Shown: positions 1-64,000, numbered from the stretch's first letter. The stretch: DNA of 64,000 nt from Chloroflexota bacterium (GCA_016191395.1 JACPOS010000017.1:1-64000); one strand, 5' to 3'. Made by a program: numbers and translations. Notes: generated by a model not told the origin, from the sequence alone.

Positions 1-134
1 AGGTTGCCCTGCACCGCTTCGTCCGCTACTACAACGACGAGCGCCCGCATCTCGGGCTCGGCGGTCAGACGCCTCGGCAGCGGTTGGTGGTCAAGTTGGC
101 CGCCTGACCGTCACCAACGTCTTGGGGGACTACA
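1..134 (+). mobile_element. right end of an IS481-like insertion sequence
   Basis: The first 107 bases encode the C-terminus of an integrase-core transposase. They are followed by about 27 non-coding bases ending in ACTACA. Read inward from the end, this starts TGTAGTCCCCCAAGACG, which fits the TGT...ACA ends known for IS481-type elements. The next bases are CCTAG; IS481 elements are known to favour CTAG targets. The left end lies outside the window, so completeness, copy number and terminal repeat cannot be judged. The family assignment is inferred from a short fragment. Confidence 0.6.
3..107 (+). CDS. transposase C-terminal fragment (integrase core, cut by window edge)
   Basis: Frame 3 is open from the window edge to a TGA at 105-107 and encodes the last 34 residues of a DDE transposase. 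The signature YYNDERPHLGLGGQTPRQRL is the usual C-terminus of the rve integrase core in IS481/IS3-type transposases, including the helix with the catalytic-Glu neighbourhood motif Y-N-x-x-R-P-H. Only the end is visible, so activity cannot be assessed. Confidence 0.75.
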   Translation, partial: VALHRFVRYYNDERPHLGLGGQTPRQRLVVKLAA

Positions 135-135
135 C

Positions 136-918
136 CTAGCCCTCGGCGAGCGGCACGCCCATGACGTTGAAGCCCCCGTCCACGTAGACGACCTCGCCGG
201 TCACCGCGCTCGACAGGTCGGAGGCGAGCCAGAGCGCCGTCTTGCCGACGTCCTCGATGGTGATGTTCGAACGGAGCGGGGCCAGCTCCGGGAACGAGCC
301 GTACATCCCCTTGAAGCCGGCGATGCCCGCGGCCGCGAGCGTTCGGATGGGGCCGGCGGAGATCGCGTTGACGCGGATCCCCTGCGGCCCAAGGTCGGCG
401 GCGAGATACCGGACGGATGCCTCCAGCGCCGCCTTTGCGACGCCCATCACGTTGTAGTGGGCGACCACCTTCTCCGCGCCGTAGTAGCTCAGCGTCAGCA
501 CGGATGAACCCTGGTGCATGAACGGCCGCGCTTCGCGCACCAGCGCGACGAGCGAGTACGCCGAGACGTCCATCGCGAGCGCGAAGCCGTCGCGCGAGGT
601 GTTCGCGAACTCGCCGTCCAGGTCCTCGCGCTTGGCGTACGCGAGGGCGTGGACGAGGATGTCGATGTCGCCGTACTGGTCGCCCCATTTCGACATGACC
701 GCAGCGATCTGCTCGTCCGACTGGACGTCGCAGGCCTCGACGAAGGTCGCGCCGATGGATGTCGCGAGCGGTCGCACCCGCCGCTCGATCAGGGACTCGA
801 CGGACGAGAAGCCGAGCGTCGCGCCCTGCTCGTGGAGCGCCTTCGCGATGCCCCACGCGATTGAGTGGTCGTTCGCGACGCCGAAGATCAGCGCCTTCTT
901 GCCGTCGAGCAGGCCCAT
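136..918 (-). CDS. fabI: enoyl-[acyl-carrier-protein] reductase (NADH), FabI type
   Basis: Reduces trans-2-enoyl-ACP to acyl-ACP in the last step of type II fatty-acid elongation, in the cytoplasm. The 260 residues match the usual FabI length. The N-terminus has the atypical SDR cofactor loop of FabI (GVANDHSIAWGIAKAL), and the catalytic pair is Tyr-x6-Lys in HYNVMGVAK, followed by the substrate-loop region AGPIRTLAAAGI. The start at 918 is chosen because GGAGG lies about 5-9 nt upstream and MGLLDGKK is the normal FabI N-terminus; an upstream in-frame ATG would add 31 unlikely residues. The stop codon overlaps the CTAG at the IS junction, so the element inserted without changing the protein. 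It is transcribed divergently from the HAD gene. Confidence 0.93.
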   Translation of the reverse strand: MGLLDGKKALIFGVANDHSIAWGIAKALHEQGATLGFSSVESLIERRVRPLATSIGATFVEACDVQSDEQIAAVMSKWGDQYGDIDILVHALAYAKREDLDGEFANTSRDGFALAMDVSAYSLVALVREARPFMHQGSSVLTLSYYGAEKVVAHYNVMGVAKAALEASVRYLAADLGPQGIRVNAISAGPIRTLAAAGIAGFKGMYGSFPELAPLRSNITIEDVGKTALWLASDLSSAVTGEVVYVDGGFNVMGVPLAEG

Positions 919-1044
919 CCAGTCCTCCGTCGTTGCGCGTCCCGTCCCGAGTGCCGGCGAAGTGTGCGGTCGCGGGCAGGCGCCGAGCACGAAGTTCGTG
1001 CACACGTGCACCGATCAACGTGCTTCGAGCGATCAGCCCGAGCC

Positions 1045-1050
1045 TACCAT
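1045..1050 (+). promoter_or_regulatory. putative -10 element (TACCAT) of the HAD gene, leaderless
   Basis: TACCAT is followed by 8 nt and then the ATG at 1059, so transcription would start on or next to the start codon. It lies in the 140-nt divergent region between fabI and the HAD gene. No Shine-Dalgarno sequence precedes the ATG. No convincing -35 was seen. Confidence 0.45.
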
Positions 1051-1058
1051 TCGCCCTC

Positions 1059-1934
1059 ATGGAAAGGACCGGCAGCGGTGATCTCGAGGCGGCGCTCGCG
1101 GGCGTCCGGGCGTTCGTCCTCGACGCGGATGGCGTGCTCATGTACCGCGGCGCGCCGATCCCCGGCTCGCCGGAGGCCACGGTAGAGCTCCACCGGCGCG
1201 GGATCCCGTACCGCGTGGTGACCAACTTCTCGTCCGCCCACCGGTCCAGCCTCGCGGCATTCTTCGGCAAGGCCACGGGCCTGACGGTCGATCCGAACGA
1301 GATCATCACCGCGGCGTGGGCGGCCGCGGCGTACACCGCGGCCCATCACTCCGGCGCGCCGCTGCTCGTCCTGGCCGCGCCGGACGCGCTCCGGGAGTGG
1401 GCCGGCCAGGAGGTCCTCACGCCGGCCGAGGCAGACGCACGTCCCGAGCCGGTCGCCGCCGTCGTCATCGGCGACGCGGGCGACGACCTCTCGTTCGCCA
1501 ATCTCGACATCGCCTTCCGACAGCTTCGGAATGGCGCCGAGTTCGTCGCCATGCATCGCAACCCCTGGTGGATGACGCCGAAGGGCTTCACGCTCGACGC
1601 CGGCAGCGTCGTCGCTGGCCTGGAATTCGCGCTGGGACGGCGCGCGGTGATCTGCGGGAAGCCCTCCCCGGTCGTGTTCCGGCAGGCCGTCGCGGAGCTG
1701 CGTGCCGAGCTCGCTGGGCGACCGGACGGGAGCGGCGGCCCTCGCCTCCGTGCCGCCGATGTCGCCATGGTCGGCGACGACCCCCGCGCGGACATTGCCG
1801 CGGCACGGCGTGTCGGCCTCAGGGGCTTCCTCGTGCTGACCGGCAAGGTCACCCCCGCGGAGGCCGCGCGGAGCGTCGTCCGGACGGACGGCGTCGCTCG
1901 TGACCTCGCGGAGATCGTCGCGGCCTTGCCGTAG
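1059..1934 (+). CDS. HAD-IIA family hydrolase (NagD/PGP-like phosphatase)
   Basis: Cytoplasmic phosphatase of the haloacid dehalogenase superfamily, subclass IIA, 291 residues, close to the family's usual size. Motif I is DADGVL with nucleophile Asp22 and acid Asp24. Motif II is the VTNFSS segment, motif III the Lys in GKPSP, and motif IV is GDDPRADIAAARRVG near the C-terminus. Relatives dephosphorylate p-nitrophenyl phosphate, UMP/GMP or phosphoglycolate; the physiological substrate cannot be read from sequence. Start chosen at 1059 because the family domain begins about 15 residues later and a -10 hexamer sits just upstream; a longer upstream frame only runs antisense to fabI. Confidence 0.85.
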   Translation: MERTGSGDLEAALAGVRAFVLDADGVLMYRGAPIPGSPEATVELHRRGIPYRVVTNFSSAHRSSLAAFFGKATGLTVDPNEIITAAWAAAAYTAAHHSGAPLLVLAAPDALREWAGQEVLTPAEADARPEPVAAVVIGDAGDDLSFANLDIAFRQLRNGAEFVAMHRNPWWMTPKGFTLDAGSVVAGLEFALGRRAVICGKPSPVVFRQAVAELRAELAGRPDGSGGPRLRAADVAMVGDDPRADIAAARRVGLRGFLVLTGKVTPAEAARSVVRTDGVARDLAEIVAALP

Positions 1935-1980
1935 GGAAGCCCCACCAGCCAGAGGGCGCTTCCTCGTTTGTTCTCGGGCG

Positions 1981-1986
1981 TAGACT
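1981..1986 (+). promoter_or_regulatory. putative -10 element (TAGACT) of the aldehyde dehydrogenase gene
   Basis: TAGACT lies 66 nt upstream of the ATG at 2053. The identical hexamer recurs before the cupredoxin (3690) and the aminotransferase (4221), which suggests a common housekeeping promoter type. The implied leader is about 60 nt. Confidence 0.4.
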
Positions 1987-2052
1987 GGCCCCAATCACCC
2001 TGCAGCCCGCGCTGGCGGGCGCGCCAACCTCCCACCACATCCCGGAGATCCG

Positions 2053-3636
2053 ATGACGACCGAGGCCCGACCCCGCATCAAGATCACGTACGCGACGCTC
2101 CGTAACGACAACGAGGAGCTGCACGCCCTGTACGAAGCCGGCGTCGTCGAGGCCCGCGCAGGGCTCGGGGCGCATCACCAGAACTACATCAACGGTCGGT
2201 GGGTGGACGGCTCGGCGGGGACGTTCGAGGCGCGCTCGCCGATCGACCGCGAGATGGTCATCGGGACGTTCGCCAAGGGTGACCGCGCGGACACGCAGCA
2301 GGCCATCGCCGCCGCCCGTACCGCGGCGCCGGCGTGGCGCCACACGCCGTGGCAGGAGCGGCTCGCGATCATGCGTCGCGCCGCCGAGTTCATCTCTGAG
2401 CGCCAGATGCGCTACGGCGCGGACATGGCGTTCGAGGTCGGCAAGAACCGGCTGGAGGCGCTCGGCGAGGTCGAGGAGGCCGCCGACCTGATCCGCTACT
2501 ACGCCCAGACCGTCGACGACAACAACGGCTACGACCACCCGATGGACAACCTGGGTGACGCTGCCGTCCACACCCGCTCCATCCTCAAGCCGCACGGCGT
2601 CTTCGCCGTCATCAGCCCGTTCAACTTCCCGATGGCCCTGTCCACCGGCCCGGTTGCGGGCGCCCTCCTGGCGGGCAATACGGCGGTCCTCAAGCCCGCG
2701 ACCACGTCCCCGCTGTCCGCCGTCAACCTGATCCACGCCCTGGAGGACGCAGGCGTCCCGGCGGGCGTCGTGAACCTCGTGATGGGACCCGGCGAGACGG
2801 TCGGCGAGGAGCTCCAGTCCAACCCCGGCATCGACGGCATCGTCTTCACCGGCTCGTACGAAGTCGGGATGCGGCTTTTCCGGGGCTTCTCCAAGGACTG
2901 GCCGCGGCCGTGCATCGTGGAGATGGGCGGCAAGAACCCGGCCATCGTCTCGCGCAAGGCGGACCTCGAGGAGGCGGCCGAGGGGATCATGCGCAGCGCG
3001 TTCGGCTTCGGCGGACAGAAGTGCTCGGCGAACTCACGCGTGTACGTCGAGCGCCCGGTGCATGACGAACTGGTCCGCATGCTCGTGGAGAAGACCGAGA
3101 AGCTGACGGTGGGCGACCCGATCGATCCCAGGAACTGGCTGGGCCCGATCATCGACCAGAAGGCGGTCGACCGGCACCAGCAGGCCGTCTCCGAGGTTCG
3201 CCGCGACGGCATGGTCTACACCGGCGGCGAGCACCTCACCGACGGCGACCTGTCGCGCGGCTTCTACGTCGAGCCGACCGTCGTCGGCAACCTGCCGGCT
3301 TCCCACCGCGTGTTCCAGGACGAGCTGTTCGCCCCGTTCACGGCGGTCCAGCCGGTGGATTCGCTGGACGAGGCACTCCGACTCGCCAATGACTCCATCT
3401 ATGGGCTGACGGCCGGCGTCTACAGCGAGGACGAGGGCGAGGTCGCCCGCTTCCTCGACGAGGCACAGGCGGGTGTCCTGTACGTCAACCGTCGCGCGGG
3501 CGCGACCACCGGCGCATGGCCGGGCGTCCAGGCGTTCGGCGGCTGGAAGGGCTCCGGCTCCACCGGCAAGAGCGGCCTGTCGCGCTACTACGTCGCCCAG
3601 TTCCTCCGGGAGCAGAGCCACACCGTCGTCGACTGA
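2053..3636 (+). CDS. aldehyde dehydrogenase, L-glutamate-5-semialdehyde (P5C) dehydrogenase-like
   Basis: NAD(P)-dependent ALDH of 527 residues, probably oxidising glutamate-5-semialdehyde to glutamate. The Rossmann entry is GVFAVISPFNFPMAL, the general-base Glu lies in CIVEMGGKNPAIV, and the catalytic Cys324 lies in FGGQKCSANSRVYVER. A long N-terminal arm (about 45 residues before YINGRW) and the GAWPGVQAFGGWKGSGSTGKS tail region resemble RocA/PutA-type P5C dehydrogenases more than succinate-semialdehyde enzymes. An ornithine-type aminotransferase at 4273 would supply the same semialdehyde, which supports the call, but substrate specificity is inferred. The start is ATG 2053 with a CGGAG-type ribosome site just upstream. 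Confidence 0.85.
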   Translation: MTTEARPRIKITYATLRNDNEELHALYEAGVVEARAGLGAHHQNYINGRWVDGSAGTFEARSPIDREMVIGTFAKGDRADTQQAIAAARTAAPAWRHTPWQERLAIMRRAAEFISERQMRYGADMAFEVGKNRLEALGEVEEAADLIRYYAQTVDDNNGYDHPMDNLGDAAVHTRSILKPHGVFAVISPFNFPMALSTGPVAGALLAGNTAVLKPATTSPLSAVNLIHALEDAGVPAGVVNLVMGPGETVGEELQSNPGIDGIVFTGSYEVGMRLFRGFSKDWPRPCIVEMGGKNPAIVSRKADLEEAAEGIMRSAFGFGGQKCSANSRVYVERPVHDELVRMLVEKTEKLTVGDPIDPRNWLGPIIDQKAVDRHQQAVSEVRRDGMVYTGGEHLTDGDLSRGFYVEPTVVGNLPASHRVFQDELFAPFTAVQPVDSLDEALRLANDSIYGLTAGVYSEDEGEVARFLDEAQAGVLYVNRRAGATTGAWPGVQAFGGWKGSGSTGKSGLSRYYVAQFLREQSHTVVD

Positions 3637-3689
3637 GGTTCGTCGGCCGGAACCGCCCCGGGGACCGCGCGCGCCGTACCGCCGCTGGC

Positions 3690-3695
3690 TAGACT
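3690..3695 (+). promoter_or_regulatory. putative -10 element (TAGACT) of the cupredoxin gene
   Basis: TAGACT is separated by 8 nt from an ATG at 3704, which would make that ATG a leaderless start. The hexamer is the same as at 1981 and 4221. Confidence 0.4.
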
Positions 3696-3703
3696 CCGCC
3701 GCC

Positions 3704-3846
3704 ATGAGCGGCCGTTCGCGGGCCGACATCACCCTGCGAGGAGGCATCCGGCGGCCCGACGGCATGCGGTCCAAAGGCGGTTCCTGCTGCTTGCCGCGTT
3801 CACGGCGCTGACGAGCGCGTGCGCGGGCCAGGCACCGGCGACGCAG
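3704..3846 (+). other. frameshifted leader of the cupredoxin lipoprotein
   Basis: ATGs at 3704 and 3764 are in the wrong frame for the cupredoxin. In the cupredoxin frame, bases 3778-3846 encode a hydrophobic stretch (RFLLLAAFTALTSACAG) that looks like a signal peptide with a degenerate lipobox around T-S-A-C, but no start codon precedes it. Adding one A to the AAA run at 3773-3775 would join the frames and give MRSKRRFLLLAAFTALTSAC, a textbook lipoprotein leader. This is either an assembly/sequencing error in the A run or a real frameshift that abolishes export. Confidence 0.55.
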
Positions 3847-4206
3847 GTGGCGACCGCCGCGCCGACGGCCGCGCCGACGCCGTTCGCGGGACGGACGCTG
3901 GAGATCTCGGCGACCAACAACGTCTTCAGCATCAAGGACGTCGAGGTCGCGGCGGGCCAGGACTTCGAGATCACCTTCAAGAACAACGACGACGGGAGTC
4001 ACGCGATCTACGTGACCGAAGGCGTCCGGCCGATCGTCATGCAGTCGCTGGACGACTATCGGAACGGGCCGTACCCGTTCAAGGGCGAGTACATCAAGGG
4101 GCCGTCCGCCTCGACCACCTACCACGTGGCCGCGCTGGCGGCCGGTGCCTACCAGTTCTTCTGCCCACCGCACCGGGACATGGTCATCTCATTGACGGTC
4201 AAGTAG
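3847..4206 (+). CDS. cupredoxin-domain (blue copper) protein, probably a lipoprotein
   Basis: About 120 residues remain in frame, comprising an Ala/Thr/Pro spacer (residues 1-14) and one cupredoxin fold. Type-1 copper ligands are visible: His in GSHAIYV and the C-terminal cluster CPPHRDM, giving Cys, His and Met. Such proteins carry electrons outside the membrane. The GTG at 3847 is only the first possible start in this frame; the real N-terminus is probably the lipoprotein leader described at 3704-3846, which needs a one-base correction. It sits between the ALDH and the aminotransferase but has its own promoter-like hexamer, so a metabolic link is not implied. Confidence 0.75.
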   Translation: MATAAPTAAPTPFAGRTLEISATNNVFSIKDVEVAAGQDFEITFKNNDDGSHAIYVTEGVRPIVMQSLDDYRNGPYPFKGEYIKGPSASTTYHVAALAAGAYQFFCPPHRDMVISLTVK

Positions 4207-4220
4207 CAGGCGCCCGCTGC

Positions 4221-4226
4221 TAGACT
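4221..4226 (+). promoter_or_regulatory. putative -10 element (TAGACT) of the aminotransferase gene
   Basis: TAGACT lies 15 nt after the cupredoxin stop codon. The predicted transcript begins near 4233, so the inverted repeat at 4241-4257 would lie in the early leader. Confidence 0.4.
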
Positions 4227-4240
4227 CGGAGTATCCAACC

Positions 4241-4257
4241 TGCATAGACCCTATGCA
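4241..4257 (+). promoter_or_regulatory. inverted repeat TGCATAG-N3-CTATGCA, candidate operator
   Basis: A perfect 7-bp inverted repeat with a 3-nt spacer lies between the putative -10 (4221) and the GTG start (4273). Its AT-rich centre is unusual for this window. The size and position fit a repressor site just downstream of the promoter, for example for a GntR- or Lrp-type regulator, but no adjacent regulator identifies the ligand. There is no run of T, so it is not a good terminator. Confidence 0.4.
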
Positions 4258-4272
4258 TTCCGAGGTGCTTCG

Positions 4273-5655
4273 GTGGCCCAGTCCGCTTCCTCGCTCGACC
4301 GCGCGTCGATGCCCATCGCCGATCGACCGCTGCCGGACCTGATCACGGAGATCCCGGGTCCGAAGGCGCGCGAGCACGTCAAGTTCGACGAGGAATGGAC
4401 CTCGCCCAGCCTGCCGCGCGCGTACCCGATCGTCCCGGTTCGGGGCCTGGGCATGGCCATCGAGGACATCGACGGCAACCTGTTCCTGGACTTCGCGGCC
4501 GGTATCGCGGTGAACTCCACCGGCCACGGCCACCCGGCGGTCGTCGGTGCGATCAAGGAGCAGGCGGCGGACCTGATCCACTACTCCGCGTCGGACTTCT
4601 ACCTGCCCATCTACGCGCAGACGGCCGCGGCGATGGCGCGCATCGCGCCCATGTCCGGCAAGCTCCGGACGTACCTCGGCAACTCCGGCGCCGAGGCGGT
4701 CGAGGTGGCGATGAAGCTGGCCCGGCACTACACCGGCCGGCCGTACATTGTGGGCTTCCTCGGCGGCTTCCATGGCCGGACGTACGGCGCCGTATCGCTG
4801 ACGGCCTCCAAGGCGAAGTACCACGCGGGCTTCAACCCGCTCCTGCCCGGCATCTATCACGCGCCGTTCGGGAAGGTCGAGGACCTCAAGTGGTTCGACG
4901 ACGTCCTGTTCAACCGCCTGGCCCCGGCCAACGAGGTCGCGGCCGTCGTGATCGAGCCGATCCAGGGCGAGGGCGGCTACATCGTCCCCGAGGACGGGTT
5001 CCTCCAGGGCCTTCGCGAGCTGTGCACGAAGCACGGCATCCTGCTCGTCGTCGACGAGATCCAGTCCGGCGCCGGCCGAACGGGCAAGATGTGGGCGATC
5101 GATCACTGGGACGTGGAGCCGGACATCCTGCTCGCAGCCAAGGGCATCGCCAGCGGCATGCCGCTGAGCGCCATGGTCGCACGGGCGGAGATCATGGAGC
5201 ACTGGGGGATCGGCGCCCACGGCTCGACCTACGGCGGCAACCCCGTCGCCTGCGCGGCGGCCCTCGCCACCATCGAGCTGCTCGAGGGCGGGCTCATCGA
5301 CAATGCGGCCGTGCGCGGCGAGCAGGCGATGGCCGGCCTTCGCACGATCATGGGCAGGTTCCCGAAGAGCGTCCTCGACGTCCGCGGGAAGGGCCTGATG
5401 ATCGGCATCGAGTTCGCCGATCCGAAGCTTGCGGAAGAGGTCCAATGGGCCTGCTTCCAGCGCGGGCTGCTCGTCCTGGAGTGCGGCAAGCAGACGGTCC
5501 GCCTGTGCCCGCCGCTGGTCGCATCCGCGTCGGACATCGACACCGGCATCCGGATCTTCGGCGAGGCCGTCGAAGCGGTCGCGACGCACCCGTCGGAGAT
5601 CGCCCGTCAGGCAGCCGCCGCCGGCGCGATGCACGAGGGCGAGGTCGCCGGCTAG
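4273..5655 (+). CDS. class III aminotransferase, ornithine/4-aminobutyrate type
   Basis: PLP-dependent omega-aminotransferase of 460 residues. It has the phosphate-binding GNSGAEAVEVAMKLAR motif, the GGFHGRTYGA segment, the DEIQSGAGRTGKMWA cofactor motif and the Schiff-base Lys290 in AAKGIASGMPLSAM. The N-terminus (ITEIPGPKAREHVKFDEEW) resembles the archaeal-type branch that includes ornithine aminotransferase and broad-specificity acyl-amino-acid enzymes. With the P5C-dehydrogenase-like ALDH at 2053 it could convert ornithine via glutamate semialdehyde to glutamate; this pathway is inferred. The start is a GTG at 4273 with GAGGTG upstream. Confidence 0.85.
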   Translation: MAQSASSLDRASMPIADRPLPDLITEIPGPKAREHVKFDEEWTSPSLPRAYPIVPVRGLGMAIEDIDGNLFLDFAAGIAVNSTGHGHPAVVGAIKEQAADLIHYSASDFYLPIYAQTAAAMARIAPMSGKLRTYLGNSGAEAVEVAMKLARHYTGRPYIVGFLGGFHGRTYGAVSLTASKAKYHAGFNPLLPGIYHAPFGKVEDLKWFDDVLFNRLAPANEVAAVVIEPIQGEGGYIVPEDGFLQGLRELCTKHGILLVVDEIQSGAGRTGKMWAIDHWDVEPDILLAAKGIASGMPLSAMVARAEIMEHWGIGAHGSTYGGNPVACAAALATIELLEGGLIDNAAVRGEQAMAGLRTIMGRFPKSVLDVRGKGLMIGIEFADPKLAEEVQWACFQRGLLVLECGKQTVRLCPPLVASASDIDTGIRIFGEAVEAVATHPSEIARQAAAAGAMHEGEVAG

Positions 5656-5708
5656 TCACGCCCGGTTTCGGGGGGAGAGATCGGCGGCTTCGATCTTGCG
5701 CCACACGG

Positions 5709-5714
5709 TACTCT
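5709..5714 (+). promoter_or_regulatory. putative -10 element (TACTCT) of the tandem LuxR-ATPase operon
   Basis: TACTCT is followed by 10 nt and the ATG at 5725, so the leader would be only a few bases long. No Shine-Dalgarno sequence is present between the two. Confidence 0.4.
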
Positions 5715-5724
5715 CCGGCAGATC

Positions 5725-8520
5725 ATGGTCTCGTTCGTCGGGCGGACCGAGGAGCTGGAGGCGCTCCGGGGGCTGATCTCGAGCGCCCGGCGTCATGGCG
5801 CTCCGGCCGCCGGACTCATCTCTGGCGAGCCGGGCAGTGGCAAGTCGCGGCTGCTCCGACAGGCGATCGCCGATGTCGATCCCAGGCGTTGCGTGCTCCT
5901 CGCCGGGTTCGAGCCCATTGAGCGGATCCCGCTTGCCGCTGCCGCCGACCTGGTTCGACGCCTGGCGCACGTCCCTGATCACGGCCCTCGGCTGCAAGAC
6001 CTCGCGTTCGGGTCAAACGACCGCACCACGGAGGGCGCGCTCCAGGTCTTCGAGGCGGTCAACCGTCCCGTCCGAGCGTTTGGTCCACTCGTCGTCGCGA
6101 TCGACGACCTCCAGTGGGTGGACGCCCAGTCACTTGGACTGGTTCACTACCTCGTCAACGCGGCGGAGTCTGCCGGGCGTTCGCTGACGGTGCTCGCCGC
6201 CGCGCGCCCATCTTCGGCGGCGCAGTCCTTCGCGGATGGGGTGGTGCGCCCACTTCCCGAGGGTCGCCGGCTATCGATCGACCTGCGTGGCCTCAACCTC
6301 CCGGACGGGATCGCCCTCGTGCGAGCCGTCAACGGCGACCTGGAGACGCAGACCGCGGAAGATCTCTGGCGGCGGGCCGCGGGCCTCCCGTTCTACCTTG
6401 AGGCACTCGCCAGAGGGCATGGGCCCGCCGACCTCGCCGAGCTGATCATCGATCGACTGCGAGCACTGTCCGCCGACGCGGGGTCCCTCTTGAACGCACT
6501 CGCGGTCGGCGCCCGACCGCTGACTCGCGACGACCTCGCCTCGATGCTCGACTGGCCGAACGAGCGCCTGGAGCATGCCGCGCGCGAGTTGGCCGGCCGC
6601 GGCCTCATCTTCGACGAGCTGGGGCTCGTGCGGCTGGTCCACGACCTCATCCGCGAGGCGGCGTCGCAGACGATTCCAGCCTCGGCGGTCCGCGACATCC
6701 ACATTCGCCTGGCAGAGCGCCTGGAGCAGATCGCGGGCGACGACCTCCGCCTCCTCGTGGAGTCGCTCGAGCACCGCGTCGCGGCCGGCCTCCCGGCGTC
6801 CGCCCTCGCCATCCGGGTCGTCGGGTCTCCTGCGCGGGGCCTGCTCCAGGGCGACGCGGTCCTCCGACTCTCAAGGATCGCGGACGGGCTTCCCGCGGAC
6901 TCGGCCGAACGGCTCGCGCTCGATCAAGGTCTGGGTCGGCTTTCGGCCGAGCTGGCTGATCAGGAACTGGCGGTCAGGCACTGGGGCCGGGTGGCCGCCG
7001 CGGCGAAGGATCCGCGCGTGCGACAACGAGCGGAGCTCGAGGCGGCGAAGGCTGGCTACGAGGCGCTCCCGTCAGTCGACGTCCACGCGCATCTGCGCCG
7101 GGCGCGGTCCCTCGGCCCGGACGCCATCACCGCGATCGAGATCGACACGATCGAGGCCCGCGTCCTGCTCGAGGTCGACGACCAGATCGCCAAGGGCGTG
7201 GCGGTGGCCGAGCGCGCAGTCGCGGCCAGTCGGCAGCGCATCGCCGACGCAGGCGGGGTGGCAGGCCTGTCCGCCGAGGACCGACGCACCCTCCTCGAGG
7301 CATTCGCGGTCGCCAGCAACGGTGCCCTCGATGAGGAGCGAGCGAGCGACGCCGTGTCCCTGAGCAACGAGGTTCGGTCGATCGCGGACGGCCTCGACGA
7401 CGATGCTCGGCTCGTCGGTGAGCTGCACGACGCCTACGTCCTCGTGAATCTCGGCCGGCTTCCGGAGGCTGCCAAGAGGTATCGCCAGGCCTGGGATCTG
7501 GCAGATCGGTTGATCAGGCCGCGAGCCATGCTTGAAGCGGGCATCTACCTCGTACGCGTGTTTCACCAGCTCGGGCGACAGGTCGATGCGCGGTCTGCGA
7601 TTGCCGACGTCGAAGGCCTCGAGACACGGATCAGGCCATGGGACTGGGGTGAGCTGGTCCGCGGCCATCGGCTGATCGTGGAGCTTGCACTTGGAGATCG
7701 GGCTGCGCTCCGGCAGTTCGACGCCCATGCCCCCAAGCTCAACCGCCACTTCGCGATCATGGCTCACCAATGGGTGGCGACCTTGCTCGCTCGCGAGCAT
7801 TTCCCGCCGCCAGCGCCGGACGTCGAACGCGAGCTTGCCGCTGCTCAGGCTGCCGCGGACGCGGTGAGGTGCATGAAGTGCGCGCACAAGCTCCAGGTCG
7901 TGTCCGCGGACCTCTTAGCACGAATCGGCGACATCGATCGGGCACAGCGCGCGCTTGACGACTGGGAGGCGGGCTTCACGGGCACGCCCAATGCGATGCG
8001 CGACCTATGGCGCGCGCGGGCACGCGCGTCGATCGCGGTGGCGTCAGGCGATCCTGGTGCCGCTGCTGAACTCGCCGCCCTCGGCGAGGCCTTCGAGCGA
8101 GAGGGACTCCTCCAGGACGCCGCGTGGGCGCAGATCGACCTGGCGCGCCTCAAGCGGGACGCAGGGGAGCGCCAGGCCGCTACTGCGGCCCTCGAGCAAG
8201 CCGCGCAGTGGGCGCATGACATGGGATCCCCCGGTATCGAGCGAATCGCCGCTCGGGCGCTGCGCGAGCTCGGGGTCCGCGCCTGGCGGCGCGGAGGAAC
8301 CCTCACCGGTGAGGGCCTGGGCAGCCTCAGCAAACGCGAACAGGAGATTGGTCGCCTTGTCGCGGCAGGCGCGACGAACCTGGAGGCCGCAGCGTCGCTC
8401 GCGATCTCGCCGAAGACCGTCGAACGCCACGTCACGAACATCCTCGCCAAGCTGGGTGTTCGGAACCGGACGGAGCTCGCCGCTCGCCTGGCCATCCCGC
8501 GACCGGCCAGTCCGCGATGA
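5725..8520 (+). CDS. LuxR-family regulator with N-terminal AAA ATPase (MalT/LAL-type), copy 1
   Basis: Large cytoplasmic transcription regulator, 931 residues. The N-terminus is an AAA_16/orc-like domain starting FVGRTEELEALRGLI, with Walker A GEPGSGKSR at about residues 33-41 and Walker B VVAIDDLQWVD near residue 126. The middle 550 residues are alpha-helical and TPR-like. The C-terminus is a LuxR/NarL HTH: SKREQEIGRLVAAG then the recognition helix SPKTVERHVTNILAKLGVRNRTELA. Such LAL regulators bind an effector through the ATPase/TPR part and activate nearby operons; the ligand is unknown. Its stop overlaps the start of a similar gene (ATGA at 8517-8520), so the two are translationally coupled paralogues. 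Confidence 0.85.
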   Translation: MVSFVGRTEELEALRGLISSARRHGAPAAGLISGEPGSGKSRLLRQAIADVDPRRCVLLAGFEPIERIPLAAAADLVRRLAHVPDHGPRLQDLAFGSNDRTTEGALQVFEAVNRPVRAFGPLVVAIDDLQWVDAQSLGLVHYLVNAAESAGRSLTVLAAARPSSAAQSFADGVVRPLPEGRRLSIDLRGLNLPDGIALVRAVNGDLETQTAEDLWRRAAGLPFYLEALARGHGPADLAELIIDRLRALSADAGSLLNALAVGARPLTRDDLASMLDWPNERLEHAARELAGRGLIFDELGLVRLVHDLIREAASQTIPASAVRDIHIRLAERLEQIAGDDLRLLVESLEHRVAAGLPASALAIRVVGSPARGLLQGDAVLRLSRIADGLPADSAERLALDQGLGRLSAELADQELAVRHWGRVAAAAKDPRVRQRAELEAAKAGYEALPSVDVHAHLRRARSLGPDAITAIEIDTIEARVLLEVDDQIAKGVAVAERAVAASRQRIADAGGVAGLSAEDRRTLLEAFAVASNGALDEERASDAVSLSNEVRSIADGLDDDARLVGELHDAYVLVNLGRLPEAAKRYRQAWDLADRLIRPRAMLEAGIYLVRVFHQLGRQVDARSAIADVEGLETRIRPWDWGELVRGHRLIVELALGDRAALRQFDAHAPKLNRHFAIMAHQWVATLLAREHFPPPAPDVERELAAAQAAADAVRCMKCAHKLQVVSADLLARIGDIDRAQRALDDWEAGFTGTPNAMRDLWRARARASIAVASGDPGAAAELAALGEAFEREGLLQDAAWAQIDLARLKRDAGERQAATAALEQAAQWAHDMGSPGIERIAARALRELGVRAWRRGGTLTGEGLGSLSKREQEIGRLVAAGATNLEAAASLAISPKTVERHVTNILAKLGVRNRTELAARLAIPRPASPR

Positions 8521-11327
8521 GCGCGCCATTCGTCGGCCGGCAATCCGAGATCAGGGAGCTGCTGACCCTGGTCGATCGTGCCCGCGCCGACCGCGCGCCG
8601 GCGGCGGGGCTGATCGAGGGCGAACCGGGCAGTGGCAAGACGTGGCTCCTCGCGGAGGCGTCGCGACGATCGGCCGCGGGCGAGGTGATCGCGCTCGCCG
8701 GGTTCGAACCCAGCCAGCGCATTCCGCTCGCGGCAGCGGGGCCGCTCCTCCAGCGGCTGGCGAAGGTGCCCGCGCATGGCACGCTGCTCGACCGGCTTGT
8801 ATTCGGCGAGGCCGCCGGCGAGGCCCGGGATCCGCTCAGGATCTTCGAGGCGGCCCATCGAGCGGCCGCCTCCCAGGGCTCCATGCTCCTCGCGATCGAC
8901 GACCTGCAGTGGGTGGACGAGCAGACCCTCGCGCTTGTCGACTACCTCCTGCGTTCGGCCGCACCCGCTCGGCAGGCGCTCGTGTTGATCGCCGCCGCGC
9001 GTCCGTCCCCCACGAGTGCCACGCTGCGTTCGAGCCTCGTGCCCGCCCTGCCGACCGAACGGCGAACAGCGATCGATCTCGGCCCGCTCGGGCTCGACGA
9101 CGGGCTGTCGCTGGCGCGATCGATCGACGCCTCGCTGACCGAGGTGGAGGCGGAGACGCTCTGGCAGCGAGCCCGTGGCTCGCCGTTCTGGCTGGAGGCG
9201 CTGGTGCGGACGCGCGGCGCGGGCGACCCATCCACGATCATCGAAGAACGGCTGCGTACGCTCACAGCGGACGCCGCCACGCTCATGGGCGCTCTCGCAG
9301 TCGTCGGCCGGCCGCTGCCACCCGACGACGCCGCAGCCGTGCTCGGCTGGACAGTCCCGCGCGTGGACCACGCAACCCGCGAGCTCTTCGCGCGAGGGTT
9401 GGTGCATGTGCACGGGCAGGCCCTGGGGCCCGCGCACGACCTGATCCGCGAGACCGTCGAGGCAGGCCTTCCGGCTGCGACCCGGCGTCGTCTTCGGACA
9501 CGGATCGTCGAGTGGCTGGAGGCGTCGGCCGGCGATGACCTCCAACTGCTGTGCGAGGCGCTCGACCATCGCCTGGCAATCGGGCTCCCGACTGCGCAGC
9601 TGGCAAGCCAGATCCTGGACTCGCCGCGTCGGCGGCTGCTGGGCCCCGAGAACCTGCGGACCCTCGCATCGATCAGCGATGCGCTTGCGTCCGCAACGCC
9701 CGAGCGGCTTGCGATCGATCGAAACCTCGGAGACCTGGCTGCCCTTCTCGGCGAACTGGGACTCGCCCTCGCGCGCTGGACCCGCGTCAGCGACCACGCC
9801 ACCGACCCGGACGAGCGCGAACGCGCGGAGGTCGAGGCGGCTCGAGCCGCACATCGGCTCGGCAGACCGGCCGAGGCGCATGCCCATCTCGATCGCGCGG
9901 CGGCCGTTGGCCCCACGACGGCCGAAGCCGGCGCCCGCCAGGATGCGCTGCGCGCGGAGGTCCTGCTCTGGTCAGACCACCAGACGCACGCTGGGGCCCG
10001 CGTCGCGGACCGGGCCCTCGCCCAGGCGCGAGCGATGGTCGCCGACGCCGGCGGGGTCGCCGAGCTCACGCCGGCTCAGCGCCGAACGTACGTCGCGGCG
10101 CTCGAGGCCGCAGTTGGCGCAGCGCTTCAGGAAGAACGGATCGACGACGTCCACAGCCTGACCGCGGAGGGCATCGGTGCAGGGGCCGGCCCTGATGAGG
10201 AATCCCATGTCGCGATGCTGCTTCGGGCGGGCTTCGCCATGCGGCCGGTGAGCGCCGGCCGCATCTCGGAGGCCGAGGAGTATTTCAGGGCCGCGTGGGA
10301 CATCTCGCGCCGAATCGTCCTCCCGCTCGCGACACTGGAGGCAGGTCATGGCCTGGCAAGGGCGCTCCACGACCTGGGCCGCCTCGCGGAGGCGCGATCG
10401 GTCGTCGTCGCGACCCTCGAACTTGAGATCCGGTTGAGACGTCCGATGGCGCGCTGGGGCAATTCCGAGGCGCACCTGCACCTCATCGATCTCTCGATGG
10501 GCAAGGCGGACGCACTTGCCGTCCTGCGATCCGATGCCGACGCGGAGCCGAACCCGCACTACGGGCTTGCCATCCACCAGCAGATCGGGATCTGGCTCGC
10601 CCGCGCCAAGGGTCGGGCCAGCGCCGTCGAGGTCGAACGTGAGTTCGCGGCGGCGCGATCGGCCGCCAGCCTCGCCGGGTGCCCGCGGTGCGCGGCGGAG
10701 GTGTCCATCGTGTCCGCCGAGGCGTTTGCCCGTGTCGGGCGGGTCGGCGACGCGCGGCAGGAGCTGGAGACGTGGGAGCAGCGCCCCGTCGCCGACTATC
10801 CGGCGCGCGTCATCTGGCGCGACCGTGCGCGGGCTGCGATCGCCGCGGCGGAGGGCGACACGTCGACGGCGATCTCGTTCCTCGAGGCCCTGGACGCGAC
10901 GCTGGTCGAGGCTGGCTACTGGGAGGAGGTCGCCTGGGTTCGTCTCGACCGGGGGCGTGTCCTGTCCGGGGTGAACCGTTCCGTGGCGATCCAGACTCTC
11001 GAATCGGCTGCCGCGGTGGCGCGGCGGATCGGCGCGATGGAGCTCGTCCGGCTCGCCACCCAGGAGCTTCGCCGGCTCGGCGTGCGAGCCTGGCGCCGCG
11101 ATCCAGGCGCGACCGGGTCGGGGACCGCGTCGCTGACCGACCGGGAGCGCGAGGTGGCGGATCTCCTCGCCGAGGGACGGAGCAACCGGGAGATCGCGGA
11201 CCTGCTGCTGATCGCCCCGAAGACCATCGAGCGCCACGTCACGAACATCCTCGCCAAACTGGGCGCCCGGAATCGGACGGAGCTGGCCGCCCGATACCGC
11301 GACGCGTCTACGGGTTTCCCCCGATGA
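8517..11327 (+). CDS. LuxR-family regulator with N-terminal AAA ATPase (LAL-type), copy 2
   Basis: 936 residues with the same architecture as the upstream gene: FVGRQSEIRELLTLVDRARA, Walker A GEPGSGKTW, Walker B LLAIDDLQWVDEQ, a TPR-like middle, and a C-terminal LuxR HTH with TDREREVADLLAEG and PKTIERHVTNILAKLGARNRTELAA. The two recognition helices differ only slightly (PKTVERHVTN versus PKTIERHVTN), so they may bind similar sites, possibly as a heteromer. The start overlaps the stop of copy 1. The 3' end of this gene overlaps the first copy of a duplicated promoter motif (11311) that precedes the small secreted-protein genes, which makes those genes the likely targets. Confidence 0.85.
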   Translation: MSAPFVGRQSEIRELLTLVDRARADRAPAAGLIEGEPGSGKTWLLAEASRRSAAGEVIALAGFEPSQRIPLAAAGPLLQRLAKVPAHGTLLDRLVFGEAAGEARDPLRIFEAAHRAAASQGSMLLAIDDLQWVDEQTLALVDYLLRSAAPARQALVLIAAARPSPTSATLRSSLVPALPTERRTAIDLGPLGLDDGLSLARSIDASLTEVEAETLWQRARGSPFWLEALVRTRGAGDPSTIIEERLRTLTADAATLMGALAVVGRPLPPDDAAAVLGWTVPRVDHATRELFARGLVHVHGQALGPAHDLIRETVEAGLPAATRRRLRTRIVEWLEASAGDDLQLLCEALDHRLAIGLPTAQLASQILDSPRRRLLGPENLRTLASISDALASATPERLAIDRNLGDLAALLGELGLALARWTRVSDHATDPDERERAEVEAARAAHRLGRPAEAHAHLDRAAAVGPTTAEAGARQDALRAEVLLWSDHQTHAGARVADRALAQARAMVADAGGVAELTPAQRRTYVAALEAAVGAALQEERIDDVHSLTAEGIGAGAGPDEESHVAMLLRAGFAMRPVSAGRISEAEEYFRAAWDISRRIVLPLATLEAGHGLARALHDLGRLAEARSVVVATLELEIRLRRPMARWGNSEAHLHLIDLSMGKADALAVLRSDADAEPNPHYGLAIHQQIGIWLARAKGRASAVEVEREFAAARSAASLAGCPRCAAEVSIVSAEAFARVGRVGDARQELETWEQRPVADYPARVIWRDRARAAIAAAEGDTSTAISFLEALDATLVEAGYWEEVAWVRLDRGRVLSGVNRSVAIQTLESAAAVARRIGAMELVRLATQELRRLGVRAWRRDPGATGSGTASLTDREREVADLLAEGRSNREIADLLLIAPKTIERHVTNILAKLGARNRTELAARYRDASTGFPR

Positions 11328-11398
11328 ATCCGGCCTCCTCCCGGCCGTAGCGTCCCACCGAGCCCCACGACCGGCGGCTCACATGGGAGGAGGCATCG
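11311..11398 (+). promoter_or_regulatory. duplicated promoter/leader module, copy A
   Basis: About 88 bp align with 11913-12003. Shared blocks in order are TACGGGTTTCCCCCGATGAA, a CTCCTCCC-type C/T stretch, TAGCGTCCCAC (TAGCGT at 11348-11353, putative -10), GAGCCCC, GACCGGCG and a GGGAGGA ribosome site. The first block lies about 30 bp upstream of the putative -10, where an activator would bind. It includes the TGA stop of the LuxR-ATPase copy 2 gene. The TAGCGT and the upstream block are the best conserved parts. Confidence 0.55.
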
Positions 11399-11899
11399 AT
11401 GAAGGAGCTCTGGCGCTTGGCTGGCATCTCGCTCGCTCGCGTGGCCCGCGCAACGCCGAAGACCCATGCGCGACCGAGCAGCATGCCGTCCTTGAAGCGA
11501 ACCCTCGCGATCACTGGCGCACTTCTCGTCATGGCCACGCTGGCACCAGTCGCGTCGGCCGGCACCGAGCGGGCCTTCTACCTCGACAAGACCTGCGCGG
11601 AGGACCTGTCCGAGCCTCTCGGCTACATCTGCACTGTCGAGCACTCGGACTTCAAGTGGATCCCGGCCGGCACCGAGATTCGGTACCTGAGCCAGGTCGA
11701 CAACGTCGTGCAGGCCCGGATCGAGATCGCCAACGGCAGCGTTGAGGGTGCCTGCACGTGGAGCAGCGACGTCGACGCCGTGTGCGTGTTCGGCTCGGGA
11801 ACGGGACGGCTGGCCGCGTTCCACCTTGACGTTGTCGTCACGGCGAACGGCGATGCCTCGATCTGGTATTGGGACGGGATGTACTGGTTCGGCAACTGA
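11399..11899 (+). CDS. small secreted protein of unknown function
   Basis: Not recognised. From ATG 11399 there are 166 residues; an internal ATG at 11483 gives MPSLKRTLAITGALLVMATL and a clean signal peptide ending near APVASAG. I prefer the 11399 start for translation because GGGAGGAGG lies 5-7 nt upstream, but then the signal peptide would be internal, so the mature product probably begins near residue 55. The mature part is about 110 residues with three or four cysteines that could pair (DKTCAED, YICTVEH, GACTWSS, AVCVFGS) and a Trp/Tyr-rich tail (WYWDGMYWFGN). It is probably a beta-rich extracellular protein. It follows promoter copy A. Confidence 0.6.
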   Translation: MKELWRLAGISLARVARATPKTHARPSSMPSLKRTLAITGALLVMATLAPVASAGTERAFYLDKTCAEDLSEPLGYICTVEHSDFKWIPAGTEIRYLSQVDNVVQARIEIANGSVEGACTWSSDVDAVCVFGSGTGRLAAFHLDVVVTANGDASIWYWDGMYWFGN

Positions 11900-11912
11900 T
11901 TTCGGCGGCCCT

Positions 11913-12003
11913 GGTACGGGGTTTCCCCGATGAACGGGGCCGCCTCCCGCCCCTAGCGTCCCACTGAGCCCCGATGACCGGCGACTTGCGCGGGAGGAAG
12001 GCG
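11913..12003 (+). promoter_or_regulatory. duplicated promoter/leader module, copy B
   Basis: Second copy of the module at 11311-11398: TACGGGGTTTCCCCGATGAA, then CCTCCCG, TAGCGTCCCAC (TAGCGT at 11954-11959), GAGCCCC, GACCGGCG, and GGGAGGA before the ATG at 12004. Two copies upstream of unrelated small genes, next to two LuxR-ATPase genes, point to a shared regulator site. A fragment of the same leader (GGGAGGCATCGATGAAGAAG) recurs before 12272. Confidence 0.55.
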
Positions 12004-12333
12004 ATGGCAAAGGCGCTGATGCTCTGGCCGGCAGGGACCGGCGTCCGCATCGGCTCGGCCGAGGCGGCCCGACTGGGAGCGCTTGGCGTCACCAACGTCA
12101 CCCTCCTGCGCGATGCGTTGACGGTCGCGGTGCTGCTCGAAGGATGGGCGTTCAGCCCTGCCCGATCCGTGCGGGCGGCAGCCGTCGTGCTCGGCGACCC
12201 CGCCGAGTGCCGCGTGCTGCAGCCCGCGCTGGACGTGGCCGTGTCGAACGTCGAAGGGATGGGAGGCATCGATGAAGAAGCTCTGGCGCGTATCGGCCGC
12301 GATGCTCGCGGCAGTGGGACTGCTGACCGCTAG
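12004..12333 (+). CDS. small protein of unknown function, overlapping the next gene
   Basis: 109 residues from ATG 12004, which has a strong GGGAGGAAGG ribosome site. There is no signal peptide or membrane segment. The sequence reads as a small globular alpha/beta domain (VRIGSAEAARLGALGVTNVT, then LLRDALTVAVLLEGWAF). An earlier in-frame ATG at 11974 lies inside the duplicated promoter module and is less likely. The last 62 bases overlap the start of the secreted-protein gene at 12272 in another frame, which is longer than other overlaps in the window. No family was recognised. Confidence 0.5.
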   Translation: MAKALMLWPAGTGVRIGSAEAARLGALGVTNVTLLRDALTVAVLLEGWAFSPARSVRAAAVVLGDPAECRVLQPALDVAVSNVEGMGGIDEEALARIGRDARGSGTADR

Positions 12334-12613
12334 CGCCGCCGCGGTCTCGGCACACCAGCACGTCATCGGCAGCAACGGACAGGTCATCGCGAATGGCCAG
12401 AACCATCCGGCGTTCGTCTTCGACGCGGCGACCGGGAAGTACGTGAGCTGTGTCACGAACACCCTGCTCCCCGGGTTCGGGCCGGCCTGGTACGGCCTCG
12501 AGTCCGCCCACCACGGCCCCGACTCCGGCGACCCGGGCAAGGGTGATGGCTGCTACGCGGCGGACGCCAGCCCGCTGAGCGAGGCGGACGACGTCAACCC
12601 GGCGATCGACTGA
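12272..12613 (+). CDS. small secreted protein of unknown function
   Basis: 113 residues beginning with a signal peptide (MKKLWRVSAAMLAAVGLLTA, cleavage near AVSA-HQH). The mature part is His/Asn/Gly-rich with HQHVIGSNGQ, NGQNHPAFVF, two cysteines and an acidic tail. The first codons and ribosome site (GGGAGGCATCGATGAAGAAG) nearly repeat those of the 11399 gene, so the two 5' ends share an origin although the proteins differ. No family was recognised. Confidence 0.65.
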   Translation: MKKLWRVSAAMLAAVGLLTASAAAVSAHQHVIGSNGQVIANGQNHPAFVFDAATGKYVSCVTNTLLPGFGPAWYGLESAHHGPDSGDPGKGDGCYAADASPLSEADDVNPAID

Positions 12614-12650
12614 CGAGGCCGGCGAAGAACTGCAACGAAGGGAGAACGCG

Positions 12651-12932
12651 ATGAGGACGTTGAAGCGGCGGTTCATCCTCATGGTCGCGAGCGCCGCGCT
12701 CGTGGTGGCGGCGCTGCCGGGCTCGGCACTTGCCGCAACCGAACTGAACGTCTGCACCTGGCTGGCTCAGCCCGTCGGCGATGCCGTGGGCAACACGTCA
12801 GCGGCCCCGGGCGCGGTGCTCGGGCCAAACAACGGCGGTCAGCCGGGCGGCGACAAGGGCCCGTTCACGATCTCGTTCACGACCAGCGGCGCCCTACAGA
12901 CGACGACCTCCTCCAGCAGCGGTTGCAGCTGA
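12651..12932 (+). CDS. small secreted protein of unknown function, Ser/Thr- and Gly-rich
   Basis: 93 residues with a clear signal peptide (MRTLKRRFILMVASAALVVA, cleavage near ALA-ATE). The mature part is about 65 residues: a conserved-looking N-terminal ELNVCTWLAQPVGDAVG, a Gly/Asn/Pro loop and a Thr/Ser-rich end with a second Cys four residues from the C-terminus, which could form a disulfide. AAGGGAG precedes the ATG. It is the last gene before a strong terminator, so it probably closes the operon begun at 12004 or 12272. Confidence 0.65.
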   Translation: MRTLKRRFILMVASAALVVAALPGSALAATELNVCTWLAQPVGDAVGNTSAAPGAVLGPNNGGQPGGDKGPFTISFTTSGALQTTTSSSSGCS

Positions 12933-12946
12933 GGCGGGAGCGGAAG

Positions 12947-12977
12947 CGCCCGCTCGGCTGCGCCGAGCGGGCGTTTT
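12947..12977 (+). terminator. intrinsic terminator after the small secreted-protein operon
   Basis: Perfect 11-bp stem CGCCCGCTCGG / CCGAGCGGGCG with a 5-nt loop, followed by TTTT. It lies 15 nt after the stop at 12932 and is the only hairpin of this size in the window with a real T run. Confidence 0.85.
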
Positions 12978-13031
12978 GACGTCTTCGAGTGCGGACGAAG
13001 GCCATGTGACCATGCCCACCGCTGGTGCGAC

Positions 13032-16000
13032 TCACGAGGGCGAGGTCGCCGGTGAGGCGCTCAGGCGGTCCAGGGCTTCGAGCATCGGCTGGGCACCCAG
13101 CGCGCCAGCCAGCTCGCGAGCGCGTTCGAGGCCGGCCGCCGCCGCATGGCCCCGCCCAACGCCGTAGAGGCACCGGGCGGCGCCAATGAGGGCATGTGCC
13201 TCCTCGAACGGGCAGCCGTATGCCGCCCACGCGCGGGCCGTTTCGTCGTACTGGAGGATCGCCTCCTCAAGCCGGCCGTCGGCCTCGGTGAGGACGGCTC
13301 GGCTGGCGGCCGTGCACAGCTTCGAGCGCAGGTACACGGGATCGCCATCCGGGATCATGCCGCGGGCGAGGTCCGCTGAACCCCAGCCGACAGCGACCCG
13401 CGTTGCGATCGGCAGCTCGTGGGCACGCTTCGAAGGGTCCAGGTCCCGGGTCAGCGCCGCCAGCTCGGCGATCATGCGCAGCGCCGTCTCGCCGTCGCCG
13501 GCCGCAGCGCGGATCGCCGCCGCCGTCGCGAACGACGGGACCAGGTCCTGCGAGTCACCCTGGCCGCGGGCGCGGCTGAGGAGCTCCGGCTCCAGCTCCA
13601 GCGCCTCGGCCGTCTCGCCGCGCTCCGCGAGCACGCGCGCCTTGGCGGTTACGGCGATCATCGTGACGCGCCCGGGCCCACGCTCGCGCTCCCAGGCGAT
13701 CAGGGCATCGGCGCCCTCGAGGAGGGTGTCCCACTCGCCGGCGTCGAACTCCAGCCAGAGGCTCTCGGCCCGTGTCGTTCGCTCCAGGTAGGTGAGCCCG
13801 CGGTCGGCGGCGAACGACGCCGCGACGCGCTTGGCGGCAAGGCCCGCGGCCGGGCCCTCGCTCAGCCAGAGCACTGCCCCGAGATCCGTCTGTGCGGCTC
13901 CGGTGTCCCAGCTGAGGCCGGCCTCCAGGCCAAGCTGCACCGCGGCCCGGATGTCGGCGATGCCGCCAAGGTCACCGGCCTCGAACCGGGCGATGCCCAT
14001 GTAGTGCAGCGGCTCGGACTTGAGCGCGGGCGCTCCGAGGCGATCCGCGCGGGCCATCGCCTTCGCGGCCCACTCGAGGCAGCCCGGCGCGCGACCGGCG
14101 TACAGCTCCAGCGCCGCCATCTGCGAGTACGCGAGCACGAGCTCCGTACCGGAATCGGCGCCCTCCAGGATGTCGACAGCCTCCAGCAGCATCCGGCGGC
14201 GCTCCTCCTCGGGCCGGCCCAACCGCCACAGGATCGTGACCAGGTTCGCCATGACGGATGCGGCACCCTCACGGTCGCCGCCGCGCTCGAGGATCGCGAT
14301 TGCCTCGCGACAGAGCCGTTCCGCCTCCGCCGGCCGGCCGGTGAACTGGGTGATCACGCCCAGTCGCCCGAGGATGCGGCCGCGCATCGGATCGTCCGTG
14401 GTCGCGAGCGCCAGGGCCCGCCGGTAGAGCGATTCGGCCTTCGCCCCGTCGAGCGTTCGTGCGCCGTCGCCGGCCAGCGCAAGCGAGGCAACGGCACGCG
14501 ACCGCAGCTCGGGCGTCTGCTCGTGATCACCGAGTCGCTCGGCAAGCGCGAGCGCCTCGATGTAATGGTGGGACGCCAGCTCCGCGTGGGCGGTCGGGCG
14601 GTCCTCGGCAAGTCGCTCGATCCACGTCGCCGCCACTCGATGCTTGGCGATCCGGTCGCGTCGCGGGATCTGGCCGTATGCGACGTCACGCACGAGCACG
14701 TGGAGGAACTCGTATTCGTCCTGGCCAGCAACCGACGATCGGCGCCGCCGGCGAATCACTTCGTTCGCGACGAGGCGATGCAGCCGAGCCTCCACGACCC
14801 CCGCCTCCACGCCGCCGATCTCCGCGACCACGCCGGGCCAGAACACCTCGCCCACCACCGAGGCATTCGCTGCGGCGACCTTCAGGTCCGGTGCCAGCGC
14901 GTCGAGATGCGCGGCGATGACCGCCTGCAGTGATTCCGGGATCGGACCGGCTTCGCCGCCCGGGTGTGAGATGAGCCGCGCGAGCTCGTGGGCGTAGAGG
15001 GGATTGCCGCCGGCCCGCCGGATGGTCTCCGCCTCCGGCTCGCGTCCGATCAGCGCCTGCAGCAGCACGCCCGTGTCCGCCTCGCTCAGCGGTTCGAGGA
15101 GGATGGTCGAGGCGTTCCGCTTGCCCGCATTCCAGGACGGGTGGGCCTCGAGCAGCTCGGGCCGAGCGGTGCACAGGACGAGCAGCGGCACCTGCGCGGC
15201 GCGGTCCACCAGGTGGTCGATGAAGGCCAGGAGCGCGTCGTCCGCCCAGTGGATGTCCTCGAACGCGACGACGAGCGGCCGCTCGGCGGCAATGCCCTCG
15301 ATCAGCTGCCGCCACGCGGCAAAGGCCTGCTCGCGGTCGCCGGTGCCGGCCGCGTCCTCGATGCCGGCCAGCGGCGCGGCGCTTCGCGTCAGCCAGGTTC
15401 GGCGGTTGTCGTCCGGCTCCAGCCCGGCCAGCGCCGCTCCGAGCTTCTCCGACGAGAGGTTCGAGTCGTCCGATTCCAGGATCCCTGCCCAGTCCCGCAC
15501 GACCTCGCCGAGCGCCCAGAAGGTCAGGCCGTTCCCGTACGGGAGGCACCGGCCCTGGAGCCATCTCGGCGTGTCTGCCAGGTCGCCGGCGCCGTCGAGG
15601 CGCCCACGGAGTTCACGGACGAGCCGGGACTTGCCACCGCCGGGCTCGGCGTTGATGGTCACGAGCTGGACCGACCGCCGATCGCGGGCCCGGGCGAAGA
15701 TCCGCTCCAGCTGGCCGAGCTCGTCCGCGCGTCCAACGAACGGTGGCTCGGGCCGTACGAGCTCCTCCGCGCGCCTCGCTCGTTGCGGCACCCACGCTCC
15801 GCCGTCCCGTGCGACATAGTCGATCGTGCCCTCCGTGGCCCGGTGCGCAGCCGGCCCGACGAGGATCGACCCCAGCGGGGCGCTCGCCTGGAGCCGCGAC
15901 GCGGCGCTCAGGACGTGGCCCGTGACCGCGACCTGGTCGCCGTCGATGGTTACGAGGGCCTCGCCCGTCTCGATCCCGCCTCGAATGCGGATGGCCTCCG

Positions 16001-17018
16001 ACCCGAATGCCTCAAGCAGGTCCAGCGCGGCGCGGACGGCGCGAACGGGATCGTCGTCGTGGGCCCTGGGCGCGCCGAACATTCCGAGCAGCGCGTTCGC
16101 GAACACCGGCTCCGCGCGCCCGCCGACCCGCTCCACCGCCGCCCGAATGTGGTCGAGCGCCGGTTGCGCGGCGCGCTCCAGATCCTCCGGGTCCGTCATG
16201 TCCCCGGGGACGACCTCCACGACCAGGACAGTCACGTTCTTGCGCTCCTGCCGGGGCGCGGCTGACTGCGACTCCGCTGTCCTCGGGAGCTCGAGCTCGG
16301 CGTCGTGATCCAGGATCTGGCGTTCCAGCAGCTGGAGCTCGCTGCCGGGATCGATCCCGAGCTCCTCCGCGAGGTGCCGCCGACCCTCCCGGTAGACACG
16401 TAGCGCGTCCGACTGCCGGCCCGCCCGGTAGAGCGCCAGCATCAGGCTTGCCCGCAGGCCTTCGCTGAGCGGGTGTTCGCCGACGGCACGTTCAACGTTT
16501 GCGAGCACCGCCGTGTGGTTGCCGGCGGCCACCTCGGCGTCGGCCCATGCCTCGAGCGCGGCGAGGTGCATCGCGGCGAGTCGTGCGATCTCGGTTTGGA
16601 CGAATCGCTCCGTCGCGAGGTCGACCAGCGGTTCGTCGCGCCAGGTCGCGAGGGCATCGGCGAGCGCCCGCGCCCTGGCAGCGGGTGCGGCCTCGTTTGC
16701 CGCCGCGGCGACGGCCGAGGCGAACCGATCAGCATCGAGCTCTCCGCGGTGGACCTCGAGCCGATAGCCGCCGCGCTCGGTCACGAGTCGGTCGTAGCCG
16801 AGCGCCTTCCTGAGCGCGGAGACGTGGCCCTGGAGCGCCTTGTCCGCGGTCGCGGTCGGCGTCTCGCCCCAGAGCGCCTCGATCAGCCGGTCCGCCGTCA
16901 GGAGCTCGTTCGGGTGAAGCAGGAACATCGCGAGGAGCGCTCGCGGCTGCGCGCGCCGCGGCGCGACGTCGATCCCGCCGTCGAGCACCTCGAGCCGCCC
17001 AAGGATCCGAAAGTCCAC
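13032..17018 (-). CDS. SARP-type regulator with class III cyclase-like, AAA ATPase and TPR domains
   Basis: 1328 residues. Domain order: OmpR-type winged helix (1-95, MDFRILGRLEVLDGGIDVAP, including RALLAMFLLHPNELLTADRL), bacterial transcriptional activation domain (about 100-245, PLSEGLRASLMLALYRAGRQ), a class III adenylate-cyclase-like domain (about 275-420, KNVTVLVVEVVPGDM), AAA_16 ATPase from FVGRADELGQLERIF with Walker A NAEPGGGKSR and Walker B VVAFEDIHWADD, and a long TPR region. The cyclase-like domain lacks clear paired metal-binding aspartates, so it may only bind nucleotide or protein. It is transcribed away from the 17126 gene; 11-bp-phased repeats in the shared promoter are the candidate target. 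The start at 17018 gives the canonical winged-helix N-terminus. Confidence 0.85.
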   Translation of the reverse strand: MDFRILGRLEVLDGGIDVAPRRAQPRALLAMFLLHPNELLTADRLIEALWGETPTATADKALQGHVSALRKALGYDRLVTERGGYRLEVHRGELDADRFASAVAAAANEAAPAARARALADALATWRDEPLVDLATERFVQTEIARLAAMHLAALEAWADAEVAAGNHTAVLANVERAVGEHPLSEGLRASLMLALYRAGRQSDALRVYREGRRHLAEELGIDPGSELQLLERQILDHDAELELPRTAESQSAAPRQERKNVTVLVVEVVPGDMTDPEDLERAAQPALDHIRAAVERVGGRAEPVFANALLGMFGAPRAHDDDPVRAVRAALDLLEAFGSEAIRIRGGIETGEALVTIDGDQVAVTGHVLSAASRLQASAPLGSILVGPAAHRATEGTIDYVARDGGAWVPQRARRAEELVRPEPPFVGRADELGQLERIFARARDRRSVQLVTINAEPGGGKSRLVRELRGRLDGAGDLADTPRWLQGRCLPYGNGLTFWALGEVVRDWAGILESDDSNLSSEKLGAALAGLEPDDNRRTWLTRSAAPLAGIEDAAGTGDREQAFAAWRQLIEGIAAERPLVVAFEDIHWADDALLAFIDHLVDRAAQVPLLVLCTARPELLEAHPSWNAGKRNASTILLEPLSEADTGVLLQALIGREPEAETIRRAGGNPLYAHELARLISHPGGEAGPIPESLQAVIAAHLDALAPDLKVAAANASVVGEVFWPGVVAEIGGVEAGVVEARLHRLVANEVIRRRRRSSVAGQDEYEFLHVLVRDVAYGQIPRRDRIAKHRVAATWIERLAEDRPTAHAELASHHYIEALALAERLGDHEQTPELRSRAVASLALAGDGARTLDGAKAESLYRRALALATTDDPMRGRILGRLGVITQFTGRPAEAERLCREAIAILERGGDREGAASVMANLVTILWRLGRPEEERRRMLLEAVDILEGADSGTELVLAYSQMAALELYAGRAPGCLEWAAKAMARADRLGAPALKSEPLHYMGIARFEAGDLGGIADIRAAVQLGLEAGLSWDTGAAQTDLGAVLWLSEGPAAGLAAKRVAASFAADRGLTYLERTTRAESLWLEFDAGEWDTLLEGADALIAWERERGPGRVTMIAVTAKARVLAERGETAEALELEPELLSRARGQGDSQDLVPSFATAAAIRAAAGDGETALRMIAELAALTRDLDPSKRAHELPIATRVAVGWGSADLARGMIPDGDPVYLRSKLCTAASRAVLTEADGRLEEAILQYDETARAWAAYGCPFEEAHALIGAARCLYGVGRGHAAAAGLERARELAGALGAQPMLEALDRLSASPATSPS

Positions 17019-17054
17019 GCTCGCGTCAGCCCTCCGCCGGCCATTCTGGCACGC

Positions 17055-17104
17055 GTTACCGGCGCCCCGGCGGCCGTTACCGGCGCGTCACCGTCGCATT
17101 ACCT
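17055..17104 (+). promoter_or_regulatory. four phased direct repeats, candidate SARP operator
   Basis: Repeats of the form T(T/C)ACC(G/T) start at 17056 (TTACCG), 17077 (TTACCG), 17088 (TCACCG) and 17099 (TTACCT). The last three are exactly 11 bp apart and the first is 21 bp further up. The first two share a longer identity, GTTACCGGCGC. SARP regulators are known to bind direct heptamer repeats spaced by 11 or 22 bp. The site lies between the SARP-type gene (-) and the LuxR-HTH/RTX genes (+), so it may control both directions. Confidence 0.6.
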
Positions 17105-17125
17105 GCCCGGCCGACCCTGCGCACC

Positions 17126-17362
17126 ATGGCCATGGAGGCAGGGTTTCGCAGGCTCAGCCTGCGGGAGGCACGCGTGGCGCGGCTCGTCGCCGAGGGGCTC
17201 TCGGACGAGCAGGTCGCCGAGCGTCTCGGGATCGGCGTCGTCGATGTGAGCGCCGAGCTCGCGGAGGTGTTCCGCAAGCTCGGCCTTCGGTCACGTACCG
17301 AGCTCGCCCTTCTGGCCCCCGATGGCCCGGCCGCACCCACGGAGGAAGACAGCAATGGCTGA
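17126..17362 (+). CDS. standalone LuxR-type HTH protein, 78 residues
   Basis: Contains little beyond one LuxR/GerE HTH: LSLREARVARLVAEGLSDEQ, VAERLGIGVVDVSAELAEVF (scaffold and recognition helices) and KLGLRSRTELALLAP. No receiver or ATPase domain is attached. The recognition helix carries VVDVSAEL instead of the usual KTVxxHV, so DNA contacts may differ or be lost. Its end overlaps the start of the RTX-like gene by 8 nt, which suggests co-expression. The start could also be ATG 17132. The upstream phased repeats suggest control by the SARP-type regulator encoded divergently. Confidence 0.65.
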   Translation: MAMEAGFRRLSLREARVARLVAEGLSDEQVAERLGIGVVDVSAELAEVFRKLGLRSRTELALLAPDGPAAPTEEDSNG

Positions 17363-18212
17363 TCGTCGACTGCTCGGGGCCGCTGTCGTTGTGGCGGCCA
17401 TGCTCGTTACCCCGGCCAGCGTCCTCGCCGGCAAACCGGTCAGCACGTGCACCGTTTCGCCCGGTGTCACGACGACGTCCGTGAAGTCCAAGGGCAGCGT
17501 GACGCTGTCCATCGAGGGGACGACTGGCGCGGACACCATCGACTGCAGTGCCGTGACCAGGGGCGGCGCGGTGATCAACGGCCGCGGGGGCGGCGACATC
17601 ATCACCGGCACGTCGTTCGCGGACAGCATCAACGACGGTGCGATCGGGCCGGGCTCGTCTGCGATCGTCTTTGGCCTCGGCGGTAACGACATCATCCGTG
17701 TCGGCTGGGGCGACGTCACCAGCCACTCCGACGCGACCGTCGACGCCGGCCCTGGAGACGACCAGATCACCGCGAACGGCGGCTACATCAGCGCCAGCGG
17801 CGGCGACGGGAACGACCTCATCGAGCTCTCCGCTGCCTACAGCGCGAGCGCCGACGGCGGCGTCGGGAACGACACGATCACGGGGCCGTCCGCGCCGGTC
17901 GACCCGAACATCTGCACCTGCATCAACACGCTCAATGGCGGTGCCGGCGACGACGTGATCAGCAGTGGCGCCGGACGCGACGAGATCGGAGGCGGCTCCG
18001 GGCTCGACCAGATGCACGCCGGTCCCGGGGACGACTCGATCACTGACTACGGCAGCGGCGCAGAGCTCTTCGACTGCGGCGACGGAACCGACCTCGCCGA
18101 CGACTTCGACGGCAACGGCACTGGCACCAACGGTACCGTCGGCTACTTGAACGCCCTCGAAGACGACACACACGTGTCCTGCGAGGAGGTGCGCGTGGCC
18201 GTCAGTGCGTAG
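17355..18212 (+). CDS. secreted RTX-like (hemolysin-type) calcium-binding repeat protein
   Basis: 285 residues. The signal peptide is about 25 residues (MADRRLLGAAVVVAAMLVTP, cleavage near VLA-GKP). The rest is a degenerate array of glycine/aspartate nonapeptides of the GGxGxDxUx type: GGGDIITG, GGNDIIRVG, GPGDDQITANGG, GGDGNDLIELS, GGVGNDTITG, GGAGDDVISSG, GGSGLDQMHAGPGDDSI. Known relatives fold as a Ca2+-bound parallel beta-roll after secretion. Two or three Cys pairs at each end (VSTCTVS, TIDCSA; NICTCIN; LFDCGDG, VSCEEV) are unusual for RTX proteins and suggest disulfide stabilisation. There is no enzymatic domain. ATG 17355 is chosen because it starts the signal peptide and overlaps the HTH gene. 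Confidence 0.75.
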   Translation: MADRRLLGAAVVVAAMLVTPASVLAGKPVSTCTVSPGVTTTSVKSKGSVTLSIEGTTGADTIDCSAVTRGGAVINGRGGGDIITGTSFADSINDGAIGPGSSAIVFGLGGNDIIRVGWGDVTSHSDATVDAGPGDDQITANGGYISASGGDGNDLIELSAAYSASADGGVGNDTITGPSAPVDPNICTCINTLNGGAGDDVISSGAGRDEIGGGSGLDQMHAGPGDDSITDYGSGAELFDCGDGTDLADDFDGNGTGTNGTVGYLNALEDDTHVSCEEVRVAVSA

Positions 18213-18382
18213 CGACGAGCACCTCGGGGAGACAGCGATAGCGAGGGCTACGACCGACCTGTCCTAGCCCCTGGGCTGCATCTGCACTTACCGGATGGCT
18301 CCGGTGCCGCAACGGTCATCTCGTGACTGGCGGTGACGAACTGCCCCTGGTAACCCGGCATTCGGAATTGGAGGACACATCG
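18213..18382 (+). other. intergenic region without an identified element
   Basis: These 170 nt separate the RTX-like and PxKF genes. Apart from GGAGGA ahead of the ATG at 18383 I see no convincing promoter, repeat or terminator. Confidence 0.4.
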
Positions 18383-19393
18383 ATGCGCCACGTACCACAG
18401 GCTCGAACCATTCGGATCCGGACCGGGATCCTTGCGTTCGCGGCGGCAATGGCCCTGATGGCCCCGGCCGCCTCGCTGGCGGCGGGCTCTGTCGATCAGG
18501 CCCAGGAGAGCTTCGGCTCGGCGCGGGCCCTGATCGGAACCCACGAAAACGGTCAGGACGTCCGCCACGCGCAGGTCTTCACCGCGGGCCAGACCGGGAT
18601 GCTCGTCCAGGTCGACCTTCCGATCCGGGTCGTGGGCGACCCAGGCGTCCCGCTCCAGGTCGAGATCAGGTCGCTCGATGGTGGTGGGCTGCCTGACGCC
18701 GTCCTCGGTTCGGCGACCGTCCCCCAGGCCAGCGTGCCGGCGTGCAACACGGCCGCATGCATTGACAAGTCTCCGGCAGGCGACTACACGACCTTCGACT
18801 GGACAAGCGTGGCTCTGACGTCGCCCGCGTCGATCACGGCGGGCACCGCCTACGCGATCGAGCTGAGCGCCACCGGCGCCAATCTGGACATCTACGGCGA
18901 CATGACCGGCCGCACCGCCAACCGCTACGAATGGGCGGCGACGACCGATGCGTCGGCCTACGCCGCGGGCGACGGCCTGAGCTACGTCGGCGGCCTAGGC
19001 TGGGTCGCCTCGAACGCGGACAAGGCGTTCCGGACCTATGTAGGGCCGGGCTACTCGGCGACGGTGCGACAGCCGATCAACGTCGACGGTTCGAGCATCT
19101 TCAAGGCAGGCAGGGGCGTCATCCCCGTCAAGTTCGGCCTGTCGGCGGCCGGATCGCCGACGTGCGCGCTGCCGGCGGCGACGATCGCACTGACGAAGAC
19201 GGCCGGCACCGACGCCGGCCCGATCAACGAGGCTTCGTACCTGCTCGCCGCGGACAGCGGCAGCAGCTTCCGGATCGCCGATTGCCAGTACGTCTACAAC
19301 CTGAACGCGAAATCGCTCGGGGCGGGGATGTACCTGGTCGAGATCAAGATCGGCGGCCAGACGGTCGGCAGCGCGACCTTCGAGCTCCGATAG
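18383..19393 (+). CDS. secreted PxKF-domain protein
   Basis: 336 residues with an N-terminal signal peptide (hydrophobic core ILAFAAAMALMAPAASLA, cleavage near SLAAG). Residues about 30-205 form a beta-rich domain resembling extracellular carbohydrate- or surface-binding jelly rolls, with a CNTAACIDK disulfide loop. Residues 230-336 form a PxKF domain: INVDGSSIFKAGRGVIPVKF, two cysteines (PTCALPA, IADCQYV) and LGAGMYLVEIKIGGQTVGSA at the end. PxKF domains occur in secreted and cell-surface proteins of Chloroflexota and Actinomycetota; no activity is known. The start at 18383 follows GGAGGA and gives the signal peptide. Confidence 0.75.
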   Translation: MRHVPQARTIRIRTGILAFAAAMALMAPAASLAAGSVDQAQESFGSARALIGTHENGQDVRHAQVFTAGQTGMLVQVDLPIRVVGDPGVPLQVEIRSLDGGGLPDAVLGSATVPQASVPACNTAACIDKSPAGDYTTFDWTSVALTSPASITAGTAYAIELSATGANLDIYGDMTGRTANRYEWAATTDASAYAAGDGLSYVGGLGWVASNADKAFRTYVGPGYSATVRQPINVDGSSIFKAGRGVIPVKFGLSAAGSPTCALPAATIALTKTAGTDAGPINEASYLLAADSGSSFRIADCQYVYNLNAKSLGAGMYLVEIKIGGQTVGSATFELR

Positions 19394-19399
19394 CCAATC

Positions 19400-19433
19400 G
19401 GGTGCCCGCCGGCCCGGAGGGCGGCGGGCACCC
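19400..19433 (+). terminator. terminator-like hairpin after the PxKF gene
   Basis: Perfect 11-bp stem GGGTGCCCGCC / GGCGGGCACCC with a 12-nt GC-rich loop, 6 nt after the stop. There is no T run. Confidence 0.6.
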
Positions 19434-19458
19434 CGCACCGCCTGACCATGAGCCACGA

Positions 19459-19464
19459 TACTGT
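19459..19464 (+). promoter_or_regulatory. putative -10 element (TACTGT) of the CoA-transferase operon, leaderless
   Basis: TACTGT is followed by 6 nt and the ATG at 19471. No Shine-Dalgarno sequence is present. This matches the leaderless arrangement seen at 26714, 46804-46809 and 59886. Confidence 0.5.
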
Positions 19465-19470
19465 GGCGCG

Positions 19471-20409
19471 ATGCCCACGTCGAAGGTCGCCTCGATGCAC
19501 GACGCCGTGGCGGACCTCGTCCGCGACGGGGACACGGTGGCGATCGAGGGCTTCACGCACCTCATCAGCTTCACTGCGGGCCACGAGATCATCCGCCAGC
19601 GGAAGCGCGACCTGACGCTCGCCCGGCTGACCCCGGACCTCATCTACGACCAGATGATCGCCGCGGGCGTCGCGCGCAAGCTGATCTTCAGCTGGCTCGG
19701 CAACCCGGGTGTCGGTGGCCTCGGCGCGATCCGGCGGCGGATCGAGCCCGCGACCAGCGGTGGCGAGGGCCAGCCGCCGCGCCTGGAGATCGAGGAATAC
19801 AGCCACTTCGGGATGGTGGGCCGGTACACGGCGGGCGCCGCGAACCTGCCGTTCTATCCGCTCCGAAGCTACTTCGAGACGGACATGCCCAGGGCGAACC
19901 CGCTGATCCGCGAGATCGAGTCGCCGTACGGCGATGGCAAGGTGTTCGCCGTGCCGCCCCTGAAGCCGGACGTCTCGATCGTCCACGCACAGCGCGCCGA
20001 CGCGAACGGCAACACCCAGATCTGGGGCCTGCTCGGCTGCCAGAAGGAGGCCGCGTTCGCGGCAGACCGGGTCATCGTCGTCGTCGAGCAGCTGGTTGAT
20101 GAGGCCGTGATCCGGGCCGATCCCAACCGCACGATCATCCCGGGACTGATCGTGGACGCGGTCGTGGTCGAGCCCTACGGGGCACATCCCTCGTACGTGC
20201 AGGGCGCGTACGACCGCGACAACCGCTTCTACCTGGCCTGGGACGCAATCACCCGCGACGAGGACACGCTCCAGGTGTGGCTCAGGGACTGGGTCTACGA
20301 CCTCGACGGGCGCCCAGCATACGTCGAGAAGCTCGGGCCCGAGCGAATTGCCTCCCTCAAGCCGGGCACCGCCCCCTCCGGCTCCGTGGACTACGGGCGC
20401 TACGAATGA
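19471..20409 (+). CDS. CoA-transferase family I, alpha subunit
   Basis: 312 residues. The fold entry is VADLVRDGDTVAIEGFTHLI with the glycine-rich CoA-binding region LGNPGVGGLGAIRR. The longest similarity is to glutaconate/IpdA-type alpha subunits (MHDAVADLVRDGDTVAIEGF, HAQRADANGNTQIWG, DAVVVEPYGAHPSYVQGAYD). The gene is coupled by a 4-nt ATGA overlap to the beta subunit, and together they should transfer or hydrolyse CoA on a dicarboxylic or ring-derived acyl-CoA. The substrate cannot be decided here. The start is the leaderless ATG at 19471. Confidence 0.82.
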   Translation: MPTSKVASMHDAVADLVRDGDTVAIEGFTHLISFTAGHEIIRQRKRDLTLARLTPDLIYDQMIAAGVARKLIFSWLGNPGVGGLGAIRRRIEPATSGGEGQPPRLEIEEYSHFGMVGRYTAGAANLPFYPLRSYFETDMPRANPLIREIESPYGDGKVFAVPPLKPDVSIVHAQRADANGNTQIWGLLGCQKEAAFAADRVIVVVEQLVDEAVIRADPNRTIIPGLIVDAVVVEPYGAHPSYVQGAYDRDNRFYLAWDAITRDEDTLQVWLRDWVYDLDGRPAYVEKLGPERIASLKPGTAPSGSVDYGRYE

Positions 20410-21185
20410 GCGAGGCCGCCTTCTCCAGGTCCGAGATGATGATCGTGGCCGCCGCGCGAGAGCTGGCGGGACAGCGCGTGTGCTTCGTCGGCGTCGGCCT
20501 TCCCAACATCGCCGTGAACCTGGCGAAGCGGACGGTCACCCCGGACCTTGAGCTCGTCTACGAATCCGGCGTCTTCGGGGCTGAGCCGGCCCGGCTCCCA
20601 CTGAGCATCGGCGACCCGACCATCGTCACCGGCGCGACATCGGTCGTGAGCATGTACGAGCTGTTCAGCTTCTACCTGCAGGGCGGGCTGATCGACGTGG
20701 GCTTCCTGGGCGCGGCCCAGATCGACAGATTCGGCAACATCAACACGACGGTGATCGGGGAGTACGACGAACCGGTGACGCGCCTGCCCGGCAGCGGCGG
20801 CGCGTGCGAGATCGCGATCAACGCCCGCGAGGTGTTCGTGATCATGCGCCAGTCGAAACGGAGCTTCGTCGACAAGATCGACTTCCGGACCTCGGCCGGC
20901 AACCTCGGCGGGGCCGAGGCGTCAGAGCGGATCCGGCGCGAGCAGGGCTGGCTTGGCCACGGGCCCTCGGTCGTCGTGACGGACCTGGGCATCTGGCACT
21001 TCGACGGCAACGGCGAGATGCGCCTGGACTCGCTCCACCCCGGCGCGAACCTGGATGACGTCCGCGCGGCGACGGGCTGGCAGGTCAGTGTCGCCGAGGC
21101 GCTCACGGAGACGCCGGCGCCGACGGCCGAGGAGCTGCGCCTCATCCGCGACGAGCTGGACCCCGGGGGCGCGTACACGAAATAG
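20406..21185 (+). CDS. CoA-transferase family I, beta subunit
   Basis: 259 residues, starting in the ATGA overlap with the alpha subunit. Features are FVGVGLPNIAVNLAKR, the catalytic-Glu region LVYESGVFGAEP, IVTGATSVVSMYELFSFYLQ and GFLGAAQIDRFGNINTTVIG, which mark glutaconate/IpdB-type beta subunits. In this family a Glu of the beta subunit forms the CoA thioester intermediate; Glu in YESG is the candidate. It is probably an active heteromer with the 19471 product, with unknown acid substrate. Confidence 0.82.
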   Translation: MSEAAFSRSEMMIVAAARELAGQRVCFVGVGLPNIAVNLAKRTVTPDLELVYESGVFGAEPARLPLSIGDPTIVTGATSVVSMYELFSFYLQGGLIDVGFLGAAQIDRFGNINTTVIGEYDEPVTRLPGSGGACEIAINAREVFVIMRQSKRSFVDKIDFRTSAGNLGGAEASERIRREQGWLGHGPSVVVTDLGIWHFDGNGEMRLDSLHPGANLDDVRAATGWQVSVAEALTETPAPTAEELRLIRDELDPGGAYTK

Positions 21186-21211
21186 CCGCGGGCACGGAAC
21201 CCGGCGCCGGA

Positions 21212-21718
21212 TCAGACGAGCGGCATCGGCTCCGCGGGGGCCTGGGCGCGGGCGCGCACCACGAGGACGGGGCAGGGGGCGTGCCGGACCACGTGCTCCG
21301 ACACGCTGCCGATCAGCAGCCGGCCCATGGATCCGCGGCCATGGCTGCCAACGATGACCATGTCCACCTGTTCGCTGGTCGCGGCGTCCACGATCGACGG
21401 CCCGGGTTCGCCCTCCCAGACCATGAACGACACGGCGACACCCGCGGCGCGGCCGCGGATGACCACCTCCTGTGCAGCCGCTTCGCGGCTCGCGCGCCGC
21501 TGGTCCATACGCTCCACCCGTCCGCCGGGGACGCCCCGGGCCGCCGGGTCGATCACGCTCACGATCAGGAGATTCGCCGCGAGGTCGCGCGCGAGGTCGA
21601 TCGCCTGCCGGGTCGCCCCCTCCGACGCGGGCGAGAGGTCCGTCGCGAGCAGGATTCGACGCACCGCGCTGGCGGTGCGTGGACCCGGCGCGGGACGGGC
21701 CTCGGGGAGCACGATCAC
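21212..21718 (-). CDS. universal stress protein (UspA family)
   Basis: 168 residues, one Usp domain: VRRILLATDLSPASEGATRQ at the start, IVDAATSEQVDMVIVGSHGR and GSMGRLLIGSVSEHVVRHAP with the ATP-binding G-x2-G-x9-G(S/T) pattern. Usp proteins bind ATP or sense energy stress in the cytoplasm. The start is GTG 21718, which overlaps the TGA of the multicopper oxidase (GTGA); longer upstream versions would only read the oxidase gene out of frame. The overlap suggests it is the second gene of a two-gene operon. Confidence 0.78.
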   Translation of the reverse strand: MIVLPEARPAPGPRTASAVRRILLATDLSPASEGATRQAIDLARDLAANLLIVSVIDPAARGVPGGRVERMDQRRASREAAAQEVVIRGRAAGVAVSFMVWEGEPGPSIVDAATSEQVDMVIVGSHGRGSMGRLLIGSVSEHVVRHAPCPVLVVRARAQAPAEPMPLV

Positions 21719-23022
21719 AGCACCCTGCACAGCGTCGAGGTGGAGCCCGCCGATGCGGCTGCGCTGACGACGGACGACACCCCGGTCCGTGCGGACGTCG
21801 CGGCGGCCGTCGCGTCCTGGACGACGAGTGCCGTGACCATCCCGAACATGCCTTGGCGGCCTTCCGCGTGCGGAAGGATGTGGCAGTGGAACGCCCAGGC
21901 GCCCTTCTCCGTGCAGTCGATGACGACGTCCCACCGCTCACCCGGGTTGACGCCCAACGTGTCGCAGCGGAACGAGGCGCCGCCGAGCTCGTAGCCGTCG
22001 CGCGCGACGACATGCATCGGCATCCCGTGAAGATGCCACGGGTGCATCATCACGCCCTCGTTCAGGAACCGCACGAGGATCTTCTCGCCGAGCTTCGCGA
22101 CGATCGGGGCAGTGGCGGGGAAGCCGCGGCCGTTGATCGTGAAGCCGCCGAGCGAGTCGTTGCTGATCCAGACGATGTCCTGGCTGACGCCGTACTTGCG
22201 GTCGACGCGCTGAGCGGGGTCCTTCGGATGGACGATGAACGCGCCCAGCAGGCCACGCCCCACCTGGTCCGTCGCGTTGTGGTGCGAGTGGTACATGTGC
22301 GAGCCGACCGTCTTCGCGGTGAACTCGTACGTAAACGAATCGCCCGGCTTGATCGGGTCCTGCGTGATCAGCGGGACGCCGTCCATGTTGTTCGGCAGCT
22401 GCTGGCCGTGGAAGTGGATGCCGGTGGATTCGTCCAGGTTGTTCTTGAAGATCGCGCGGAAGCGGTCGCCCTCGATGATGTCGATACGAGGGCCCGGCCA
22501 CATGCCGTTGAAGCCGAGCGCGGCGACGGGGTCCTTGTTCGCGTCGATCCGGTGGCTGATCTTGTCCACGGACAGCTCGAACACCTTCGTCCCGCCGTCG
22601 AGGCGGGGGTCGCCGTACGGCTGGTTGCCGGCGCCGTCCACCTTCCCGTACTCGCCGTCGAGGAAGCGCTTGACGACTGCGAGCGCCGCGGCGTCCTGGC
22701 TGTCGCCACCGGTACCCGTCGTCGGGGCCGGAGAGGCGCCGTGGTCCGTGGTCGGGTTCGGGGCGGCCGTGCCGGGGGCGCTGGTTGGGCCGGACCCGCC
22801 GGTGGCGGCGGGCGTGGCCGCGGGTGAGGCAACAGGGGCGTATGCCCAGGGTGCGACCGATGACGACGGCGCGCAGGCCGCGAGCGCCGCTGCGGCCAGG
22901 CCGCCTCCGGCGACCACGGCGCCGCGCAGGAATCTGCGGCGACCGGCGTCGACGGCAGGCGGCTCGGACGACGGTTCGAGGGTGGAGTCCGAAACGCCAT
23001 TGGAGCGGGACGCAGTAAGCAT
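21715..23022 (-). CDS. multicopper oxidase, Tat-exported
   Basis: 435 residues. The N-terminus carries a Tat signal with RRRFLRG at residues 28-34 and a hydrophobic core ending near ALAACAPS, which could be a lipoprotein cleavage site. A Ser/Ala/Pro/Thr linker of about 60 residues follows. All four copper motifs are present: IHFHGQQLP, HMYHSHHN, MMHPWHLHGMPMHV and WAFHCHILPHAEG. These supply the type 1, 2 and 3 copper ligands, so it should oxidise a metal ion or phenolic substrate with O2 outside the membrane. Two cupredoxin-like domains make it shorter than three-domain laccases. Its promoter region is shared with the sensor kinase at 23112. Confidence 0.88.
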   Translation of the reverse strand: MLTASRSNGVSDSTLEPSSEPPAVDAGRRRFLRGAVVAGGGLAAAALAACAPSSSVAPWAYAPVASPAATPAATGGSGPTSAPGTAAPNPTTDHGASPAPTTGTGGDSQDAAALAVVKRFLDGEYGKVDGAGNQPYGDPRLDGGTKVFELSVDKISHRIDANKDPVAALGFNGMWPGPRIDIIEGDRFRAIFKNNLDESTGIHFHGQQLPNNMDGVPLITQDPIKPGDSFTYEFTAKTVGSHMYHSHHNATDQVGRGLLGAFIVHPKDPAQRVDRKYGVSQDIVWISNDSLGGFTINGRGFPATAPIVAKLGEKILVRFLNEGVMMHPWHLHGMPMHVVARDGYELGGASFRCDTLGVNPGERWDVVIDCTEKGAWAFHCHILPHAEGRQGMFGMVTALVVQDATAAATSARTGVSSVVSAAASAGSTSTLCRVL

Positions 23023-23079
23023 GGGCGGATGCTACGCGGGGCTCCGTGCCGCAGAAGTGACCTCCGGCACGAAATTGGG

Positions 23080-23104
23080 GGGCCATCGGGGCCGCTGCTA
23101 GAGT
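23080..23104 (+). promoter_or_regulatory. promoter of the sensor kinase operon with an imperfect DosR-like box
   Basis: GGGCCATCGGGGCC at 23080-23093 resembles the box found upstream of many operons downstream, but with a one-base offset in the right half. TAGAGT at 23099-23104 is a good -10 and leaves only 7 nt before the GTG at 23112. The box therefore overlaps the -35/spacer region (centre near -25), unlike the -42.5 position of the other boxes, which would fit repression or a role for the divergent oxidase gene. Confidence 0.4.
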
Positions 23105-23111
23105 CTCGCCC

Positions 23112-24263
23112 GTGAGATCGGACGACGCCCTCTACGCGCTCGACAGGGCGACGCGCGCAATCGCCGGCGAGCTGGACGTGGACCGCGTGCTCCAGCTCAT
23201 CGTCGACAGCGTTCGCGAGCTCGTCGGCGCGCGCTACGCGGCCCTCGGGATCGTGGGTCCGGACGTCAGCATCGAACGCTTCATCACCAGTGGCATCACG
23301 GCCGAGGAACGCGCGCTGATCGGCCCGCCACCGCGCGGCCATGGGCTCCTCGGCACGATCATCCGGGATGGGGTCACGCTCCGAATCCCCGATATCTCCC
23401 GGCATCCCGACAGCTACGGCTTTCCGCCCCACCACCCACCGATGCGTTCGCTGCTCGGCGTCCCCGTCCTGATCGGCGGCGTTCCCGTGGGCAACCTGTA
23501 CCTGACCGAGAAGGATGGTGGAGCGCCGGGAGCGGAGTTCAGCCCGGAGGACCAGGAGCTCGTCGAGATGTTCGCCGTCCACGCCGGGATCGCGATCCAG
23601 AACGCGGAGCTCCATTTCGAGGTCCAGAAGCTCGCGATCGTGGACGAGCGGCTGCGCATCAGCCGCGACCTGCACGACGGGATCATCCAGAGCATCTACG
23701 CCGTGAGCCTGTCCCTTGAGGACATGTCGGAGACGATCGCGGCCGACCCGGCGGCGGTGGCGCGGGTGGACCGGGCAATCGACCGCCTGCACACCACCAT
23801 CGGCGACATCCGGACGATGATCGTGGGCCTTGGGTCGGAGATCGACGGGGGACTCGCCGGCGCCATCGAGGAGATGGTCGTGGAGCTCCTGTCCGGGTCT
23901 CCCGTGGAGATGGCGCTGGATCTGTCCGGCGCCGCGGTCCTGGAACGGCGACTCCACCCGGAGGGCGCCCACGAGGTGCTCCAGATCGCCCGCGAGGCCG
24001 TCAGCAACGTCGCCCGCCACAGCGGAGCCCAGCGGGCGTGGCTGTCCATCGGCGTCCTGGGGGATGAAGCGGTCCTTCGCATCGAGGATGACGGGGTTGG
24101 ATTCGACCCTCGGCAACGCCTGGGTACCGGGCATTTCGGTCTCGCCAACCTGCGCGATCGCGCCGCCGGCCTTGCAGGGACGCTCGCAATCGAGAGCGAG
24201 CCGGCACTGGGCACGCGTATCATCGTGCGGCTGCCCCTCGCCCCCTCGGAGAGCCCATCGTGA
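23112..24263 (+). CDS. GAF-domain histidine kinase, DosS/DevS-like heme sensor
   Basis: 383 residues, no membrane segment, so a cytoplasmic sensor. Domains: a single GAF (about 1-170), HisKA_3 dimerisation domain with phospho-acceptor His188 in SRDLHDGIIQ, and a HATPase_c domain (EAVSNVARHSGAQ, EDDGVGFDPRQ, GHFGLANLRDRA). The GAF contains FPPHHPPMRSLLGVPV followed by GNLYLTEK. In mycobacterial DosS the heme ligand His149 lies in an HPPM motif and distal Tyr171 lies 22 residues later; here His108 and Tyr130 keep both residues and the spacing. I infer heme binding and O2/NO/CO or redox sensing. DosS has two GAF domains, this protein one. The start is GTG 23112 and the end overlaps the response regulator by GTGA. 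Confidence 0.85.
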   Translation: MRSDDALYALDRATRAIAGELDVDRVLQLIVDSVRELVGARYAALGIVGPDVSIERFITSGITAEERALIGPPPRGHGLLGTIIRDGVTLRIPDISRHPDSYGFPPHHPPMRSLLGVPVLIGGVPVGNLYLTEKDGGAPGAEFSPEDQELVEMFAVHAGIAIQNAELHFEVQKLAIVDERLRISRDLHDGIIQSIYAVSLSLEDMSETIAADPAAVARVDRAIDRLHTTIGDIRTMIVGLGSEIDGGLAGAIEEMVVELLSGSPVEMALDLSGAAVLERRLHPEGAHEVLQIAREAVSNVARHSGAQRAWLSIGVLGDEAVLRIEDDGVGFDPRQRLGTGHFGLANLRDRAAGLAGTLAIESEPALGTRIIVRLPLAPSESPS

Positions 24264-24943
24264 CCGAAGCGCGTGCCACCGGTGTCGCGAAGACGCTCCG
24301 CCTCCTGATCGTCGATGATCACGAGGTGGTGCGCCAGGGCCTCGTCGCGCTCCTGGACCGTCGCGACGGCTTCCAGGTGGTCGCCGAGGCCGGCAACGTC
24401 GCCGAGGCCATCGAGCAGGCACGCCGATTCGAGCCGGACATCGTGGTGATGGACGTTCGCCTCCCCGACGGCTCTGGCATCGAGGCCTGCCGCGAGATCC
24501 GAGCGGAGCTGCCGGCGACGCGCGTGGTGATGCTCACCTCCTACCCCGATGAAGAGGCCGTGCTGTCCGCGATCGTCGCGGGCGCCGCTGGCTACCTGCT
24601 CAAGCAGGTCCGGGCGCGCGACCTCGTCGCCGCGCTGGAGGCGGTTGGGCGCGGTGAATCGCTGCTGGATCCGGCCGTCACGGAGAAGGTGCTGGAGCGC
24701 GTCCGGCGGATCGCGACCGGCGGCCACACGGATGAGCTGGCGCTCCTCACGTCGCAGGAGCAGAAGATCCTGATGCTCGTTGCCGAGGGCAAGACCAACA
24801 AGGAGATCGCGACGGAGGTCTTCCTGTCCGACAAGACGGTGAAGAACTACGTCAGCTCGATCCTGTCGAAGCTCAACCTGGAGCGCCGGGCCCAGGCCGC
24901 GGCGTTCGTCGCCAAGCACCGAATCGGTCGCGGGGTCGACTGA
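24260..24943 (+). CDS. NarL-family response regulator, DosR/DevR-like
   Basis: 227 residues. The receiver domain has acidic pair Asp19/Asp20, phospho-acceptor Asp65 in VVMDVRLPDGSG, Thr93 in MLTSYPD and Lys115. The LuxR-type HTH begins LTSQEQKILMLVAEGKTNKE and its recognition helix is DKTVKNYVSSILSKLNLERR. Lys192, Lys195 and Asn196 match the spacing of DosR Lys179, Lys182 and Asn183, which are known to contact the GGGAC half-sites. It is translated from a GTG overlapping the kinase stop, so the two form a cognate pair. Boxes of DosR architecture upstream of ten operons in this window are its likely targets. The N-terminus carries about 12 extra residues. Confidence 0.88.
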   Translation: MTEARATGVAKTLRLLIVDDHEVVRQGLVALLDRRDGFQVVAEAGNVAEAIEQARRFEPDIVVMDVRLPDGSGIEACREIRAELPATRVVMLTSYPDEEAVLSAIVAGAAGYLLKQVRARDLVAALEAVGRGESLLDPAVTEKVLERVRRIATGGHTDELALLTSQEQKILMLVAEGKTNKEIATEVFLSDKTVKNYVSSILSKLNLERRAQAAAFVAKHRIGRGVD

Positions 24944-24965
24944 GGGACGCCCGGCCCGCGCCGGG

Positions 24966-25008
24966 GGGCCATCCGGCAGTGTCAGCCGGAGCGGGTCCGG
25001 CATAGCCT
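24966..25008 (+). promoter_or_regulatory. DosR-like box and -10 upstream of the hemerythrin operon
   Basis: Box GGGCC-ATCC-GGCAG at 24966-24979, then a 23-nt gap and the -10 TAGCCT at 25003-25008. The implied start near 25015 puts the box centre at about -42.5, as for class II activators. The leader is about 17 nt and includes TAGGAGG before the ATG at 25032. Confidence 0.65.
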
Positions 25009-25031
25009 CCGAATCGAGTAGGAGGCTTCCC

Positions 25032-25385
25032 ATGGACGCGCGCTTGGCTGCAATCCCCGGCCGGAAGGCCGCTGTCGTCTGGTTGGATCGCTCGCACGCG
25101 CTCGTCGCACGCGGGCATGACGGCCGCCCCGAGGTCACCAAGGTCGATCGGTCGTTCGAGCCGGAGACGGACTACCTGCTTCGCGTCGTCCACGAGGCCG
25201 CCGGCTGCGACCGCCTGGTCGTCATGGGCGCGGACGCCGCGAGGGTCGCATTCGAGCGCGAGTACGTGGCGCTGTATCGCCGGCCGGACCGCCTCATCGA
25301 CGTCGGCCAGGCCATGGTGCCGCGCCCCGCCGACCTCGTTGACCAGCTCCGCATGCTCGAGCCGTCGCTTGCGGCGGCGCACTGA
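25032..25385 (+). CDS. small eRF1/host-attachment-like protein
   Basis: 117 residues, cytoplasmic. It begins with KAAVVWLDRSHALVARGHDG and continues with YLLRVVHEAAGCDRLVVMGA, a pattern I associate with the small 'WIDHREAxI' proteins related to peptide-release-factor domain 1 and host-attachment proteins. The 46990 product shows the same start (LVTLVWIDAREARIVRWAD) and the same later block (LQLIGPGT), so the two are distant paralogues. Function is unknown; both are the first gene after a DosR-like box. AGGAGG lies 8 nt before the ATG. Confidence 0.55.
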   Translation: MDARLAAIPGRKAAVVWLDRSHALVARGHDGRPEVTKVDRSFEPETDYLLRVVHEAAGCDRLVVMGADAARVAFEREYVALYRRPDRLIDVGQAMVPRPADLVDQLRMLEPSLAAAH

Positions 25386-25398
25386 GGAGGTCCCTGCC

Positions 25399-25857
25399 AT
25401 GGGTTGCCCGATGACCGCCGACGTCGTCGAGGAGCGAATCCTCGAACGCGAGCACGAGTCCCTGCGTGTTGGCCTCTCCACCCTCCAGGGCGCGATCGAA
25501 GATGCCCACCGGCTGTCGCGCCCGGAGCTCGCCGAGCGGGTAGCCCGGTCCACCGCCTGGATGCACCGCGCCTTCCTGCCGCATGCCGCCTGGGAGGAGG
25601 CCTGGCTGTTCGCCCACATGGACCAGGAGACCGGGTCGCCGTGGACCACGCGCGGCCTGCGCTTCCAGCACGAGCAGATCCGCGAGCTTGCCTCGGCACT
25701 CGAGAAGGCATCCACCGTCGCGCACGAGCGATGGACTCGCGAGATCGAGTTCGCGCTGGTCGCCGCGATGGCCCGGCTGGACGCGCTCCTGTCCGCGCAT
25801 CTCGCCCAGGAGGAGCTCTTCGTGCTCCCGCTGCTCGGTGAGAAGCTGCGAGGCTGA
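25399..25857 (+). CDS. hemerythrin HHE-domain protein
   Basis: 152 residues of a predicted four-helix bundle. Candidate di-iron ligands are His in EREHESLR, His and Glu in LPHAAWEEAWLFAHMD, His in RFQHEQIREL, and His/Glu in LSAHLAQEELFVLP. Proteins of this family bind O2 or NO at a non-heme di-iron centre, or protect iron-sulfur enzymes. GAGGAGG precedes the ATG. Its place next to a DosSR-like system and the O2-sensitive hydrogenase and PFOR operons fits oxygen scavenging or sensing, which is inference. Confidence 0.8.
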   Translation: MGCPMTADVVEERILEREHESLRVGLSTLQGAIEDAHRLSRPELAERVARSTAWMHRAFLPHAAWEEAWLFAHMDQETGSPWTTRGLRFQHEQIRELASALEKASTVAHERWTREIEFALVAAMARLDALLSAHLAQEELFVLPLLGEKLRG

Positions 25858-26626
25858 CACGAACACGCCCGTCCTCCCGGCGGCACAGTGGGCGGCGCGT
25901 GTCCTCGCGGAGGAGCGGATCACCACCGACGCGCTCGTCGCGCGGCTCGATGCACCCACCAGCTGGGCGGCTGCGGCCGCGGCGCTCGTCGGTGAGCTGG
26001 GCTTTCGGCTCATCGGCGACGGGAGCACCGGCTCCAGCGAGGGCCACCTCATCGTCGGGCTGCGGGACAAGCCAACGCTTCGACACTTCGACCCGGAATT
26101 CGTCTCGTTCTATGGACCGGACGCGCACGGCGCCGCACTCGTCACCCTCGGTCGTCTGCCGCCGGGTACGAACGCCACGCGCGACGCGGCGTGGGGCCAC
26201 GTCCACGTCGTCGACCGGATCCCGGTCGAGAACCGGTTCCTGACGTTCGGCGGCACGATGCGCATGGCCGGCCTCGAGGGCGGGTTGACCGTGGCTCACC
26301 TGAGGTCGCCCGTGCCGATCGTGCGCTGGGGCGGGCACAGCCAGGGAACGGACTCGCTGGCGGGCGCGATCGGGGCGTTCTTCGGGCGCCTCATCGTGCC
26401 CGTCGATTTCACGCCGGGGGCGGCGACGCGCATCGACGCCGTTGCTCCGCAGGTCCTGTTCACCGCGTTCCTTCGTGACGCCGTGAACCGGCGCCACGTC
26501 GCTGCGGAACACGGCGTGGACGCGTCGGAGCTCGATCGCTGGCTTGCCGCCGCGTGGGCCCGGGCGCGCGAGGACGAACCGACGCGCGCCGCGGCGGAGT
26601 CGCTGCTCGCGGAGCTGCGGCTCTGA
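25838..26626 (+). CDS. protein of unknown function
   Basis: 262 residues from GTG 25838, which lies inside the end of the hemerythrin gene (20-nt overlap); the next plausible start would be further in. There is no signal peptide or membrane helix. Residues 40-110 are alpha/beta (ALVGELGFRLIGDGSTGSSE, LIVGLRDKPTLRHFDPEFVS), residues 120-230 include ENRFLTFGGTMRMAGLEGG and PVPIVRWGGHSQGTDSLAGA, and the C-terminus is helical. I do not recognise the family. Context suggests a role in the same stress response as the hemerythrin. Confidence 0.6.
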   Translation: MRSCEADTNTPVLPAAQWAARVLAEERITTDALVARLDAPTSWAAAAAALVGELGFRLIGDGSTGSSEGHLIVGLRDKPTLRHFDPEFVSFYGPDAHGAALVTLGRLPPGTNATRDAAWGHVHVVDRIPVENRFLTFGGTMRMAGLEGGLTVAHLRSPVPIVRWGGHSQGTDSLAGAIGAFFGRLIVPVDFTPGAATRIDAVAPQVLFTAFLRDAVNRRHVAAEHGVDASELDRWLAAAWARAREDEPTRAAAESLLAELRL

Positions 26627-26675
26627 GCGGCATCTCCGAGCGGACCATCGGCGCGACCAACGGCCCGGCCCCGTG

Positions 26676-26719
26676 GGGCCGTTCGGCCGACCGGCCGATC
26701 GGGGCGGCCCTCCTATGCT
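26676..26719 (+). promoter_or_regulatory. DosR-like box and -10, acetyl-CoA hydrolase/transferase gene (leaderless)
   Basis: Box GGGCC-GTTC-GGCCG at 26676-26689, a 24-nt gap (others have 23) and TATGCT at 26714-26719. Only 6 nt separate the -10 from the ATG at 26726, so the mRNA should be leaderless. The region also holds GGCCCCGTGGGGCC and a second GGCCG-ATCG-GGGCG element that may be a weaker second site. Confidence 0.65.
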
Positions 26720-26725
26720 CCGGGC

Positions 26726-27997
26726 ATGAAGATCGTCTCGGCTGAACAAGCCGTCGCCGGCATCCGCTCGGGCGACCAGCTCTACCTCCAATGCGCGGCG
26801 GCCACGCCGTCCGTGCTCCTCGACGCGCTCGTTGCCCGCGCGCCGGAGCTCGAGGCCGTCAGCGTCGTGCACCTCCACTGCGAGGGTCCGGGGCCCCACC
26901 TTGCCCCCGCGATGGCTCCGCACTTCCGGCATCGGGCGCTGTTCATCGGCCCCAACGCCCGCGCCGCGGTCAACGAGGGGCGCGCGGACTATGTGCCCGC
27001 ATTCCTGTCCGATGTGCCGCGCCTGTTCGAATCGGGGATGCTCCCGCTCAACTTCGTGTTCGTGAACGCGACCCCGCCGGACGCGCACGGCTTCTGCTCG
27101 CTGGGCACCAGCGTGGAGGCGATGCACGCCGCGATCAAGGCGGCGAAGACCGTCATCGTCCAGTTCAACCGCGCGGTGCCGCGCACGCTCGGCGAGAGCT
27201 TCATCCACGTCGACCAGATCGACCTCGCCGTCGAGTGCGACGTGCCGCCCTACGACGTCCACATGGGCGAGATCGGCGACGTGGAGCGACGGATCGGCGA
27301 GTTCGTGGCGGACCTGGTGCCCGACGGTGCCACGATCCAGATGGGCATCGGCGCGATCCCGGCCGCGGTCGGCGCGGCGCTGACGGGCAAGCGCGACCTG
27401 GGCGTCCACACCGAGATGTTCACCGACACCATCGTGGACCTCGTCGAGGCCGGCGTCATCAACGGCTCCATGAAGGAGCGCAACCGGGGCAAGATCGTCG
27501 CCGCGTTCATGATGGGCACGAAGCGCCTGTATGACTTCGTGGCGGACAACCCGATGATCGAGATGCGCTCGGTCGACTTCACCAATGACACCCACGTCAT
27601 CCGGACGTTCAGCCGGATGACCGCGATCAACTCGGCGGTGGAGATCGACCTGACCGGCCAGATCGTCGCCGACTCGATCGGCCACCGGATGTATTCCGGA
27701 GTAGGCGGCCAGATGGACTTCGTCCGCGGCGCGTCGCTCGCGAGCGAGGGCAAGGCGATCATCGCGCTGCCGTCGTCAGCGCAGGGCGGCGGGCGGTCGC
27801 GCATCGTCGCGAGCATCCAGGAGGGTGCTGGGGTCGTGACCACCCGCGCGCATGCGCGGACGGTCGTGACCGAGCACGGCATCGCGGAGCTGTGGGGCAG
27901 GTCGCTGCGCGAGCGCGCCAAGGCGCTGATCGCGATCGCCGACCCGGCATTCCGCGACGAGCTGGAGCACGAGGCGGAGCGCCTCCACCTGGCCTGA
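26726..27997 (+). CDS. acetyl-CoA hydrolase / 4-hydroxybutyrate CoA-transferase family protein
   Basis: 423 residues, the usual length. N-terminal family motifs are GDQLYLQCAAATPSVLLDAL and NEGRADYVPAFLSDVPRLF; the C-terminal half has the catalytic-Glu region GVHTEMFTD and the diagnostic YSGVGGQMDFVRGA and LPSSAQGGGRSRIV. The enzyme swaps CoA between acetate and another acid, or hydrolyses acetyl-CoA. Beside PFOR, phosphoketolase and acetate kinase, a role in acetate formation or succinate:acetate exchange is plausible. It is monocistronic: own promoter in front, terminator hairpin behind. Confidence 0.85.
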   Translation: MKIVSAEQAVAGIRSGDQLYLQCAAATPSVLLDALVARAPELEAVSVVHLHCEGPGPHLAPAMAPHFRHRALFIGPNARAAVNEGRADYVPAFLSDVPRLFESGMLPLNFVFVNATPPDAHGFCSLGTSVEAMHAAIKAAKTVIVQFNRAVPRTLGESFIHVDQIDLAVECDVPPYDVHMGEIGDVERRIGEFVADLVPDGATIQMGIGAIPAAVGAALTGKRDLGVHTEMFTDTIVDLVEAGVINGSMKERNRGKIVAAFMMGTKRLYDFVADNPMIEMRSVDFTNDTHVIRTFSRMTAINSAVEIDLTGQIVADSIGHRMYSGVGGQMDFVRGASLASEGKAIIALPSSAQGGGRSRIVASIQEGAGVVTTRAHARTVVTEHGIAELWGRSLRERAKALIAIADPAFRDELEHEAERLHLA

Positions 27998-28066
27998 CGG
28001 TCGCGGCTGACGCGCCGCGGCGCCCATCGGGCGCGCCGCCGACCGGGCGCGCCGAAACACGCCGCC

Positions 28067-28140
28067 GAATCCACGCAGGGGTTGGGTGGGTGTCGGGCGT
28101 CCCTCCGACACCCACGCGGGTCAATCCTGCCGGTGGATTC
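28067..28140 (+). terminator. nested hairpin after the CoA-transferase gene
   Basis: The inner stem is a perfect 11-bp repeat, GTGGGTGTCGG (28086-28096) and CCGACACCCAC (28105-28115), with an 8-nt loop. Around it GAATCCAC (28067-28074) pairs with GTGGATTC (28133-28140). There is no T run. The position between two units suggests termination, but an RNA regulatory role cannot be excluded. Confidence 0.5.
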
Positions 28141-28152
28141 CGCAGGGGGGTA

Positions 28153-28195
28153 GGGCCGAACGGCCCGAACCGTTTGGCCCGCTAGGCCGTAGGTC
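28153..28195 (+). promoter_or_regulatory. DosR-like box and -10, distal promoter P1 of the hydrogenase operon
   Basis: Perfect box GGGCC-GAAC-GGCCC at 28153-28166, 23-nt gap, and TAGGTC at 28190-28195. The -10 lacks the usual last T. A further half-like element, CGTTTGGCCC, follows the box at 28171. The P1 -10 overlaps the left arm of the inverted repeat at 28187. Confidence 0.6.
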
Positions 28196-28217
28196 CCGCG
28201 TGCCGTGGGACCTACGG
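28187..28217 (+). promoter_or_regulatory. 11-9-11 inverted repeat over P1, candidate operator of the CRP-like protein
   Basis: CCGTAGGTCCC and GGGACCTACGG are a perfect inverted repeat with a 9-nt spacer. It covers the P1 -10 and the predicted P1 start, and lies upstream of P2. The gene immediately downstream encodes a CRP-like effector-binding protein, so autoregulation is possible. It could also fold as RNA in P1 transcripts. Confidence 0.45.
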
Positions 28218-28228
28218 GACGGCGGATG

Positions 28229-28271
28229 GGGCCGGTTGGCGCTCTCGATCGAGGGGGACCCTCGGTAGCGT
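28229..28271 (+). promoter_or_regulatory. DosR-like box and -10, proximal promoter P2 of the hydrogenase operon
   Basis: Box GGGCC-GGTT-GGCGC at 28229-28242, a 23-nt gap and TAGCGT at 28266-28271. Transcription would start near 28278, giving an 18-nt leader before the ATG at 28296. Together with P1 it gives two boxes with identical geometry in tandem. Confidence 0.6.
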
Positions 28272-28295
28272 GGGGGTGCGGAGGTATCGCCCCTC

Positions 28296-28757
28296 ATGAC
28301 CACACGAATCACGAGCGCCCTGGACCGCCTGTCCCCAGCCGTGCACGCGCGGCTCGCCGAGCTGACGAGACCCGTCGCCTACCCGGCGGGCGCCGTGATC
28401 CTGCGCGAGGGCACCGACACCCCCTTCCTCGGCGCGATCCTCGAGGGCCGCGTCGCACTTCGACTCCGCGTCCCCGAGCGTGGCGACAGGGTCACGATCG
28501 TGACGGTGGAGCCGGGTGAGCTGCTCGGCTGGTCGGCGGTCGTCGCCCCGTATCGCGCGACGGTGGATGCGGTCGCGACCGAGCCGACGCGCCTGCTGGC
28601 CATCGATGCGGTCGCCCTGCGGGACCGCCTCGCCGCGGACTGCGAGCTCGCCGCGGAGCTGCTGCCGCTGGTCCTGGAGTCCGTCTCCGACCGCCTGAGC
28701 GGGAGCTGGCAGCAGCTGCTCGACATGTTCGGCGCCCGGGTCCACGAACCATGGTGA
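28296..28757 (+). CDS. Crp/Fnr-type cyclic-nucleotide-binding domain protein, no HTH
   Basis: 153 residues with one cNMP-binding beta-roll: YPAGAVILREGTDTPFLGAILEGRVAL, then VTVEPGELLGWSAVVAPYRA and a helical C-terminus of about 50 residues. The Arg of the phosphate-binding cassette (usually RSA) is replaced in GWSAVVAPYRATVDA, so cAMP binding is doubtful. There is no winged-helix DNA-binding domain; the chain ends after the C-helix. It heads the hydrogenase operon and its end overlaps the next gene by 7 nt, as in other group 3b clusters that begin with such a protein. It may sense the operon's redox or nucleotide state. Confidence 0.75.
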   Translation: MTTRITSALDRLSPAVHARLAELTRPVAYPAGAVILREGTDTPFLGAILEGRVALRLRVPERGDRVTIVTVEPGELLGWSAVVAPYRATVDAVATEPTRLLAIDAVALRDRLAADCELAAELLPLVLESVSDRLSGSWQQLLDMFGARVHEPW

Positions 28758-30814
28758 TCGAGAACCGCTGGCCCGTGATGGCCGGCGCGCGGTTCCTGCC
28801 CGTGGGCCGCCTCGACGACCTGATCGGCGCGCTGCATGCCGACGGGCGCCGCGTCGTTGGGCCCGTTGTCGAGGATGGCGGGATCAAGATGGCCGAGATC
28901 GAGCGCGCGGCAGAGCTGCCGTTCGGGTGGACCGCCTCCGCGGCACCTGGCCTGGTTCGCCTCAGCCGCCGGCCCGCGAACGATCGCGCAGCCGGTCGCG
29001 CGTTCGACAACGGCCCCGCGTGGAGCGGGATCAAGCCGTGGACGTTCCCGTCGCGCGTCGATGCGCTGACGGTGGAGACCCGCGAGGACGGCTCGCTCGG
29101 TGTCAGGGTGGAGGCTCCCGCGAACCAGCCGACCGCCGTGATCGGCGCCCGGGCGTGCGATCTTGCCGCCCTCGCGGTACACGACCGGGTCCTGGCAGGC
29201 GGGCCAGCGATTGATCCGGACTACGCCGCGCGCCGCGCCGACCTGCTTGTCGTCGCCGTCGAGTGCGCGCTCGCCACGTCCACCTGCTTCTGCACCTCGA
29301 TGGGTACCGGCCCGGAGGTCACGACGGGCGCTGACGTCGTCCTCGCGGAGGTCGACGGGGGCTTCGTGGCCAGGTCGGACAGTCCTGCAGGGGAGCGGCT
29401 GCTCGCCGGGCTCGACCTTGCTGAGGCCGGGCCGCTCCGCGTCGGGGCGGCGATCGAGCAGGTAACGAAGGTCCGCGACGCCATGGGCCACGCGGTCGAG
29501 GCCGAGGGCCTGCACGACCGGCTGCTGGCGAACCTCGACAGCCCGCGCTGGGAGGCGATCGCGGAACGCTGCCTCGCCTGCGCGAACTGCACGCTGGTCT
29601 GCCCAACCTGCTTCTGCACCGGAACCGTGATCGAGTCCGACCTGGATGGCCGCGAATCCTCGGCGACGCGTCAGTGGGACAGCTGCTTCACGGCCGGCTT
29701 CGCGCAGGTCGCCGGCGGCGGGAGCTTCCGGCCGCATCACGCGGACCGATATCGGCAGTGGCTCACGCACAAGTTCGCGACGTGGTGGGACCAGTTCGGC
29801 AGCTCCGGCTGCGTGGGCTGCGGCCGCTGCATCGCGTGGTGCCCGGTCGGGATCGACGTTCGCGAGGAGCTGGCTGCGATCGCGGGCCCCGCGATCACGG
29901 ACCTGCCGGCAGCGGCCCCGGCAACCACCCCCGCAGCCGCGCCGATCGCGGTCAAGGGCACGCGGATCCTGGCGATGGCGCCGACCGCGCTCCAGCCCGG
30001 CTCCATCCGGACCGACTACGTGACTGCCACCGTCACCGAGGTTCGCCCCGAGACGGCCGACACCGCGACGCTCCGGCTCGTGACCGGCGACGCTGCGCTC
30101 CTCGCCGCGCGACCGGGCCAGTTCGTCATGGTGGCGGTACCCGCGTTCGCGATCCCGCCGATCTCCATCTCGCGCATCAATCCGGACGGCCTGGAGCTCA
30201 CGATCCGCGCGGCGGGGCCGGCGACCAGCTTCATGACGCGCCTCCGGCCGGGAGCAGAGCTCGCGTTGCGCGGGCCGCTGGGACGGCCGTGGCCCATCGA
30301 GGACGCGTACGGGCGCGACGTCGCCATCGTGGCCGGCGGGATCGGGCTCGCGCCGCTGCGTGGCCTCCTGGACCAGGTCCTCGCGGAGCGTGACCGGTTC
30401 AGCTCCATCCGTGTCTATCTCGGGGCGCGGACCCCGCGCGACCGGCTGTTCGTCGCGGAGATGGACGCACTCGCCGCGGGCGGCCTGGATATCCGCGCCA
30501 CCGTGGATCGCGCCGGCCCGGAGTGGCTCGGGCGGGTGGGCATCATCACGGACATCTTCCGGAACGCGAAGGCGACCGGCCAGAACGTGACCGCCTTCGT
30601 GTGCGGACCCGAACGGATGATGACCGCCGTCGTCGACGTGCTGGGTGATCTCGACGTACCCCGGGAGCACACCTGGCTGACCCTTGAGCGCCGGATGGAG
30701 TGCGGCGTGGGCCTGTGCGGGCACTGCCAGCTCGGCTCGCGCTTCGTCTGCCGGGACGGCCCGGTGTTCTCCGTCGCCGAGCTCGGCGACGACCTTCGAC
30801 GGGAAGGCCTGTGA
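28751..30814 (+). CDS. group 3b [NiFe] hydrogenase, fused beta (Fe-S) and gamma (FAD/NAD) subunits
   Basis: 687 residues. Residues 1-390 match the HydB/HyhB Fe-S subunit: CALATSTCFCTSMG, CLACANCTLVCPTCFC and GCVGCGRCIAWCPVGID are the cluster-binding motifs. An Ala/Pro/Thr linker (about 385-405) follows. Residues 410-687 match the HydG/HyhG diaphorase subunit: FAD-binding ISISRINP, NAD-binding VAGGIGLAPLRGLLDQ and a C-terminal 2Fe-2S motif CGVGLCGHCQLGSRFVC. In Pyrococcus-type enzymes these are two genes. The protein should move electrons between NAD(P)H and the hydrogenase core. It overlaps the CRP-like gene before and the delta subunit after (TGATG). Confidence 0.88.
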   Translation: MVIENRWPVMAGARFLPVGRLDDLIGALHADGRRVVGPVVEDGGIKMAEIERAAELPFGWTASAAPGLVRLSRRPANDRAAGRAFDNGPAWSGIKPWTFPSRVDALTVETREDGSLGVRVEAPANQPTAVIGARACDLAALAVHDRVLAGGPAIDPDYAARRADLLVVAVECALATSTCFCTSMGTGPEVTTGADVVLAEVDGGFVARSDSPAGERLLAGLDLAEAGPLRVGAAIEQVTKVRDAMGHAVEAEGLHDRLLANLDSPRWEAIAERCLACANCTLVCPTCFCTGTVIESDLDGRESSATRQWDSCFTAGFAQVAGGGSFRPHHADRYRQWLTHKFATWWDQFGSSGCVGCGRCIAWCPVGIDVREELAAIAGPAITDLPAAAPATTPAAAPIAVKGTRILAMAPTALQPGSIRTDYVTATVTEVRPETADTATLRLVTGDAALLAARPGQFVMVAVPAFAIPPISISRINPDGLELTIRAAGPATSFMTRLRPGAELALRGPLGRPWPIEDAYGRDVAIVAGGIGLAPLRGLLDQVLAERDRFSSIRVYLGARTPRDRLFVAEMDALAAGGLDIRATVDRAGPEWLGRVGIITDIFRNAKATGQNVTAFVCGPERMMTAVVDVLGDLDVPREHTWLTLERRMECGVGLCGHCQLGSRFVCRDGPVFSVAELGDDLRREGL

Positions 30815-31752
30815 TGCAGCTCCCACCAGTCCCGACGGCGCAGGTGTCGAAGCGGGCCACGACCCTCAATCGCCCGCGTGTCGGCGTCGTCAAGTTCGCG
30901 TCCTGCGACGGCTGCCAGCTGACGATCCTGGACCTCGAGGACGAGCTGCTCGCGCTCACCGAGCGCTTCGAGTTCGTCGAGTTCGCCGAGGCGACCTCGC
31001 GCCGGTCGTCCGGACCGTTCGACGTCCTGTTCGTGGAGGGCTCCATCTCCAGCCCGGAGCAGGCCGTGGAGATCGCCAGGCTCCGCGCGGCGACGAAGAC
31101 GCTCGTCACGATCGGAGCGTGCGCCACCGCCGGTGGCATTCAGGCGCTGCGGACCGCATCAGAGCACGAGGCTTTCCGGGCCGCCGTCTACCCGGCGCCG
31201 GCGTTCGTGGAATCGCTCGCTGTCGCGTCGCCGATCTCGAGCTACGTCACCGTGGACGCGGAGCTCCGAGGCTGCCCGATCGACGCCCACCAGCTCGTGG
31301 AGCTCCTGACCGCGGTCACGACCGGCCGCCGTCCGCAGCTGCCGGACCAGGCGGTCTGCCTGGAGTGCAAGCGGCGCGGCCTCGAGTGCGTCGTGGTGAC
31401 GCGCGGCGAGCCGTGTCTCGGTCCGGTCACGCAGACCGGCTGCGGCGCGATCTGCCCGGGCATCGGCCGCGGCTGCTACGGCTGCTTCGGACCGCGTGAG
31501 GGCGCGAACGTCGACGGACTGGCCAGCTGGTTCGTCGATGGGCCCGCGCTCGGTGGGCTCAAGCGCGAGGACGTGGGGCGCCTGTTCGCCGGCTTCACCG
31601 GCGCCGCGCAGCCCTTCCGCGCGGTTACCGACCGGCTCGGTGGTCGACCGCAGATCCCCCTCCGCCCGGCGACGGCCCACGGTCCGGAGCACAGCGAGCA
31701 CACGCCGCCCGTCTGGGGCACGCGCCCGGAGGACCCCGATGCACGCCGGTGA
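30814..31752 (+). CDS. group 3b [NiFe] hydrogenase small (delta) subunit
   Basis: 312 residues, no Tat signal, so a cytoplasmic hydrogenase. The proximal-cluster motif is FASCDGCQLTILDLEDELL near residue 30, followed by FVEGSISS, VTIGACATAGGIQALR, GCPIDAHQLVELL, VCLECKRRGLECVVVTRGEPCLGPVTQTGCGAICP and RGCYGCFGPREGANV. The cysteines carry the 4Fe-4S clusters between the active site and the Fe-S subunit. The tail of about 35 residues after GGRPQIP is low-complexity. It starts in a TGATG overlap and overlaps the large subunit by 14 nt. Confidence 0.9.
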   Translation: MQLPPVPTAQVSKRATTLNRPRVGVVKFASCDGCQLTILDLEDELLALTERFEFVEFAEATSRRSSGPFDVLFVEGSISSPEQAVEIARLRAATKTLVTIGACATAGGIQALRTASEHEAFRAAVYPAPAFVESLAVASPISSYVTVDAELRGCPIDAHQLVELLTAVTTGRRPQLPDQAVCLECKRRGLECVVVTRGEPCLGPVTQTGCGAICPGIGRGCYGCFGPREGANVDGLASWFVDGPALGGLKREDVGRLFAGFTGAAQPFRAVTDRLGGRPQIPLRPATAHGPEHSEHTPPVWGTRPEDPDARR

Positions 31753-33046
31753 CCTGCGCTTCCAGGTGCAGAACCTGACCCGCGTCGAGGGCGAGGGCTC
31801 GCTGCACCTGCTCGTCCGCGACGGCATGGTTGCCGAGGCGCGGCTCCAGATCTTCGAGGCGCCACGCTACTTCGAGGCGCTGGTCGCGGGCCGGACGCCT
31901 GACGAGGTGCTGGACATCGTGTCGCGCATCTGCGGCATCTGCCCGGTCGCCTACCAGATGAGCGCGGTCCACGCCTTCGAGGACCTGTTCGAGGTGAAGG
32001 TGGAGCCGTCCACGCGGGCCCTGCGGCGCCTCCTTTACTGCGCCGAGTGGATCGAGAGCCACGCACTGCACATCTACCTGCTTCACGCGCCCGACTTCCT
32101 GGGCTATCCCAGCGCGGTCGAGCTCGCGCGCGACCATCGCCAGCTCGTGGCGGACGGCCTGCGCCTGAAGCAGATCGGCAACAGGCTCCTCGGCCTGCTC
32201 GGGGGCCGGGCAATCCACCCGGTCAGCGTTCGGGTCGGCGGCTGGTCGCGCGCGCCGAGGCGGGCCCAATTGCTGGCCATGCGGCCGGCGTTGGAGGAGG
32301 GCCTTCGCCTCGCGCGCGCGACGGTCGACGTAGCCCTGGGGCTCACGCCGCCGGTCTTCGAGCGCGAGCCTCGGCTGGTCGCCCTGCACAACCCCACCGA
32401 GTACCCGATGAACGAGGGCCGGATCGTCTCGAATGACGGCCTCGCGCTCGCGCCCCAGGCGTGGGGCGAGGCGTTCCACGAGGTCCAGGTCCCGTGGTCC
32501 AACGCCCTCCAGGCGCGCGGCAGCGACAACCTGCCGTACCTCCTGGGTCCTGCCGCGCGGATCGAGCTGGATCACGAACAGCTGCACCCGATCGCGCGGG
32601 CGGCCCTGGATGCCAGTGGCGCCCTGGAGTCCATCCGGCTCAACCCGTACCGGAGCATCGTGGCCCGGGCGATCGAGCTGGTCCATGCGACCGCCGAGGC
32701 GATCGACATCATGGATGCGTACATCCCGCCCGAGCAGGCGGCCGTGGCGTGGGAGCCCCGACCTGGCATCGCGGCATGGGCCACCGAGGCGCCGCGAGGC
32801 CTGCTCTTCCATCGCTACGAGGTCGGCGAGGACGGCAAGGTGGCCGCGGCGACGATCGTCCCGCCCACCTCCCAGAACCAGGCGGCGATCGAGGCGGACA
32901 TCGCCGCATTCGCACCGCGTGTCCTGGACCTGCCGATGGACGCGGCGACGCACACGCTGGAGCAGCTGATCCGCTCGTACGACCCGTGCATCTCCTGCGC
33001 AACCCACTTCCTCGACCTGTCGGTCCGGCGGGAGGCGACGTCATGA
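31739..33046 (+). CDS. group 3b [NiFe] hydrogenase large (alpha) subunit
   Basis: 435 residues carrying the Ni-Fe(CN)2CO site. The N-terminal L1 motif is RICGICP with Cys65 and Cys68 and the C-terminal L2 motif is DPCISCATHF with Cys417 and Cys420. The chain continues 12 residues after His423, the usual position where a maturation protease cleaves, so it needs processing by the protease encoded next (33043). Group 3b enzymes are bidirectional NAD(P)-linked hydrogenases, some also reduce sulfur; the sulfur cluster at 54.5 kb makes this possibility notable. All four residues of both CxxC motifs are intact. Confidence 0.92.
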   Translation: MHAGDLRFQVQNLTRVEGEGSLHLLVRDGMVAEARLQIFEAPRYFEALVAGRTPDEVLDIVSRICGICPVAYQMSAVHAFEDLFEVKVEPSTRALRRLLYCAEWIESHALHIYLLHAPDFLGYPSAVELARDHRQLVADGLRLKQIGNRLLGLLGGRAIHPVSVRVGGWSRAPRRAQLLAMRPALEEGLRLARATVDVALGLTPPVFEREPRLVALHNPTEYPMNEGRIVSNDGLALAPQAWGEAFHEVQVPWSNALQARGSDNLPYLLGPAARIELDHEQLHPIARAALDASGALESIRLNPYRSIVARAIELVHATAEAIDIMDAYIPPEQAAVAWEPRPGIAAWATEAPRGLLFHRYEVGEDGKVAAATIVPPTSQNQAAIEADIAAFAPRVLDLPMDAATHTLEQLIRSYDPCISCATHFLDLSVRREATS

Positions 33047-33555
33047 CGCTCGCAGCACCAACGATTCGCGTGCTCGTCTGCGGCTCCGCTGACCGAGGGG
33101 ACGACGGCGCTGCCCTGTGCGCGGTTGCCCACATCCTGCCGCGCCTGGATCCCGCACTCCGCCAGCGGGTCGAGGTGCGCCGGTGCGAACAGCTCGACGC
33201 GGCCGACCTGATCGACGTCGCCGACGGTGAGGCGTGCCTCGTGCTGGACACGGTCGTCGGGGTAGAGCCCGGCACCGTCGTGCGGATCCCGCTCGACGAG
33301 CTGGCCCGCCTGGAGGCAGCCGGGCCGCGCTCCTCGCATGCCCTCCCCATCTCCCAGGTCCTCGGGATCGCCGAGGCGGTCCGCGGCCAGCTCCCGCGTG
33401 GCCTGTTCGTCGGGATCGGCGGCAAGTGGTTCGGCTTCGGCGAGACGCGATCACGCGCGCTCCGCGACGGCATGGCCGCGTTCGAGGCGGCCGCCGAGCA
33501 GGCGATCCAGGAGCTCTCGCAGCCAATCACCGCAGAGTCGGGGAGCACACCTTGA
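33043..33555 (+). CDS. hydrogenase maturation protease (HyaD/HycI family, M52)
   Basis: 170 residues. Family motifs are VLVCGSADRGDDGAALCAVA at the N-terminus (the first Ni-sensing acidic residue, normally in GNxxRGDDG, with Gly-Ser for Gly-Asn) and the Asp in LVLDTVVGVEPG. The terminal GGKWFGFGETRSRALRDGM segment also fits. It should cleave the C-terminal tail of the large subunit encoded immediately upstream, with which it overlaps by ATGA. Dedicated coupling supports one-to-one processing. Confidence 0.82.
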   Translation: MTLAAPTIRVLVCGSADRGDDGAALCAVAHILPRLDPALRQRVEVRRCEQLDAADLIDVADGEACLVLDTVVGVEPGTVVRIPLDELARLEAAGPRSSHALPISQVLGIAEAVRGQLPRGLFVGIGGKWFGFGETRSRALRDGMAAFEAAAEQAIQELSQPITAESGSTP

Positions 33556-35477
33556 GCAAGTACCCGGGAATCCCGGTGATCGTCGACGGTTCGGAGGCGG
33601 TCGCGCACGTCGAGTCGCGACTTGCCGAGGTGGCCTGCGTCTATCCGATCACGCCCTCCACGACGATGGCCGCCATCTACCAGGCGGCGGTCGCCGACGG
33701 CCGGACGGACCTATGGGGCACCCACCTGCGGTTCATCGAGCCGGAGTCCGAGCATTCGTCCGCGTCCGCGGCGGAGGGCGCCGCGCTCGCCGGTGCCCGG
33801 GTCACGAACTTCACCGCGGGCCAGGGGCTGGTCCTCATGAAAGAGGTCCTGTACGTCATCTCCGGCAAACGCCTGCCGGTCGTCTTCCACGTCGGTGCCC
33901 GCGCCCTGACGAGCCAGGCGCTGAACATCCACGCCGGGCACGACGACGTGATGGCCGTCGCCGACTGCGGCTGGGGAATCCTGTTCGCCCGCAACGCGCA
34001 GGAGGCAGCGGACCTGGCTGCGATCGCACGGCGCGTGGCGGAGGCCACGGAGACGCCGTTCATCGTCGCGCAGGACGGCTTCCTCACGACCCACACGCTG
34101 GAGAACGCGCGACTCCCCGAGGACGAGCTGCTGCGCGAGTTCGTCGGCGACCCGCGGCTGCACATCCGCGACCTCTTCGACCCGGCCGAAGCGCTGATGA
34201 CCGGCGTCGTCCAGAACCAGGACAGCTACATGAAGGGCCGCATTGGCCAGCGCGCGTACACGGATCGCATCCCGGCGGTGCTTGCCGAGGCGATGGCCGA
34301 GTGGACGCAGCTGACCGGACGCGCGGTCGACCCCGTCGCGACCTACCGCACCGAAGGTGCGAGCGAGATCCTCATCGCGATGGGGACGATCGCAGACACC
34401 GCCATCGCGGTGGTCGATCACCTGCGCGCTCAGGATCGCGCCGTGGGCTGCGTGGCCCTCACCTCGTTCCGACCGTTCCCGAGCCGCGAGCTGGTCGCCG
34501 CGGTGCGCAACGCCCGTGCAATCGCGGTCGTGGAGCGCACGGACGAGCCACTGGCCGGCTCCAACCCGCTGACCCGCGAGATCCGATCCGCGCTGTACGA
34601 GGCAGCGGCGGAAGGGGAGATGGTCCCGCGCGTCCGCTCGTTTGCCGCGGGCCTGGGATCGCGCGACGTCGGCGCAGGCGACCTCGTCGCGGTGTTCGAC
34701 GCGATCGCCGACCGGCGCGACTCGGATGACCGGGTTCGCGTCCTCGGGATCAAGCATCCACTCGCGCTCGCGGCGACCCCGCTGGACCTCCGGCCGCCCG
34801 GCTCGTACTCCCTGCGCGGCCACTCCATCGGCGGGTTCGGCTCCGTGACGACCAACAAGCTCGTCGCCACGCTGACCGGCGAGCTGTTCGGCAAGCAGGT
34901 CCAGGCCTACCCGCGCTACGGCTCGGAGAAGAAGGGCCTCCCGACCACCTACTACCTCACCATCGCCGACGCGCCGATCCGCGTTCACGCGGAGCTGGAC
35001 AGGGTGGACTTCGTGCCGCTCCACGACGTGTCCGCGTTCGGGCTGGGCAACCCGCTGGCCGGGCTCGTGGACGGCGGCGACCTGTTCATCCAATCATCGC
35101 TCGGGTCGGCGGAGGCGATCTGGGCGTCTATCCCGGCCGCAGCCCGCGCCGAGCTGCTCGCGCGCGGCATTCGGGTGACGGCCCTGGACACGGCGGCGCT
35201 CGCGCGCCGGCACGCGCCACGGCCGGAGCTGGAGATCCGCATGCAGGGCGTCGCGCTCGTCGGCGTGTTCCTCCGCGTCGCGCCCTTCGCCGAGCGCGCG
35301 GGGCTGAGCCGCGAGGAGCTCATGGAGGGTGTCGGGACGCAGCTCCGCCGGTTCTTCGGCAAGCGTGGCGCGAGCGTCATCAAGGCAAACCTGGCCGTCA
35401 TCGCCGAGGCGTGGGACGGCCTCATCGACGTGACCGCCGAGATCGGCGTCCCCGCTGCCGTTGGAGTACCCGCATGA
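33552..35477 (+). CDS. pyruvate:ferredoxin oxidoreductase, alpha and gamma domains fused
   Basis: 641 residues. The N-terminal half is the alpha part (domains I and II): CVYPITPSTTMAAIYQ, ESEHSSASAAEGAALAGAR, FTAGQGLVLMKEV and MAVADCGWGI. The C-terminal 180 residues are the gamma (2-oxoacid Fd oxidoreductase) domain: RGHSIGGFGSVTTNKLVATL, RYGSEKKGLPTTYYLTIA and NLAVIAEAWDG. Together with the beta-delta protein at 35902 it forms a complete PFOR that makes acetyl-CoA, CO2 and reduced ferredoxin from pyruvate. The TTG start at 33552 lies in a TTGA overlap with the protease gene; other starts would lack the Tyr-Pro-Ile-Thr-Pro region. Confidence 0.88.
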   Translation: MSKYPGIPVIVDGSEAVAHVESRLAEVACVYPITPSTTMAAIYQAAVADGRTDLWGTHLRFIEPESEHSSASAAEGAALAGARVTNFTAGQGLVLMKEVLYVISGKRLPVVFHVGARALTSQALNIHAGHDDVMAVADCGWGILFARNAQEAADLAAIARRVAEATETPFIVAQDGFLTTHTLENARLPEDELLREFVGDPRLHIRDLFDPAEALMTGVVQNQDSYMKGRIGQRAYTDRIPAVLAEAMAEWTQLTGRAVDPVATYRTEGASEILIAMGTIADTAIAVVDHLRAQDRAVGCVALTSFRPFPSRELVAAVRNARAIAVVERTDEPLAGSNPLTREIRSALYEAAAEGEMVPRVRSFAAGLGSRDVGAGDLVAVFDAIADRRDSDDRVRVLGIKHPLALAATPLDLRPPGSYSLRGHSIGGFGSVTTNKLVATLTGELFGKQVQAYPRYGSEKKGLPTTYYLTIADAPIRVHAELDRVDFVPLHDVSAFGLGNPLAGLVDGGDLFIQSSLGSAEAIWASIPAAARAELLARGIRVTALDTAALARRHAPRPELEIRMQGVALVGVFLRVAPFAERAGLSREELMEGVGTQLRRFFGKRGASVIKANLAVIAEAWDGLIDVTAEIGVPAAVGVPA

Positions 35478-35905
35478 ACACCACCGTGGCCGACCACATG
35501 GCGACCCATCCGATCCTCATTCGCGCCGACGCGTCGCTCACGGAGGCAGCGGAGCTCATGGACCGCCACCACGTGCACGGGCTGCCGGTGGTGGACCCTG
35601 CCGGCGTGCTCGTCGGCGTGCTGTCGCAGACAGACCTGAACCGTGCCCGCAGCACGGAGTACCTGTGGGTGAACTGGCCCGGCCTCGCCGTCCGGCACCT
35701 GATGACCAGCCCTGCGATCACGGTCCATCGCTCGACGCCGCTCATCGTCGCCGCACGGAAGATGGAGCAGCACCAGATCCACCGCCTCGTGGTCGTGGAG
35801 GACGGTGACGAGACCACGCCGATCGGCGTGCTGTCGATGACGGACCTCATCCACGTCCTCGCGGCCGAGACGAGCGGCCACCCCATCGAGGAGCCCGCCC
35901 GATGA
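35474..35905 (+). CDS. two-CBS-domain protein inserted between the PFOR genes
   Basis: 143 residues composed of two CBS motifs: VADHMATHPILIRADASLTE with HHVHGLPVVDPAGVLVGVLSQTDL, and VRHLMTSPAITVHRSTPLIV with HQIHRLVVVEDGDETTPIGVLSMTDL. Such pairs bind AMP, ATP or S-adenosylmethionine as energy sensors. It overlaps both PFOR genes by 4 nt (ATGA twice), so it is made in the same amount as the enzyme subunits and could be an allosteric partner of PFOR. That role is inferred from position only. Confidence 0.85.
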   Translation: MNTTVADHMATHPILIRADASLTEAAELMDRHHVHGLPVVDPAGVLVGVLSQTDLNRARSTEYLWVNWPGLAVRHLMTSPAITVHRSTPLIVAARKMEQHQIHRLVVVEDGDETTPIGVLSMTDLIHVLAAETSGHPIEEPAR

Positions 35906-37608
35906 CCGAGCTGCTCATGAAGGAGGTCGGCGAGCTCAAGGAGCTGCACGACGAGCGCCTGCGCGCGGTCGCACCGCCCCTGCTGGACATGGACGCCTAC
36001 GTCGAGGAGTTCGGCGGCACGGTCGTGCCGGCCTACCGGCGCGGCGTCGCCGACCAGGAGCTGCCCGCGGATGCCGGCCTCGCCCGGAGCGTGATCCCAC
36101 CCGGCACGGCGGCGGTTCGTGACTTCAGCCACCTCGCCCCGCGCATCCCGGAGCTGCTCGCTGAGAAGTGCGTCGGGTGCATGGCGTGCGTGAACGCCTG
36201 CCCGGATACCGCGATCCTGGGCACGGTGGTGCCTGCCTCGCAGCTCGACGAGCGAATCAACACGTTCGCCGCCACCGCCGACCAGCCGGCGCTGGCCGCC
36301 GTGACTGCCCGAGAGCATTTCGTCGACACGCAGAAGTACGGCGAGGTGCCCGCGAAGCGCGGCTTCGAGCGCGGCCAGTTCGGGATCTTCGTGGATCCCG
36401 GCCACTGCAAGGGCTGCGGCGAGTGTGTCGAGGTCTGCGCGGCGCTGGGACACGACGCCCTGTTCATGCTCGACAAGGTCGCCGAGGAGGCGCCCCGCGG
36501 CGAGGCCGCACCCGAGTCCACGCTGGATCGGTTCCGGCGCGACATGGCGTTCTTCCGGACGCTGCCCGTCTCCCCGAAGGAATACCGCAACGAGAAGGCC
36601 CTTGCGGACCTGATGCTCGGCGAGGACGCGATCGGCTACGTCGGCGGCGCCGGCTCGTGCGCCGGCTGCGGCGAGGCCACGGCGGTCCGAATGCTCCTGG
36701 CCGCGACACGCCAGGTCCATGGGCCCGAGTCGATGGGCATCGTGGCCGCGACCGGCTGCAACACGGTGTTCGGCAGCACGTATCCGTTCAACCCATACCG
36801 CGTGCCGTGGACGAACTCGCTCTTCGAGAACGCGCCGGCCGTGGCGCTCGGCGTACGGTCGCGCTGGGATGCCGCGGGGCACCCGGACCGGCGATTGTGG
36901 GTCATCGGTGGTGACGGCGCGATGTACGACATCGGCTTCCAGTCGCTGTCACGGATGGTGGCGTCCGGAGCGGACATCAAGGTCCTCGTCCTGGACACGC
37001 AGGTCTACTCGAACACCGGCGGCCAGGCGTCCACGGCGACGTTCGGCGGCCAGGTCACGAAGCTGTCCGCGTTCGGCAAGGAGCTGCACGGCCGCCCGGA
37101 GCGCCGCAAGGAGCTGGCCCGGATCCTGATGGCGCACGGCGAGGTTTTCGTGGCGCAGACCACGCCGGCACACCTGAACCACTTCTATCGGGCCATCCTG
37201 GACGCGAACAGCTATCCGGGGCCGGCGGTCGTGATCGCGTACTCGGCGTGCATGCCGGAGCACGGCATCGCCGACGACGCGGCGACGCGCCAGGCCAAGC
37301 TGGCCGTTGACTCGCGCGCGTTCCCGCTGCTCAGCTACGACCCGCGCCGCGGCGACTCGTTCTCGGAGCGACTGTCGCTGCAGGGCAACCCGGCACTCCG
37401 CGAGGACTGGTCGGCCGCCCCCGACGGCACGCCGGTCGACTTCCTCGACTTCGCCAGGAGCGAGGGCCGCTTCGCCGGCCACTTCCCGACCGATGGCGCA
37501 CCGACGCCGGAGATCCTCGCGACCCGCGAGGACCGGCTCGCGAACTGGCGCGGCCTCCAGGAGCTCGCCGGCATTCGGCAGGCAAGGAAGTTCGGATCGC
37601 CCGGATGA
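35902..37608 (+). CDS. pyruvate:ferredoxin oxidoreductase, delta (ferredoxin) and beta domains fused
   Basis: 568 residues. After about 85 residues comes a two-cluster ferredoxin: [15 protein letters not shown] and [17 protein letters not shown]. From residue 240 on is the TPP-binding beta part: [16 protein letters not shown] (Cys for the proximal cluster), [20 protein letters not shown], the TPP motif [17 protein letters not shown]...[11 protein letters not shown] and [11 protein letters not shown]. It therefore completes the PFOR with the 33552 product. The order ferredoxin-beta in one chain and alpha-gamma in another is a less common arrangement than the single-chain PFOR. It overlaps the CBS gene by ATGA. 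Confidence 0.9.
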
Positions 37609-37624
37609 CCTCCGGCGCGCCACA

Positions 37625-40015
37625 ATGCACCTGATGAGCACCGCGACCCGCCGGCCAGCCAGCGCGACCGACCTGCGCCGAATCGACGCCTACTGGCGCG
37701 CGGCCAACTACCTGTCGGTCGGGCAGATCTACCTGTACGACAACCCGCTGCTTCGCGAGCCGCTGACGTCGGACCACGTCAAGGCCCGGCTGCTGGGCCA
37801 CTGGGGCACCACGCCCGGCCTCAACCTCCTGTACGCACACCTCAACCGGTGCATCGTCGAGCGCGACCTGGACATGCTGTACATCACCGGGCCGGGGCAC
37901 GGTGGTCCGGGTCTCGTGGCGAACGCCTACCTCGAGGGGACGTACACGGAGGTCTACCCGGCGATCACCGGCGACGCCGAGGGGATCCGGCGCCTGTTCC
38001 GACAGTTCAGCTTCCCGGGCGGCATCCCGAGCCACGACTCGCCAGAGCGGCCTGGCTCCATCCATGAGGGCGGCGAGCTCGGCTACTCGCTCATGCACGC
38101 CTACGGGGCCGCGTTCGACAACCCGGACCTGATCGTCGCCTGCGTGATCGGAGATGGCGAGGCCGAGACCGGCCCGCTGGCCACGAGCTGGCACTCGAAC
38201 AAGTTCCTGGACCCCGCCCGCGACGGAGCCGTCCTGCCGATCCTCCACCTCAACGGCTACAAGATCGCCAACCCCACCCTGCTCGCGCGCATCCCCGAGC
38301 ACGAGCTCGTCTCGCTGTTGGAGGGATACGGACACCGCGTCCACATCGTGTCGGGAGATGACCCGGCGAAGGTCCATCGACAGCTCGCCGCGACCCTGGA
38401 TCGGGTCCTGGACGAGATCGCCGAGATCCGGGCGGGGGCGCGGGACGGTGCGGTCGCGAGCGCCGATGGCACCGAGCGGCCGCGCTGGCCGATGATCGTG
38501 CTCCGTACGCCGAAGGGCTGGACGGGCCCGGACGTCGTCGACGGCGTCCAGGTCGAGGGCACCTGGCGCTCCCACCAGGTCCCGGTCGCGGACGTCCGCG
38601 ACAACGCGAGCCACCTGGCGGTGCTGGAGGCGTGGCTCCGCTCGTATCGCCCCGAGGAGCTCTTCGACGCGGACGGCGCGCTGGTCCCGGAGCTCGCCGT
38701 GCTGCCGCCACGAGGCGAGCGCAGGATGAGCGCCAATCCCGTCGCGAATGGCGGCCTGGTGCTCCGGGACCTGCAGCTGCCCGACTTCCGCACGTACGCG
38801 GTCGCGGCGGAGAAGCCCGGGACGACGACGAGCGAGGCCACCAAGGTGGCCGGCGGATTCCTGCGCGACGTGATCCGCGGCAACCCGGACAACTTCCGGA
38901 TCTTCGGCCCGGACGAGACCGCGTCGAATCGCCTGCAGGCCGTGTTCGAGGCGACGGGCAAGGCCTGGCAGGCGGAGATCCTGCCCGTGGACGAGAACCT
39001 CGCGCGCCACGGCCAGGTGATGGAGGTCCTGTCCGAGCATCTCTGCCAGGGCTGGCTGGAGGGGTACCTCCTGACCGGCCGGCACGGCCTGTTCGACTGC
39101 TACGAGGCGTTCATCCACATCGTCGACGCGATGCTCAACCAGCACGCCAAGTGGTTGAAGGTCACGCGGGAGCTGGAGTGGCGCGAGCCCATCGCCTCGC
39201 TCAACTACCTCCTGTCGAGCCACGTCTGGCGGCAGGACCACAACGGGTTCAGCCACCAGGACCCGGGCTTCATCGACCACGTGGTCAACAAGAAGGCGGA
39301 GGTCATCCGGGTCTACCTCCCGCCGGACGCCAACACGCTGCTCAGCGTCATGGACCACTGCCTGCGCGGTCGGAACCTCGTGAACGTGATCGTCGCGGGC
39401 AAGCAGCCATCGCTCAACTACCTGTCCATGGACGAGGCGGTGGAGCACTGCGCTCGCGGGGCCGGTATCTGGGACTGGGCCTCGAACGACATGGGCGGAG
39501 TGCCGGACGTCGTCCTCGCCTGCTGCGGCGATATCCCGACGCTCGAAACGCTGGCCGCCTCGGCCCTCCTCCGGCAGCACCTGGCCGACGTCAAGGTCCG
39601 CGTTGTCAACGTGGTGGACCTGATGCGGCTCCAGACGGAGGATGAGCATCCCCACGGCATGACGGGGCCGGAGTTCGATTCGCTGTTCACGACCGACCGG
39701 CCGGTGATCTTCGCGTACCACGGCTACCCATGGCTGATCCATCGGCTCGCGTACCGGCGGACGAACCACGGCAACCTCCACGTTCGTGGCTACAAGGAAG
39801 AGGGCACGACCACGACGCCGTTCGACATGGTCATGCTCAACGACCTGGACCGGTACCACCTCGTGATGGACGTCATCGATCGCGTGCCGGGCCTCGCCGA
39901 CCGGGCCGGCCACGTGCGCCAGCTGATGGCCGATTCGCGCCTCCGTGCTCGCAACTGGACCCGTGAGCACGGCGAGGACATCCCCGAGGTCAAGGACTGG
40001 ACGTGGCCGTACTAG
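37625..40015 (+). CDS. phosphoketolase (xylulose-5-P/fructose-6-P)
   Basis: 796 residues, the normal size. TPP-dependent cleavage of xylulose 5-phosphate or fructose 6-phosphate with phosphate, giving acetyl phosphate and glyceraldehyde 3-phosphate or erythrose 4-phosphate. Visible motifs are [73 protein letters not shown] and [23 protein letters not shown] second ATG at 37634 is possible; neither has a clear Shine-Dalgarno sequence, but the distance from PFOR is only 16 nt so coupled translation is plausible. The next gene is acetate kinase, which uses its product. The sequence cannot distinguish Xfp substrate preference. Confidence 0.93.
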
Positions 40016-40033
40016 GACGCGCGGCCGGCTGAG

Positions 40034-41164
40034 GTGCGGATCCTCGTCGTCAACTCGGGGTCCAGCAGCCTGAAGCTGCGCGTCCTCGATGAGGGCGACC
40101 AGCTGATCGCCTCGAGCGACCTGCCGGCGATCGCGATGGCCGGGACGGATGGCCCGGAGTCGGCAACGCCCGATGCGGTCCGGACGGCGATCGCGGCGCT
40201 CGGCGGCGTCGATGCCGCGGGCCATCGCGTCGTGCACGGCGGCATCGAGTTCAGCGCGCCGGCCATCGTCGACGACGGCGTCGTCGCGCGGCTGGAAGAG
40301 CTCACCGAGCTCGCGCCGCTCCACCAGCCCCGGTCCGTCGCGGCACTGCGCGTGGTCCGGGCGATCCTGCCAGCCGTCCCGCACGTGGCGTGCTTCGACA
40401 CGGCGTTCCATGCCGGGCTCCCGGCGGCGGCATCCACCTATGCGCTTCCGCGCGCCTGGCGGGAGCGCTGGCCGCTGCGCCGGTTCGGGTTCCATGGCCT
40501 GTCGCACGCGTACATCGCGCGACGGAGCGCCGAGCTCGCGGGCCGGCCCGCCGCGGGCCTCCGGATCGTGAGCTGCCACCTGGGCGCCGGCGCCTCGCTT
40601 ACCGCGATCCGCGACGGTCGATCGATCGACACGACGATGGGCTTCACCCCGCTCGAGGGTCTGGTGATGGCGACTCGATCGGGCGACGTGGACCCAGGTC
40701 TCGTGCTGTGGCTCCAGCAGCAGGGCGGCCTGTCGGTCGCCGAGATCGCCGAGGGGATCGAGCACGACGCGGGACTCAAGGGCCTGGCCGGCACGGACGA
40801 CATGCGCCAGGTCCTTGCCGGGGTTGCCGCGGGCGATGGGGCCGCGCAGCTGGCCTGCGACGTCTACCTGCACCGGCTCCGCGCTGGGATCGCGGCGATG
40901 GCCGTCCCGCTCGGTGGCGTCGACGTGCTCACGTTCACGGCCGGGGTCGGGGAGAACGCCGCGGCGATCCGCGCGCGGGCCGTCGAGGGGCTGGACTTCC
41001 TGGGGGTGGCGGTCGACCAGGAGCGCAATGCGACCGGGACAGGCGACCGCGAGATCGGCGTTGTGGGCGGCGCCGCCCGTGTGCTGGTGGTCCTCGCCCG
41101 CGAGGACCTGGAGATGGCCGCGAACGTCAGATCGGCGCTGGGCGGAGCGACGGGCACAAGCTAG
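40034..41164 (+). CDS. ackA: acetate kinase
   Basis: 376 residues. Converts acetyl phosphate and ADP to acetate and ATP. Motifs are MRILVVNSGSSSLKLRVLDE (first phosphate-binding loop), HRVVHGGIEF, HQPRSVAALRVVRA, FDTAFHAGLP, YALPRAWRERWPLRRFGFHGLSHAY, HLGAGASLTAIRDGRSIDTTMGFTPLEGLVM and the late FTAGVGENAAAIRAR. GTG 40034 is the start, 18 nt after phosphoketolase. With the phosphoketolase it makes ATP by substrate-level phosphorylation; it ends the hydrogenase-PFOR operon. There is no phosphotransacetylase in the window, so how acetyl-CoA from PFOR would reach acetyl-P is not clear. Confidence 0.93.
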   Translation: MRILVVNSGSSSLKLRVLDEGDQLIASSDLPAIAMAGTDGPESATPDAVRTAIAALGGVDAAGHRVVHGGIEFSAPAIVDDGVVARLEELTELAPLHQPRSVAALRVVRAILPAVPHVACFDTAFHAGLPAAASTYALPRAWRERWPLRRFGFHGLSHAYIARRSAELAGRPAAGLRIVSCHLGAGASLTAIRDGRSIDTTMGFTPLEGLVMATRSGDVDPGLVLWLQQQGGLSVAEIAEGIEHDAGLKGLAGTDDMRQVLAGVAAGDGAAQLACDVYLHRLRAGIAAMAVPLGGVDVLTFTAGVGENAAAIRARAVEGLDFLGVAVDQERNATGTGDREIGVVGGAARVLVVLAREDLEMAANVRSALGGATGTS

Positions 41165-41220
41165 GGCCGCCCGCCGGGCAGCGCGGGAGCGACTTCACGG
41201 AGTCAAGGGATCGACCGAGC

Positions 41221-41261
41221 CCGGTGGGCGCGCGCAGCCTGCGCGCAGCGCGCGCCACCGG
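41221..41261 (+). terminator. hairpin between acetate kinase and the convergent small gene
   Basis: 14-bp stem of CCGGTGGGCGCGCGC and GCGCGCGCCACCGG with one bulged G and a 12-nt loop. A second short inverted repeat TCCCGCCCATGGGCGGGGA follows at 41266-41284. There is no T run. It lies between convergent genes, so it may serve both. Confidence 0.55.
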
Positions 41262-41289
41262 TCATGTCCCGCCCATGGGCGGGGAGACG

Positions 41290-41466
41290 CTAGACGGGGA
41301 TCTCGACGTCGACCACGGGCTCGTCGAGCGTGGTGTTGATCGCCTTGCGCCAGTCGAACGAGCGCACCTTCGACGTCAGCGAATCGCTGCGGACGAAGAG
41401 GAACAGGACGCCGGCGATCGCGAACATCCCGGCGAACAGGAACAGGAACGGGAGGACCTTCTTCAT
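41290..41466 (-). CDS. small single-pass membrane protein
   Basis: 58 residues. It begins MKKVLPFLFLFAGMFAIAGV with one strong transmembrane helix, then a short basic/polar cytoplasmic or external tail (RSDSLTSKVRSFDWRKAINT ... DEPVVDVEIPV). The third-position GC bias matches real coding, which supports it despite its length. The ATG at 41466 is preceded by AGGGGTG. No family was recognised; proteins of this size often regulate a larger membrane or redox partner. A perfect DosR-like box lies 67 nt upstream of its start, without a -10 at the usual spacing. Confidence 0.6.
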   Translation of the reverse strand: MKKVLPFLFLFAGMFAIAGVLFLFVRSDSLTSKVRSFDWRKAINTTLDEPVVDVEIPV

Positions 41467-41532
41467 GGGACACCCCTGCTGCGTGATGGATAGCCGGGTG
41501 CCAGCAAACCACGCGGGGGGCTCCGGGGGACA

Positions 41533-41546
41533 GGGCCATCGGGCCC
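41533..41546. promoter_or_regulatory. perfect DosR-like box without matching -10
   Basis: GGGCC-ATCG-GGCCC at 41533-41546. Neither strand has an A2/T6 hexamer 23 nt away, and it lies 58 bp upstream of the korD box (41605). It could be a second, remote site for the korD promoter or act on the minus-strand small gene. Confidence 0.45.
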
Positions 41547-41604
41547 GACTTGCCGCCCCTCGGAGACCGGCCCCCCGATCGGCGGCCGAACGGCGCCCCA
41601 GGCC

Positions 41605-41647
41605 GGGCCGTTCGGCACTCGCTCCGGGACGGGCGCGGGCATAGGTT
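41605..41647 (+). promoter_or_regulatory. DosR-like box and -10 of the KOR operon
   Basis: Box GGGCC-GTTC-GGCAC at 41605-41618, 23-nt gap, -10 TAGGTT at 41642-41647. The start near 41654 leaves a leader of about 10 nt with GGAGG before the ATG at 41664. Confidence 0.65.
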
Positions 41648-41663
41648 CGTGTCGGAGGTTCTG

Positions 41664-41942
41664 ATGCCGATCGCTCCCGATGTGTCCCAGGCGCAGCGAC
41701 GAGGCACCTCCATATTCCAGCCGCTCGAGATCGCCGTCGATCGCTGCAAGGGCTGCGAGCTGTGCATCGGCGTGTGCCCGAAGCACGTCCTCGAGAACGA
41801 CCTGACGGTCGTCAACAAGCTCGGCCACCATCCCATCCGGCTGACGGACGCGGAGGCCTGCACGAGCTGCGCCCTGTGCGCCCGGATCTGTCCGGACGCG
41901 GTCTTCACCATCTACGCACGCCCTCGGCCGGTGCACCCATGA
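41664..41942 (+). CDS. korD: 2-oxoacid:ferredoxin oxidoreductase delta (ferredoxin) subunit
   Basis: 92 residues, essentially a two-cluster ferredoxin: VDRCKGCELCIGVCPKHVLE and AEACTSCALCARICPDAVF. It begins the four-gene delta-alpha-beta-gamma operon, with ATGA overlaps between successive genes. It passes electrons from the 2-oxoacid site to a soluble ferredoxin. The symbol follows the KOR naming; the same gene order also occurs in VOR-type enzymes. GGAGG lies 9 nt upstream. Confidence 0.85.
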   Translation: MPIAPDVSQAQRRGTSIFQPLEIAVDRCKGCELCIGVCPKHVLENDLTVVNKLGHHPIRLTDAEACTSCALCARICPDAVFTIYARPRPVHP

Positions 41943-43015
41943 CGGCCGTCGCCGAGCGCCCGCGCCTGATGAAGGGCAACGAGGCGATGGCCGACGCCGC
42001 GATCGAGGCCGGCTGCGATGCCTACTTCGGCTACCCGATCACGCCCCAGGCGGAGCTCCTCGAGCGGATGGCACGACGGATGCCCGAGCTCGGTCGGGTG
42101 TTCGTCCAGGCGGAGAGCGAGGTCGGAGCGATCAACATGGCCCTGGGCGCCGCGGCGACCGGCGCGAAGGTCCTCGTCTCCACCTCCAGCCCGGGCATGA
42201 GCCTGATGGCCGAGGCGATGAGCTACATGGCCGGCTCGGAGCTCCCGATCGTGCTGATCAATGTCATGCGCGGTGGTCCGGGGCTCGGGAGCATCGGGCC
42301 GTCGCAGTCGGACTACTTCCAGGCCACCAAGGGGCACGGCCACGGCGACTACCGGGTGCCGGTCCTGGCGCCGTCGTCGATCTCGGAGGCGGTCGCGCTC
42401 GTCGCGGACTCCTTCGAGCTGGCTGCGCGCTACCGCACGCCCGTCATCCTGCTTGCGGATGGGATCCAGGGCCAGGCGATGGAGCCGGTCATGCCCACCT
42501 TCCGAATGCCCGACTGGGACACCGCGAGCTGGGAGCTGACCGGAGCCGACGGCCGCGAGCCCCGCGTCGTCAAGTCGCTGCACCTGCGGCCCGAGGATCT
42601 CGAAGTGCATAACGCGCACCTCCAGGCCAAGTTCGCGACCATCACCGAACGGGAGGTTCGCTGGGCAGGCGAGCAGCTGGAGGATGCGGAGGTCGTCGTC
42701 GTCGCGTACGGCACGGCCGCCCGCGTGGCGCGGACCGCCATCGAGCGGGCGCGGGCTGACGGCCTGCACGTGGGCCTCTTCCGCCCGATCACGCTCTGGC
42801 CGTTCCCATCGAAGGCCCTCGCCGAGCTGGCCCCTCGCCTCCGCGCCATCGTCGTCGTGGAGCTCTCCGCCGGGCAGATGGTGGAGGACGTGCGCCTCGC
42901 GGTGGAACGCGTGCCGGTCTTCTTCCATGGCCGGACCGGGGGCATGGTCCCGACGCCGAGCGAGGTCGTGGATCGCCTGCGCGTTGCGTGGGCACTCACG
43001 GCACCCACGCCATGA
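41939..43015 (+). CDS. korA: 2-oxoacid:ferredoxin oxidoreductase alpha subunit
   Basis: 358 residues. Motifs are GCDAYFGYPITPQAELLERM (2-oxoacid binding Tyr-Pro-Ile-Thr-Pro), FVQAESEVGAINMALGAAAT, VSTSSPGMSLMAEAMSYMAG and PVILLADGIQGQAMEPV. A separate alpha subunit of this length fits 2-oxoglutarate or branched-chain 2-oxoacid enzymes rather than PFOR, which is encoded elsewhere in the window. With malic enzyme and PFOR it could connect 2-oxoglutarate with the ferredoxin pool, either oxidatively or in reductive carboxylation. It overlaps the delta gene by ATGA. Confidence 0.85.
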   Translation: MTAVAERPRLMKGNEAMADAAIEAGCDAYFGYPITPQAELLERMARRMPELGRVFVQAESEVGAINMALGAAATGAKVLVSTSSPGMSLMAEAMSYMAGSELPIVLINVMRGGPGLGSIGPSQSDYFQATKGHGHGDYRVPVLAPSSISEAVALVADSFELAARYRTPVILLADGIQGQAMEPVMPTFRMPDWDTASWELTGADGREPRVVKSLHLRPEDLEVHNAHLQAKFATITEREVRWAGEQLEDAEVVVVAYGTAARVARTAIERARADGLHVGLFRPITLWPFPSKALAELAPRLRAIVVVELSAGQMVEDVRLAVERVPVFFHGRTGGMVPTPSEVVDRLRVAWALTAPTP

Positions 43016-43851
43016 CGACACCTCGCAATGCGCTCGTTCCGGGCGGCGCCGCCGATCAAGGACCGGCATCGACGACGCCGTCCGGCGACTCGCGCCGGCT
43101 CATCTATGGCCATCCGTCGCTGCTCGCGGAGCGGCCCACCCACTACTGCCCCGGCTGCGGCCACGGGATCATCCATCGGCTCATCGCCGAGCTCCTTGAC
43201 GAGCTCCACCTCGGCCCGACGACCATCGGCGTCGCCTCGGTCGGGTGCAGCGTGTTCGCATACGACTACCTGGGCATCGACTTCGTGGAGTCCCCGCACG
43301 GGCGCGCGCCCGCGGTCGCGACGGGTGTGCGCCGGACGAGGCCCGATGCCTTCGTCTTCACCTACCAGGGCGACGGCGACCTCGCAGCGATCGGCACGGC
43401 CGAGATCATCCACGCCGCGGCGCGCGGCGAACGGATCAGCGTCGTGTTCGTCAACAACGGCATCTACGGGATGACCGGCGGCCAGATGGCCCCGACGACC
43501 CTCCTGGGCCAGCACACGACGTCCAGCCCGGAGGGCCGCGATTCGAGCCTCGCCGGTTACCCCATCCCGATCACGGAAATGCTCGCGCTGCTCCCCGGTG
43601 TCAGCTACGCGGCCCGCGGGTCCATCGCGGATCCAAGCCAGATCGGGAAGACGAAGGTGATGCTCCGACGGGCATTCGAGGACCAGCTGGGCGGCGGGCG
43701 CACGTCGATCGTCGAGATCCTCTCGACGTGTCCGGTCGGCTGGGGCATGACACCCCAGGAGTCGATGGACCACGTCGCGAATGAGGTCGTCGGTGTCTAT
43801 CCGCTCGGGGTCCTTGTGGATCGCCGGGCCGCAGCCGCGAAGGGCGCATGA
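43012..43851 (+). CDS. korB: 2-oxoacid:ferredoxin oxidoreductase beta (TPP) subunit
   Basis: 279 residues. TPP-binding motif FTYQGDGDLAAIGTAEIIHA with VNNGIYGMTGGQMAPTT, the cluster Cys in HYCPGCGHGIIHRLI, and Cys in STCPVGWGMTPQES. It carries out decarboxylation of the 2-oxoacid. The start is ATG 43012 in the ATGA overlap with the alpha gene; the first 30 residues are a low-complexity extension before the fold begins at RLIYGHPSLL. Substrate (2-oxoglutarate or 3-methyl-2-oxobutanoate) is not resolved. Confidence 0.85.
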   Translation: MTTPRNALVPGGAADQGPASTTPSGDSRRLIYGHPSLLAERPTHYCPGCGHGIIHRLIAELLDELHLGPTTIGVASVGCSVFAYDYLGIDFVESPHGRAPAVATGVRRTRPDAFVFTYQGDGDLAAIGTAEIIHAAARGERISVVFVNNGIYGMTGGQMAPTTLLGQHTTSSPEGRDSSLAGYPIPITEMLALLPGVSYAARGSIADPSQIGKTKVMLRRAFEDQLGGGRTSIVEILSTCPVGWGMTPQESMDHVANEVVGVYPLGVLVDRRAAAAKGA

Positions 43852-44393
43852 CGATGGAGCGAGCGACGATCCTGTCCGGGTTCGGCGGCCAGGGCCTGCT
43901 GTTCGCCGGTCAGGTCCTGGCGCAGGCCGGCATGCTCGAGGGCAAGCACGTCTCGTGGCTCCCGTCCTACGGGCCCGAGATGCGCGGCGGCACCGCGTCG
44001 TGCACGGTCATCGTTGCCGACCGGCCGATCGGCTCGCCGGTCGTGGACCGCGCGGACATCGTGATCGCGCTCAACCCGCCGTCGCTCGCCAAGTTCGAGG
44101 GGCTCCTGGCCCCGGGCGGGCTGCTGGTGCTGAATGACTCGCTCATCGAGGCGGTGCCCGGGCGGACCGACTTGGAGATCCTGCGGGTTCCGTGCTCTGC
44201 GCTCGCGCGAGAGGTCGGGGACGAGCGCGTGATCAGCGTCATCGCGCTGGGCGCCGCCATCGCCCGAAGGCCGATCGTCGGCGAGGCAGCCGTGCGCGAG
44301 GCGCTCGGCGCGAAGGGCAGGCCCGAGGTCGTCGATGCGAACCTGCGGGCGCTCGCCCTCGGGCTGGAGCGAGGCGCCCCGGTCGTCGCCTGA
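43848..44393 (+). CDS. korC: 2-oxoacid:ferredoxin oxidoreductase gamma subunit
   Basis: 181 residues with the gamma-domain start ILSGFGGQGLLFAGQVLAQA, the LPSYGPEMRGGTASCTVI motif and DIVIALNPPSLAKFEGLLAP. The gamma subunit binds CoA and the alpha/beta core. It overlaps korB by ATGA and is the last gene of the operon; the convergent CBS-BON gene ends 9 nt further on. Confidence 0.85.
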   Translation: MTMERATILSGFGGQGLLFAGQVLAQAGMLEGKHVSWLPSYGPEMRGGTASCTVIVADRPIGSPVVDRADIVIALNPPSLAKFEGLLAPGGLLVLNDSLIEAVPGRTDLEILRVPCSALAREVGDERVISVIALGAAIARRPIVGEAAVREALGAKGRPEVVDANLRALALGLERGAPVVA

Positions 44394-44401
44394 GTCGGAC
44401 C

Positions 44402-45109
44402 CTAGCGGAGCCCGAACGGGAAGATCGCGTCGCGCTCTGCGGGCTTGAGGTCGCGATCGTCCATCGACCAGTTGACGTCCGCGTTGACCGTCACGATGCC
44501 CGGCACCATCCGGACCGTCTCCTCGATGATCTCGGCGGTGGAGCGCCGCTCCACGTGGCCGGAGATCGAGGCCTCTCCGTTTGCGACGGAGATCTTGAAC
44601 CCGGACGGATCCAGCCAAAGGATCCTGAGGAGCACGTCGTCCCGGATGGTTGCGAGCAGCTCGTCGTCGGAGCGGACGTAGGCGCGCACCAGGTCGGCCC
44701 GGGTCACGATGCCCACGAGCTTGCCGTGCTCGGTGACGGGTAGCCGGTTGATGTGCTGCCCGGTCATCACCGCGGCCGCCTCGCGGATGGACCGGGAGGC
44801 ATCGATGGTCACAACGGGTGTCGTCATCGCCTCGCCCGCGGTCCGGGCGCCCACGACCTCCATCTGGTGCCGCGTTTCCTGCGTCTCGCCGATGAGCCGC
44901 GCGAGGCGACGATGCCGGATCTCGCCGGCGCCCTGCTCCTTGAGCAGGAAGTCGGCCTCGGAGACCACGCCAGCCACCGTCCCGTCCTCGTCCACCACGG
45001 GCACGCCACTGACGCCGTGGTCGACGAGCAGTCGCGCCACGTCCTTGAGCGGCGTGTCGCGCCGCACCGTGAAGACCGGCCTGGTCATCACGTCCGCGAT
45101 CTTCATCAT
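44402..45109 (-). CDS. CBS-pair protein with C-terminal BON domain
   Basis: 235 residues: two CBS motifs (KIADVMTRPVFTVRRDTPLK and HGVSGVPVVDEDGTVAGVVSEADFL; AGEAMTTPVVTIDASRSIRE and HINRLPVTEHGKLVGIVTRADLV) and a BON domain (ILWLDPSGFKISVANGEASI ... VPGIVTVNADVNWS). The protein binds adenine nucleotides and a BON domain usually interacts with phospholipid or protein surfaces. It follows the malic enzyme gene by 23 nt in the same direction, so it is probably co-transcribed and regulated by the DosR-like promoter upstream of it. ATGs at 45109 and 45106 are both possible; AAAGGA lies 10 nt before the first. Confidence 0.8.
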   Translation of the reverse strand: MMKIADVMTRPVFTVRRDTPLKDVARLLVDHGVSGVPVVDEDGTVAGVVSEADFLLKEQGAGEIRHRRLARLIGETQETRHQMEVVGARTAGEAMTTPVVTIDASRSIREAAAVMTGQHINRLPVTEHGKLVGIVTRADLVRAYVRSDDELLATIRDDVLLRILWLDPSGFKISVANGEASISGHVERRSTAEIIEETVRMVPGIVTVNADVNWSMDDRDLKPAERDAIFPFGLR

Positions 45110-45132
45110 CGGAGGTGCGTCCTTTCGGGGCC

Positions 45133-46797
45133 TCAGGCCCGCTGGTATGGCTGGTACGCCGGCGTCCACATGGCGCGATCGACGGCGGGTTCGATGTCCT
45201 CGTCGCGGAACTGCCGGCCGTAGCCGGTGTCGCGAAGGCGGCGGACGACGGCAATGGCGATGCGCCGGGCGATGGGTCGGAGGTCGCCGATGGCCGGGTA
45301 GATGCCACCGGCCGCGAGGCGGTCCGCGGACACCGATCCCGCGAGCTCCTCGGCTGCGGTCAGGAACGCGTCGTCGGTGACCTCGCGCGCCTCCGCGACG
45401 AGGGCACCCAGGCCGACGCCCGGGAAGATGAACACGTTGTTTGCCTGCCCGATCACCCGGCTGTCCACCGGCATCGCGAACGGGCTTCCCGTCGCGATCA
45501 GGGCCTTGCCACTGGTCCAGTCGAGCAGGTCCTCAGGCAGTGCCTCGCAGCGATCGCTCGGGTTGGAGAGGGGCAGGATCACCGGACGATCGGAATGTCG
45601 GGCGACCTCCCGGACCAGGCCCTCCGAGAACGTCCCGGCGGTGCCGGTCGTGCCGATCAGGACGGTCGGCTGGAGCACGCGAGCGATGGCCAGCGGGTCG
45701 GCAAGGTCGCGCTCTTCCAGGCCTGCCGCCGAGAACCAGGCCCGATCCACCGCGAACGGGCGCTGGTCCGCGCCGAGGCCCGGCCGGTCGAGGTGGACGA
45801 GCCCGTGGCTGTCCATCATCGCGATGGTGGGTCCATCGCCGTTGCGGGTCCGGCGAGCCTCGAGACCGCGCTCCAGGAGCCGCGCGATCCCGATCCCGGC
45901 GGCGCCAGCCCCGAGGAACAGGAAGCGGTCTGCGCGCAAGCTCTCAACCCCGCCGCGCGCCGCGAGCAGGCCGCCGAGGACCACCGCGCCGGTGCCCTGG
46001 ATGTCGTCGTTGAAGCTCGGGAGGCGGTGGCGATAGCGGTCGAGGACGCGCAGCGCGTTGTGCTGCTTGAAGTCCTCCCATTGCACGATGGCGCCCGGGA
46101 AGACGCGGCGCACGGACTCCACGAACGCCTCGAGCATCCGGTCGTACGGCTCGCCGCGCAGCCGCGGCGCGCGGTAGCCCAGGTACAGCGGGTCGTCCAG
46201 CAGCTCGCGGCGATCGGTGCCCACGTCCAGCGAGACGGGCAGCGTGAGCGCCGGGTAGATGCCCGCCGCCGCGCTGTACAGCGCCAGCTTGCCCACCGGA
46301 ATGGCCATGCCGCCTGCGCCCTGGTCGCCGAGGCCCAGGATGCGCTCGTTGTCGGTCACGACGATCAGGCGGGTGGCGCGACCGCCGGCCGTCTCGAGGA
46401 TCTCGTCGATGCGCCCGATGTCGGCGGGCGTGATCCACACGCCGCGCGGCCGCCGGAAGATATGGCTGAAGTCCGTGCACGCCCGGCCGACCGTCGGCGT
46501 ATAGACGATGGGCAGGAACTCCTCGAGGTTCTCGGCCAGCACGCGGTAGAAGAGGGTCTCGTTGCGGTCCTGGAGGGCCGCGAGGCCGATGTACCGCTCG
46601 AGGTCATCCTCCTTGCGCCGGACGTGCTCCAGCTCGAGCGCGACCTGCTCGTCGATGGAGCTCACGCGCGGGGGCAGCAGGCCGTGCAGGTCGAAGGCGT
46701 CCCGCTCGTCCTCCGTGAACGCGGTGCCCTTGTTGAGCAGCGGTTGTCCGATGAGGGCGCGACCGCGCTCGGCCACGAGGACGGCATCCGTTGGCAT
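45133..46797 (-). CDS. NAD-dependent malic enzyme
   Basis: 554 residues, as in SfcA/MaeA enzymes. Decarboxylates malate to pyruvate with NAD+. Motifs include GTAFTEDERDAFDLHGLLPP, FLPIVYTPTVGRACTDFSHI, TDNERILGLGDQGAGGMAIPV, DKV-like metal region FNDDIQGTGAVVLGGLL, and the Rossmann loop FLGAGAAGIGIARLLE. The start at 46797 is favoured over the longer open frame because the -10 CAGCCT of the DosR-like promoter lies 6 nt before it, which gives a leaderless mRNA. It would feed pyruvate to PFOR; co-regulation supports this. Confidence 0.9.
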   Translation of the reverse strand: MPTDAVLVAERGRALIGQPLLNKGTAFTEDERDAFDLHGLLPPRVSSIDEQVALELEHVRRKEDDLERYIGLAALQDRNETLFYRVLAENLEEFLPIVYTPTVGRACTDFSHIFRRPRGVWITPADIGRIDEILETAGGRATRLIVVTDNERILGLGDQGAGGMAIPVGKLALYSAAAGIYPALTLPVSLDVGTDRRELLDDPLYLGYRAPRLRGEPYDRMLEAFVESVRRVFPGAIVQWEDFKQHNALRVLDRYRHRLPSFNDDIQGTGAVVLGGLLAARGGVESLRADRFLFLGAGAAGIGIARLLERGLEARRTRNGDGPTIAMMDSHGLVHLDRPGLGADQRPFAVDRAWFSAAGLEERDLADPLAIARVLQPTVLIGTTGTAGTFSEGLVREVARHSDRPVILPLSNPSDRCEALPEDLLDWTSGKALIATGSPFAMPVDSRVIGQANNVFIFPGVGLGALVAEAREVTDDAFLTAAEELAGSVSADRLAAGGIYPAIGDLRPIARRIAIAVVRRLRDTGYGRQFRDEDIEPAVDRAMWTPAYQPYQRA

Positions 46798-46803
46798 GCA
46801 TCG

Positions 46804-46846
46804 AGGCTGGCCGTCCGCGGTGCCCGGCCACAGGGCCGTGCGACCC
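46804..46846 (-). promoter_or_regulatory. DosR-like box and -10 of the malic enzyme operon (minus strand)
   Basis: On the minus strand the box reads GGGTC-GCAC-GGCCC (46846 to 46833), the gap is 23 nt and the hexamer is CAGCCT (46809 to 46804). ATG 46797 follows after 6 nt. A further perfect GGGAC-GCAC-GTCCC palindrome lies at 46856-46869, within DosR-consensus spacing, and may be a second site. This supports both the start codon and the regulon. Confidence 0.65.
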
Positions 46847-46855
46847 GTGTTTGAC

Positions 46856-46869
46856 GGGACGCACGTCCC
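46856..46869. promoter_or_regulatory. palindrome GGGACGCACGTCCC, second DosR-type site
   Basis: A perfect 5-4-5 inverted repeat with the GGGAC/GTCCC half-sites of the canonical mycobacterial DosR box. It lies 9 bp upstream of the malic enzyme box, between divergent genes. No -10 stands at 23 nt on either strand, so it is probably an auxiliary site. Confidence 0.5.
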
Positions 46870-46894
46870 GAAGCCTGCGTGCCCGTCCCACATG

Positions 46895-46959
46895 GGGCCC
46901 TTCGGCATCCCATCCGAAGCCGATCGGCCGGTGCGCAGGGTTGTCGCGCGTCGCAGGCT
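46895..46959 (+). promoter_or_regulatory. DosR-like sites and -10 upstream of the 46990 operon
   Basis: GGGCC-CTTC-GGCAT at 46895-46908 has no -10 at 23 nt. The weaker AAGCC-GATC-GGCCG at 46917-46930 is followed by 23 nt and CAGGCT at 46954-46959. The start near 46966 leaves a leader of about 24 nt with AGGAGG. Two boxes in series resemble the paired boxes of DosR promoters. Confidence 0.5.
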
Positions 46960-46989
46960 GGACGCGGCGTCCCGAACAGGAGGCTGCAC

Positions 46990-47460
46990 ATGGAAGTCCG
47001 CACCCACGAGCGTCTCGTCACGCTGGTGTGGATCGACGCCCGGGAGGCCCGCATCGTCCGATGGGCAGACGAGTCGGCCCATGTCGAGCGGCTCGAATCC
47101 GACGTTCCCAGCCATCGCCAGTCATCTGGCCAGGTCCGGCACGACCCACGCGTCCGGCCCGGTGGTGGTGGCGGCAGCGCGGCGACGTCAGGCGAGCCGC
47201 GCCGCCTGGAGCACCTGGCGCGGTTCCTGGAAGCCGTCGCCGACCGAGTGCCTGACGGAGATCTCCAGCTGATCGGCCCGGGCACCGTCCACGAGCATCT
47301 GGCCAGGGTCGTCCGCGATGCCGATCCGCGCGGGATCCGGCACATCGAAACGGCCGCCAGCGCGCCGCTCACGGACCGTCAGCTCATCGCACGCCTTCGT
47401 CGGCTGGTCGGGCACGAGCCCCGCCGTCGCACCATCGCTCGGAGGAGGAGACTCGCGTGA
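46990..47460 (+). CDS. small eRF1/host-attachment-like protein
   Basis: 156 residues starting LVTLVWIDAREARIVRWADE, the hallmark of the 'WIDHREAxI' family, with a Gly-rich linker (about 55-65) and the later block LQLIGPGTVHEHLARVVRDA plus IRHIETAASAPLTDRQLIAR. Distant paralogue of the 25032 product. The basic C-terminal tail (RRLVGHEPRRRTIARRRRLA) could bind nucleic acid or the ribosome, which is inferred. AGGAGG lies 8 nt before the ATG, and the end overlaps the next gene by GTGA. Confidence 0.6.
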   Translation: MEVRTHERLVTLVWIDAREARIVRWADESAHVERLESDVPSHRQSSGQVRHDPRVRPGGGGGSAATSGEPRRLEHLARFLEAVADRVPDGDLQLIGPGTVHEHLARVVRDADPRGIRHIETAASAPLTDRQLIARLRRLVGHEPRRRTIARRRRLA

Positions 47461-48800
47461 ACCGTCAGCGTCTTGTCGTGATGGGCGCCGCCGGGCGCGA
47501 CTTCCACGACTTCAACGTGGTCTACCGGGACGATCCGGCGGTGGAGGTCGTCGCCTTCACGGCAACCCAGATCCCGGGCATCGCCAACCGGCGCTATCCA
47601 CCGGAGCTGGCCGGATCGCTGTACCCGGGGGGCATCGCCATCGTCCCGGAGGAGGAGCTGGAGCAGCTCATCCACGATCACGCGGTCAACACGGTGGTGT
47701 TCGCGTACAGCGACGTCAGCCATGAGACGGTGATGCATGCCGCATCGCGCGCGATGGCTGCAGGTGCCGACTTCGAGCTCCTCGGCCCCGCCCGGACCAT
47801 GCTCAGGAGCCGGCGCCCCGTGATCGCGATCGGAGCGACCCGCACCGGGGCGGGCAAGAGCCAGACGACGCGCTACGTCGCAGCGCTCCTGGTCGAGCGC
47901 GGGCTCACCCCGGTGGTGATCCGCCATCCCATGCCGTACGGCGACCTGGTCGCCCAGCGGGTCCAGCGCTTCGCGAGCCACGAGGACCTGGACCGGTACG
48001 ACACGACCATCGAGGAGCGGGAGGAGTACGAGCCCCACATCGACGCGGGCCGGGTCGTCTTCGCCGGCGTCGACTACGACGCCATCCTCCACGCGGCGGA
48101 GCTCGAGGCGGACGTGATCCTATGGGACGGCGGGAACAACGACTTCCCGTTCTACCGGCCGGACCTGAACATCGTGGTCGCCGACCCGCTGCGAGCGGGA
48201 GACGAGCGCCGCTTCCATCCCGGCGAGATGAACCTCCGGATGGCCGACGTCGTGATCATCAACAAGATCGATTCGGCGACCCCCGAGCAGCTGGACGAGA
48301 TCCAAGCGTCCATTGCCGAGCTCAACCCCCGCGCGCGGGTGATCACGGCCAGATCCGACGTGACGCTCGACGGGCCCCCGATCGCGGGCCTGCGGGTGGT
48401 CGTCGTCGAGGATGGGCCGACGCTCACCCACGGTGGCATGCACTTCGGCGCGGGCGTCGTGGCCGCGCGTCGCTTCGGGGCCGCGTCGCTCGCCGATCCG
48501 CGGCCTGCGGCGGTCGGCTCCATCCGAGCCACCCTGGAGAAGTACCCGGGCCTCGAGCCGCTCATTCCCGCGATGGGCTACGGCGGCGAGCAGGTCGCCG
48601 AGCTCGAGGCGACGCTCAACGCGGTCGAAGCGGAGGTCGTCCTGTCGGCCACGCCCATCGACCTGGCGCGACTCGTGAACCTCAACAAGCCGATCACGCG
48701 CGTCCGCTACGACCTCGCGCCCGTCGGCGGGCCGTCGCTCGCGGACGTCATTGCGCCGATCGTGCGGATGACCAGAACACCGGTCCCGGTCGCCGGCTGA
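47457..48800 (+). CDS. cyclic 2,3-diphosphoglycerate synthetase-like P-loop protein
   Basis: 447 residues. N-terminal Rossmann-like half (RLVVMGAAGRDFHDFNVVYR, then FTATQIPGIANRRYPPELAG) and a P-loop GTPase-like half with Walker A AIGATRTGAGKSQTTRYVAA and Walker B region DVILWDGGNNDFPFYRPDLN, MNLRMADVVIINKIDSATPE. This matches the cyclic-DPG synthetase family, described in methanogens as making the stabiliser cDPG; bacterial members are uncharacterised and the reaction may differ. The GTG start overlaps the preceding stop (GTGA), so the two are co-expressed. Confidence 0.75.
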   Translation: MNRQRLVVMGAAGRDFHDFNVVYRDDPAVEVVAFTATQIPGIANRRYPPELAGSLYPGGIAIVPEEELEQLIHDHAVNTVVFAYSDVSHETVMHAASRAMAAGADFELLGPARTMLRSRRPVIAIGATRTGAGKSQTTRYVAALLVERGLTPVVIRHPMPYGDLVAQRVQRFASHEDLDRYDTTIEEREEYEPHIDAGRVVFAGVDYDAILHAAELEADVILWDGGNNDFPFYRPDLNIVVADPLRAGDERRFHPGEMNLRMADVVIINKIDSATPEQLDEIQASIAELNPRARVITARSDVTLDGPPIAGLRVVVVEDGPTLTHGGMHFGAGVVAARRFGAASLADPRPAAVGSIRATLEKYPGLEPLIPAMGYGGEQVAELEATLNAVEAEVVLSATPIDLARLVNLNKPITRVRYDLAPVGGPSLADVIAPIVRMTRTPVPVAG

Positions 48801-48817
48801 GCCGTCCCACCATGTTC

Positions 48818-48860
48818 GGGTCAGTTGGCCCTAGCGGGTGGGTCCGGGTAGTCCGACGAT
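48818..48860 (+). promoter_or_regulatory. DosR-like box and -10 of the Usp gene
   Basis: Box GGGTC-AGTT-GGCCC at 48818-48831, gap of 23 nt and GACGAT at 48855-48860. The leader is about 43 nt and ends with AAAGGAG before the ATG at 48910. TAGTCC at 48849 is an alternative -10, but its spacing (17 nt) departs from the others. Confidence 0.6.
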
Positions 48861-48909
48861 CAGATCGAGCCGTCCGGCCGTGCTGTGCCGGAGCGGAAAG
48901 GAGCTCACC

Positions 48910-49311
48910 ATGAAACGCATCCTGGTTGCCTATGACGGGGGCGAGCCCGCCCGCCGGGCACTCGACACCGCCATCGACCTGGCGAATCGCTTCGAGGCGC
49001 TGATCAGCGTCGTCAGCGTGGTGCCGTATCACCCAGGCCGGGCGCCCATGGACCCATGGGATGACGAGCGGATCCACGCCGCCGCACTCGAGGAAGCCCG
49101 GAAGATCCTCGCGGAGCGCGGCAAGACGGCCGAGCTGCTCGAGCCGATCGGCGATCCCGCGACGACCATCGAGCGCGTGGCCGAGGATGGCGGCTTCGAC
49201 ACGGTCATCGTCGGGTCCCGCGGCCTCGGCGCGCTGTCCCGCTTCCTGCAGGGCAGCGTCTCCAGCCACGTCGCCTCGCACGCGAACGCGACGGTCATCG
49301 TCGCCCGCTGA
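48910..49311 (+). CDS. universal stress protein (UspA family)
   Basis: 133 residues, a compact single Usp domain: MKRILVAYDGGEPARRALDT, DTVIVGSRGLGALSRFLQGS and VSSHVASHANATVIVAR. The ATP-binding G-x2-G-x9-G(S) pattern is intact, so it probably binds ATP and forms a dimer. Usp genes are typical members of DosR regulons in mycobacteria; this one has a DosR-like box and its own ribosome site AAAGGAG. Confidence 0.85.
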   Translation: MKRILVAYDGGEPARRALDTAIDLANRFEALISVVSVVPYHPGRAPMDPWDDERIHAAALEEARKILAERGKTAELLEPIGDPATTIERVAEDGGFDTVIVGSRGLGALSRFLQGSVSSHVASHANATVIVAR

Positions 49312-49335
49312 TCGGGCTCCAGCGCCCAGTCGATC

Positions 49336-49378
49336 GGGCCGCTCGGCCCTACCGCGATCCCCCGGTTCGGCCGAGCAT
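49336..49378 (+). promoter_or_regulatory. DosR-like box and -10 of the 49435 membrane protein gene
   Basis: Perfect box GGGCC-GCTC-GGCCC at 49336-49349, gap of 23 nt and GAGCAT at 49373-49378. The leader is about 50 nt with AAAGGAGGAAGG before the ATG at 49435. Confidence 0.65.
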
Positions 49379-49434
49379 GATCGATGACGTCGATCCGGCG
49401 CTGCCGGGCCGCGTCGGAAAGGAGGAAGGCAAGA

Positions 49435-49749
49435 ATGGAACTTGCCATCACCCTGGGAATCGGCGGCTGGCTGGTGCTCCTTGCCGGCGCGCTGCTGTTC
49501 GGCGTCATCGCCCAGTTCATCGGCGAGGCGCGGACGGGATTTGAGTGGCTCGCCGACGCGATTGCGGCCGCCCTTGGCGCGATCATCGCGAGCGAGTTCA
49601 TCATCTCGGCCCGGACCTTCGAGCCGGTCTGGGACGGGCTCGCGATCGTGCCCGCCCTCATCGGCGGCCTGGTCCTCGGCATCGTCGTCGAGCTGGCGAC
49701 GCGTTATCTGACGGGTGGGAGGTATACGACCCGGCCGATGGCCGTTTGA
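49435..49749 (+). CDS. small membrane protein, transglycosylase-associated (GlsB/YeaQ-like)
   Basis: 104 residues with three predicted helices: LAITLGIGGWLVLLAGALLF, FEWLADAIAAALGAIIASEF and LAIVPALIGGLVLGIVVELA. Short polar loops include GEARTGFE. The pattern resembles GlsB/YeaQ/YmgE (transglycosylase-associated) small membrane proteins, which are often stress-induced and of unknown function, but the match is by general layout. The gene is monocistronic between a DosR-like promoter and a hairpin terminator. Confidence 0.6.
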   Translation: MELAITLGIGGWLVLLAGALLFGVIAQFIGEARTGFEWLADAIAAALGAIIASEFIISARTFEPVWDGLAIVPALIGGLVLGIVVELATRYLTGGRYTTRPMAV

Positions 49750-49770
49750 GGTCTCCTCTCGCACCGAGCC

Positions 49771-49801
49771 AACGGCCCGCCCGCAATGCCGGCGGGCCGT
49801 T
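49771..49801 (+). terminator. hairpin after the small membrane protein gene
   Basis: Perfect 11-bp stem AACGGCCCGCC / GGCGGGCCGTT with a 9-nt loop, 21 nt after the stop at 49749. The right arm includes GGGCCGTT, which by itself resembles a DosR-like half-box but is explained by the hairpin. Confidence 0.7.
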
Positions 49802-49827
49802 CGGTGTCCAGCGTTCACACTGATCCC

Positions 49828-52371
49828 ATGCAGACGAGCCCGGCCCCCGCTACGCAGGTGGGCGACGCCCACGCGCTGACCGCGGCAGAGGTCGCTACCC
49901 GCCTTGCCGTCGATCCGGCCGTGGGCCTGGACCCGGCCGAGGCGACGCGCAGGGCCAGCGCGGCGGGCCCCAACGCGCTGGAGCGCGCGGAGGCGCCGTC
50001 CGTCTGGCGCATGGTGCTCGACGCCGCGACCGAGCCGTTCGTGCTCCTGCTGATGGCCTCGGGCATCGGGGCGATCATCTTGAACGAGGTCCGCGACGGG
50101 ATCCTCATCCTGTTCGGGCTCGTGCCCATCGTGGGTGCCGACGTGCTCACGGAGTTTCGTGGCGAGCGCGCCCTCGAGGCATTGCGCCGGGCCTCCGCGC
50201 CCTCCGCCCGGGTCCGCCGCGGCGGCGAGATCACGGAGGTCGCCGCAGCAACGCTCGTGCCCGGGGACGTGGTGATCATCCGCGTCGGCGACGTCGTGCC
50301 GGCCGATATCCGCGTGTCGAAGGTGGACCGGCTCTCGATCGATCGAAGCATCCTCACCGGCGAATCGCTGCCGGAGCCCGCGACCGTGGAGCCGGACGCA
50401 CCGGACGCCGTCCTCGCAACTCGCCATTCCATGGCCTTCTCCGGCACGAGCGTGGTCGCCGGTCGAGGCGAGGGCATCGTCGTGGCGATCGGCTCGCAGA
50501 CCGAGGTCGGGCGGATCGCCGGCAGCCTCTCCACCCGCGCCCGTCGCCGCTCCCCGCTCCAGCGCGAGCTGGACCGGCTCGTGCGGATCCTGATCGTCGT
50601 CGCAGTCGGGCTTATCGGGATCACGACAGGCCTCGGCTTCGCTCGGGGCAACCCCATCGGGGAGAACCTGCTCGCCGGCATCTCCGCGGCCATCGCCGCG
50701 ATCCCGGAGGAGCCACCGATCCTGCTCGCCGTCGTGCTTGGCCTCGGGGCGTTCCGCCTCCTGAAGCGCGGCGTCCTGGTCCGGCGCCTGAACGCCGAGG
50801 AGGTCCTGGGTGCTGTGGACCTCGTCGTCACCGACAAGACCGGCACGCTCACGCAGAACCGTCTCGCGATTGCATCGCTGACAGGCCCGGACGGTCCCAT
50901 CACCGACCCGGGAGCGCGCCTGGACCTGCTGACCGATGCGCTGCGCGCTGAGGACGACGCGTGGTTGCACGAGGCGGGCATAGGCGTCGGATCGTTCACG
51001 CGGGCGCTGGTGCGCGCGGTCGAGGCAGAGGGCGGCGAAGCGCACCCCGACCCGGCCGACCTCGTTTCGACCGAGCCGGTGACGGACAGCCGGCCGTACA
51101 GCTCCACCGTCGCGCGCCGTGGCGGCGTCACCGAGACGCTCGTGATCGGTGCCCCGGAAGCGGTGGCCGTCCACGCCGGCGCGTCACCGGAGGAGCGCGC
51201 CGCCTGGCACGCGGCCCTCGAGGCGGCGGCAGTACGCGGCGAGCGTGTCGTCGGCGTGGCAGGGCGCATCGACAGTCGTCCGTGGACGCTGCGCGGCCTG
51301 GTGGGGTTCGCGGATGCCCTCCGGCCGGGCATCGCCGACGCCATGCAGATCGCGCTTGGGGCGGGCATCCAGGTGGTCATGGTCACCGGCGACCACCCCG
51401 CCACCGCAAAGGCCATCGCGACGCAGGCCGGACTGGACCATGGCGGCGTGACCCTGGGCTCTGAGCTGGAGTCGTGGTCCGACGAGGAGCTGGCCAGGCG
51501 TCTCCCGGAGCTGCGGGTGATCGCGCGGTCCACGCCGGACCAGAAGCGGCGGATCGTCCAGGTCGCGCGGGGCGCCGGCCGCCTCGTCGCGGTCACCGGC
51601 GACGGCGTCAACGACGCCCCGGCGCTGCACGCCGCCGACGTCGCCGTCGCGATGGGCAGCGGGACCGCGGTCGCGCGCGAGGCGTCCGACCTGGTCCTCG
51701 GCGACGACTCGTTCGCGACCCTGGTCTACGGGATGCGCGAGGGCCGGCGGATCGTGGACAACATCCAGAAGGGCCTGGTCTTCCTCGTCTCCACCCATGT
51801 CGCGCTGCTGGGATTCCTGCTGATCGCGACGGTCGCCGGGTTCAGCCGGCCGCTCCTGCCCATCCAGATCCTGTGGCTGGAGCTGTTCATCGATGTGGCC
51901 GCGTCCGTCGCCTTCGAGCGCGAGCCACCGGAGCCCGACATCATGACGCGGCCCCCGCGCCACATCGAGACGCCGCTGTTCACCACGGGCCTGCTGGGTC
52001 GCATCGCCCTGGCCGGCGGCTTCAGCGCGGTCGCTGCCCTTGTCCTCCTCGCGACCGATCCCCGGGGCGCGGCACACGGCCAGTGGCTTGCCTACACGGC
52101 GCTCGCCTGCGCCCAAGCCGTGCGTGCGTACGGCAACCGGAGTCTGACCGAGCCGCTGCACCGGCTGTCCTGGAACGGCGTCCTGCTCGCTGCGGCGGTG
52201 TTCACCGTTGTCATCCAGGTCGCGATTCCGTACGTGCCCGTCCTTGCCGACGCGTTCCGCGCCGAGATGCTGGACGCACGCGACTGGGCGCTGGTCGCGA
52301 TCGTCGCGCTCGGGCCGGCCCTGGTCGTCCAGGTGCTCCGTGCCCGCGGCCGCGGGGTGTCCGTCGGCTGA
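49828..52371 (+). CDS. P-type cation-transporting ATPase
   Basis: 847 residues. Domain order: N-terminal cation-ATPase domain (LTAAEVATRLAVDP), TM1-2, actuator domain with the dephosphorylation loop ILTGESLPEPA, TM3-4 with PEEPPILLAVVLGLG, phosphorylation site VVTDKTGTLTQ, nucleotide-binding domain, hinge VTGDGVNDAPALHAADVAVAMG and four C-terminal helices. Substrate residues in TM4 read IPEEPP rather than the Ca2+-ATPase PEGLP, so the cation cannot be named; divalent cations are typical of P2-type relatives. ATG 49828 is chosen because it lies in the correct frame just upstream of the fold; the preceding 14 codons are part of the terminator. Confidence 0.85.
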   Translation: MQTSPAPATQVGDAHALTAAEVATRLAVDPAVGLDPAEATRRASAAGPNALERAEAPSVWRMVLDAATEPFVLLLMASGIGAIILNEVRDGILILFGLVPIVGADVLTEFRGERALEALRRASAPSARVRRGGEITEVAAATLVPGDVVIIRVGDVVPADIRVSKVDRLSIDRSILTGESLPEPATVEPDAPDAVLATRHSMAFSGTSVVAGRGEGIVVAIGSQTEVGRIAGSLSTRARRRSPLQRELDRLVRILIVVAVGLIGITTGLGFARGNPIGENLLAGISAAIAAIPEEPPILLAVVLGLGAFRLLKRGVLVRRLNAEEVLGAVDLVVTDKTGTLTQNRLAIASLTGPDGPITDPGARLDLLTDALRAEDDAWLHEAGIGVGSFTRALVRAVEAEGGEAHPDPADLVSTEPVTDSRPYSSTVARRGGVTETLVIGAPEAVAVHAGASPEERAAWHAALEAAAVRGERVVGVAGRIDSRPWTLRGLVGFADALRPGIADAMQIALGAGIQVVMVTGDHPATAKAIATQAGLDHGGVTLGSELESWSDEELARRLPELRVIARSTPDQKRRIVQVARGAGRLVAVTGDGVNDAPALHAADVAVAMGSGTAVAREASDLVLGDDSFATLVYGMREGRRIVDNIQKGLVFLVSTHVALLGFLLIATVAGFSRPLLPIQILWLELFIDVAASVAFEREPPEPDIMTRPPRHIETPLFTTGLLGRIALAGGFSAVAALVLLATDPRGAAHGQWLAYTALACAQAVRAYGNRSLTEPLHRLSWNGVLLAAAVFTVVIQVAIPYVPVLADAFRAEMLDARDWALVAIVALGPALVVQVLRARGRGVSVG

Positions 52372-52382
52372 CGCCGGCGGAG

Positions 52383-52396
52383 GGGCCGGATGGCCG
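52383..52396 (+). promoter_or_regulatory. DosR-like box upstream of hypC without a matching -10
   Basis: GGGCC-GGAT-GGCCG at 52383-52396, and GGGCT-ATTC-GGCAC at 52405-52418. Neither has an A2/T6 hexamer at 23 nt. They precede the box at 52426 and could be auxiliary sites, giving three in series. Confidence 0.4.
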
Positions 52397-52425
52397 CCCG
52401 TGGTGGGCTATTCGGCACCACGCCG

Positions 52426-52468
52426 ATGACGCTCGGCCCTGCCCCGCCCCGGGCCGCTTCGCGACAGT
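52426..52468 (+). promoter_or_regulatory. DosR-like half-box and -10 of the hypC operon
   Basis: ATGAC-GCTC-GGCCC at 52426-52439 (right half perfect), 23 nt, then GACAGT at 52463-52468. The start is predicted at about 52475, where an ATG stands. Confidence 0.5.
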
Positions 52469-52474
52469 TGAGCC

Positions 52475-52519
52475 ATGAACGACGCAACGCCGCGTCCGTC
52501 GGCTGCGCCCGGGGCGTGA
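52475..52519 (+). other. possible 14-residue leader peptide upstream of hypC
   Basis: ATG 52475 lies at the predicted transcription start (leaderless) and opens a frame of 14 codons (MNDATPRPSAAPGA) that ends at TGA 52517-52519, 3 nt before the hypC ATG. hypC has no clear Shine-Dalgarno sequence, so reinitiation from this short frame is conceivable. Short leader peptides are easily produced by chance. Confidence 0.25.
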
Positions 52520-52522
52520 CCG

Positions 52523-52750
52523 ATGTGCATCTCGTTTCCCGGCCGCGTCGTCGGGGTTGACCTGGACGACGCGATCGTGGAGATCGACGGGCGTCGACGT
52601 CGCGCCTCGTTGCGCATGCGCGTCGACGTCGTCGTCGGCGACTGGGTGCTGGTTGGGGCAGGCAGCGTCCTGCGTCGATTGGACGCCCGGGAAGCGGCCG
52701 AGATCAACGCAATCCTCAAGCCAGCCATGAATGCGGGAGGCTCCAGATGA
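52523..52750 (+). CDS. hypC: HypC/HupF family hydrogenase maturation chaperone
   Basis: 75 residues. The N-terminal Cys2 in MCISFPGRVV is the essential residue for carrying the Fe(CN)2CO group to the large subunit, and VGDWVLVGAGSVLRRLDARE is the family's second signature. The rest of the Hyp machinery (HypA, B, D, E, F) is not in the window. It probably serves the group 3b hydrogenase at 28-33 kb. It overlaps the next gene by ATGA. Confidence 0.85.
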   Translation: MCISFPGRVVGVDLDDAIVEIDGRRRRASLRMRVDVVVGDWVLVGAGSVLRRLDAREAAEINAILKPAMNAGGSR

Positions 52751-53661
52751 AGACGCTCCGGTGGGGCGTGCTCCTTGCCGTCGGGACGGCGCTCATCAGC
52801 GGCGTGTCCATCTTCGTGAACGGGCTGGCGGTGAAGCAGCTGCCCGACCCGGCGGTGTACACGACGCTCAAGAACGGCGTGGCTGCGCTGGTCCTGGTCG
52901 GCCTGGCGCTGGCGACCGTCCGTCCGGCCCAGCTCCGGGCCGTCCCGGCGCGCTCGTGGGGCTGGCTCGCCGTGATCGGCGTGATCGGCGGGAGCGTTCC
53001 GTTCCTGCTCTTCTTCACCGGCCTCGCCCAGGCGAGCGCACCGTCCGCCGCGTTCATCCACAAGACACTGTTCATCTGGGTCGCGATCCTCGCCGTGCCG
53101 CTGCTCGGTGAGCGCCTGGGCCTTGCCCAGCTCGGCGCGCTCGCGCTGCTGCTGGTGGGGCAAGCGCTGATCCTCACGCCGGCAGGCGTCAGCTGGGGCA
53201 CAGGCGAGACGATGATCGCGTTGGCCACGCTCCTGTGGGCGGTCGAGACGATCGTTGCCAAGCGCCTCCTGCGCGAGGTCCCGGCCGCCGTGGTCGGCGC
53301 TGGACGGCTCGCGATCGGCCTCGTGGTGCTGTTCGGCTACCTCGCCGTCACCGGTGCCCTCGCCAAGGTTGGGGCCCTGACCGGCGTCCAGTGGGGCTGG
53401 ATCCTGCTCACGGGCCTGCTCCTGTCCGGGTATGTCGGAACCTGGTTCGCGGCGCTGAAGCGGGCGCCGGCAAGCCTCGTCACGGCCATCCTGGTGCTGG
53501 GCGCGCCGGTGACCGCGGGGATCCAGGCGCTCCAGACCGGCGCGATCCCGGCACCCCCCGTGCTGACCGGGCAGTTGCTGGTGCTCCTCGCGGGCGGCGC
53601 ACTCGTCGTCACCGCCATCCGACGCTGGCGACCCGTCACCGCCCCGGCGATGGCCGGCTGA
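52747..53661 (+). CDS. EamA/DMT-superfamily transporter
   Basis: 304 residues with about ten transmembrane helices in two EamA repeats (VLLAVGTALISGVSIFVNGL to LLLVGQALILTP; TMIALATLLWAVETIVAKRL to LVTAIRRW). The typical Pro/Glu motif of the first repeat is VPLLGERLGLAQLGA. Substrate unknown; members export amino acids, nucleotide sugars or other metabolites. It is coupled to hypC by ATGA, an odd pairing that could mean an ion or metabolite supply role linked to hydrogenase maturation (inference). Confidence 0.8.
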   Translation: MKTLRWGVLLAVGTALISGVSIFVNGLAVKQLPDPAVYTTLKNGVAALVLVGLALATVRPAQLRAVPARSWGWLAVIGVIGGSVPFLLFFTGLAQASAPSAAFIHKTLFIWVAILAVPLLGERLGLAQLGALALLLVGQALILTPAGVSWGTGETMIALATLLWAVETIVAKRLLREVPAAVVGAGRLAIGLVVLFGYLAVTGALAKVGALTGVQWGWILLTGLLLSGYVGTWFAALKRAPASLVTAILVLGAPVTAGIQALQTGAIPAPPVLTGQLLVLLAGGALVVTAIRRWRPVTAPAMAG

Positions 53662-53672
53662 CCCCACGCGCC

Positions 53673-54470
53673 GTGCAGACCGTCCTGCGTTCGCCGGAGC
53701 CGGCGGCCGCAGACTGGAACCGCCCGATCGAGGAGGCGTCGGGCCCCATTCGCTTCGCTCGCTACGCCTTCGGGCCCAACAGCCGCGGCTACTGCGGGCC
53801 GGACGAGGCAGGCGAGCTGTTCCAGCAGGCAACGCTCGGGCGTGACCTGGCGAGGCTCCGCGAGCTCGCGGGCCAATTCGAGGGCGCCTATCCGTACCTG
53901 CGCCTGATTGCCCTCAGCAACGGGATTGCCGACCCCCTCGCCGCCGACGTCGTCGAGGCGTACTGGCTCGGCAGCGCCCTCGCGGATCGCGTGCGTCCGG
54001 CGGACTTCGGGCGCTCCCTCGAGGAACGCTTCCGGCCGCGCCTGCGCCGCGATGGCTGGCGCTGGCTCGGTGGCAAGCCGGAAGCGGGCGCCGTCCCGAA
54101 CCACGCCTTCCACGTCCTCGACGTGTTCCCCAAGGTCGGGCTCATGCGCACCGGCGACATCGACAACGCGCTCGCGGTGATGGACTCCTGCCGCATCCGG
54201 TGGGGCCGCGTCCTCGAGCGGGACGGCGATTCGCTCGTCGTGTCCGCCGTCCCGCTGGCCATGGTCGGTGGCAGGCTGGAGCTCGCCGCGCCGCGGGTGG
54301 AGCGGATCCGCGGCTGGGCGGATGGGGCGGGCTTCGTGGAGGATGCGGCACTGGGCGACGTGGTCGCGATCCACTGGGACTGGGCGTGCGAGCGGCTGAA
54401 CGCCGCGCGCCTCGCGGCCCTGCAGGGATCAACGGTCGCCGAGCTCCGCCTGGCAAACCAGACCATCTAG
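53673..54470 (+). CDS. protein of unknown function (DUF6390-like)
   Basis: 265 residues from GTG 53673, 12 nt after the transporter stop. Soluble, mainly helical. Characteristic segments are PIRFARYAFGPNSRGYCGPD, LARLRELAGQFEGAYPYLRL, LSNGIADPLAADVVEAYWLG, PNHAFHVLDVFPKVGLMRTG and IHWDWACERLNAARLAALQG. I recall proteins with this start and end near hydrogenase maturation genes under the name DUF6390, but cannot verify it here. The conserved His/Trp/Asp residues in the C-terminal half could form a site. It probably belongs to the hypC operon. Confidence 0.6.
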   Translation: MQTVLRSPEPAAADWNRPIEEASGPIRFARYAFGPNSRGYCGPDEAGELFQQATLGRDLARLRELAGQFEGAYPYLRLIALSNGIADPLAADVVEAYWLGSALADRVRPADFGRSLEERFRPRLRRDGWRWLGGKPEAGAVPNHAFHVLDVFPKVGLMRTGDIDNALAVMDSCRIRWGRVLERDGDSLVVSAVPLAMVGGRLELAAPRVERIRGWADGAGFVEDAALGDVVAIHWDWACERLNAARLAALQGSTVAELRLANQTI

Positions 54471-54475
54471 GGGTC

Positions 54476-54489
54476 GGGCCGGACGGCCC
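54476..54489 (+). promoter_or_regulatory. perfect DosR-like box upstream of the sulfur cluster
   Basis: GGGCC-GGAC-GGCCC at 54476-54489. The hexamer 23 nt downstream is CAGAAG, weak compared with the other promoters (A2 present, T6 absent). It lies 6 nt after the preceding stop and about 80 nt before the ArsR ATG. Confidence 0.5.
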
Positions 54490-54534
54490 GCGGGCGGGCA
54501 TGGACGTCCTGCCAGAAGGGTTCGCTCGGCACTC

Positions 54535-54552
54535 ATGCGCAAACGTGCATGC
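54535..54552 (+). promoter_or_regulatory. ATGC-N8-GCAT repeat, candidate ArsR operator
   Basis: ATGCGCAAACGTGCATGC contains ATGC and GCAT spaced by 8 nt, close to the ArsR start. ATGC recurs again at 54556. ArsR regulators commonly bind AT/GC-mixed inverted repeats overlapping their own promoter; the element is short and not conclusive. Confidence 0.3.
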
Positions 54553-54567
54553 GTCCATGCTCGGGCC

Positions 54568-54918
54568 ATGGACGAGATCACCAGGCTCCAGGCAGACGTG
54601 CTCAAGGTCCTCGCGAGCCCGCTCCGGCTGGAGATCCTCCACCGGCTGGCGAACGGACCGCTCGAGGTGAGCCGCATCGCTGCCGCCATCGGCGCCAGCC
54701 AGCCCAATGTCTCCCAGCACCTGTCCGTGCTCCGCGCCGCCGGCCTCGTCGAGGCCGACCGTCACGGGCGCGAGATCCGCTACGGGCTCGTTGATCCGGA
54801 AGTGATCGTCGCGTGTGACGTGATGCGGGGAGTGCTCCAGCGCCGCCTCGAGCGGTTCGCGCACCTCGCGACCGTCCGACCGGCGCCCCACCTGATCCAG
54901 CTCGGTCGATCGCTATGA
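54568..54918 (+). CDS. ArsR/SmtB-family transcriptional regulator
   Basis: 116 residues. The winged helix is clear: ADVLKVLASPLRLEILHRLA, SRIAAAIGASQPNVSQHLSV (recognition helix QPNVSQHLSVLRAAGLVEAD) and a beta wing GREIRYGL. There is no ELCV(C/G)D arsenic or typical metal motif; one Cys (IVACDVM) near the C-terminal helix could act as a redox or sulfide sensor. ATG 54568 gives a normal ArsR length; an ATG at 54535 would add 11 residues that overlap the repeat. It is translationally coupled (ATGA) to the DsrE gene, so it is the local regulator of the sulfur cluster. Confidence 0.85.
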   Translation: MDEITRLQADVLKVLASPLRLEILHRLANGPLEVSRIAAAIGASQPNVSQHLSVLRAAGLVEADRHGREIRYGLVDPEVIVACDVMRGVLQRRLERFAHLATVRPAPHLIQLGRSL

Positions 54919-54938
54919 CCCGCCCGAAGGAGCTCCCG

Positions 54939-55352
54939 ATGGACGAACCGCTCAACCTCGTGCTCTTCTCGGGCACGGACGACAAGCTCCAGGCCGCCGC
55001 GGTCCTCACTGCCGGCGCCTCGGCCATCGGCAAGCCCGTGAACGTCTTCCTCCAGTACTGGGCGCTCGACGCGTTTCGACGCGACCGCATCGGTCGCGAC
55101 CACGGGCTTGCGCCCGAGGCCGGCACCGAGGGCCGGGCGCACGTCGACGACCTGCGCCACGCCGGCCAGGTGAGCTGGGCGGAGACGCTCCGCCAGGCGA
55201 AGGACCTGGGCGAGGTCGACATCCAGGCCTGTTCGCTGTCCATGGACCTGCTCGACATCGACCAGGCAGACCTCGACCCGCTCGTCGATGGCGTGGAGGG
55301 CGTGACCGCCTTCTACCTCAACGCGGGGCAGGGCCAGGTCGTCTTCATCTAG
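54939..55352 (+). CDS. DsrE/DsrF-like sulfur-relay protein
   Basis: 137 residues, a DsrE-family alpha/beta fold: LNLVLFSGTDDKLQAAAVLT, GKPVNVFLQYWALDAFRRDR, VDIQACSLSMDLLDIDQADL. Cys in IQACSLSMDL aligns with the reactive Cys of this family and could carry persulfide. The start at 54939 has AAGGAG 8 nt upstream; the ATG at 54915 would overlap the ArsR stop but lacks a ribosome site. Probably passes sulfur to the TusA protein encoded next. Confidence 0.75.
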   Translation: MDEPLNLVLFSGTDDKLQAAAVLTAGASAIGKPVNVFLQYWALDAFRRDRIGRDHGLAPEAGTEGRAHVDDLRHAGQVSWAETLRQAKDLGEVDIQACSLSMDLLDIDQADLDPLVDGVEGVTAFYLNAGQGQVVFI

Positions 55353-55381
55353 CCATCGAAACCGCTCGGAGGGAGCGCGCC

Positions 55382-55618
55382 ATGACCGTTCTCGACATCG
55401 CGGTCCAGGTGGACGCGCGCGGGCTCTCGTGCCCGATGCCAATCGTCAGGACGGCGCAGGCCGTCCGGCCGCTGGCCGCCGGGGCGCTCGTCGAGGTGCT
55501 CGCCACCGACCCCGGGTCGCAGCGCGACTTCGTGGCCTGGTGCCGCGCGACCGGCCACGATCTGGTCGAACAGACCACCGAGGGCACCGTCCATCGGTTC
55601 GTCATCCGCCGGAAGTGA
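55382..55618 (+). CDS. TusA-family sulfur carrier protein
   Basis: 78 residues. The signature is VDARGLSCPMPIVRTAQAVR, with the reactive Cys in SCPMP, and a small alpha/beta fold (GALVEVLATDPGSQRDFVAW). Carries persulfide sulfur. A second Cys (AWCRATGH) is not part of the usual motif. GGAGGG lies 8 nt upstream. First of two TusA paralogues in this cluster, flanking a DsrE-like protein. Confidence 0.85.
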   Translation: MTVLDIAVQVDARGLSCPMPIVRTAQAVRPLAAGALVEVLATDPGSQRDFVAWCRATGHDLVEQTTEGTVHRFVIRRK

Positions 55619-55626
55619 GGCCCACC

Positions 55627-56205
55627 ATGACCAAGCAGTCGTTCGATCCGATCGCCGAGGCGATCGCCGACGTGGAGGGCGTTCCCGAGGCCTTCGCCGA
55701 GGCGTTCAGGGCCCCCGATGGCGACAGGAAGCCCCGCGAGCTCGTGATCATCTGCTACAGCGGTGACCTCGAGAAGACATGGGCATCGCTGATCCTGGCC
55801 TCCACCGCGGCCGCCAGCGGCACCCCGACCAGGATGTTCCTCACGTTCTGGGGTCTCCAGGCCTTCGTCAAGGACGAGGTCCGGATCACCGGGCAGAGCT
55901 GGATGCAGAAGATGCTCGCGTTCATGCAGCGCCCGGGCATCAGCCACCGGAAGCTCTCCAAGATGAACTTCATGGGCATGGGCCCATGGATGATGGGCAC
56001 GCTCGCGAAGCAGTACGGCGTCGCGAAGCCGAAGGAGCTGCTCGAGGCGGCCATGGCGCTCGGGGTCGAGCTCATGCCCTGCCAGATGACCATGGACATG
56101 TTCGGCCTGAAGCGGTCGGACATGATCGACGGCATGGGCGAGCCGGTCGGCGCCGCCACCGTCATCGAGCTGCTCGCCAACGGCGCGGCACCGCTGTTCA
56201 TCTGA
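55627..56205 (+). CDS. DsrE/F-like peroxiredoxin-family (DrsE2-like) protein
   Basis: 192 residues. Core: RELVIICYSGDLEKTWASLI (Cys in IICYSGD), LASTAAASGTPTRMFLTFWG, and a C-terminal CQMTMDMFGLKRSDMIDGMG with the conserved Cys in a C-x2-M-x2-D-type motif. This fits the DsrE2/DrsE-like group (PF13686) that participates in persulfide transfer with TusA. Several Met residues (HRKLSKMNFMGMGPWMMGTL) suggest an interface with membrane or metal. It lies between the two TusA genes, with a GGAGG-free leader but AGGCCC directly before the ATG. Confidence 0.75.
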   Translation: MTKQSFDPIAEAIADVEGVPEAFAEAFRAPDGDRKPRELVIICYSGDLEKTWASLILASTAAASGTPTRMFLTFWGLQAFVKDEVRITGQSWMQKMLAFMQRPGISHRKLSKMNFMGMGPWMMGTLAKQYGVAKPKELLEAAMALGVELMPCQMTMDMFGLKRSDMIDGMGEPVGAATVIELLANGAAPLFI

Positions 56206-56233
56206 CCCCATTGCAACCCGAAGGAGCCACGCC

Positions 56234-56488
56234 ATGACCGCCGTCCTCGAGGCCAAGCCCGCCATCACCCGCACGGTCGATGCCCGCGGGAGCTACTGCC
56301 CCGGGCCGCTGATGGAGCTCATCCGCGCCATCCGCGAATCGGTGGTCGGCGACGTGATCACCGTCCTGTCGTCCGACAAGGGCTCCAGGATCGACATCCC
56401 CAAGTGGATCGAGAAGGCGGGCCACCGGCTCGTCTCGCTCGAGACGCTCGATGGCTACGACCAGATCGTGGTCGAGAAGGCCAGGTGA
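56234..56488 (+). CDS. TusA-family sulfur carrier protein, second copy
   Basis: 84 residues with VDARGSYCPGPLMELIRAIR, the reactive Cys in YCPGP, then DVITVLSSDKGSRIDIPKWI and GHRLVSLETLDGYDQIVVEK. It differs from the first copy in having CPGP in place of CPMP, so the two may interact with different partners. AAGGAG precedes the ATG. Confidence 0.85.
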   Translation: MTAVLEAKPAITRTVDARGSYCPGPLMELIRAIRESVVGDVITVLSSDKGSRIDIPKWIEKAGHRLVSLETLDGYDQIVVEKAR

Positions 56489-56492
56489 CGTG

Positions 56493-57650
56493 ATGGATCG
56501 CGTCCTGATCCTGGGTGGCGGCGTTGGCGGGACGCTCACGGCCAATCTCCTGGCCCGCAAGCTCCGGAGCCGCATCGACCGCGGCCAGGTGGACATCACG
56601 CTCGTAGACGCGATGGGCGCGCACGTCTACCAGCCGGGCTTCATGTACATCGCGATGGGTGGCGAGCGCGAGGAGCGGCTGGCTCGCCCGGAGCGCTCGC
56701 TGCTCGACGCGCCGGTGAACCTGGTCGTCGACACCGTGGTCCGCGTGGACGACGGGGCCCGCACCGTCGTCCTGGCCAGCGGCGCGGTCCTGCCCTACGA
56801 CTACCTGGTGCTGTCCACGGGCTGCCGGATCCTGCCCCAGATGATCGAGCACTTCGAAGAGGAGGCCGAGCATTTCTACACGGCCACGGCGGCGCTCAAG
56901 CTCCGCCGTGCTCTCGACGAGTTCAAGGGCGGCAAGGTGGTCGTGGGCATCGCTTCGATGCCGTACAAATGCCCGCCGGCCCCGCTCGAGGTTGCCTTCC
57001 TCATCGAGTCCGAGCTCCGTGAGCGCGGGCTGCGCGAGAAGAGCGAGGTCCATTTCTGCTCGCCGATCGGGCGCGCGTTCACCATCGAGAGCGTCTCGGA
57101 GATGGCGACGCCGATCTTCGAGCAGAAGGGCATCGAGCTCCACACGTTCTTCAACGTCGACGCGATCGACCCGGAGCGCAAGGCGGTCCTCAGCCTCGAG
57201 GGCGAGGAGCTGCCGTACGACCTGCTCGTCCTCGTGCCCCCGCACAAGGGTCAGCAGTTCCTCATGGACTCCGGCCTCGCGCCGGCGCCGGGCGGCTGGC
57301 TGCCGACCGACCGCAACACGCTCCGGGTCGGCGGCCGACCCAACGTGTTCGCGCTGGGGGATGCCACCGACCTGCCGCTCTCGAAGGCCGGGTCCACCGC
57401 CCACTTCGAGGCGCCCGTCGTGGTCGAGGGCATCGTCTCCGCGATCGAGGGACGGGAGCCTGCCGGCAGGCACGCGGCCTACGAGGGCCGGGTGATGTGC
57501 TTCTTCGAGGTCGGGGACGGCAAGGGCACGCTCCTCCGCTTCGACTACGAGCACCCGCCCAAGCCACCGAAGCCGAACGCGCTCTGGCACCTGGGCAAGA
57601 TCGTCTTCAACAAGACGTACTTCCACACCGTCCCGCGCGGACGGGTCTGA
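56493..57650 (+). CDS. sulfide:quinone oxidoreductase-like FAD flavoprotein
   Basis: 385 residues. FAD-binding ILGGGVGGTLTANLLARKLR, second dinucleotide half with LPYDYLVLSTGCRILP and YKCPPAPLEVAFLIESELRE, and the FAD motif NVFALGDATDLPLSKAGSTA. Cys in VLSTGCRIL and the YKCPPAP Cys are the likely redox pair; SQRs normally use two or three cysteines. No transmembrane segment, but the C-terminal YFHTVPRGRV end may contact the membrane. It probably oxidises sulfide or transfers sulfur to the TusA/DsrE carriers and electrons to quinone. The name is family-level. It starts in a TGATG arrangement 4 nt after the TusA stop. Confidence 0.8.
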   Translation: MDRVLILGGGVGGTLTANLLARKLRSRIDRGQVDITLVDAMGAHVYQPGFMYIAMGGEREERLARPERSLLDAPVNLVVDTVVRVDDGARTVVLASGAVLPYDYLVLSTGCRILPQMIEHFEEEAEHFYTATAALKLRRALDEFKGGKVVVGIASMPYKCPPAPLEVAFLIESELRERGLREKSEVHFCSPIGRAFTIESVSEMATPIFEQKGIELHTFFNVDAIDPERKAVLSLEGEELPYDLLVLVPPHKGQQFLMDSGLAPAPGGWLPTDRNTLRVGGRPNVFALGDATDLPLSKAGSTAHFEAPVVVEGIVSAIEGREPAGRHAAYEGRVMCFFEVGDGKGTLLRFDYEHPPKPPKPNALWHLGKIVFNKTYFHTVPRGRV

Positions 57651-57674
57651 GCGCCGTACCCATCCCGGCGCCAT

Positions 57675-57703
57675 GGCGGCGGCCCGCGACCCGGGCCGCC
57701 GCC
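57675..57703 (+). terminator. hairpin between convergent genes
   Basis: Perfect 11-bp stem GGCGGCGGCCC / GGGCCGCCGCC with a 7-nt loop, 24 nt after the SQR stop, without a T run. It lies between the SQR gene and the convergent glycosyltransferase gene and can serve both. Confidence 0.65.
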
Positions 57704-57733
57704 TTCCGATTCCCGTGATTGCTGGGGTGCTGC

Positions 57734-59785
57734 CTAGCGCGCGGTGAGGTCATAGACGGTGACGTCGCCGATGGTCGTCGGGGAGTAGGTCGCGGTGACC
57801 CACGCGGCGATCTCCGCCGCGATGTCCGAGCCGCCCTGGGTGCCACGGAAGCCTGCGGCATCCCGGGTTGCCACGTAGTAGTGGATGCGCCCACTCGCGA
57901 CGTACGCCTGGAACTGTTCGAGCGTCGGCGACGGGTCCGAGCCGTTGAAGCCGCCGATCGCCATCACCGAGGTTCCGGACGAGAGCGCGAGGCCAGCGGC
58001 GTTGTTGGAGCCGGTGGTCGCCGCGGTCCAGGTGTACGAGCCGGCGTCGGACTGCAGCGTAGAGACCAGCTCCGGGCTCGCCGCGGCTGCGTCGAGGAGG
58101 CCGCCGATGCCGCCTCGGACCTGACTGGGCCCGAACGCTCCCTGACCGGGCACGAACCCGCCCTGGCCCGGCGTGAACCCGCCCATGCCCGGGGCGCCGA
58201 ACCCGCCAGGTCGTGGCCCATTGCCGGAGAAGGTCCCTCCGCCCGGGCCGTTGAACCGGCCGCCGCCGGGCCTGCTCACGGTGGACTGCGGCACGGCCGT
58301 CGGGAGCGCCCCGGTATGGGGCTCCGCCGCGGTGGCGACCGAGGCGACCGCCGGAACGACCAGGAGGACGACGAGCGCGGATGCGAGCGCGATGGGCGCG
58401 AGCGCCGGACGGATGGCGGGACCCAGGAGCACGAGTCCGACGGCGCCGATGGTCAGGCCGATCAGGAGCGGCACGAGCCACGGATTCCAGCTCGGGCTGA
58501 GGGAGAGCACATGCACGGTCCACGCGGCCGACGCGGTGACCGCAGCAGCAGCCGCGATCCGGACGCCGATGTCGGTCCGGTATCGCCACGCCAGCGTCGT
58601 CGCGACCCCGACCAGGGCGCCGATCGCCGGCGCGAGGGCGACGGTGTAGTACTCGTGGAAGATGCCCTGCATCAGGCTGAAGACGAGGCCGGTGACCACG
58701 AGCCAGCCTCCCCACAGCAGCGCCTGGCCGCGGATCGCGTCCGTTCGCGGCGCCGACCGGCGGGCGATGAAGATCGCCGCGATGGCGATGAGCGCAAGGG
58801 GCAGGAGCCACGCGATCTCGGTCGCGACCTCGCCATCGAACAGGCGCAGGAGCCCGGCGCCCTCGCTGAACGGCCCGCCGCCACCCACCCGGCCGACCTC
58901 CTCGCCGCTGATCCGGCCGAGGCCGTTGTAGCCGAGCATGAGGTCCAGGATGCTGTTGGTCTGCGAGCCGCCGATGTACGGCCGTGCCTCGGCCGGCCAG
59001 AGCATGACGAGCGCCATGTACCAGCCGGATGAGGCAACCACGGCGACCGCGGCGGCGGCAACCTGTCCGATGCGACGTCGCAGGGTGGTCGGCGCGGCCC
59101 AGAGATAGACCAGGGTGAACACGGGGATGACCACGAATGCCTGGAGCATCTTGGCGAGGAAGGCGAACCCGACGAGCGCACCGGCGAGCACGAGCCAGCG
59201 CGTCGACGCGTGCTCGAGCGCGCGAGTCGTCGCGTAGGCGGCGCCGACGAGGAGCAGCACCAGGAGGGCATCGGGATTGTTGAACCGGAACATGAGGGCC
59301 GCGACCGGCGTGAGCGCAAGGACGGTGCCCGCGACGAGACCCGCCAGTCGACCCGCGGAACGTGCGACGGTGGCGTACAGCAGCGCCACCGCCGCAACGC
59401 CCATCAGCGCCTGCGGCACGAGGACGCTCCACGAGCTGAGCCCGAAGAGGCGGACGCTCAGTGACATCACCCACAGCGACGCCGGCGTCTTGTCGACGGT
59501 GATCGCGTTGCCGGCGTCGAACGAGCCGAACAGGAACGCGAGCCAGCTCTGCGAGCCTGCCAGGGCCGCCGCCGAGTAGTACGCGTTGGCCCAGGCAGAA
59601 GCCCCGAGGTCCCACAGGTACAGCACACCGGTTGCGGCAAGGAGGATGCCCACCCCGACGCGCGCGAGTGCGGCTTCCCGGGCAATCGCCGCCTCATCGA
59701 CGATCGGCGACGTGGTCGCGGGCAGGTCGGCGGGGAACGCATCGATGTCCGGCTGCCACACGCCGGCGGGACTCTGGCTCGTCAA
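57734..59785 (-). CDS. GT39-family (ArnT-like) membrane glycosyltransferase with Gly-rich insert
   Basis: 683 residues. The N-terminal catalytic part has the family start LWDLGASAWANAYYSAAALA, TVDKTPASLWVMSLSVRLFG (Asp of DKTP) and about 11-12 transmembrane helices. Lipid-linked sugar transferases of this family modify envelope polymers. Residues about 500-560 form a Gly/Pro/Phe-rich repeat (GGFTPGQGGFVPGQGAFGPS), then a soluble C-terminal domain of 120 residues ending VYDLTAR. Start TTG 59785 is chosen because AGGAG is 10 nt upstream; GTG 8 codons in is an alternative. The substrate is not determined. Confidence 0.75.
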   Translation of the reverse strand: MTSQSPAGVWQPDIDAFPADLPATTSPIVDEAAIAREAALARVGVGILLAATGVLYLWDLGASAWANAYYSAAALAGSQSWLAFLFGSFDAGNAITVDKTPASLWVMSLSVRLFGLSSWSVLVPQALMGVAAVALLYATVARSAGRLAGLVAGTVLALTPVAALMFRFNNPDALLVLLLVGAAYATTRALEHASTRWLVLAGALVGFAFLAKMLQAFVVIPVFTLVYLWAAPTTLRRRIGQVAAAAVAVVASSGWYMALVMLWPAEARPYIGGSQTNSILDLMLGYNGLGRISGEEVGRVGGGGPFSEGAGLLRLFDGEVATEIAWLLPLALIAIAAIFIARRSAPRTDAIRGQALLWGGWLVVTGLVFSLMQGIFHEYYTVALAPAIGALVGVATTLAWRYRTDIGVRIAAAAAVTASAAWTVHVLSLSPSWNPWLVPLLIGLTIGAVGLVLLGPAIRPALAPIALASALVVLLVVPAVASVATAAEPHTGALPTAVPQSTVSRPGGGRFNGPGGGTFSGNGPRPGGFGAPGMGGFTPGQGGFVPGQGAFGPSQVRGGIGGLLDAAAASPELVSTLQSDAGSYTWTAATTGSNNAAGLALSSGTSVMAIGGFNGSDPSPTLEQFQAYVASGRIHYYVATRDAAGFRGTQGGSDIAAEIAAWVTATYSPTTIGDVTVYDLTAR

Positions 59786-59885
59786 CGGGCTCGCGCTCCT
59801 ATCCGCTGGGGACGCTGTTGATCGAGGCCGAATCTGCGATTGGTTTCTGAGAACTCGCTGCGATTCGCCGATGGCCCCGGCAGCG

Positions 59886-59891
59886 TACGAT
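59886..59891 (+). promoter_or_regulatory. putative -10 element (TACGAT) of the DUF4280 gene, leaderless
   Basis: TACGAT is followed by 7 nt and the ATG at 59899. No Shine-Dalgarno sequence. Confidence 0.4.
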
Positions 59892-59898
59892 GCGATCG

Positions 59899-60294
59899 AT
59901 GAGTGAGATCGTGGTCAACGGGGCGATGCTCGCCTGCACCATGGCCATGCCGCCCGGCACGTCCACGTTCGCCGTGCTTCCCACCACGTTCGTCAATGCA
60001 GAGGGCAAGCCGGCCGCGACGATCATGGACAACAAGCCCATGGCGAACATTCCGCCGTTCGGCATGTGCAAGTCCCAGCTCAATCCCGCGACCGCAGCCG
60101 CGACGGCGGCCGCGCTCGGCACGCCGACACCGGGACCGTGCACGCCCATCATCCCGGCACCGTGGGCCCCCGGCTCCTCGACCGTCATGGTCGGCAACAA
60201 GCCCGCGCTCACCTCGAGCAGCAGCTGCATGTGCACCGCCGGGGGGACGATCTCCATCAAGAACGCCGGCCAGAAGAGCACCTCGACCAAGTGA
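59899..60294 (+). CDS. DUF4280 (PAAR-like) protein
   Basis: 131 residues. The pattern IVVNGAMLACTMAMPPGTST, ATIMDNKPMANIPPFGMCKS, ATAAALGTPTPGPCTPIIPA, STVMVGNKPALTSSSSCMCT, AGGTISIKNAGQKS is the PAAR_4/DUF4280 fold, with Cys/Met/His candidates for metal binding at the spike tip. Such proteins cap contractile injection systems or tip spikes in T6SS/eCIS clusters. No VgrG, tube, sheath or effector gene is present nearby. Start 59899 lies 7 nt after the -10; the stop overlaps the aminotransferase start (GTGA). Confidence 0.75.
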   Translation: MSEIVVNGAMLACTMAMPPGTSTFAVLPTTFVNAEGKPAATIMDNKPMANIPPFGMCKSQLNPATAAATAAALGTPTPGPCTPIIPAPWAPGSSTVMVGNKPALTSSSSCMCTAGGTISIKNAGQKSTSTK

Positions 60295-61634
60295 CGTCCA
60301 GTCACGTCTTCCGTCGCTCGCTGGACCCTGCCCTGCCGGTCGCGGTGCGCGCCGAGGGTTCCACCATCTGGGATGCCGACGGACGGGCGTACCTCGACGC
60401 TGCCGGCGGTGCCGTGGTGGTCGGTGTAGGGCACGGCCGTGCCTCGGTCGCGAGCGTCATGGCCGACCAGGCATCGCGTGTTGCGTACGCGCACGGCACT
60501 GCCTTCACCAGCGAGCCCCTGGAGCGGTACGCGTCGGCCCTGGCGCCGCACCTGCCCATGGACGACCCGGCGATCTACCCGGTCGCCGGCGGGTCGGAGG
60601 CGATGGAATCCGCGCTGAAGCTTGCTCGGAGCTACCACGTGGCACGCGGCGAGACGGACCGTTGGATCGTCTTCGCTCGATGGGGGAGCTACCACGGCAA
60701 CACGCTCGGCGCACTGGACCTGTCCGGGCGCAAGCCCCTTCGGCGCCCATACGAGGCGTGGCTGGGCCGGTTCCGGCACGTGTCCGCGGCGTATCCCTAC
60801 CGCGCGGGCGAGCCCGGCGCGAACGCCCTCGGTGACGCCGACGAGCTCGCCGCCGAGCTGGACCGCGCGATCCAGGCGGCCGAGCCGGGGTCGGTCGCGG
60901 CCTTCGTCGCCGAGCCGATCGTCGGGGCGACCCTTGCCGCCGCGGTTCCGCCCGACGGCTACTGGTCGGCGATCACCGACGTCTGCCGCCGCCATGGCGT
61001 GCTCGTTGTCGCGGACGAGGTGATGACGGGCTTCGGGCGCACGGGCCGCTGGTTCGGGGTGGATCACTGGAACGTCCGGCCGGACATCCTCGTGGGCGCG
61101 AAGGGCGGCACATCCGGCTACTTCCCGTTCGGCTTCGTGGCGGCGTCGGGCATGGTGCGCGAGACGGTCCTGGATGGCCCAGGCTTCGTCCACGGCTTCA
61201 CGTACTCGCACCACGCCGTGGGCGCGGCGGTCGCCGGTGAGGTCCTGCGCATCCTGGAGGACGAGGACCTCGTCGCAGCGAGCGCGGCCAAGGGCGAGCG
61301 GTTGCGGGCGCTGCTCCGGGACCGCCTCGGCGGCCACCCGAACGTCGGCGACATTCGCGGCCGCGGCCTGCTCATCGGCCTTGAGCTCGTGGCGGACCGC
61401 GAAACCCGCGCGCCCTTCCCGCGCGCGGACCGGGTGACGGAGGCGATCCTCCGCACTGCTCGCGGCGATGGCCTCCTGCTCTATTCCGGGACTGGCCTTG
61501 CCGACGGCACGAACGGCGACGCGATCGTCCTCGGCCCATCGTTCGTCATCACCGACGAGGAGCTGGTCTCCATCGCCGACAAGCTCACCGGCGCGATCGA
61601 TGCCGTGCTCGCCGCGGGAGTCCCCGCACCCTAG
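60291..61634 (+). CDS. class III aminotransferase (omega-transaminase-like)
   Basis: 447 residues. PLP enzyme with VFRRSLDPALPVAVRAEGST at the start, the GGSEAMESALKLARSYHVAR phosphate motif, WGSYHGNTLGALDLSG, VADEVMTGFGRTGRWFGVDH and Schiff-base Lys271 in VGAKGGTSGYFPFGF. Similar to DAPA/BioA- and aspartate-type omega-transaminases; acceptor and donor not defined. GTG start at 60291 in the stop of the DUF4280 gene. Why an aminotransferase is translationally coupled to a PAAR-like protein is unexplained. Confidence 0.82.
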   Translation: MTSSHVFRRSLDPALPVAVRAEGSTIWDADGRAYLDAAGGAVVVGVGHGRASVASVMADQASRVAYAHGTAFTSEPLERYASALAPHLPMDDPAIYPVAGGSEAMESALKLARSYHVARGETDRWIVFARWGSYHGNTLGALDLSGRKPLRRPYEAWLGRFRHVSAAYPYRAGEPGANALGDADELAAELDRAIQAAEPGSVAAFVAEPIVGATLAAAVPPDGYWSAITDVCRRHGVLVVADEVMTGFGRTGRWFGVDHWNVRPDILVGAKGGTSGYFPFGFVAASGMVRETVLDGPGFVHGFTYSHHAVGAAVAGEVLRILEDEDLVAASAAKGERLRALLRDRLGGHPNVGDIRGRGLLIGLELVADRETRAPFPRADRVTEAILRTARGDGLLLYSGTGLADGTNGDAIVLGPSFVITDEELVSIADKLTGAIDAVLAAGVPAP

Positions 61635-61655
61635 GCGATCAGGTGGCTCCGAGGG

Positions 61656-62222
61656 TCAGCGGCGCCAGCCGGAGCGGTCCCGCGTGAGCAGGACCAGACC
61701 GCCGGCGACGAGCAGGATCGGCAGCACGAGGCCCACGGCGTCCGGGACGGCAAGCTCCGAGGCGCCGAGCGCGACGAGGATCATTCCGATCAGCGCCTGC
61801 CAGCCGATGCCGCCGCCACGGGTCAGCCGCACGAGAGCGATGAACAGGAGCGCGACGCCGTAGGAGAGCGTCCCGAAGCCCGCGCCAAGGTCGTAGCCGA
61901 GGCCCTTGACGAGGCCGGGTACCGCAGAGGCCGTGAGGAACGCGCCCGCATACAGCGAGAAGGTGCCACGCCGCAGGAGCCAGGCGATGAGGAAGGCGAG
62001 GCCGGCCGCGAGCACCAGCAGGTTGCTCGTGGCGAGGTATTGCGGGACGAGCCTGTCCACGAGCAGCAGCGCGCCATAGACGACCAGGAACACGCCGATC
62101 CAGGGCAGCCGCGGCCGCCGATCCTCTTCACGTCCCCACTCCCAGCCGTACGCCCGAATGGGCCCCTGCTCCGGCGGGAGCGTGTTCTTCATCGGATCGG
62201 GTTCGCGGTCCGCGGTGTCCAT
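61656..62222 (-). CDS. membrane protein of unknown function (LiaI/LiaF-like TM region)
   Basis: 188 residues. A charged N-terminal 40 residues (PIRAYGWEWGREEDRRPR) precede about five transmembrane helices: WIGVFLVVYGALLLVDRLV, LLVLAAGLAFLIAWLL, SLYAGAFLTASAVPGLV, FGTLSYGVALLFIALVRL and a last pair near AVGLVLPILLVAGGLVLLT. This resembles LiaI/LiaF TM-region proteins. The start 62222 ATG follows GAGGTCACC; an ATG 10 codons later (MKNTLPPEQG) is an alternative. Lies 12 nt after the MMPL gene on the same strand and probably belongs to its operon. Confidence 0.6.
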   Translation of the reverse strand: MDTADREPDPMKNTLPPEQGPIRAYGWEWGREEDRRPRLPWIGVFLVVYGALLLVDRLVPQYLATSNLLVLAAGLAFLIAWLLRRGTFSLYAGAFLTASAVPGLVKGLGYDLGAGFGTLSYGVALLFIALVRLTRGGGIGWQALIGMILVALGASELAVPDAVGLVLPILLVAGGLVLLTRDRSGWRR

Positions 62223-62234
62223 CGGTGACCTCCC

Positions 62235-64000
62235 TCAGGCAGGTGCGGTGGCTGGTTCGCCGGGGTCGTGATGATCGCCGCCGCCCGCGACGGCGGCGAG
62301 ATCCTCCTCGTCCTCCACGTGGCTGAAGCCGAACCGTTCCGCCAGCCGGCCCAGCGGGCCGGGCGCCCACCAGTTCCAGCTGCCGAGCAGGCGCATCGTG
62401 GCCGGGACCAGCAGCACCCGGATGATGGTCGCATCCAAGGCCACTGCCAGCGCCATGCCAACGCCGATGCTCTTGATGGTCACGGTGTCTGCCAGCGCGA
62501 AGGCGGAGAAGACGGTGACCATGATCAGGGCAGCTCCAGTGATCACCCCCGCCGTGCGCGCGAGGCCGTCGGCGACCGTCGCGGTGTTGTCACCGGTGCG
62601 CCGGTACGACTCCTGGATGCGCGACAGCAGCAGGACCTCATAGTCCATGGACAGGCCGATCAGGGTCGCGAACATGATGATCGGGTTGCCCGCGAGGGTG
62701 TAGCCGAGCGGCTGGAAGTTGAGCAGCTCGTGGAGGTTGCCCTCCTGGAAGATCCAGACCAGGGCGCCGAAGCTCGCCGTCAGTGACAGGAGCGTCATCA
62801 GCACGGCCTTGAGCGGGATCGCGAGCGAGCCGAACAGCAGGAACAGGATGATCGCGGACGCGAGCAGGGTCGTCCCGACCGCCCACGGGATCCGGTTCGC
62901 CTGGCTGAGCAGGAAGTCCTCGCCGGTCGCCGCGGCCCCACCGACCTGCATCCTGCTGATCCCCGTTTCCGGCGCGACCGCGCGGATCTTGGAGATCACC
63001 GCCGTCCCGGCGGGCTCGGAGGACTTGAACGGGCTGATCGCGTCCAGGCGAACCGTCGTCCCGCGGATGTACGCCTCCCGGAGCCGGGCGATGCCGGCCT
63101 CGAGGTCCGGCGGCAGCGACCCGGCCGGCGCCGCATACAGCTGGGCGACCTGGGCCGCGGACATCGGCTTGCCGGTAGCGGGATCCGGGATCGCGAACGG
63201 GCCTTCCAGCCGATCGATGCCGTTGACCGCGGCCAGCCGGTCGGCCATCGCCGTGACGGCCGTGATCGAGGCCTCGCTCGTGGGCGAGTCCTTCGTGTCG
63301 AGCAGGATCACGATCGGGGTCGTCTCGCCGGCGCGGAACTCCGTCTGGAGCGCGACCCACGCGTCGCGGCTCGCGACGCCCTCCGGGTAGACGGTCGCGT
63401 CCGGCACACCCTGCTGGAGGCGGAGGAACGGCGAACCGACGACGAGCAGGAAGCCGAGCACCGGGATCAGCACGAGGATCGGACGGTGCATGACGCCGAG
63501 CGCGACCTGCTCCCAGCGCGACTTCCGGACCTTGCCCGGGTCGTCACGTCGCAGTCCGAGGCGGCGCAGCAGGCCGCCGACCGACAGCGAGTTCACCCGT
63601 GGTCCGAGCATGCCCAGGATCGCGGGCAGGAAGGTGAGGCTGTAGAACACGGACGCCAGGACGACGATCGCGCCGCCGAGCCCGATGGAGGACAGGCCGC
63701 TGGCCTTGAACCAGAGGAGTCCCGAGAGCCCGATCGCCACCGCCACGCCGGAGAACAGGACGGCCTTGCCGGCCGTGCCCACGGCGCGCTCCACCGCCTG
63801 CTCCACCGTCCGGCCGCGGGCGAGCTCCTCGCGGAACCGGCTCGTCAGGAACAGCGAGTAGTCGATCGCGAGCGCCAGGCCCAGCATCGTCGCGATGTTG
63901 AGGACGTAGATGCTCATCTCGGTCTGCTGCGCGAGGAGCCCCACGAGGCCGATCGACGAGGGGATCGCGAGGCCTGCCACCAGCAGCGGCATCCCGGCCG
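62235..64000 (-). CDS. MMPL/RND-family transporter, N-terminus outside window
   Basis: At least 588 residues, open to the right window edge, so the N-terminus is missing. The visible part has two RND-like bundles of transmembrane helices (LNIATMLGLALAIDYSLFLT through VFYSLTFLPAILGMLGPRVN; AIILFLLFGSLAIPLKAVLM through IRVLLVPATMRLLGSWNWWA) around a soluble domain of about 190 residues. The first bundle carries the GLALAIDYSLF motif and the second GLSMDYEVLLLSRIQESYRR, including the Asp-Tyr pair of the MMPL proton relay. Likely exports lipids or lipid-linked molecules using the proton gradient. Substrate unknown. Confidence 0.85.
   Translation of the reverse strand, partial: AGMPLLVAGLAIPSSIGLVGLLAQQTEMSIYVLNIATMLGLALAIDYSLFLTSRFREELARGRTVEQAVERAVGTAGKAVLFSGVAVAIGLSGLLWFKASGLSSIGLGGAIVVLASVFYSLTFLPAILGMLGPRVNSLSVGGLLRRLGLRRDDPGKVRKSRWEQVALGVMHRPILVLIPVLGFLLVVGSPFLRLQQGVPDATVYPEGVASRDAWVALQTEFRAGETTPIVILLDTKDSPTSEASITAVTAMADRLAAVNGIDRLEGPFAIPDPATGKPMSAAQVAQLYAAPAGSLPPDLEAGIARLREAYIRGTTVRLDAISPFKSSEPAGTAVISKIRAVAPETGISRMQVGGAAATGEDFLLSQANRIPWAVGTTLLASAIILFLLFGSLAIPLKAVLMTLLSLTASFGALVWIFQEGNLHELLNFQPLGYTLAGNPIIMFATLIGLSMDYEVLLLSRIQESYRRTGDNTATVADGLARTAGVITGAALIMVTVFSAFALADTVTIKSIGVGMALAVALDATIIRVLLVPATMRLLGSWNWWAPGPLGRLAERFGFSHVEDEEDLAAVAGGGDHHDPGEPATAPA

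Follow-up and report, generated by a model that had tools for sequence, protein, structure and literature searches.

Does the DosS/DosR type of two-component control operate outside the Actinomycetota? This question is raised by a kinase and regulator gene pair in the first 64 kb (hereafter the window, i.e., the whole stretch of DNA that was analysed) of a 264-kb contig (C19) belonging to a 2.42-Mb genome with 71% GC. The closest relatives of the regulator are found in Chloroflexota MAGs, one of which is named Limnocylindrales, and the host is therefore placed in the Limnocylindria as an uncultured Chloroflexota bacterium of soil and sediment. The original prediction held that GGGCC-N4-GGCCC boxes with a fixed promoter geometry form a DosR-like regulon outside the Actinomycetota. 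This proposal is supported by the clade and recognition helix of the regulator, by a His residue in the GAF domain of the kinase and by a match of the box to the OsdR consensus. Based on these sequence features, it is highly probable that the locus represents a DosR-type two-component regulon outside the Actinomycetota which includes hydrogenase, fermentation, and stress genes. The regulons that have been described are from the Actinomycetota, and no paper on a Chloroflexota DosR regulon was found in the literature searched. What is new here is the phylum, the set of targets, and the explicit spacing rules.

The gene at positions 24260..24943 (plus strand) is predicted to encode a DosR-like response regulator of the NarL family. 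The product includes a receiver domain and a GerE (NarL) domain (Pfam), and its top PDB match is DevR/DosR from M. tuberculosis (PDB: 3c3w; 6.6e-57), followed by VraR (5.4e-48). Alignment to DevR indicates that the recognition helix KTVKNYVS is intact, and the DNA-contacting residues K-T-V-K-N-Y-V of this helix are kept across the regulators of the relatives. The maximum-likelihood tree, which is limited in its root and sampling, places the 24260 regulator and the actinobacterial DosR (M. tuberculosis) in one supported clade (64 rows; support 99/97), inside which the Actinobacteria form their own subclade, with VraR and most of the Anaerolineae/Bacillota homologues falling outside. It is the sole DosR-like regulator of the genome, in which the next best protein has 39% identity; the other full-length NarL-type regulators are two in number (C9:134462 and C30:66384; 38-39% identity). 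The predicted assignment to the DosR/DevR type is supported by the domains, the structure match, the recognition helix, and the clade.

The adjacent gene at positions 23112..24263 (plus strand) encodes a putative DosS/DosT-like sensor histidine kinase of 383 aa. Its top PDB match is the DosT/DevS GAF-A domain (4e-38), and it contains one GAF domain along with HisKA_3 and HATPase domains (Pfam). A second tandem GAF domain, as in DosS and DosT, is absent according to Pfam. The column corresponding to H149, the axial heme ligand of DosS, holds His in 29 of 29 Limnocylindria kinases; a DosT-type Gly at position 87 is present in 28 of the 29. A GAF domain with the heme-ligand His, together with the HisKA_3 and HATPase domains, is consistent with a kinase of the DosS/DosT type. 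It might be argued that DNA binding is DosR-like while the GAF kinase responds to another ligand or to the redox state rather than to oxygen, because a conserved GAF His is necessary for heme and is not proof of it, because there is one GAF domain rather than two, and because the His is kept in just 14 of 35 aligned kinases among the deeper homologues. The invariant His and almost invariant Gly87 of the Limnocylindria kinases speak against this reading, as do the hydrogenase, PFOR, malic enzyme, and hemerythrin genes among the predicted targets, which fit low oxygen, and we regard it as unlikely.

All eleven box coordinates given in the original prediction were correct. Three boxes are exact (28153, 49336, and 54476), six are 1-2 bases off the consensus (24966, 26676, 28229, 41605, 46833, and 48818), and two (46917 and 52426) differ from it at 3 bases and are not callable alone. 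The boxes at 46917 and 52426 count solely as parts of multi-box promoters, in which a better box lies 21-22 bp upstream of each, and these good partners account for the two poorest boxes. A hexamer exactly 23 nt after the box had been claimed for nine of the eleven; eight of them are followed by NANNNT at that distance (the hexamers are given below), while the ninth, TAGGTC after the box at 28153, does not conform to NANNNT. Three of the -10 hexamers begin with GA, not TA. The features that follow are on the plus strand unless stated otherwise, and the gene assignments are from Pfam.

The distal box GGGACGCCCGGCCC (24944..24957) lies 22 bp upstream of the proximal box GGGCCATCCGGCAG (24966..24979), with TAGCCT at 25003-25008. 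The predicted target operon (25032..25857) encodes a 117-aa protein without assigned function and a hemerythrin (25399-25857). The distal box GCGACCAACGGCCC (26653..26666) is located 23 bp upstream of the proximal box GGGCCGTTCGGCCG (26676..26689), which is followed by TATGCT (26714-26719) at 24 nt, the same gap as originally proposed, and by the gene of an acetyl-CoA hydrolase/transferase (26726..27997). Next is the exact box GGGCCGAACGGCCC (28153..28166), which has no distal box and whose TAGGTC is inside an inverted repeat (GTAGGTCCC...GGGACCTAC). The main predicted hydrogenase promoter is the proximal box GGGCCGGTTGGCGC (28229..28242) with TAGCGT at 28266-28271, and at the orthologues in loci L004 and L005 a box is followed by TANNNT at 24 nt. 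This promoter is followed by a contiguous gene run (28296..41164; Pfam and NCBIfam) encoding a cNMP-binding protein, a [NiFe] (sulf)hydrogenase (28751-33046; Pfam and NCBIfam), the HycI protease (about 33055-33555), PFOR, a CBS protein, phosphoketolase, and acetate kinase. PFOR, phosphoketolase, and acetate kinase, which had been listed as targets, have no box of their own; they are in the same run as the hydrogenase and depend on read-through from its promoter. A receiver domain at the N-terminus of PFOR was considered and rejected: the stretch is out of frame, the true start is near 33552, and HycI fills the gap.

Downstream of this run, the distal box CGGCCGAACGGCGC (41583..41596) and, 22 bp further on, the proximal box GGGCCGTTCGGCAC (41605..41618) with TAGGTT at 41642-41647 precede the 2-oxoacid:ferredoxin oxidoreductase (KOR) genes (41664..44393). 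The alpha, beta, and gamma subunits were confirmed from 41969 onwards, and the first small ORF was not confirmed by Pfam. On the minus strand, the malic enzyme gene (45133..46797) is preceded by the proximal box GGGTCGCACGGCCC (46833..46846), with CAGCCT at 46809-46804, and 23 bp upstream of it by the distal box GGGACGTGCGTCCC (46856..46869), which has the exact mycobacterial half-sites GGGAC/GTCCC. Back on the plus strand, the distal box GGGCCCTTCGGCAT (46895..46908) lies 22 bp upstream of the weak proximal box AAGCCGATCGGCCG (46917..46930; 3 mismatches), with CAGGCT at 46954-46959, in front of genes for a 156-aa protein without assigned function and a CobW/HypB-like GTPase (46990..48800). 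The single box GGGTCAGTTGGCCC (48818..48831), with GACGAT at 48855-48860, precedes a universal stress protein (Usp) gene (48910..49311). The distal box GGGCTCCAGCGCCC (49314..49327) is 22 bp upstream of the exact proximal box GGGCCGCTCGGCCC (49336..49349), with GAGCAT at 49373-49378, and the genes of a 121-aa protein without assigned function and a P-type cation ATPase follow (49384..52371). A triple array (52383..52439), with boxes at 52383, 52405, and 52426 spaced by 22 and 21 bp and GACAGT at 52463-52468, i.e., 23 nt after the last box, precedes the genes for HypC, an EamA transporter, and a DUF6390 protein (52523..54470). Finally, the exact box GGGCCGGACGGCCC (54476..54489) precedes ArsR/DsrE genes, and a box also precedes ArsR in two relatives (loci L013 and L016). 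Its hexamer had been called weak, and we found no -10 at 23 nt. The boxes at 28153 and 54476, being without a good -10, are weak as promoters, so that the ArsR/DsrE 'sulfur' genes are unproven as targets.

At seven of the eleven sites in the window, including the one triple, another box lies 21-23 bp upstream, a pairing which the original prediction had missed. Across these sites, an offset of -22 was on average the best of 47 in the window. A spacing of 22 or 23 bp between boxes is seen again in the relatives, in contig C19, and in a second set of loci mainly from Dehalococcoidia, with control palindromes remaining flat. The paired boxes are stronger evidence for DosR-like control than the geometry of single boxes. 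The promoters carry palindromes of the DosR-box form GGG(A/C)C-N4-G(T/G)CCC, and these show the arrangement that typifies DosR-type promoters, in which the boxes lie close together and the proximal one occupies the -35 region ahead of a TANNNT hexamer.

The spacing was also analysed in 41 genomes of the family, using exact boxes and scoring TANNNT at 10-40 nt downstream. Of 114 TANNNT hexamers in this range, 36 were located 22-24 nt after the box vs 8.4 expected (P about 1e-10), with the peak at 23; when a near-duplicate genome was dropped, the result was 31 of 104 (P 8e-9). A second -10 peak at 45 nt is explained by the tandem arrays. In intergenic DNA of the relatives, TANNNT followed a box (≤1 mismatch) at 23 or 24 nt nine times, with 0.2 expected per position. 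Coding DNA of the relatives has no TANNNT spacing peak, so that an equal frequency of the motif in coding sequence at the same spacing, which would have counted against the original prediction, was not observed. The association between presence of the regulator and 23-nt sites (2/16 vs 34/98, P 0.06) is suggestive only.

Since the window has 71% GC and the plain pattern count is at background (114 vs 139 expected), raw counts are not evidence, and an unbiased ranking of palindromes in intergenic DNA, comprising all 1,024 five-base half-sites with nine gaps, was used. GGGCC-N4-GGCCC ranked first of 9,216 palindromes in the intergenic DNA of the window (P about 1e-8 when compared with intergenic DNA elsewhere in the genome), and the same half-site and gap also came out on top in the loci of 35 Limnocylindria relatives (P about 1e-23). 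Enrichment of the box was absent in coding DNA and in other parts of this genome. With a composition-only shuffle as the null, enrichment in the relatives was modest (70 vs 44) and CG-rich palindromes ranked above the box; a more suitable null is provided by the coding sequence of these loci. Compared with their own coding DNA, the box ranked first among GC-rich half-sites both in the Limnocylindria loci (70 vs 18 expected, P about 1e-20) and in the mainly Dehalococcoidia set (26 vs 2.5 expected, P about 1e-17). No enrichment was found in a third set of Bacillota/Anaerolineae loci with more distant regulators. The motif recurs in data beyond the window, i.e., the loci of the relatives, the second set, and the 41 genomes. 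Across the family, a relaxed whole-genome pattern was not commoner than its reversed control (204 vs 238), which indicates that many single-box matches are due to chance.

The boxes could be real promoter operators that are bound by a different regulator, e.g., another NarL-family protein, given the two other full-length regulators of this type in the genome and the fact that GC-rich palindromes are no exclusive mark of DosR. Yet the paralogue on C9 has another recognition helix (KTVRNHVS), and the motif equals AGGGCCGATCGGCCCT, the consensus of the box bound by OsdR of the Streptomyces coelicolor OsdK-OsdR system, in which point changes lower binding; OsdR is regarded as a DevR orthologue (PMC5069765). 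The boxes also cluster on the DosRS contig, which makes up 11% of the genome and holds five of the six exact GGGCCGNNCGGCCC sites as well as all three full-pattern matches, and enrichment accompanies DosR-clade regulators in two Chloroflexota classes and is absent where the regulators fall mostly outside the clade. Binding by a different regulator is very unlikely in our view. That the boxes and their spacing arise from high GC and selective reading, as the unenriched plain and relaxed counts and the two boxes 3 bases off consensus might suggest, is hardly credible and largely refuted by the exhaustive palindrome ranking, the held-out relatives, the unbiased 41-genome spacing histogram, and the tandem spacing with its flat control palindromes.

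The sequences themselves show the proteins, the motif, its spacing and tandem layout, and the conservation of these features; from them we infer binding by the 24260 regulator, heme and oxygen sensing, phosphotransfer, and activation. Through heme, the DosS/DosT-type GAF kinase is likely to sense oxygen or the redox state, and it would phosphorylate the DosR-like regulator. The phosphorylated regulator would then bind GGGCC-N4-GGCCC, in most cases cooperatively at two boxes in tandem about 22 bp, or two helical turns, apart. A box end 23 nt before the hexamer puts the box centre near -42.5, as originally proposed, and this agrees with the layout of mycobacterial DevR promoters, where the sites lie close together and the proximal one covers the -35 (PMC3029386); they have been described as class II-like with TANNNT -10s (PMC5360333). 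The promoter-proximal dimer, just upstream of or overlapping the -35, may recruit RNA polymerase with the primary sigma factor (class II activation). At low oxygen, the hydrogenase, 2-oxoacid:ferredoxin oxidoreductases, acetate and malate metabolism, hemerythrin, and stress proteins would be switched on.

By every sequence criterion tested, except for the second GAF domain and an unproven autoregulation, the module is of the DosR/OsdR type. With the M. tuberculosis DosS/DosT-DosR system it shares a NarL-type regulator with the same recognition helix, the 5-4-5 palindrome, a tight array of boxes whose proximal member covers the -35, a TANNNT -10, a GAF kinase predicted to be of the heme type, and targets of the Usp and cation-ATPase types, the parallel of the latter in M. 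tuberculosis being ctpF. In contrast, the half-site is GGGAC in M. tuberculosis and mostly GGGCC here, the organism belongs to the Chloroflexota, the kinase has one GAF domain, the targets are mainly hydrogenase, PFOR/KOR, phosphoketolase, and acetate and malate enzymes, and the regulator's own operon in this genome has no box with activation geometry. M. smegmatis employs a fermentative group 3 [NiFe]-hydrogenase, a sulfhydrogenase (group 3b-like), which is DosR-controlled in hypoxia. A sulfhydrogenase-type hydrogenase is likewise predicted to be under DosR-type control here, although in this genome it shares one gene run with PFOR, phosphoketolase, and acetate kinase, which lie downstream of it. 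OsdK-OsdR resembles the present module in its box consensus and in having Usp genes clustered near the regulator, and differs in its phylum and in its Streptomyces targets, i.e., Usp, nitrate reductase, nitroreductase, and development genes. On balance, we favour the view that the DosS/DosR heme kinase, regulator, and box are a conserved oxygen switch of the Chloroflexota (at least Limnocylindria and Dehalococcoidia) and not an actinobacterial speciality, which in Limnocylindria runs a hydrogen-producing fermentation programme and not dormancy alone. If so, the box together with the spacing and tandem rule would predict the oxygen response of abundant uncultured Chloroflexota from sequence, low oxygen would be linked to hydrogenase and PFOR expression, and the module would provide an outgroup for the origin of the tuberculosis dormancy switch.

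Outside the window, many of the MAGs retain the CoA-transferase next to DosS-DosR, in numerous cases along with PFOR, hydrogenase, or KOR. Many of the CoA-transferase orthologues are preceded by boxes near -50/-72, and a box with ≤1 mismatch occurs in 14 of 26 of their upstream regions, compared with 2-6 for control palindromes. At the regulator's own operon in this genome, a box-like sequence at 23080 lacks the 23-nt geometry, no box of the standard geometry is present, and box enrichment before DosS is absent in Limnocylindria. Boxes do precede GAF-kinase genes at loci L039, L041, and L045; in the Dehalococcoidia set, GAF-kinase genes, a Usp, and a hemerythrin gene are preceded by boxes. In other genomes, an evident link to hypoxia is lacking for some of the genes that boxes precede. 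The three whole-genome full-pattern matches, all elsewhere on C19, have the 22-24 nt geometry and are located before genes for PEP carboxykinase/malate dehydrogenase, a rubrerythrin-VIT protein, and a UbiA protein; the rubrerythrin-VIT site was found again in a second species of the genus.

A DosR-type box lies just upstream of the ArsR-family gene at positions 54535-54918 of the window, and its placement directly 5' of this gene is conserved in three genomes, i.e., the window and the related loci L013 and L016. In all three, the ArsR-associated box is without a -10 hexamer at 23 nt. The sequence that follows the box, ATGCGCAAACGTGCAT, may be an ArsR operator.

The conserved uncharacterised protein encoded at 25838-26626, which adjoins the hemerythrin, has an apparent homologue in a relative from another genus (locus L200, genome G035), where the gene is preceded by a separate DosR-type box and TATCGT follows that box at 23 nt. 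In a further relative (locus L145, genome G065), a DosR-type box at position 1501 on the minus strand has a PFOR gene directly downstream and TACGGT at 23 nt. At its N-terminus, in front of the POR domain, the PFOR encoded there bears a receiver domain of the response-regulator type (Pfam Response_reg, E value 1.5e-7), whereas the receiver domain is absent from the PFOR of the window.

The first gene of the hydrogenase run, located at 28296-28757, encodes a cNMP-binding protein of 153 aa, in which no DNA-binding domain was recognised; its position ahead of the hydrogenase is kept in five relatives. Between both hydrogenase boxes lies an inverted repeat, GTAGGTCCC...GGGACCTAC (28188-28218), which overlaps the -10 hexamer assigned to the box at 28153 in the original prediction, and which may be a regulatory element in its own right.
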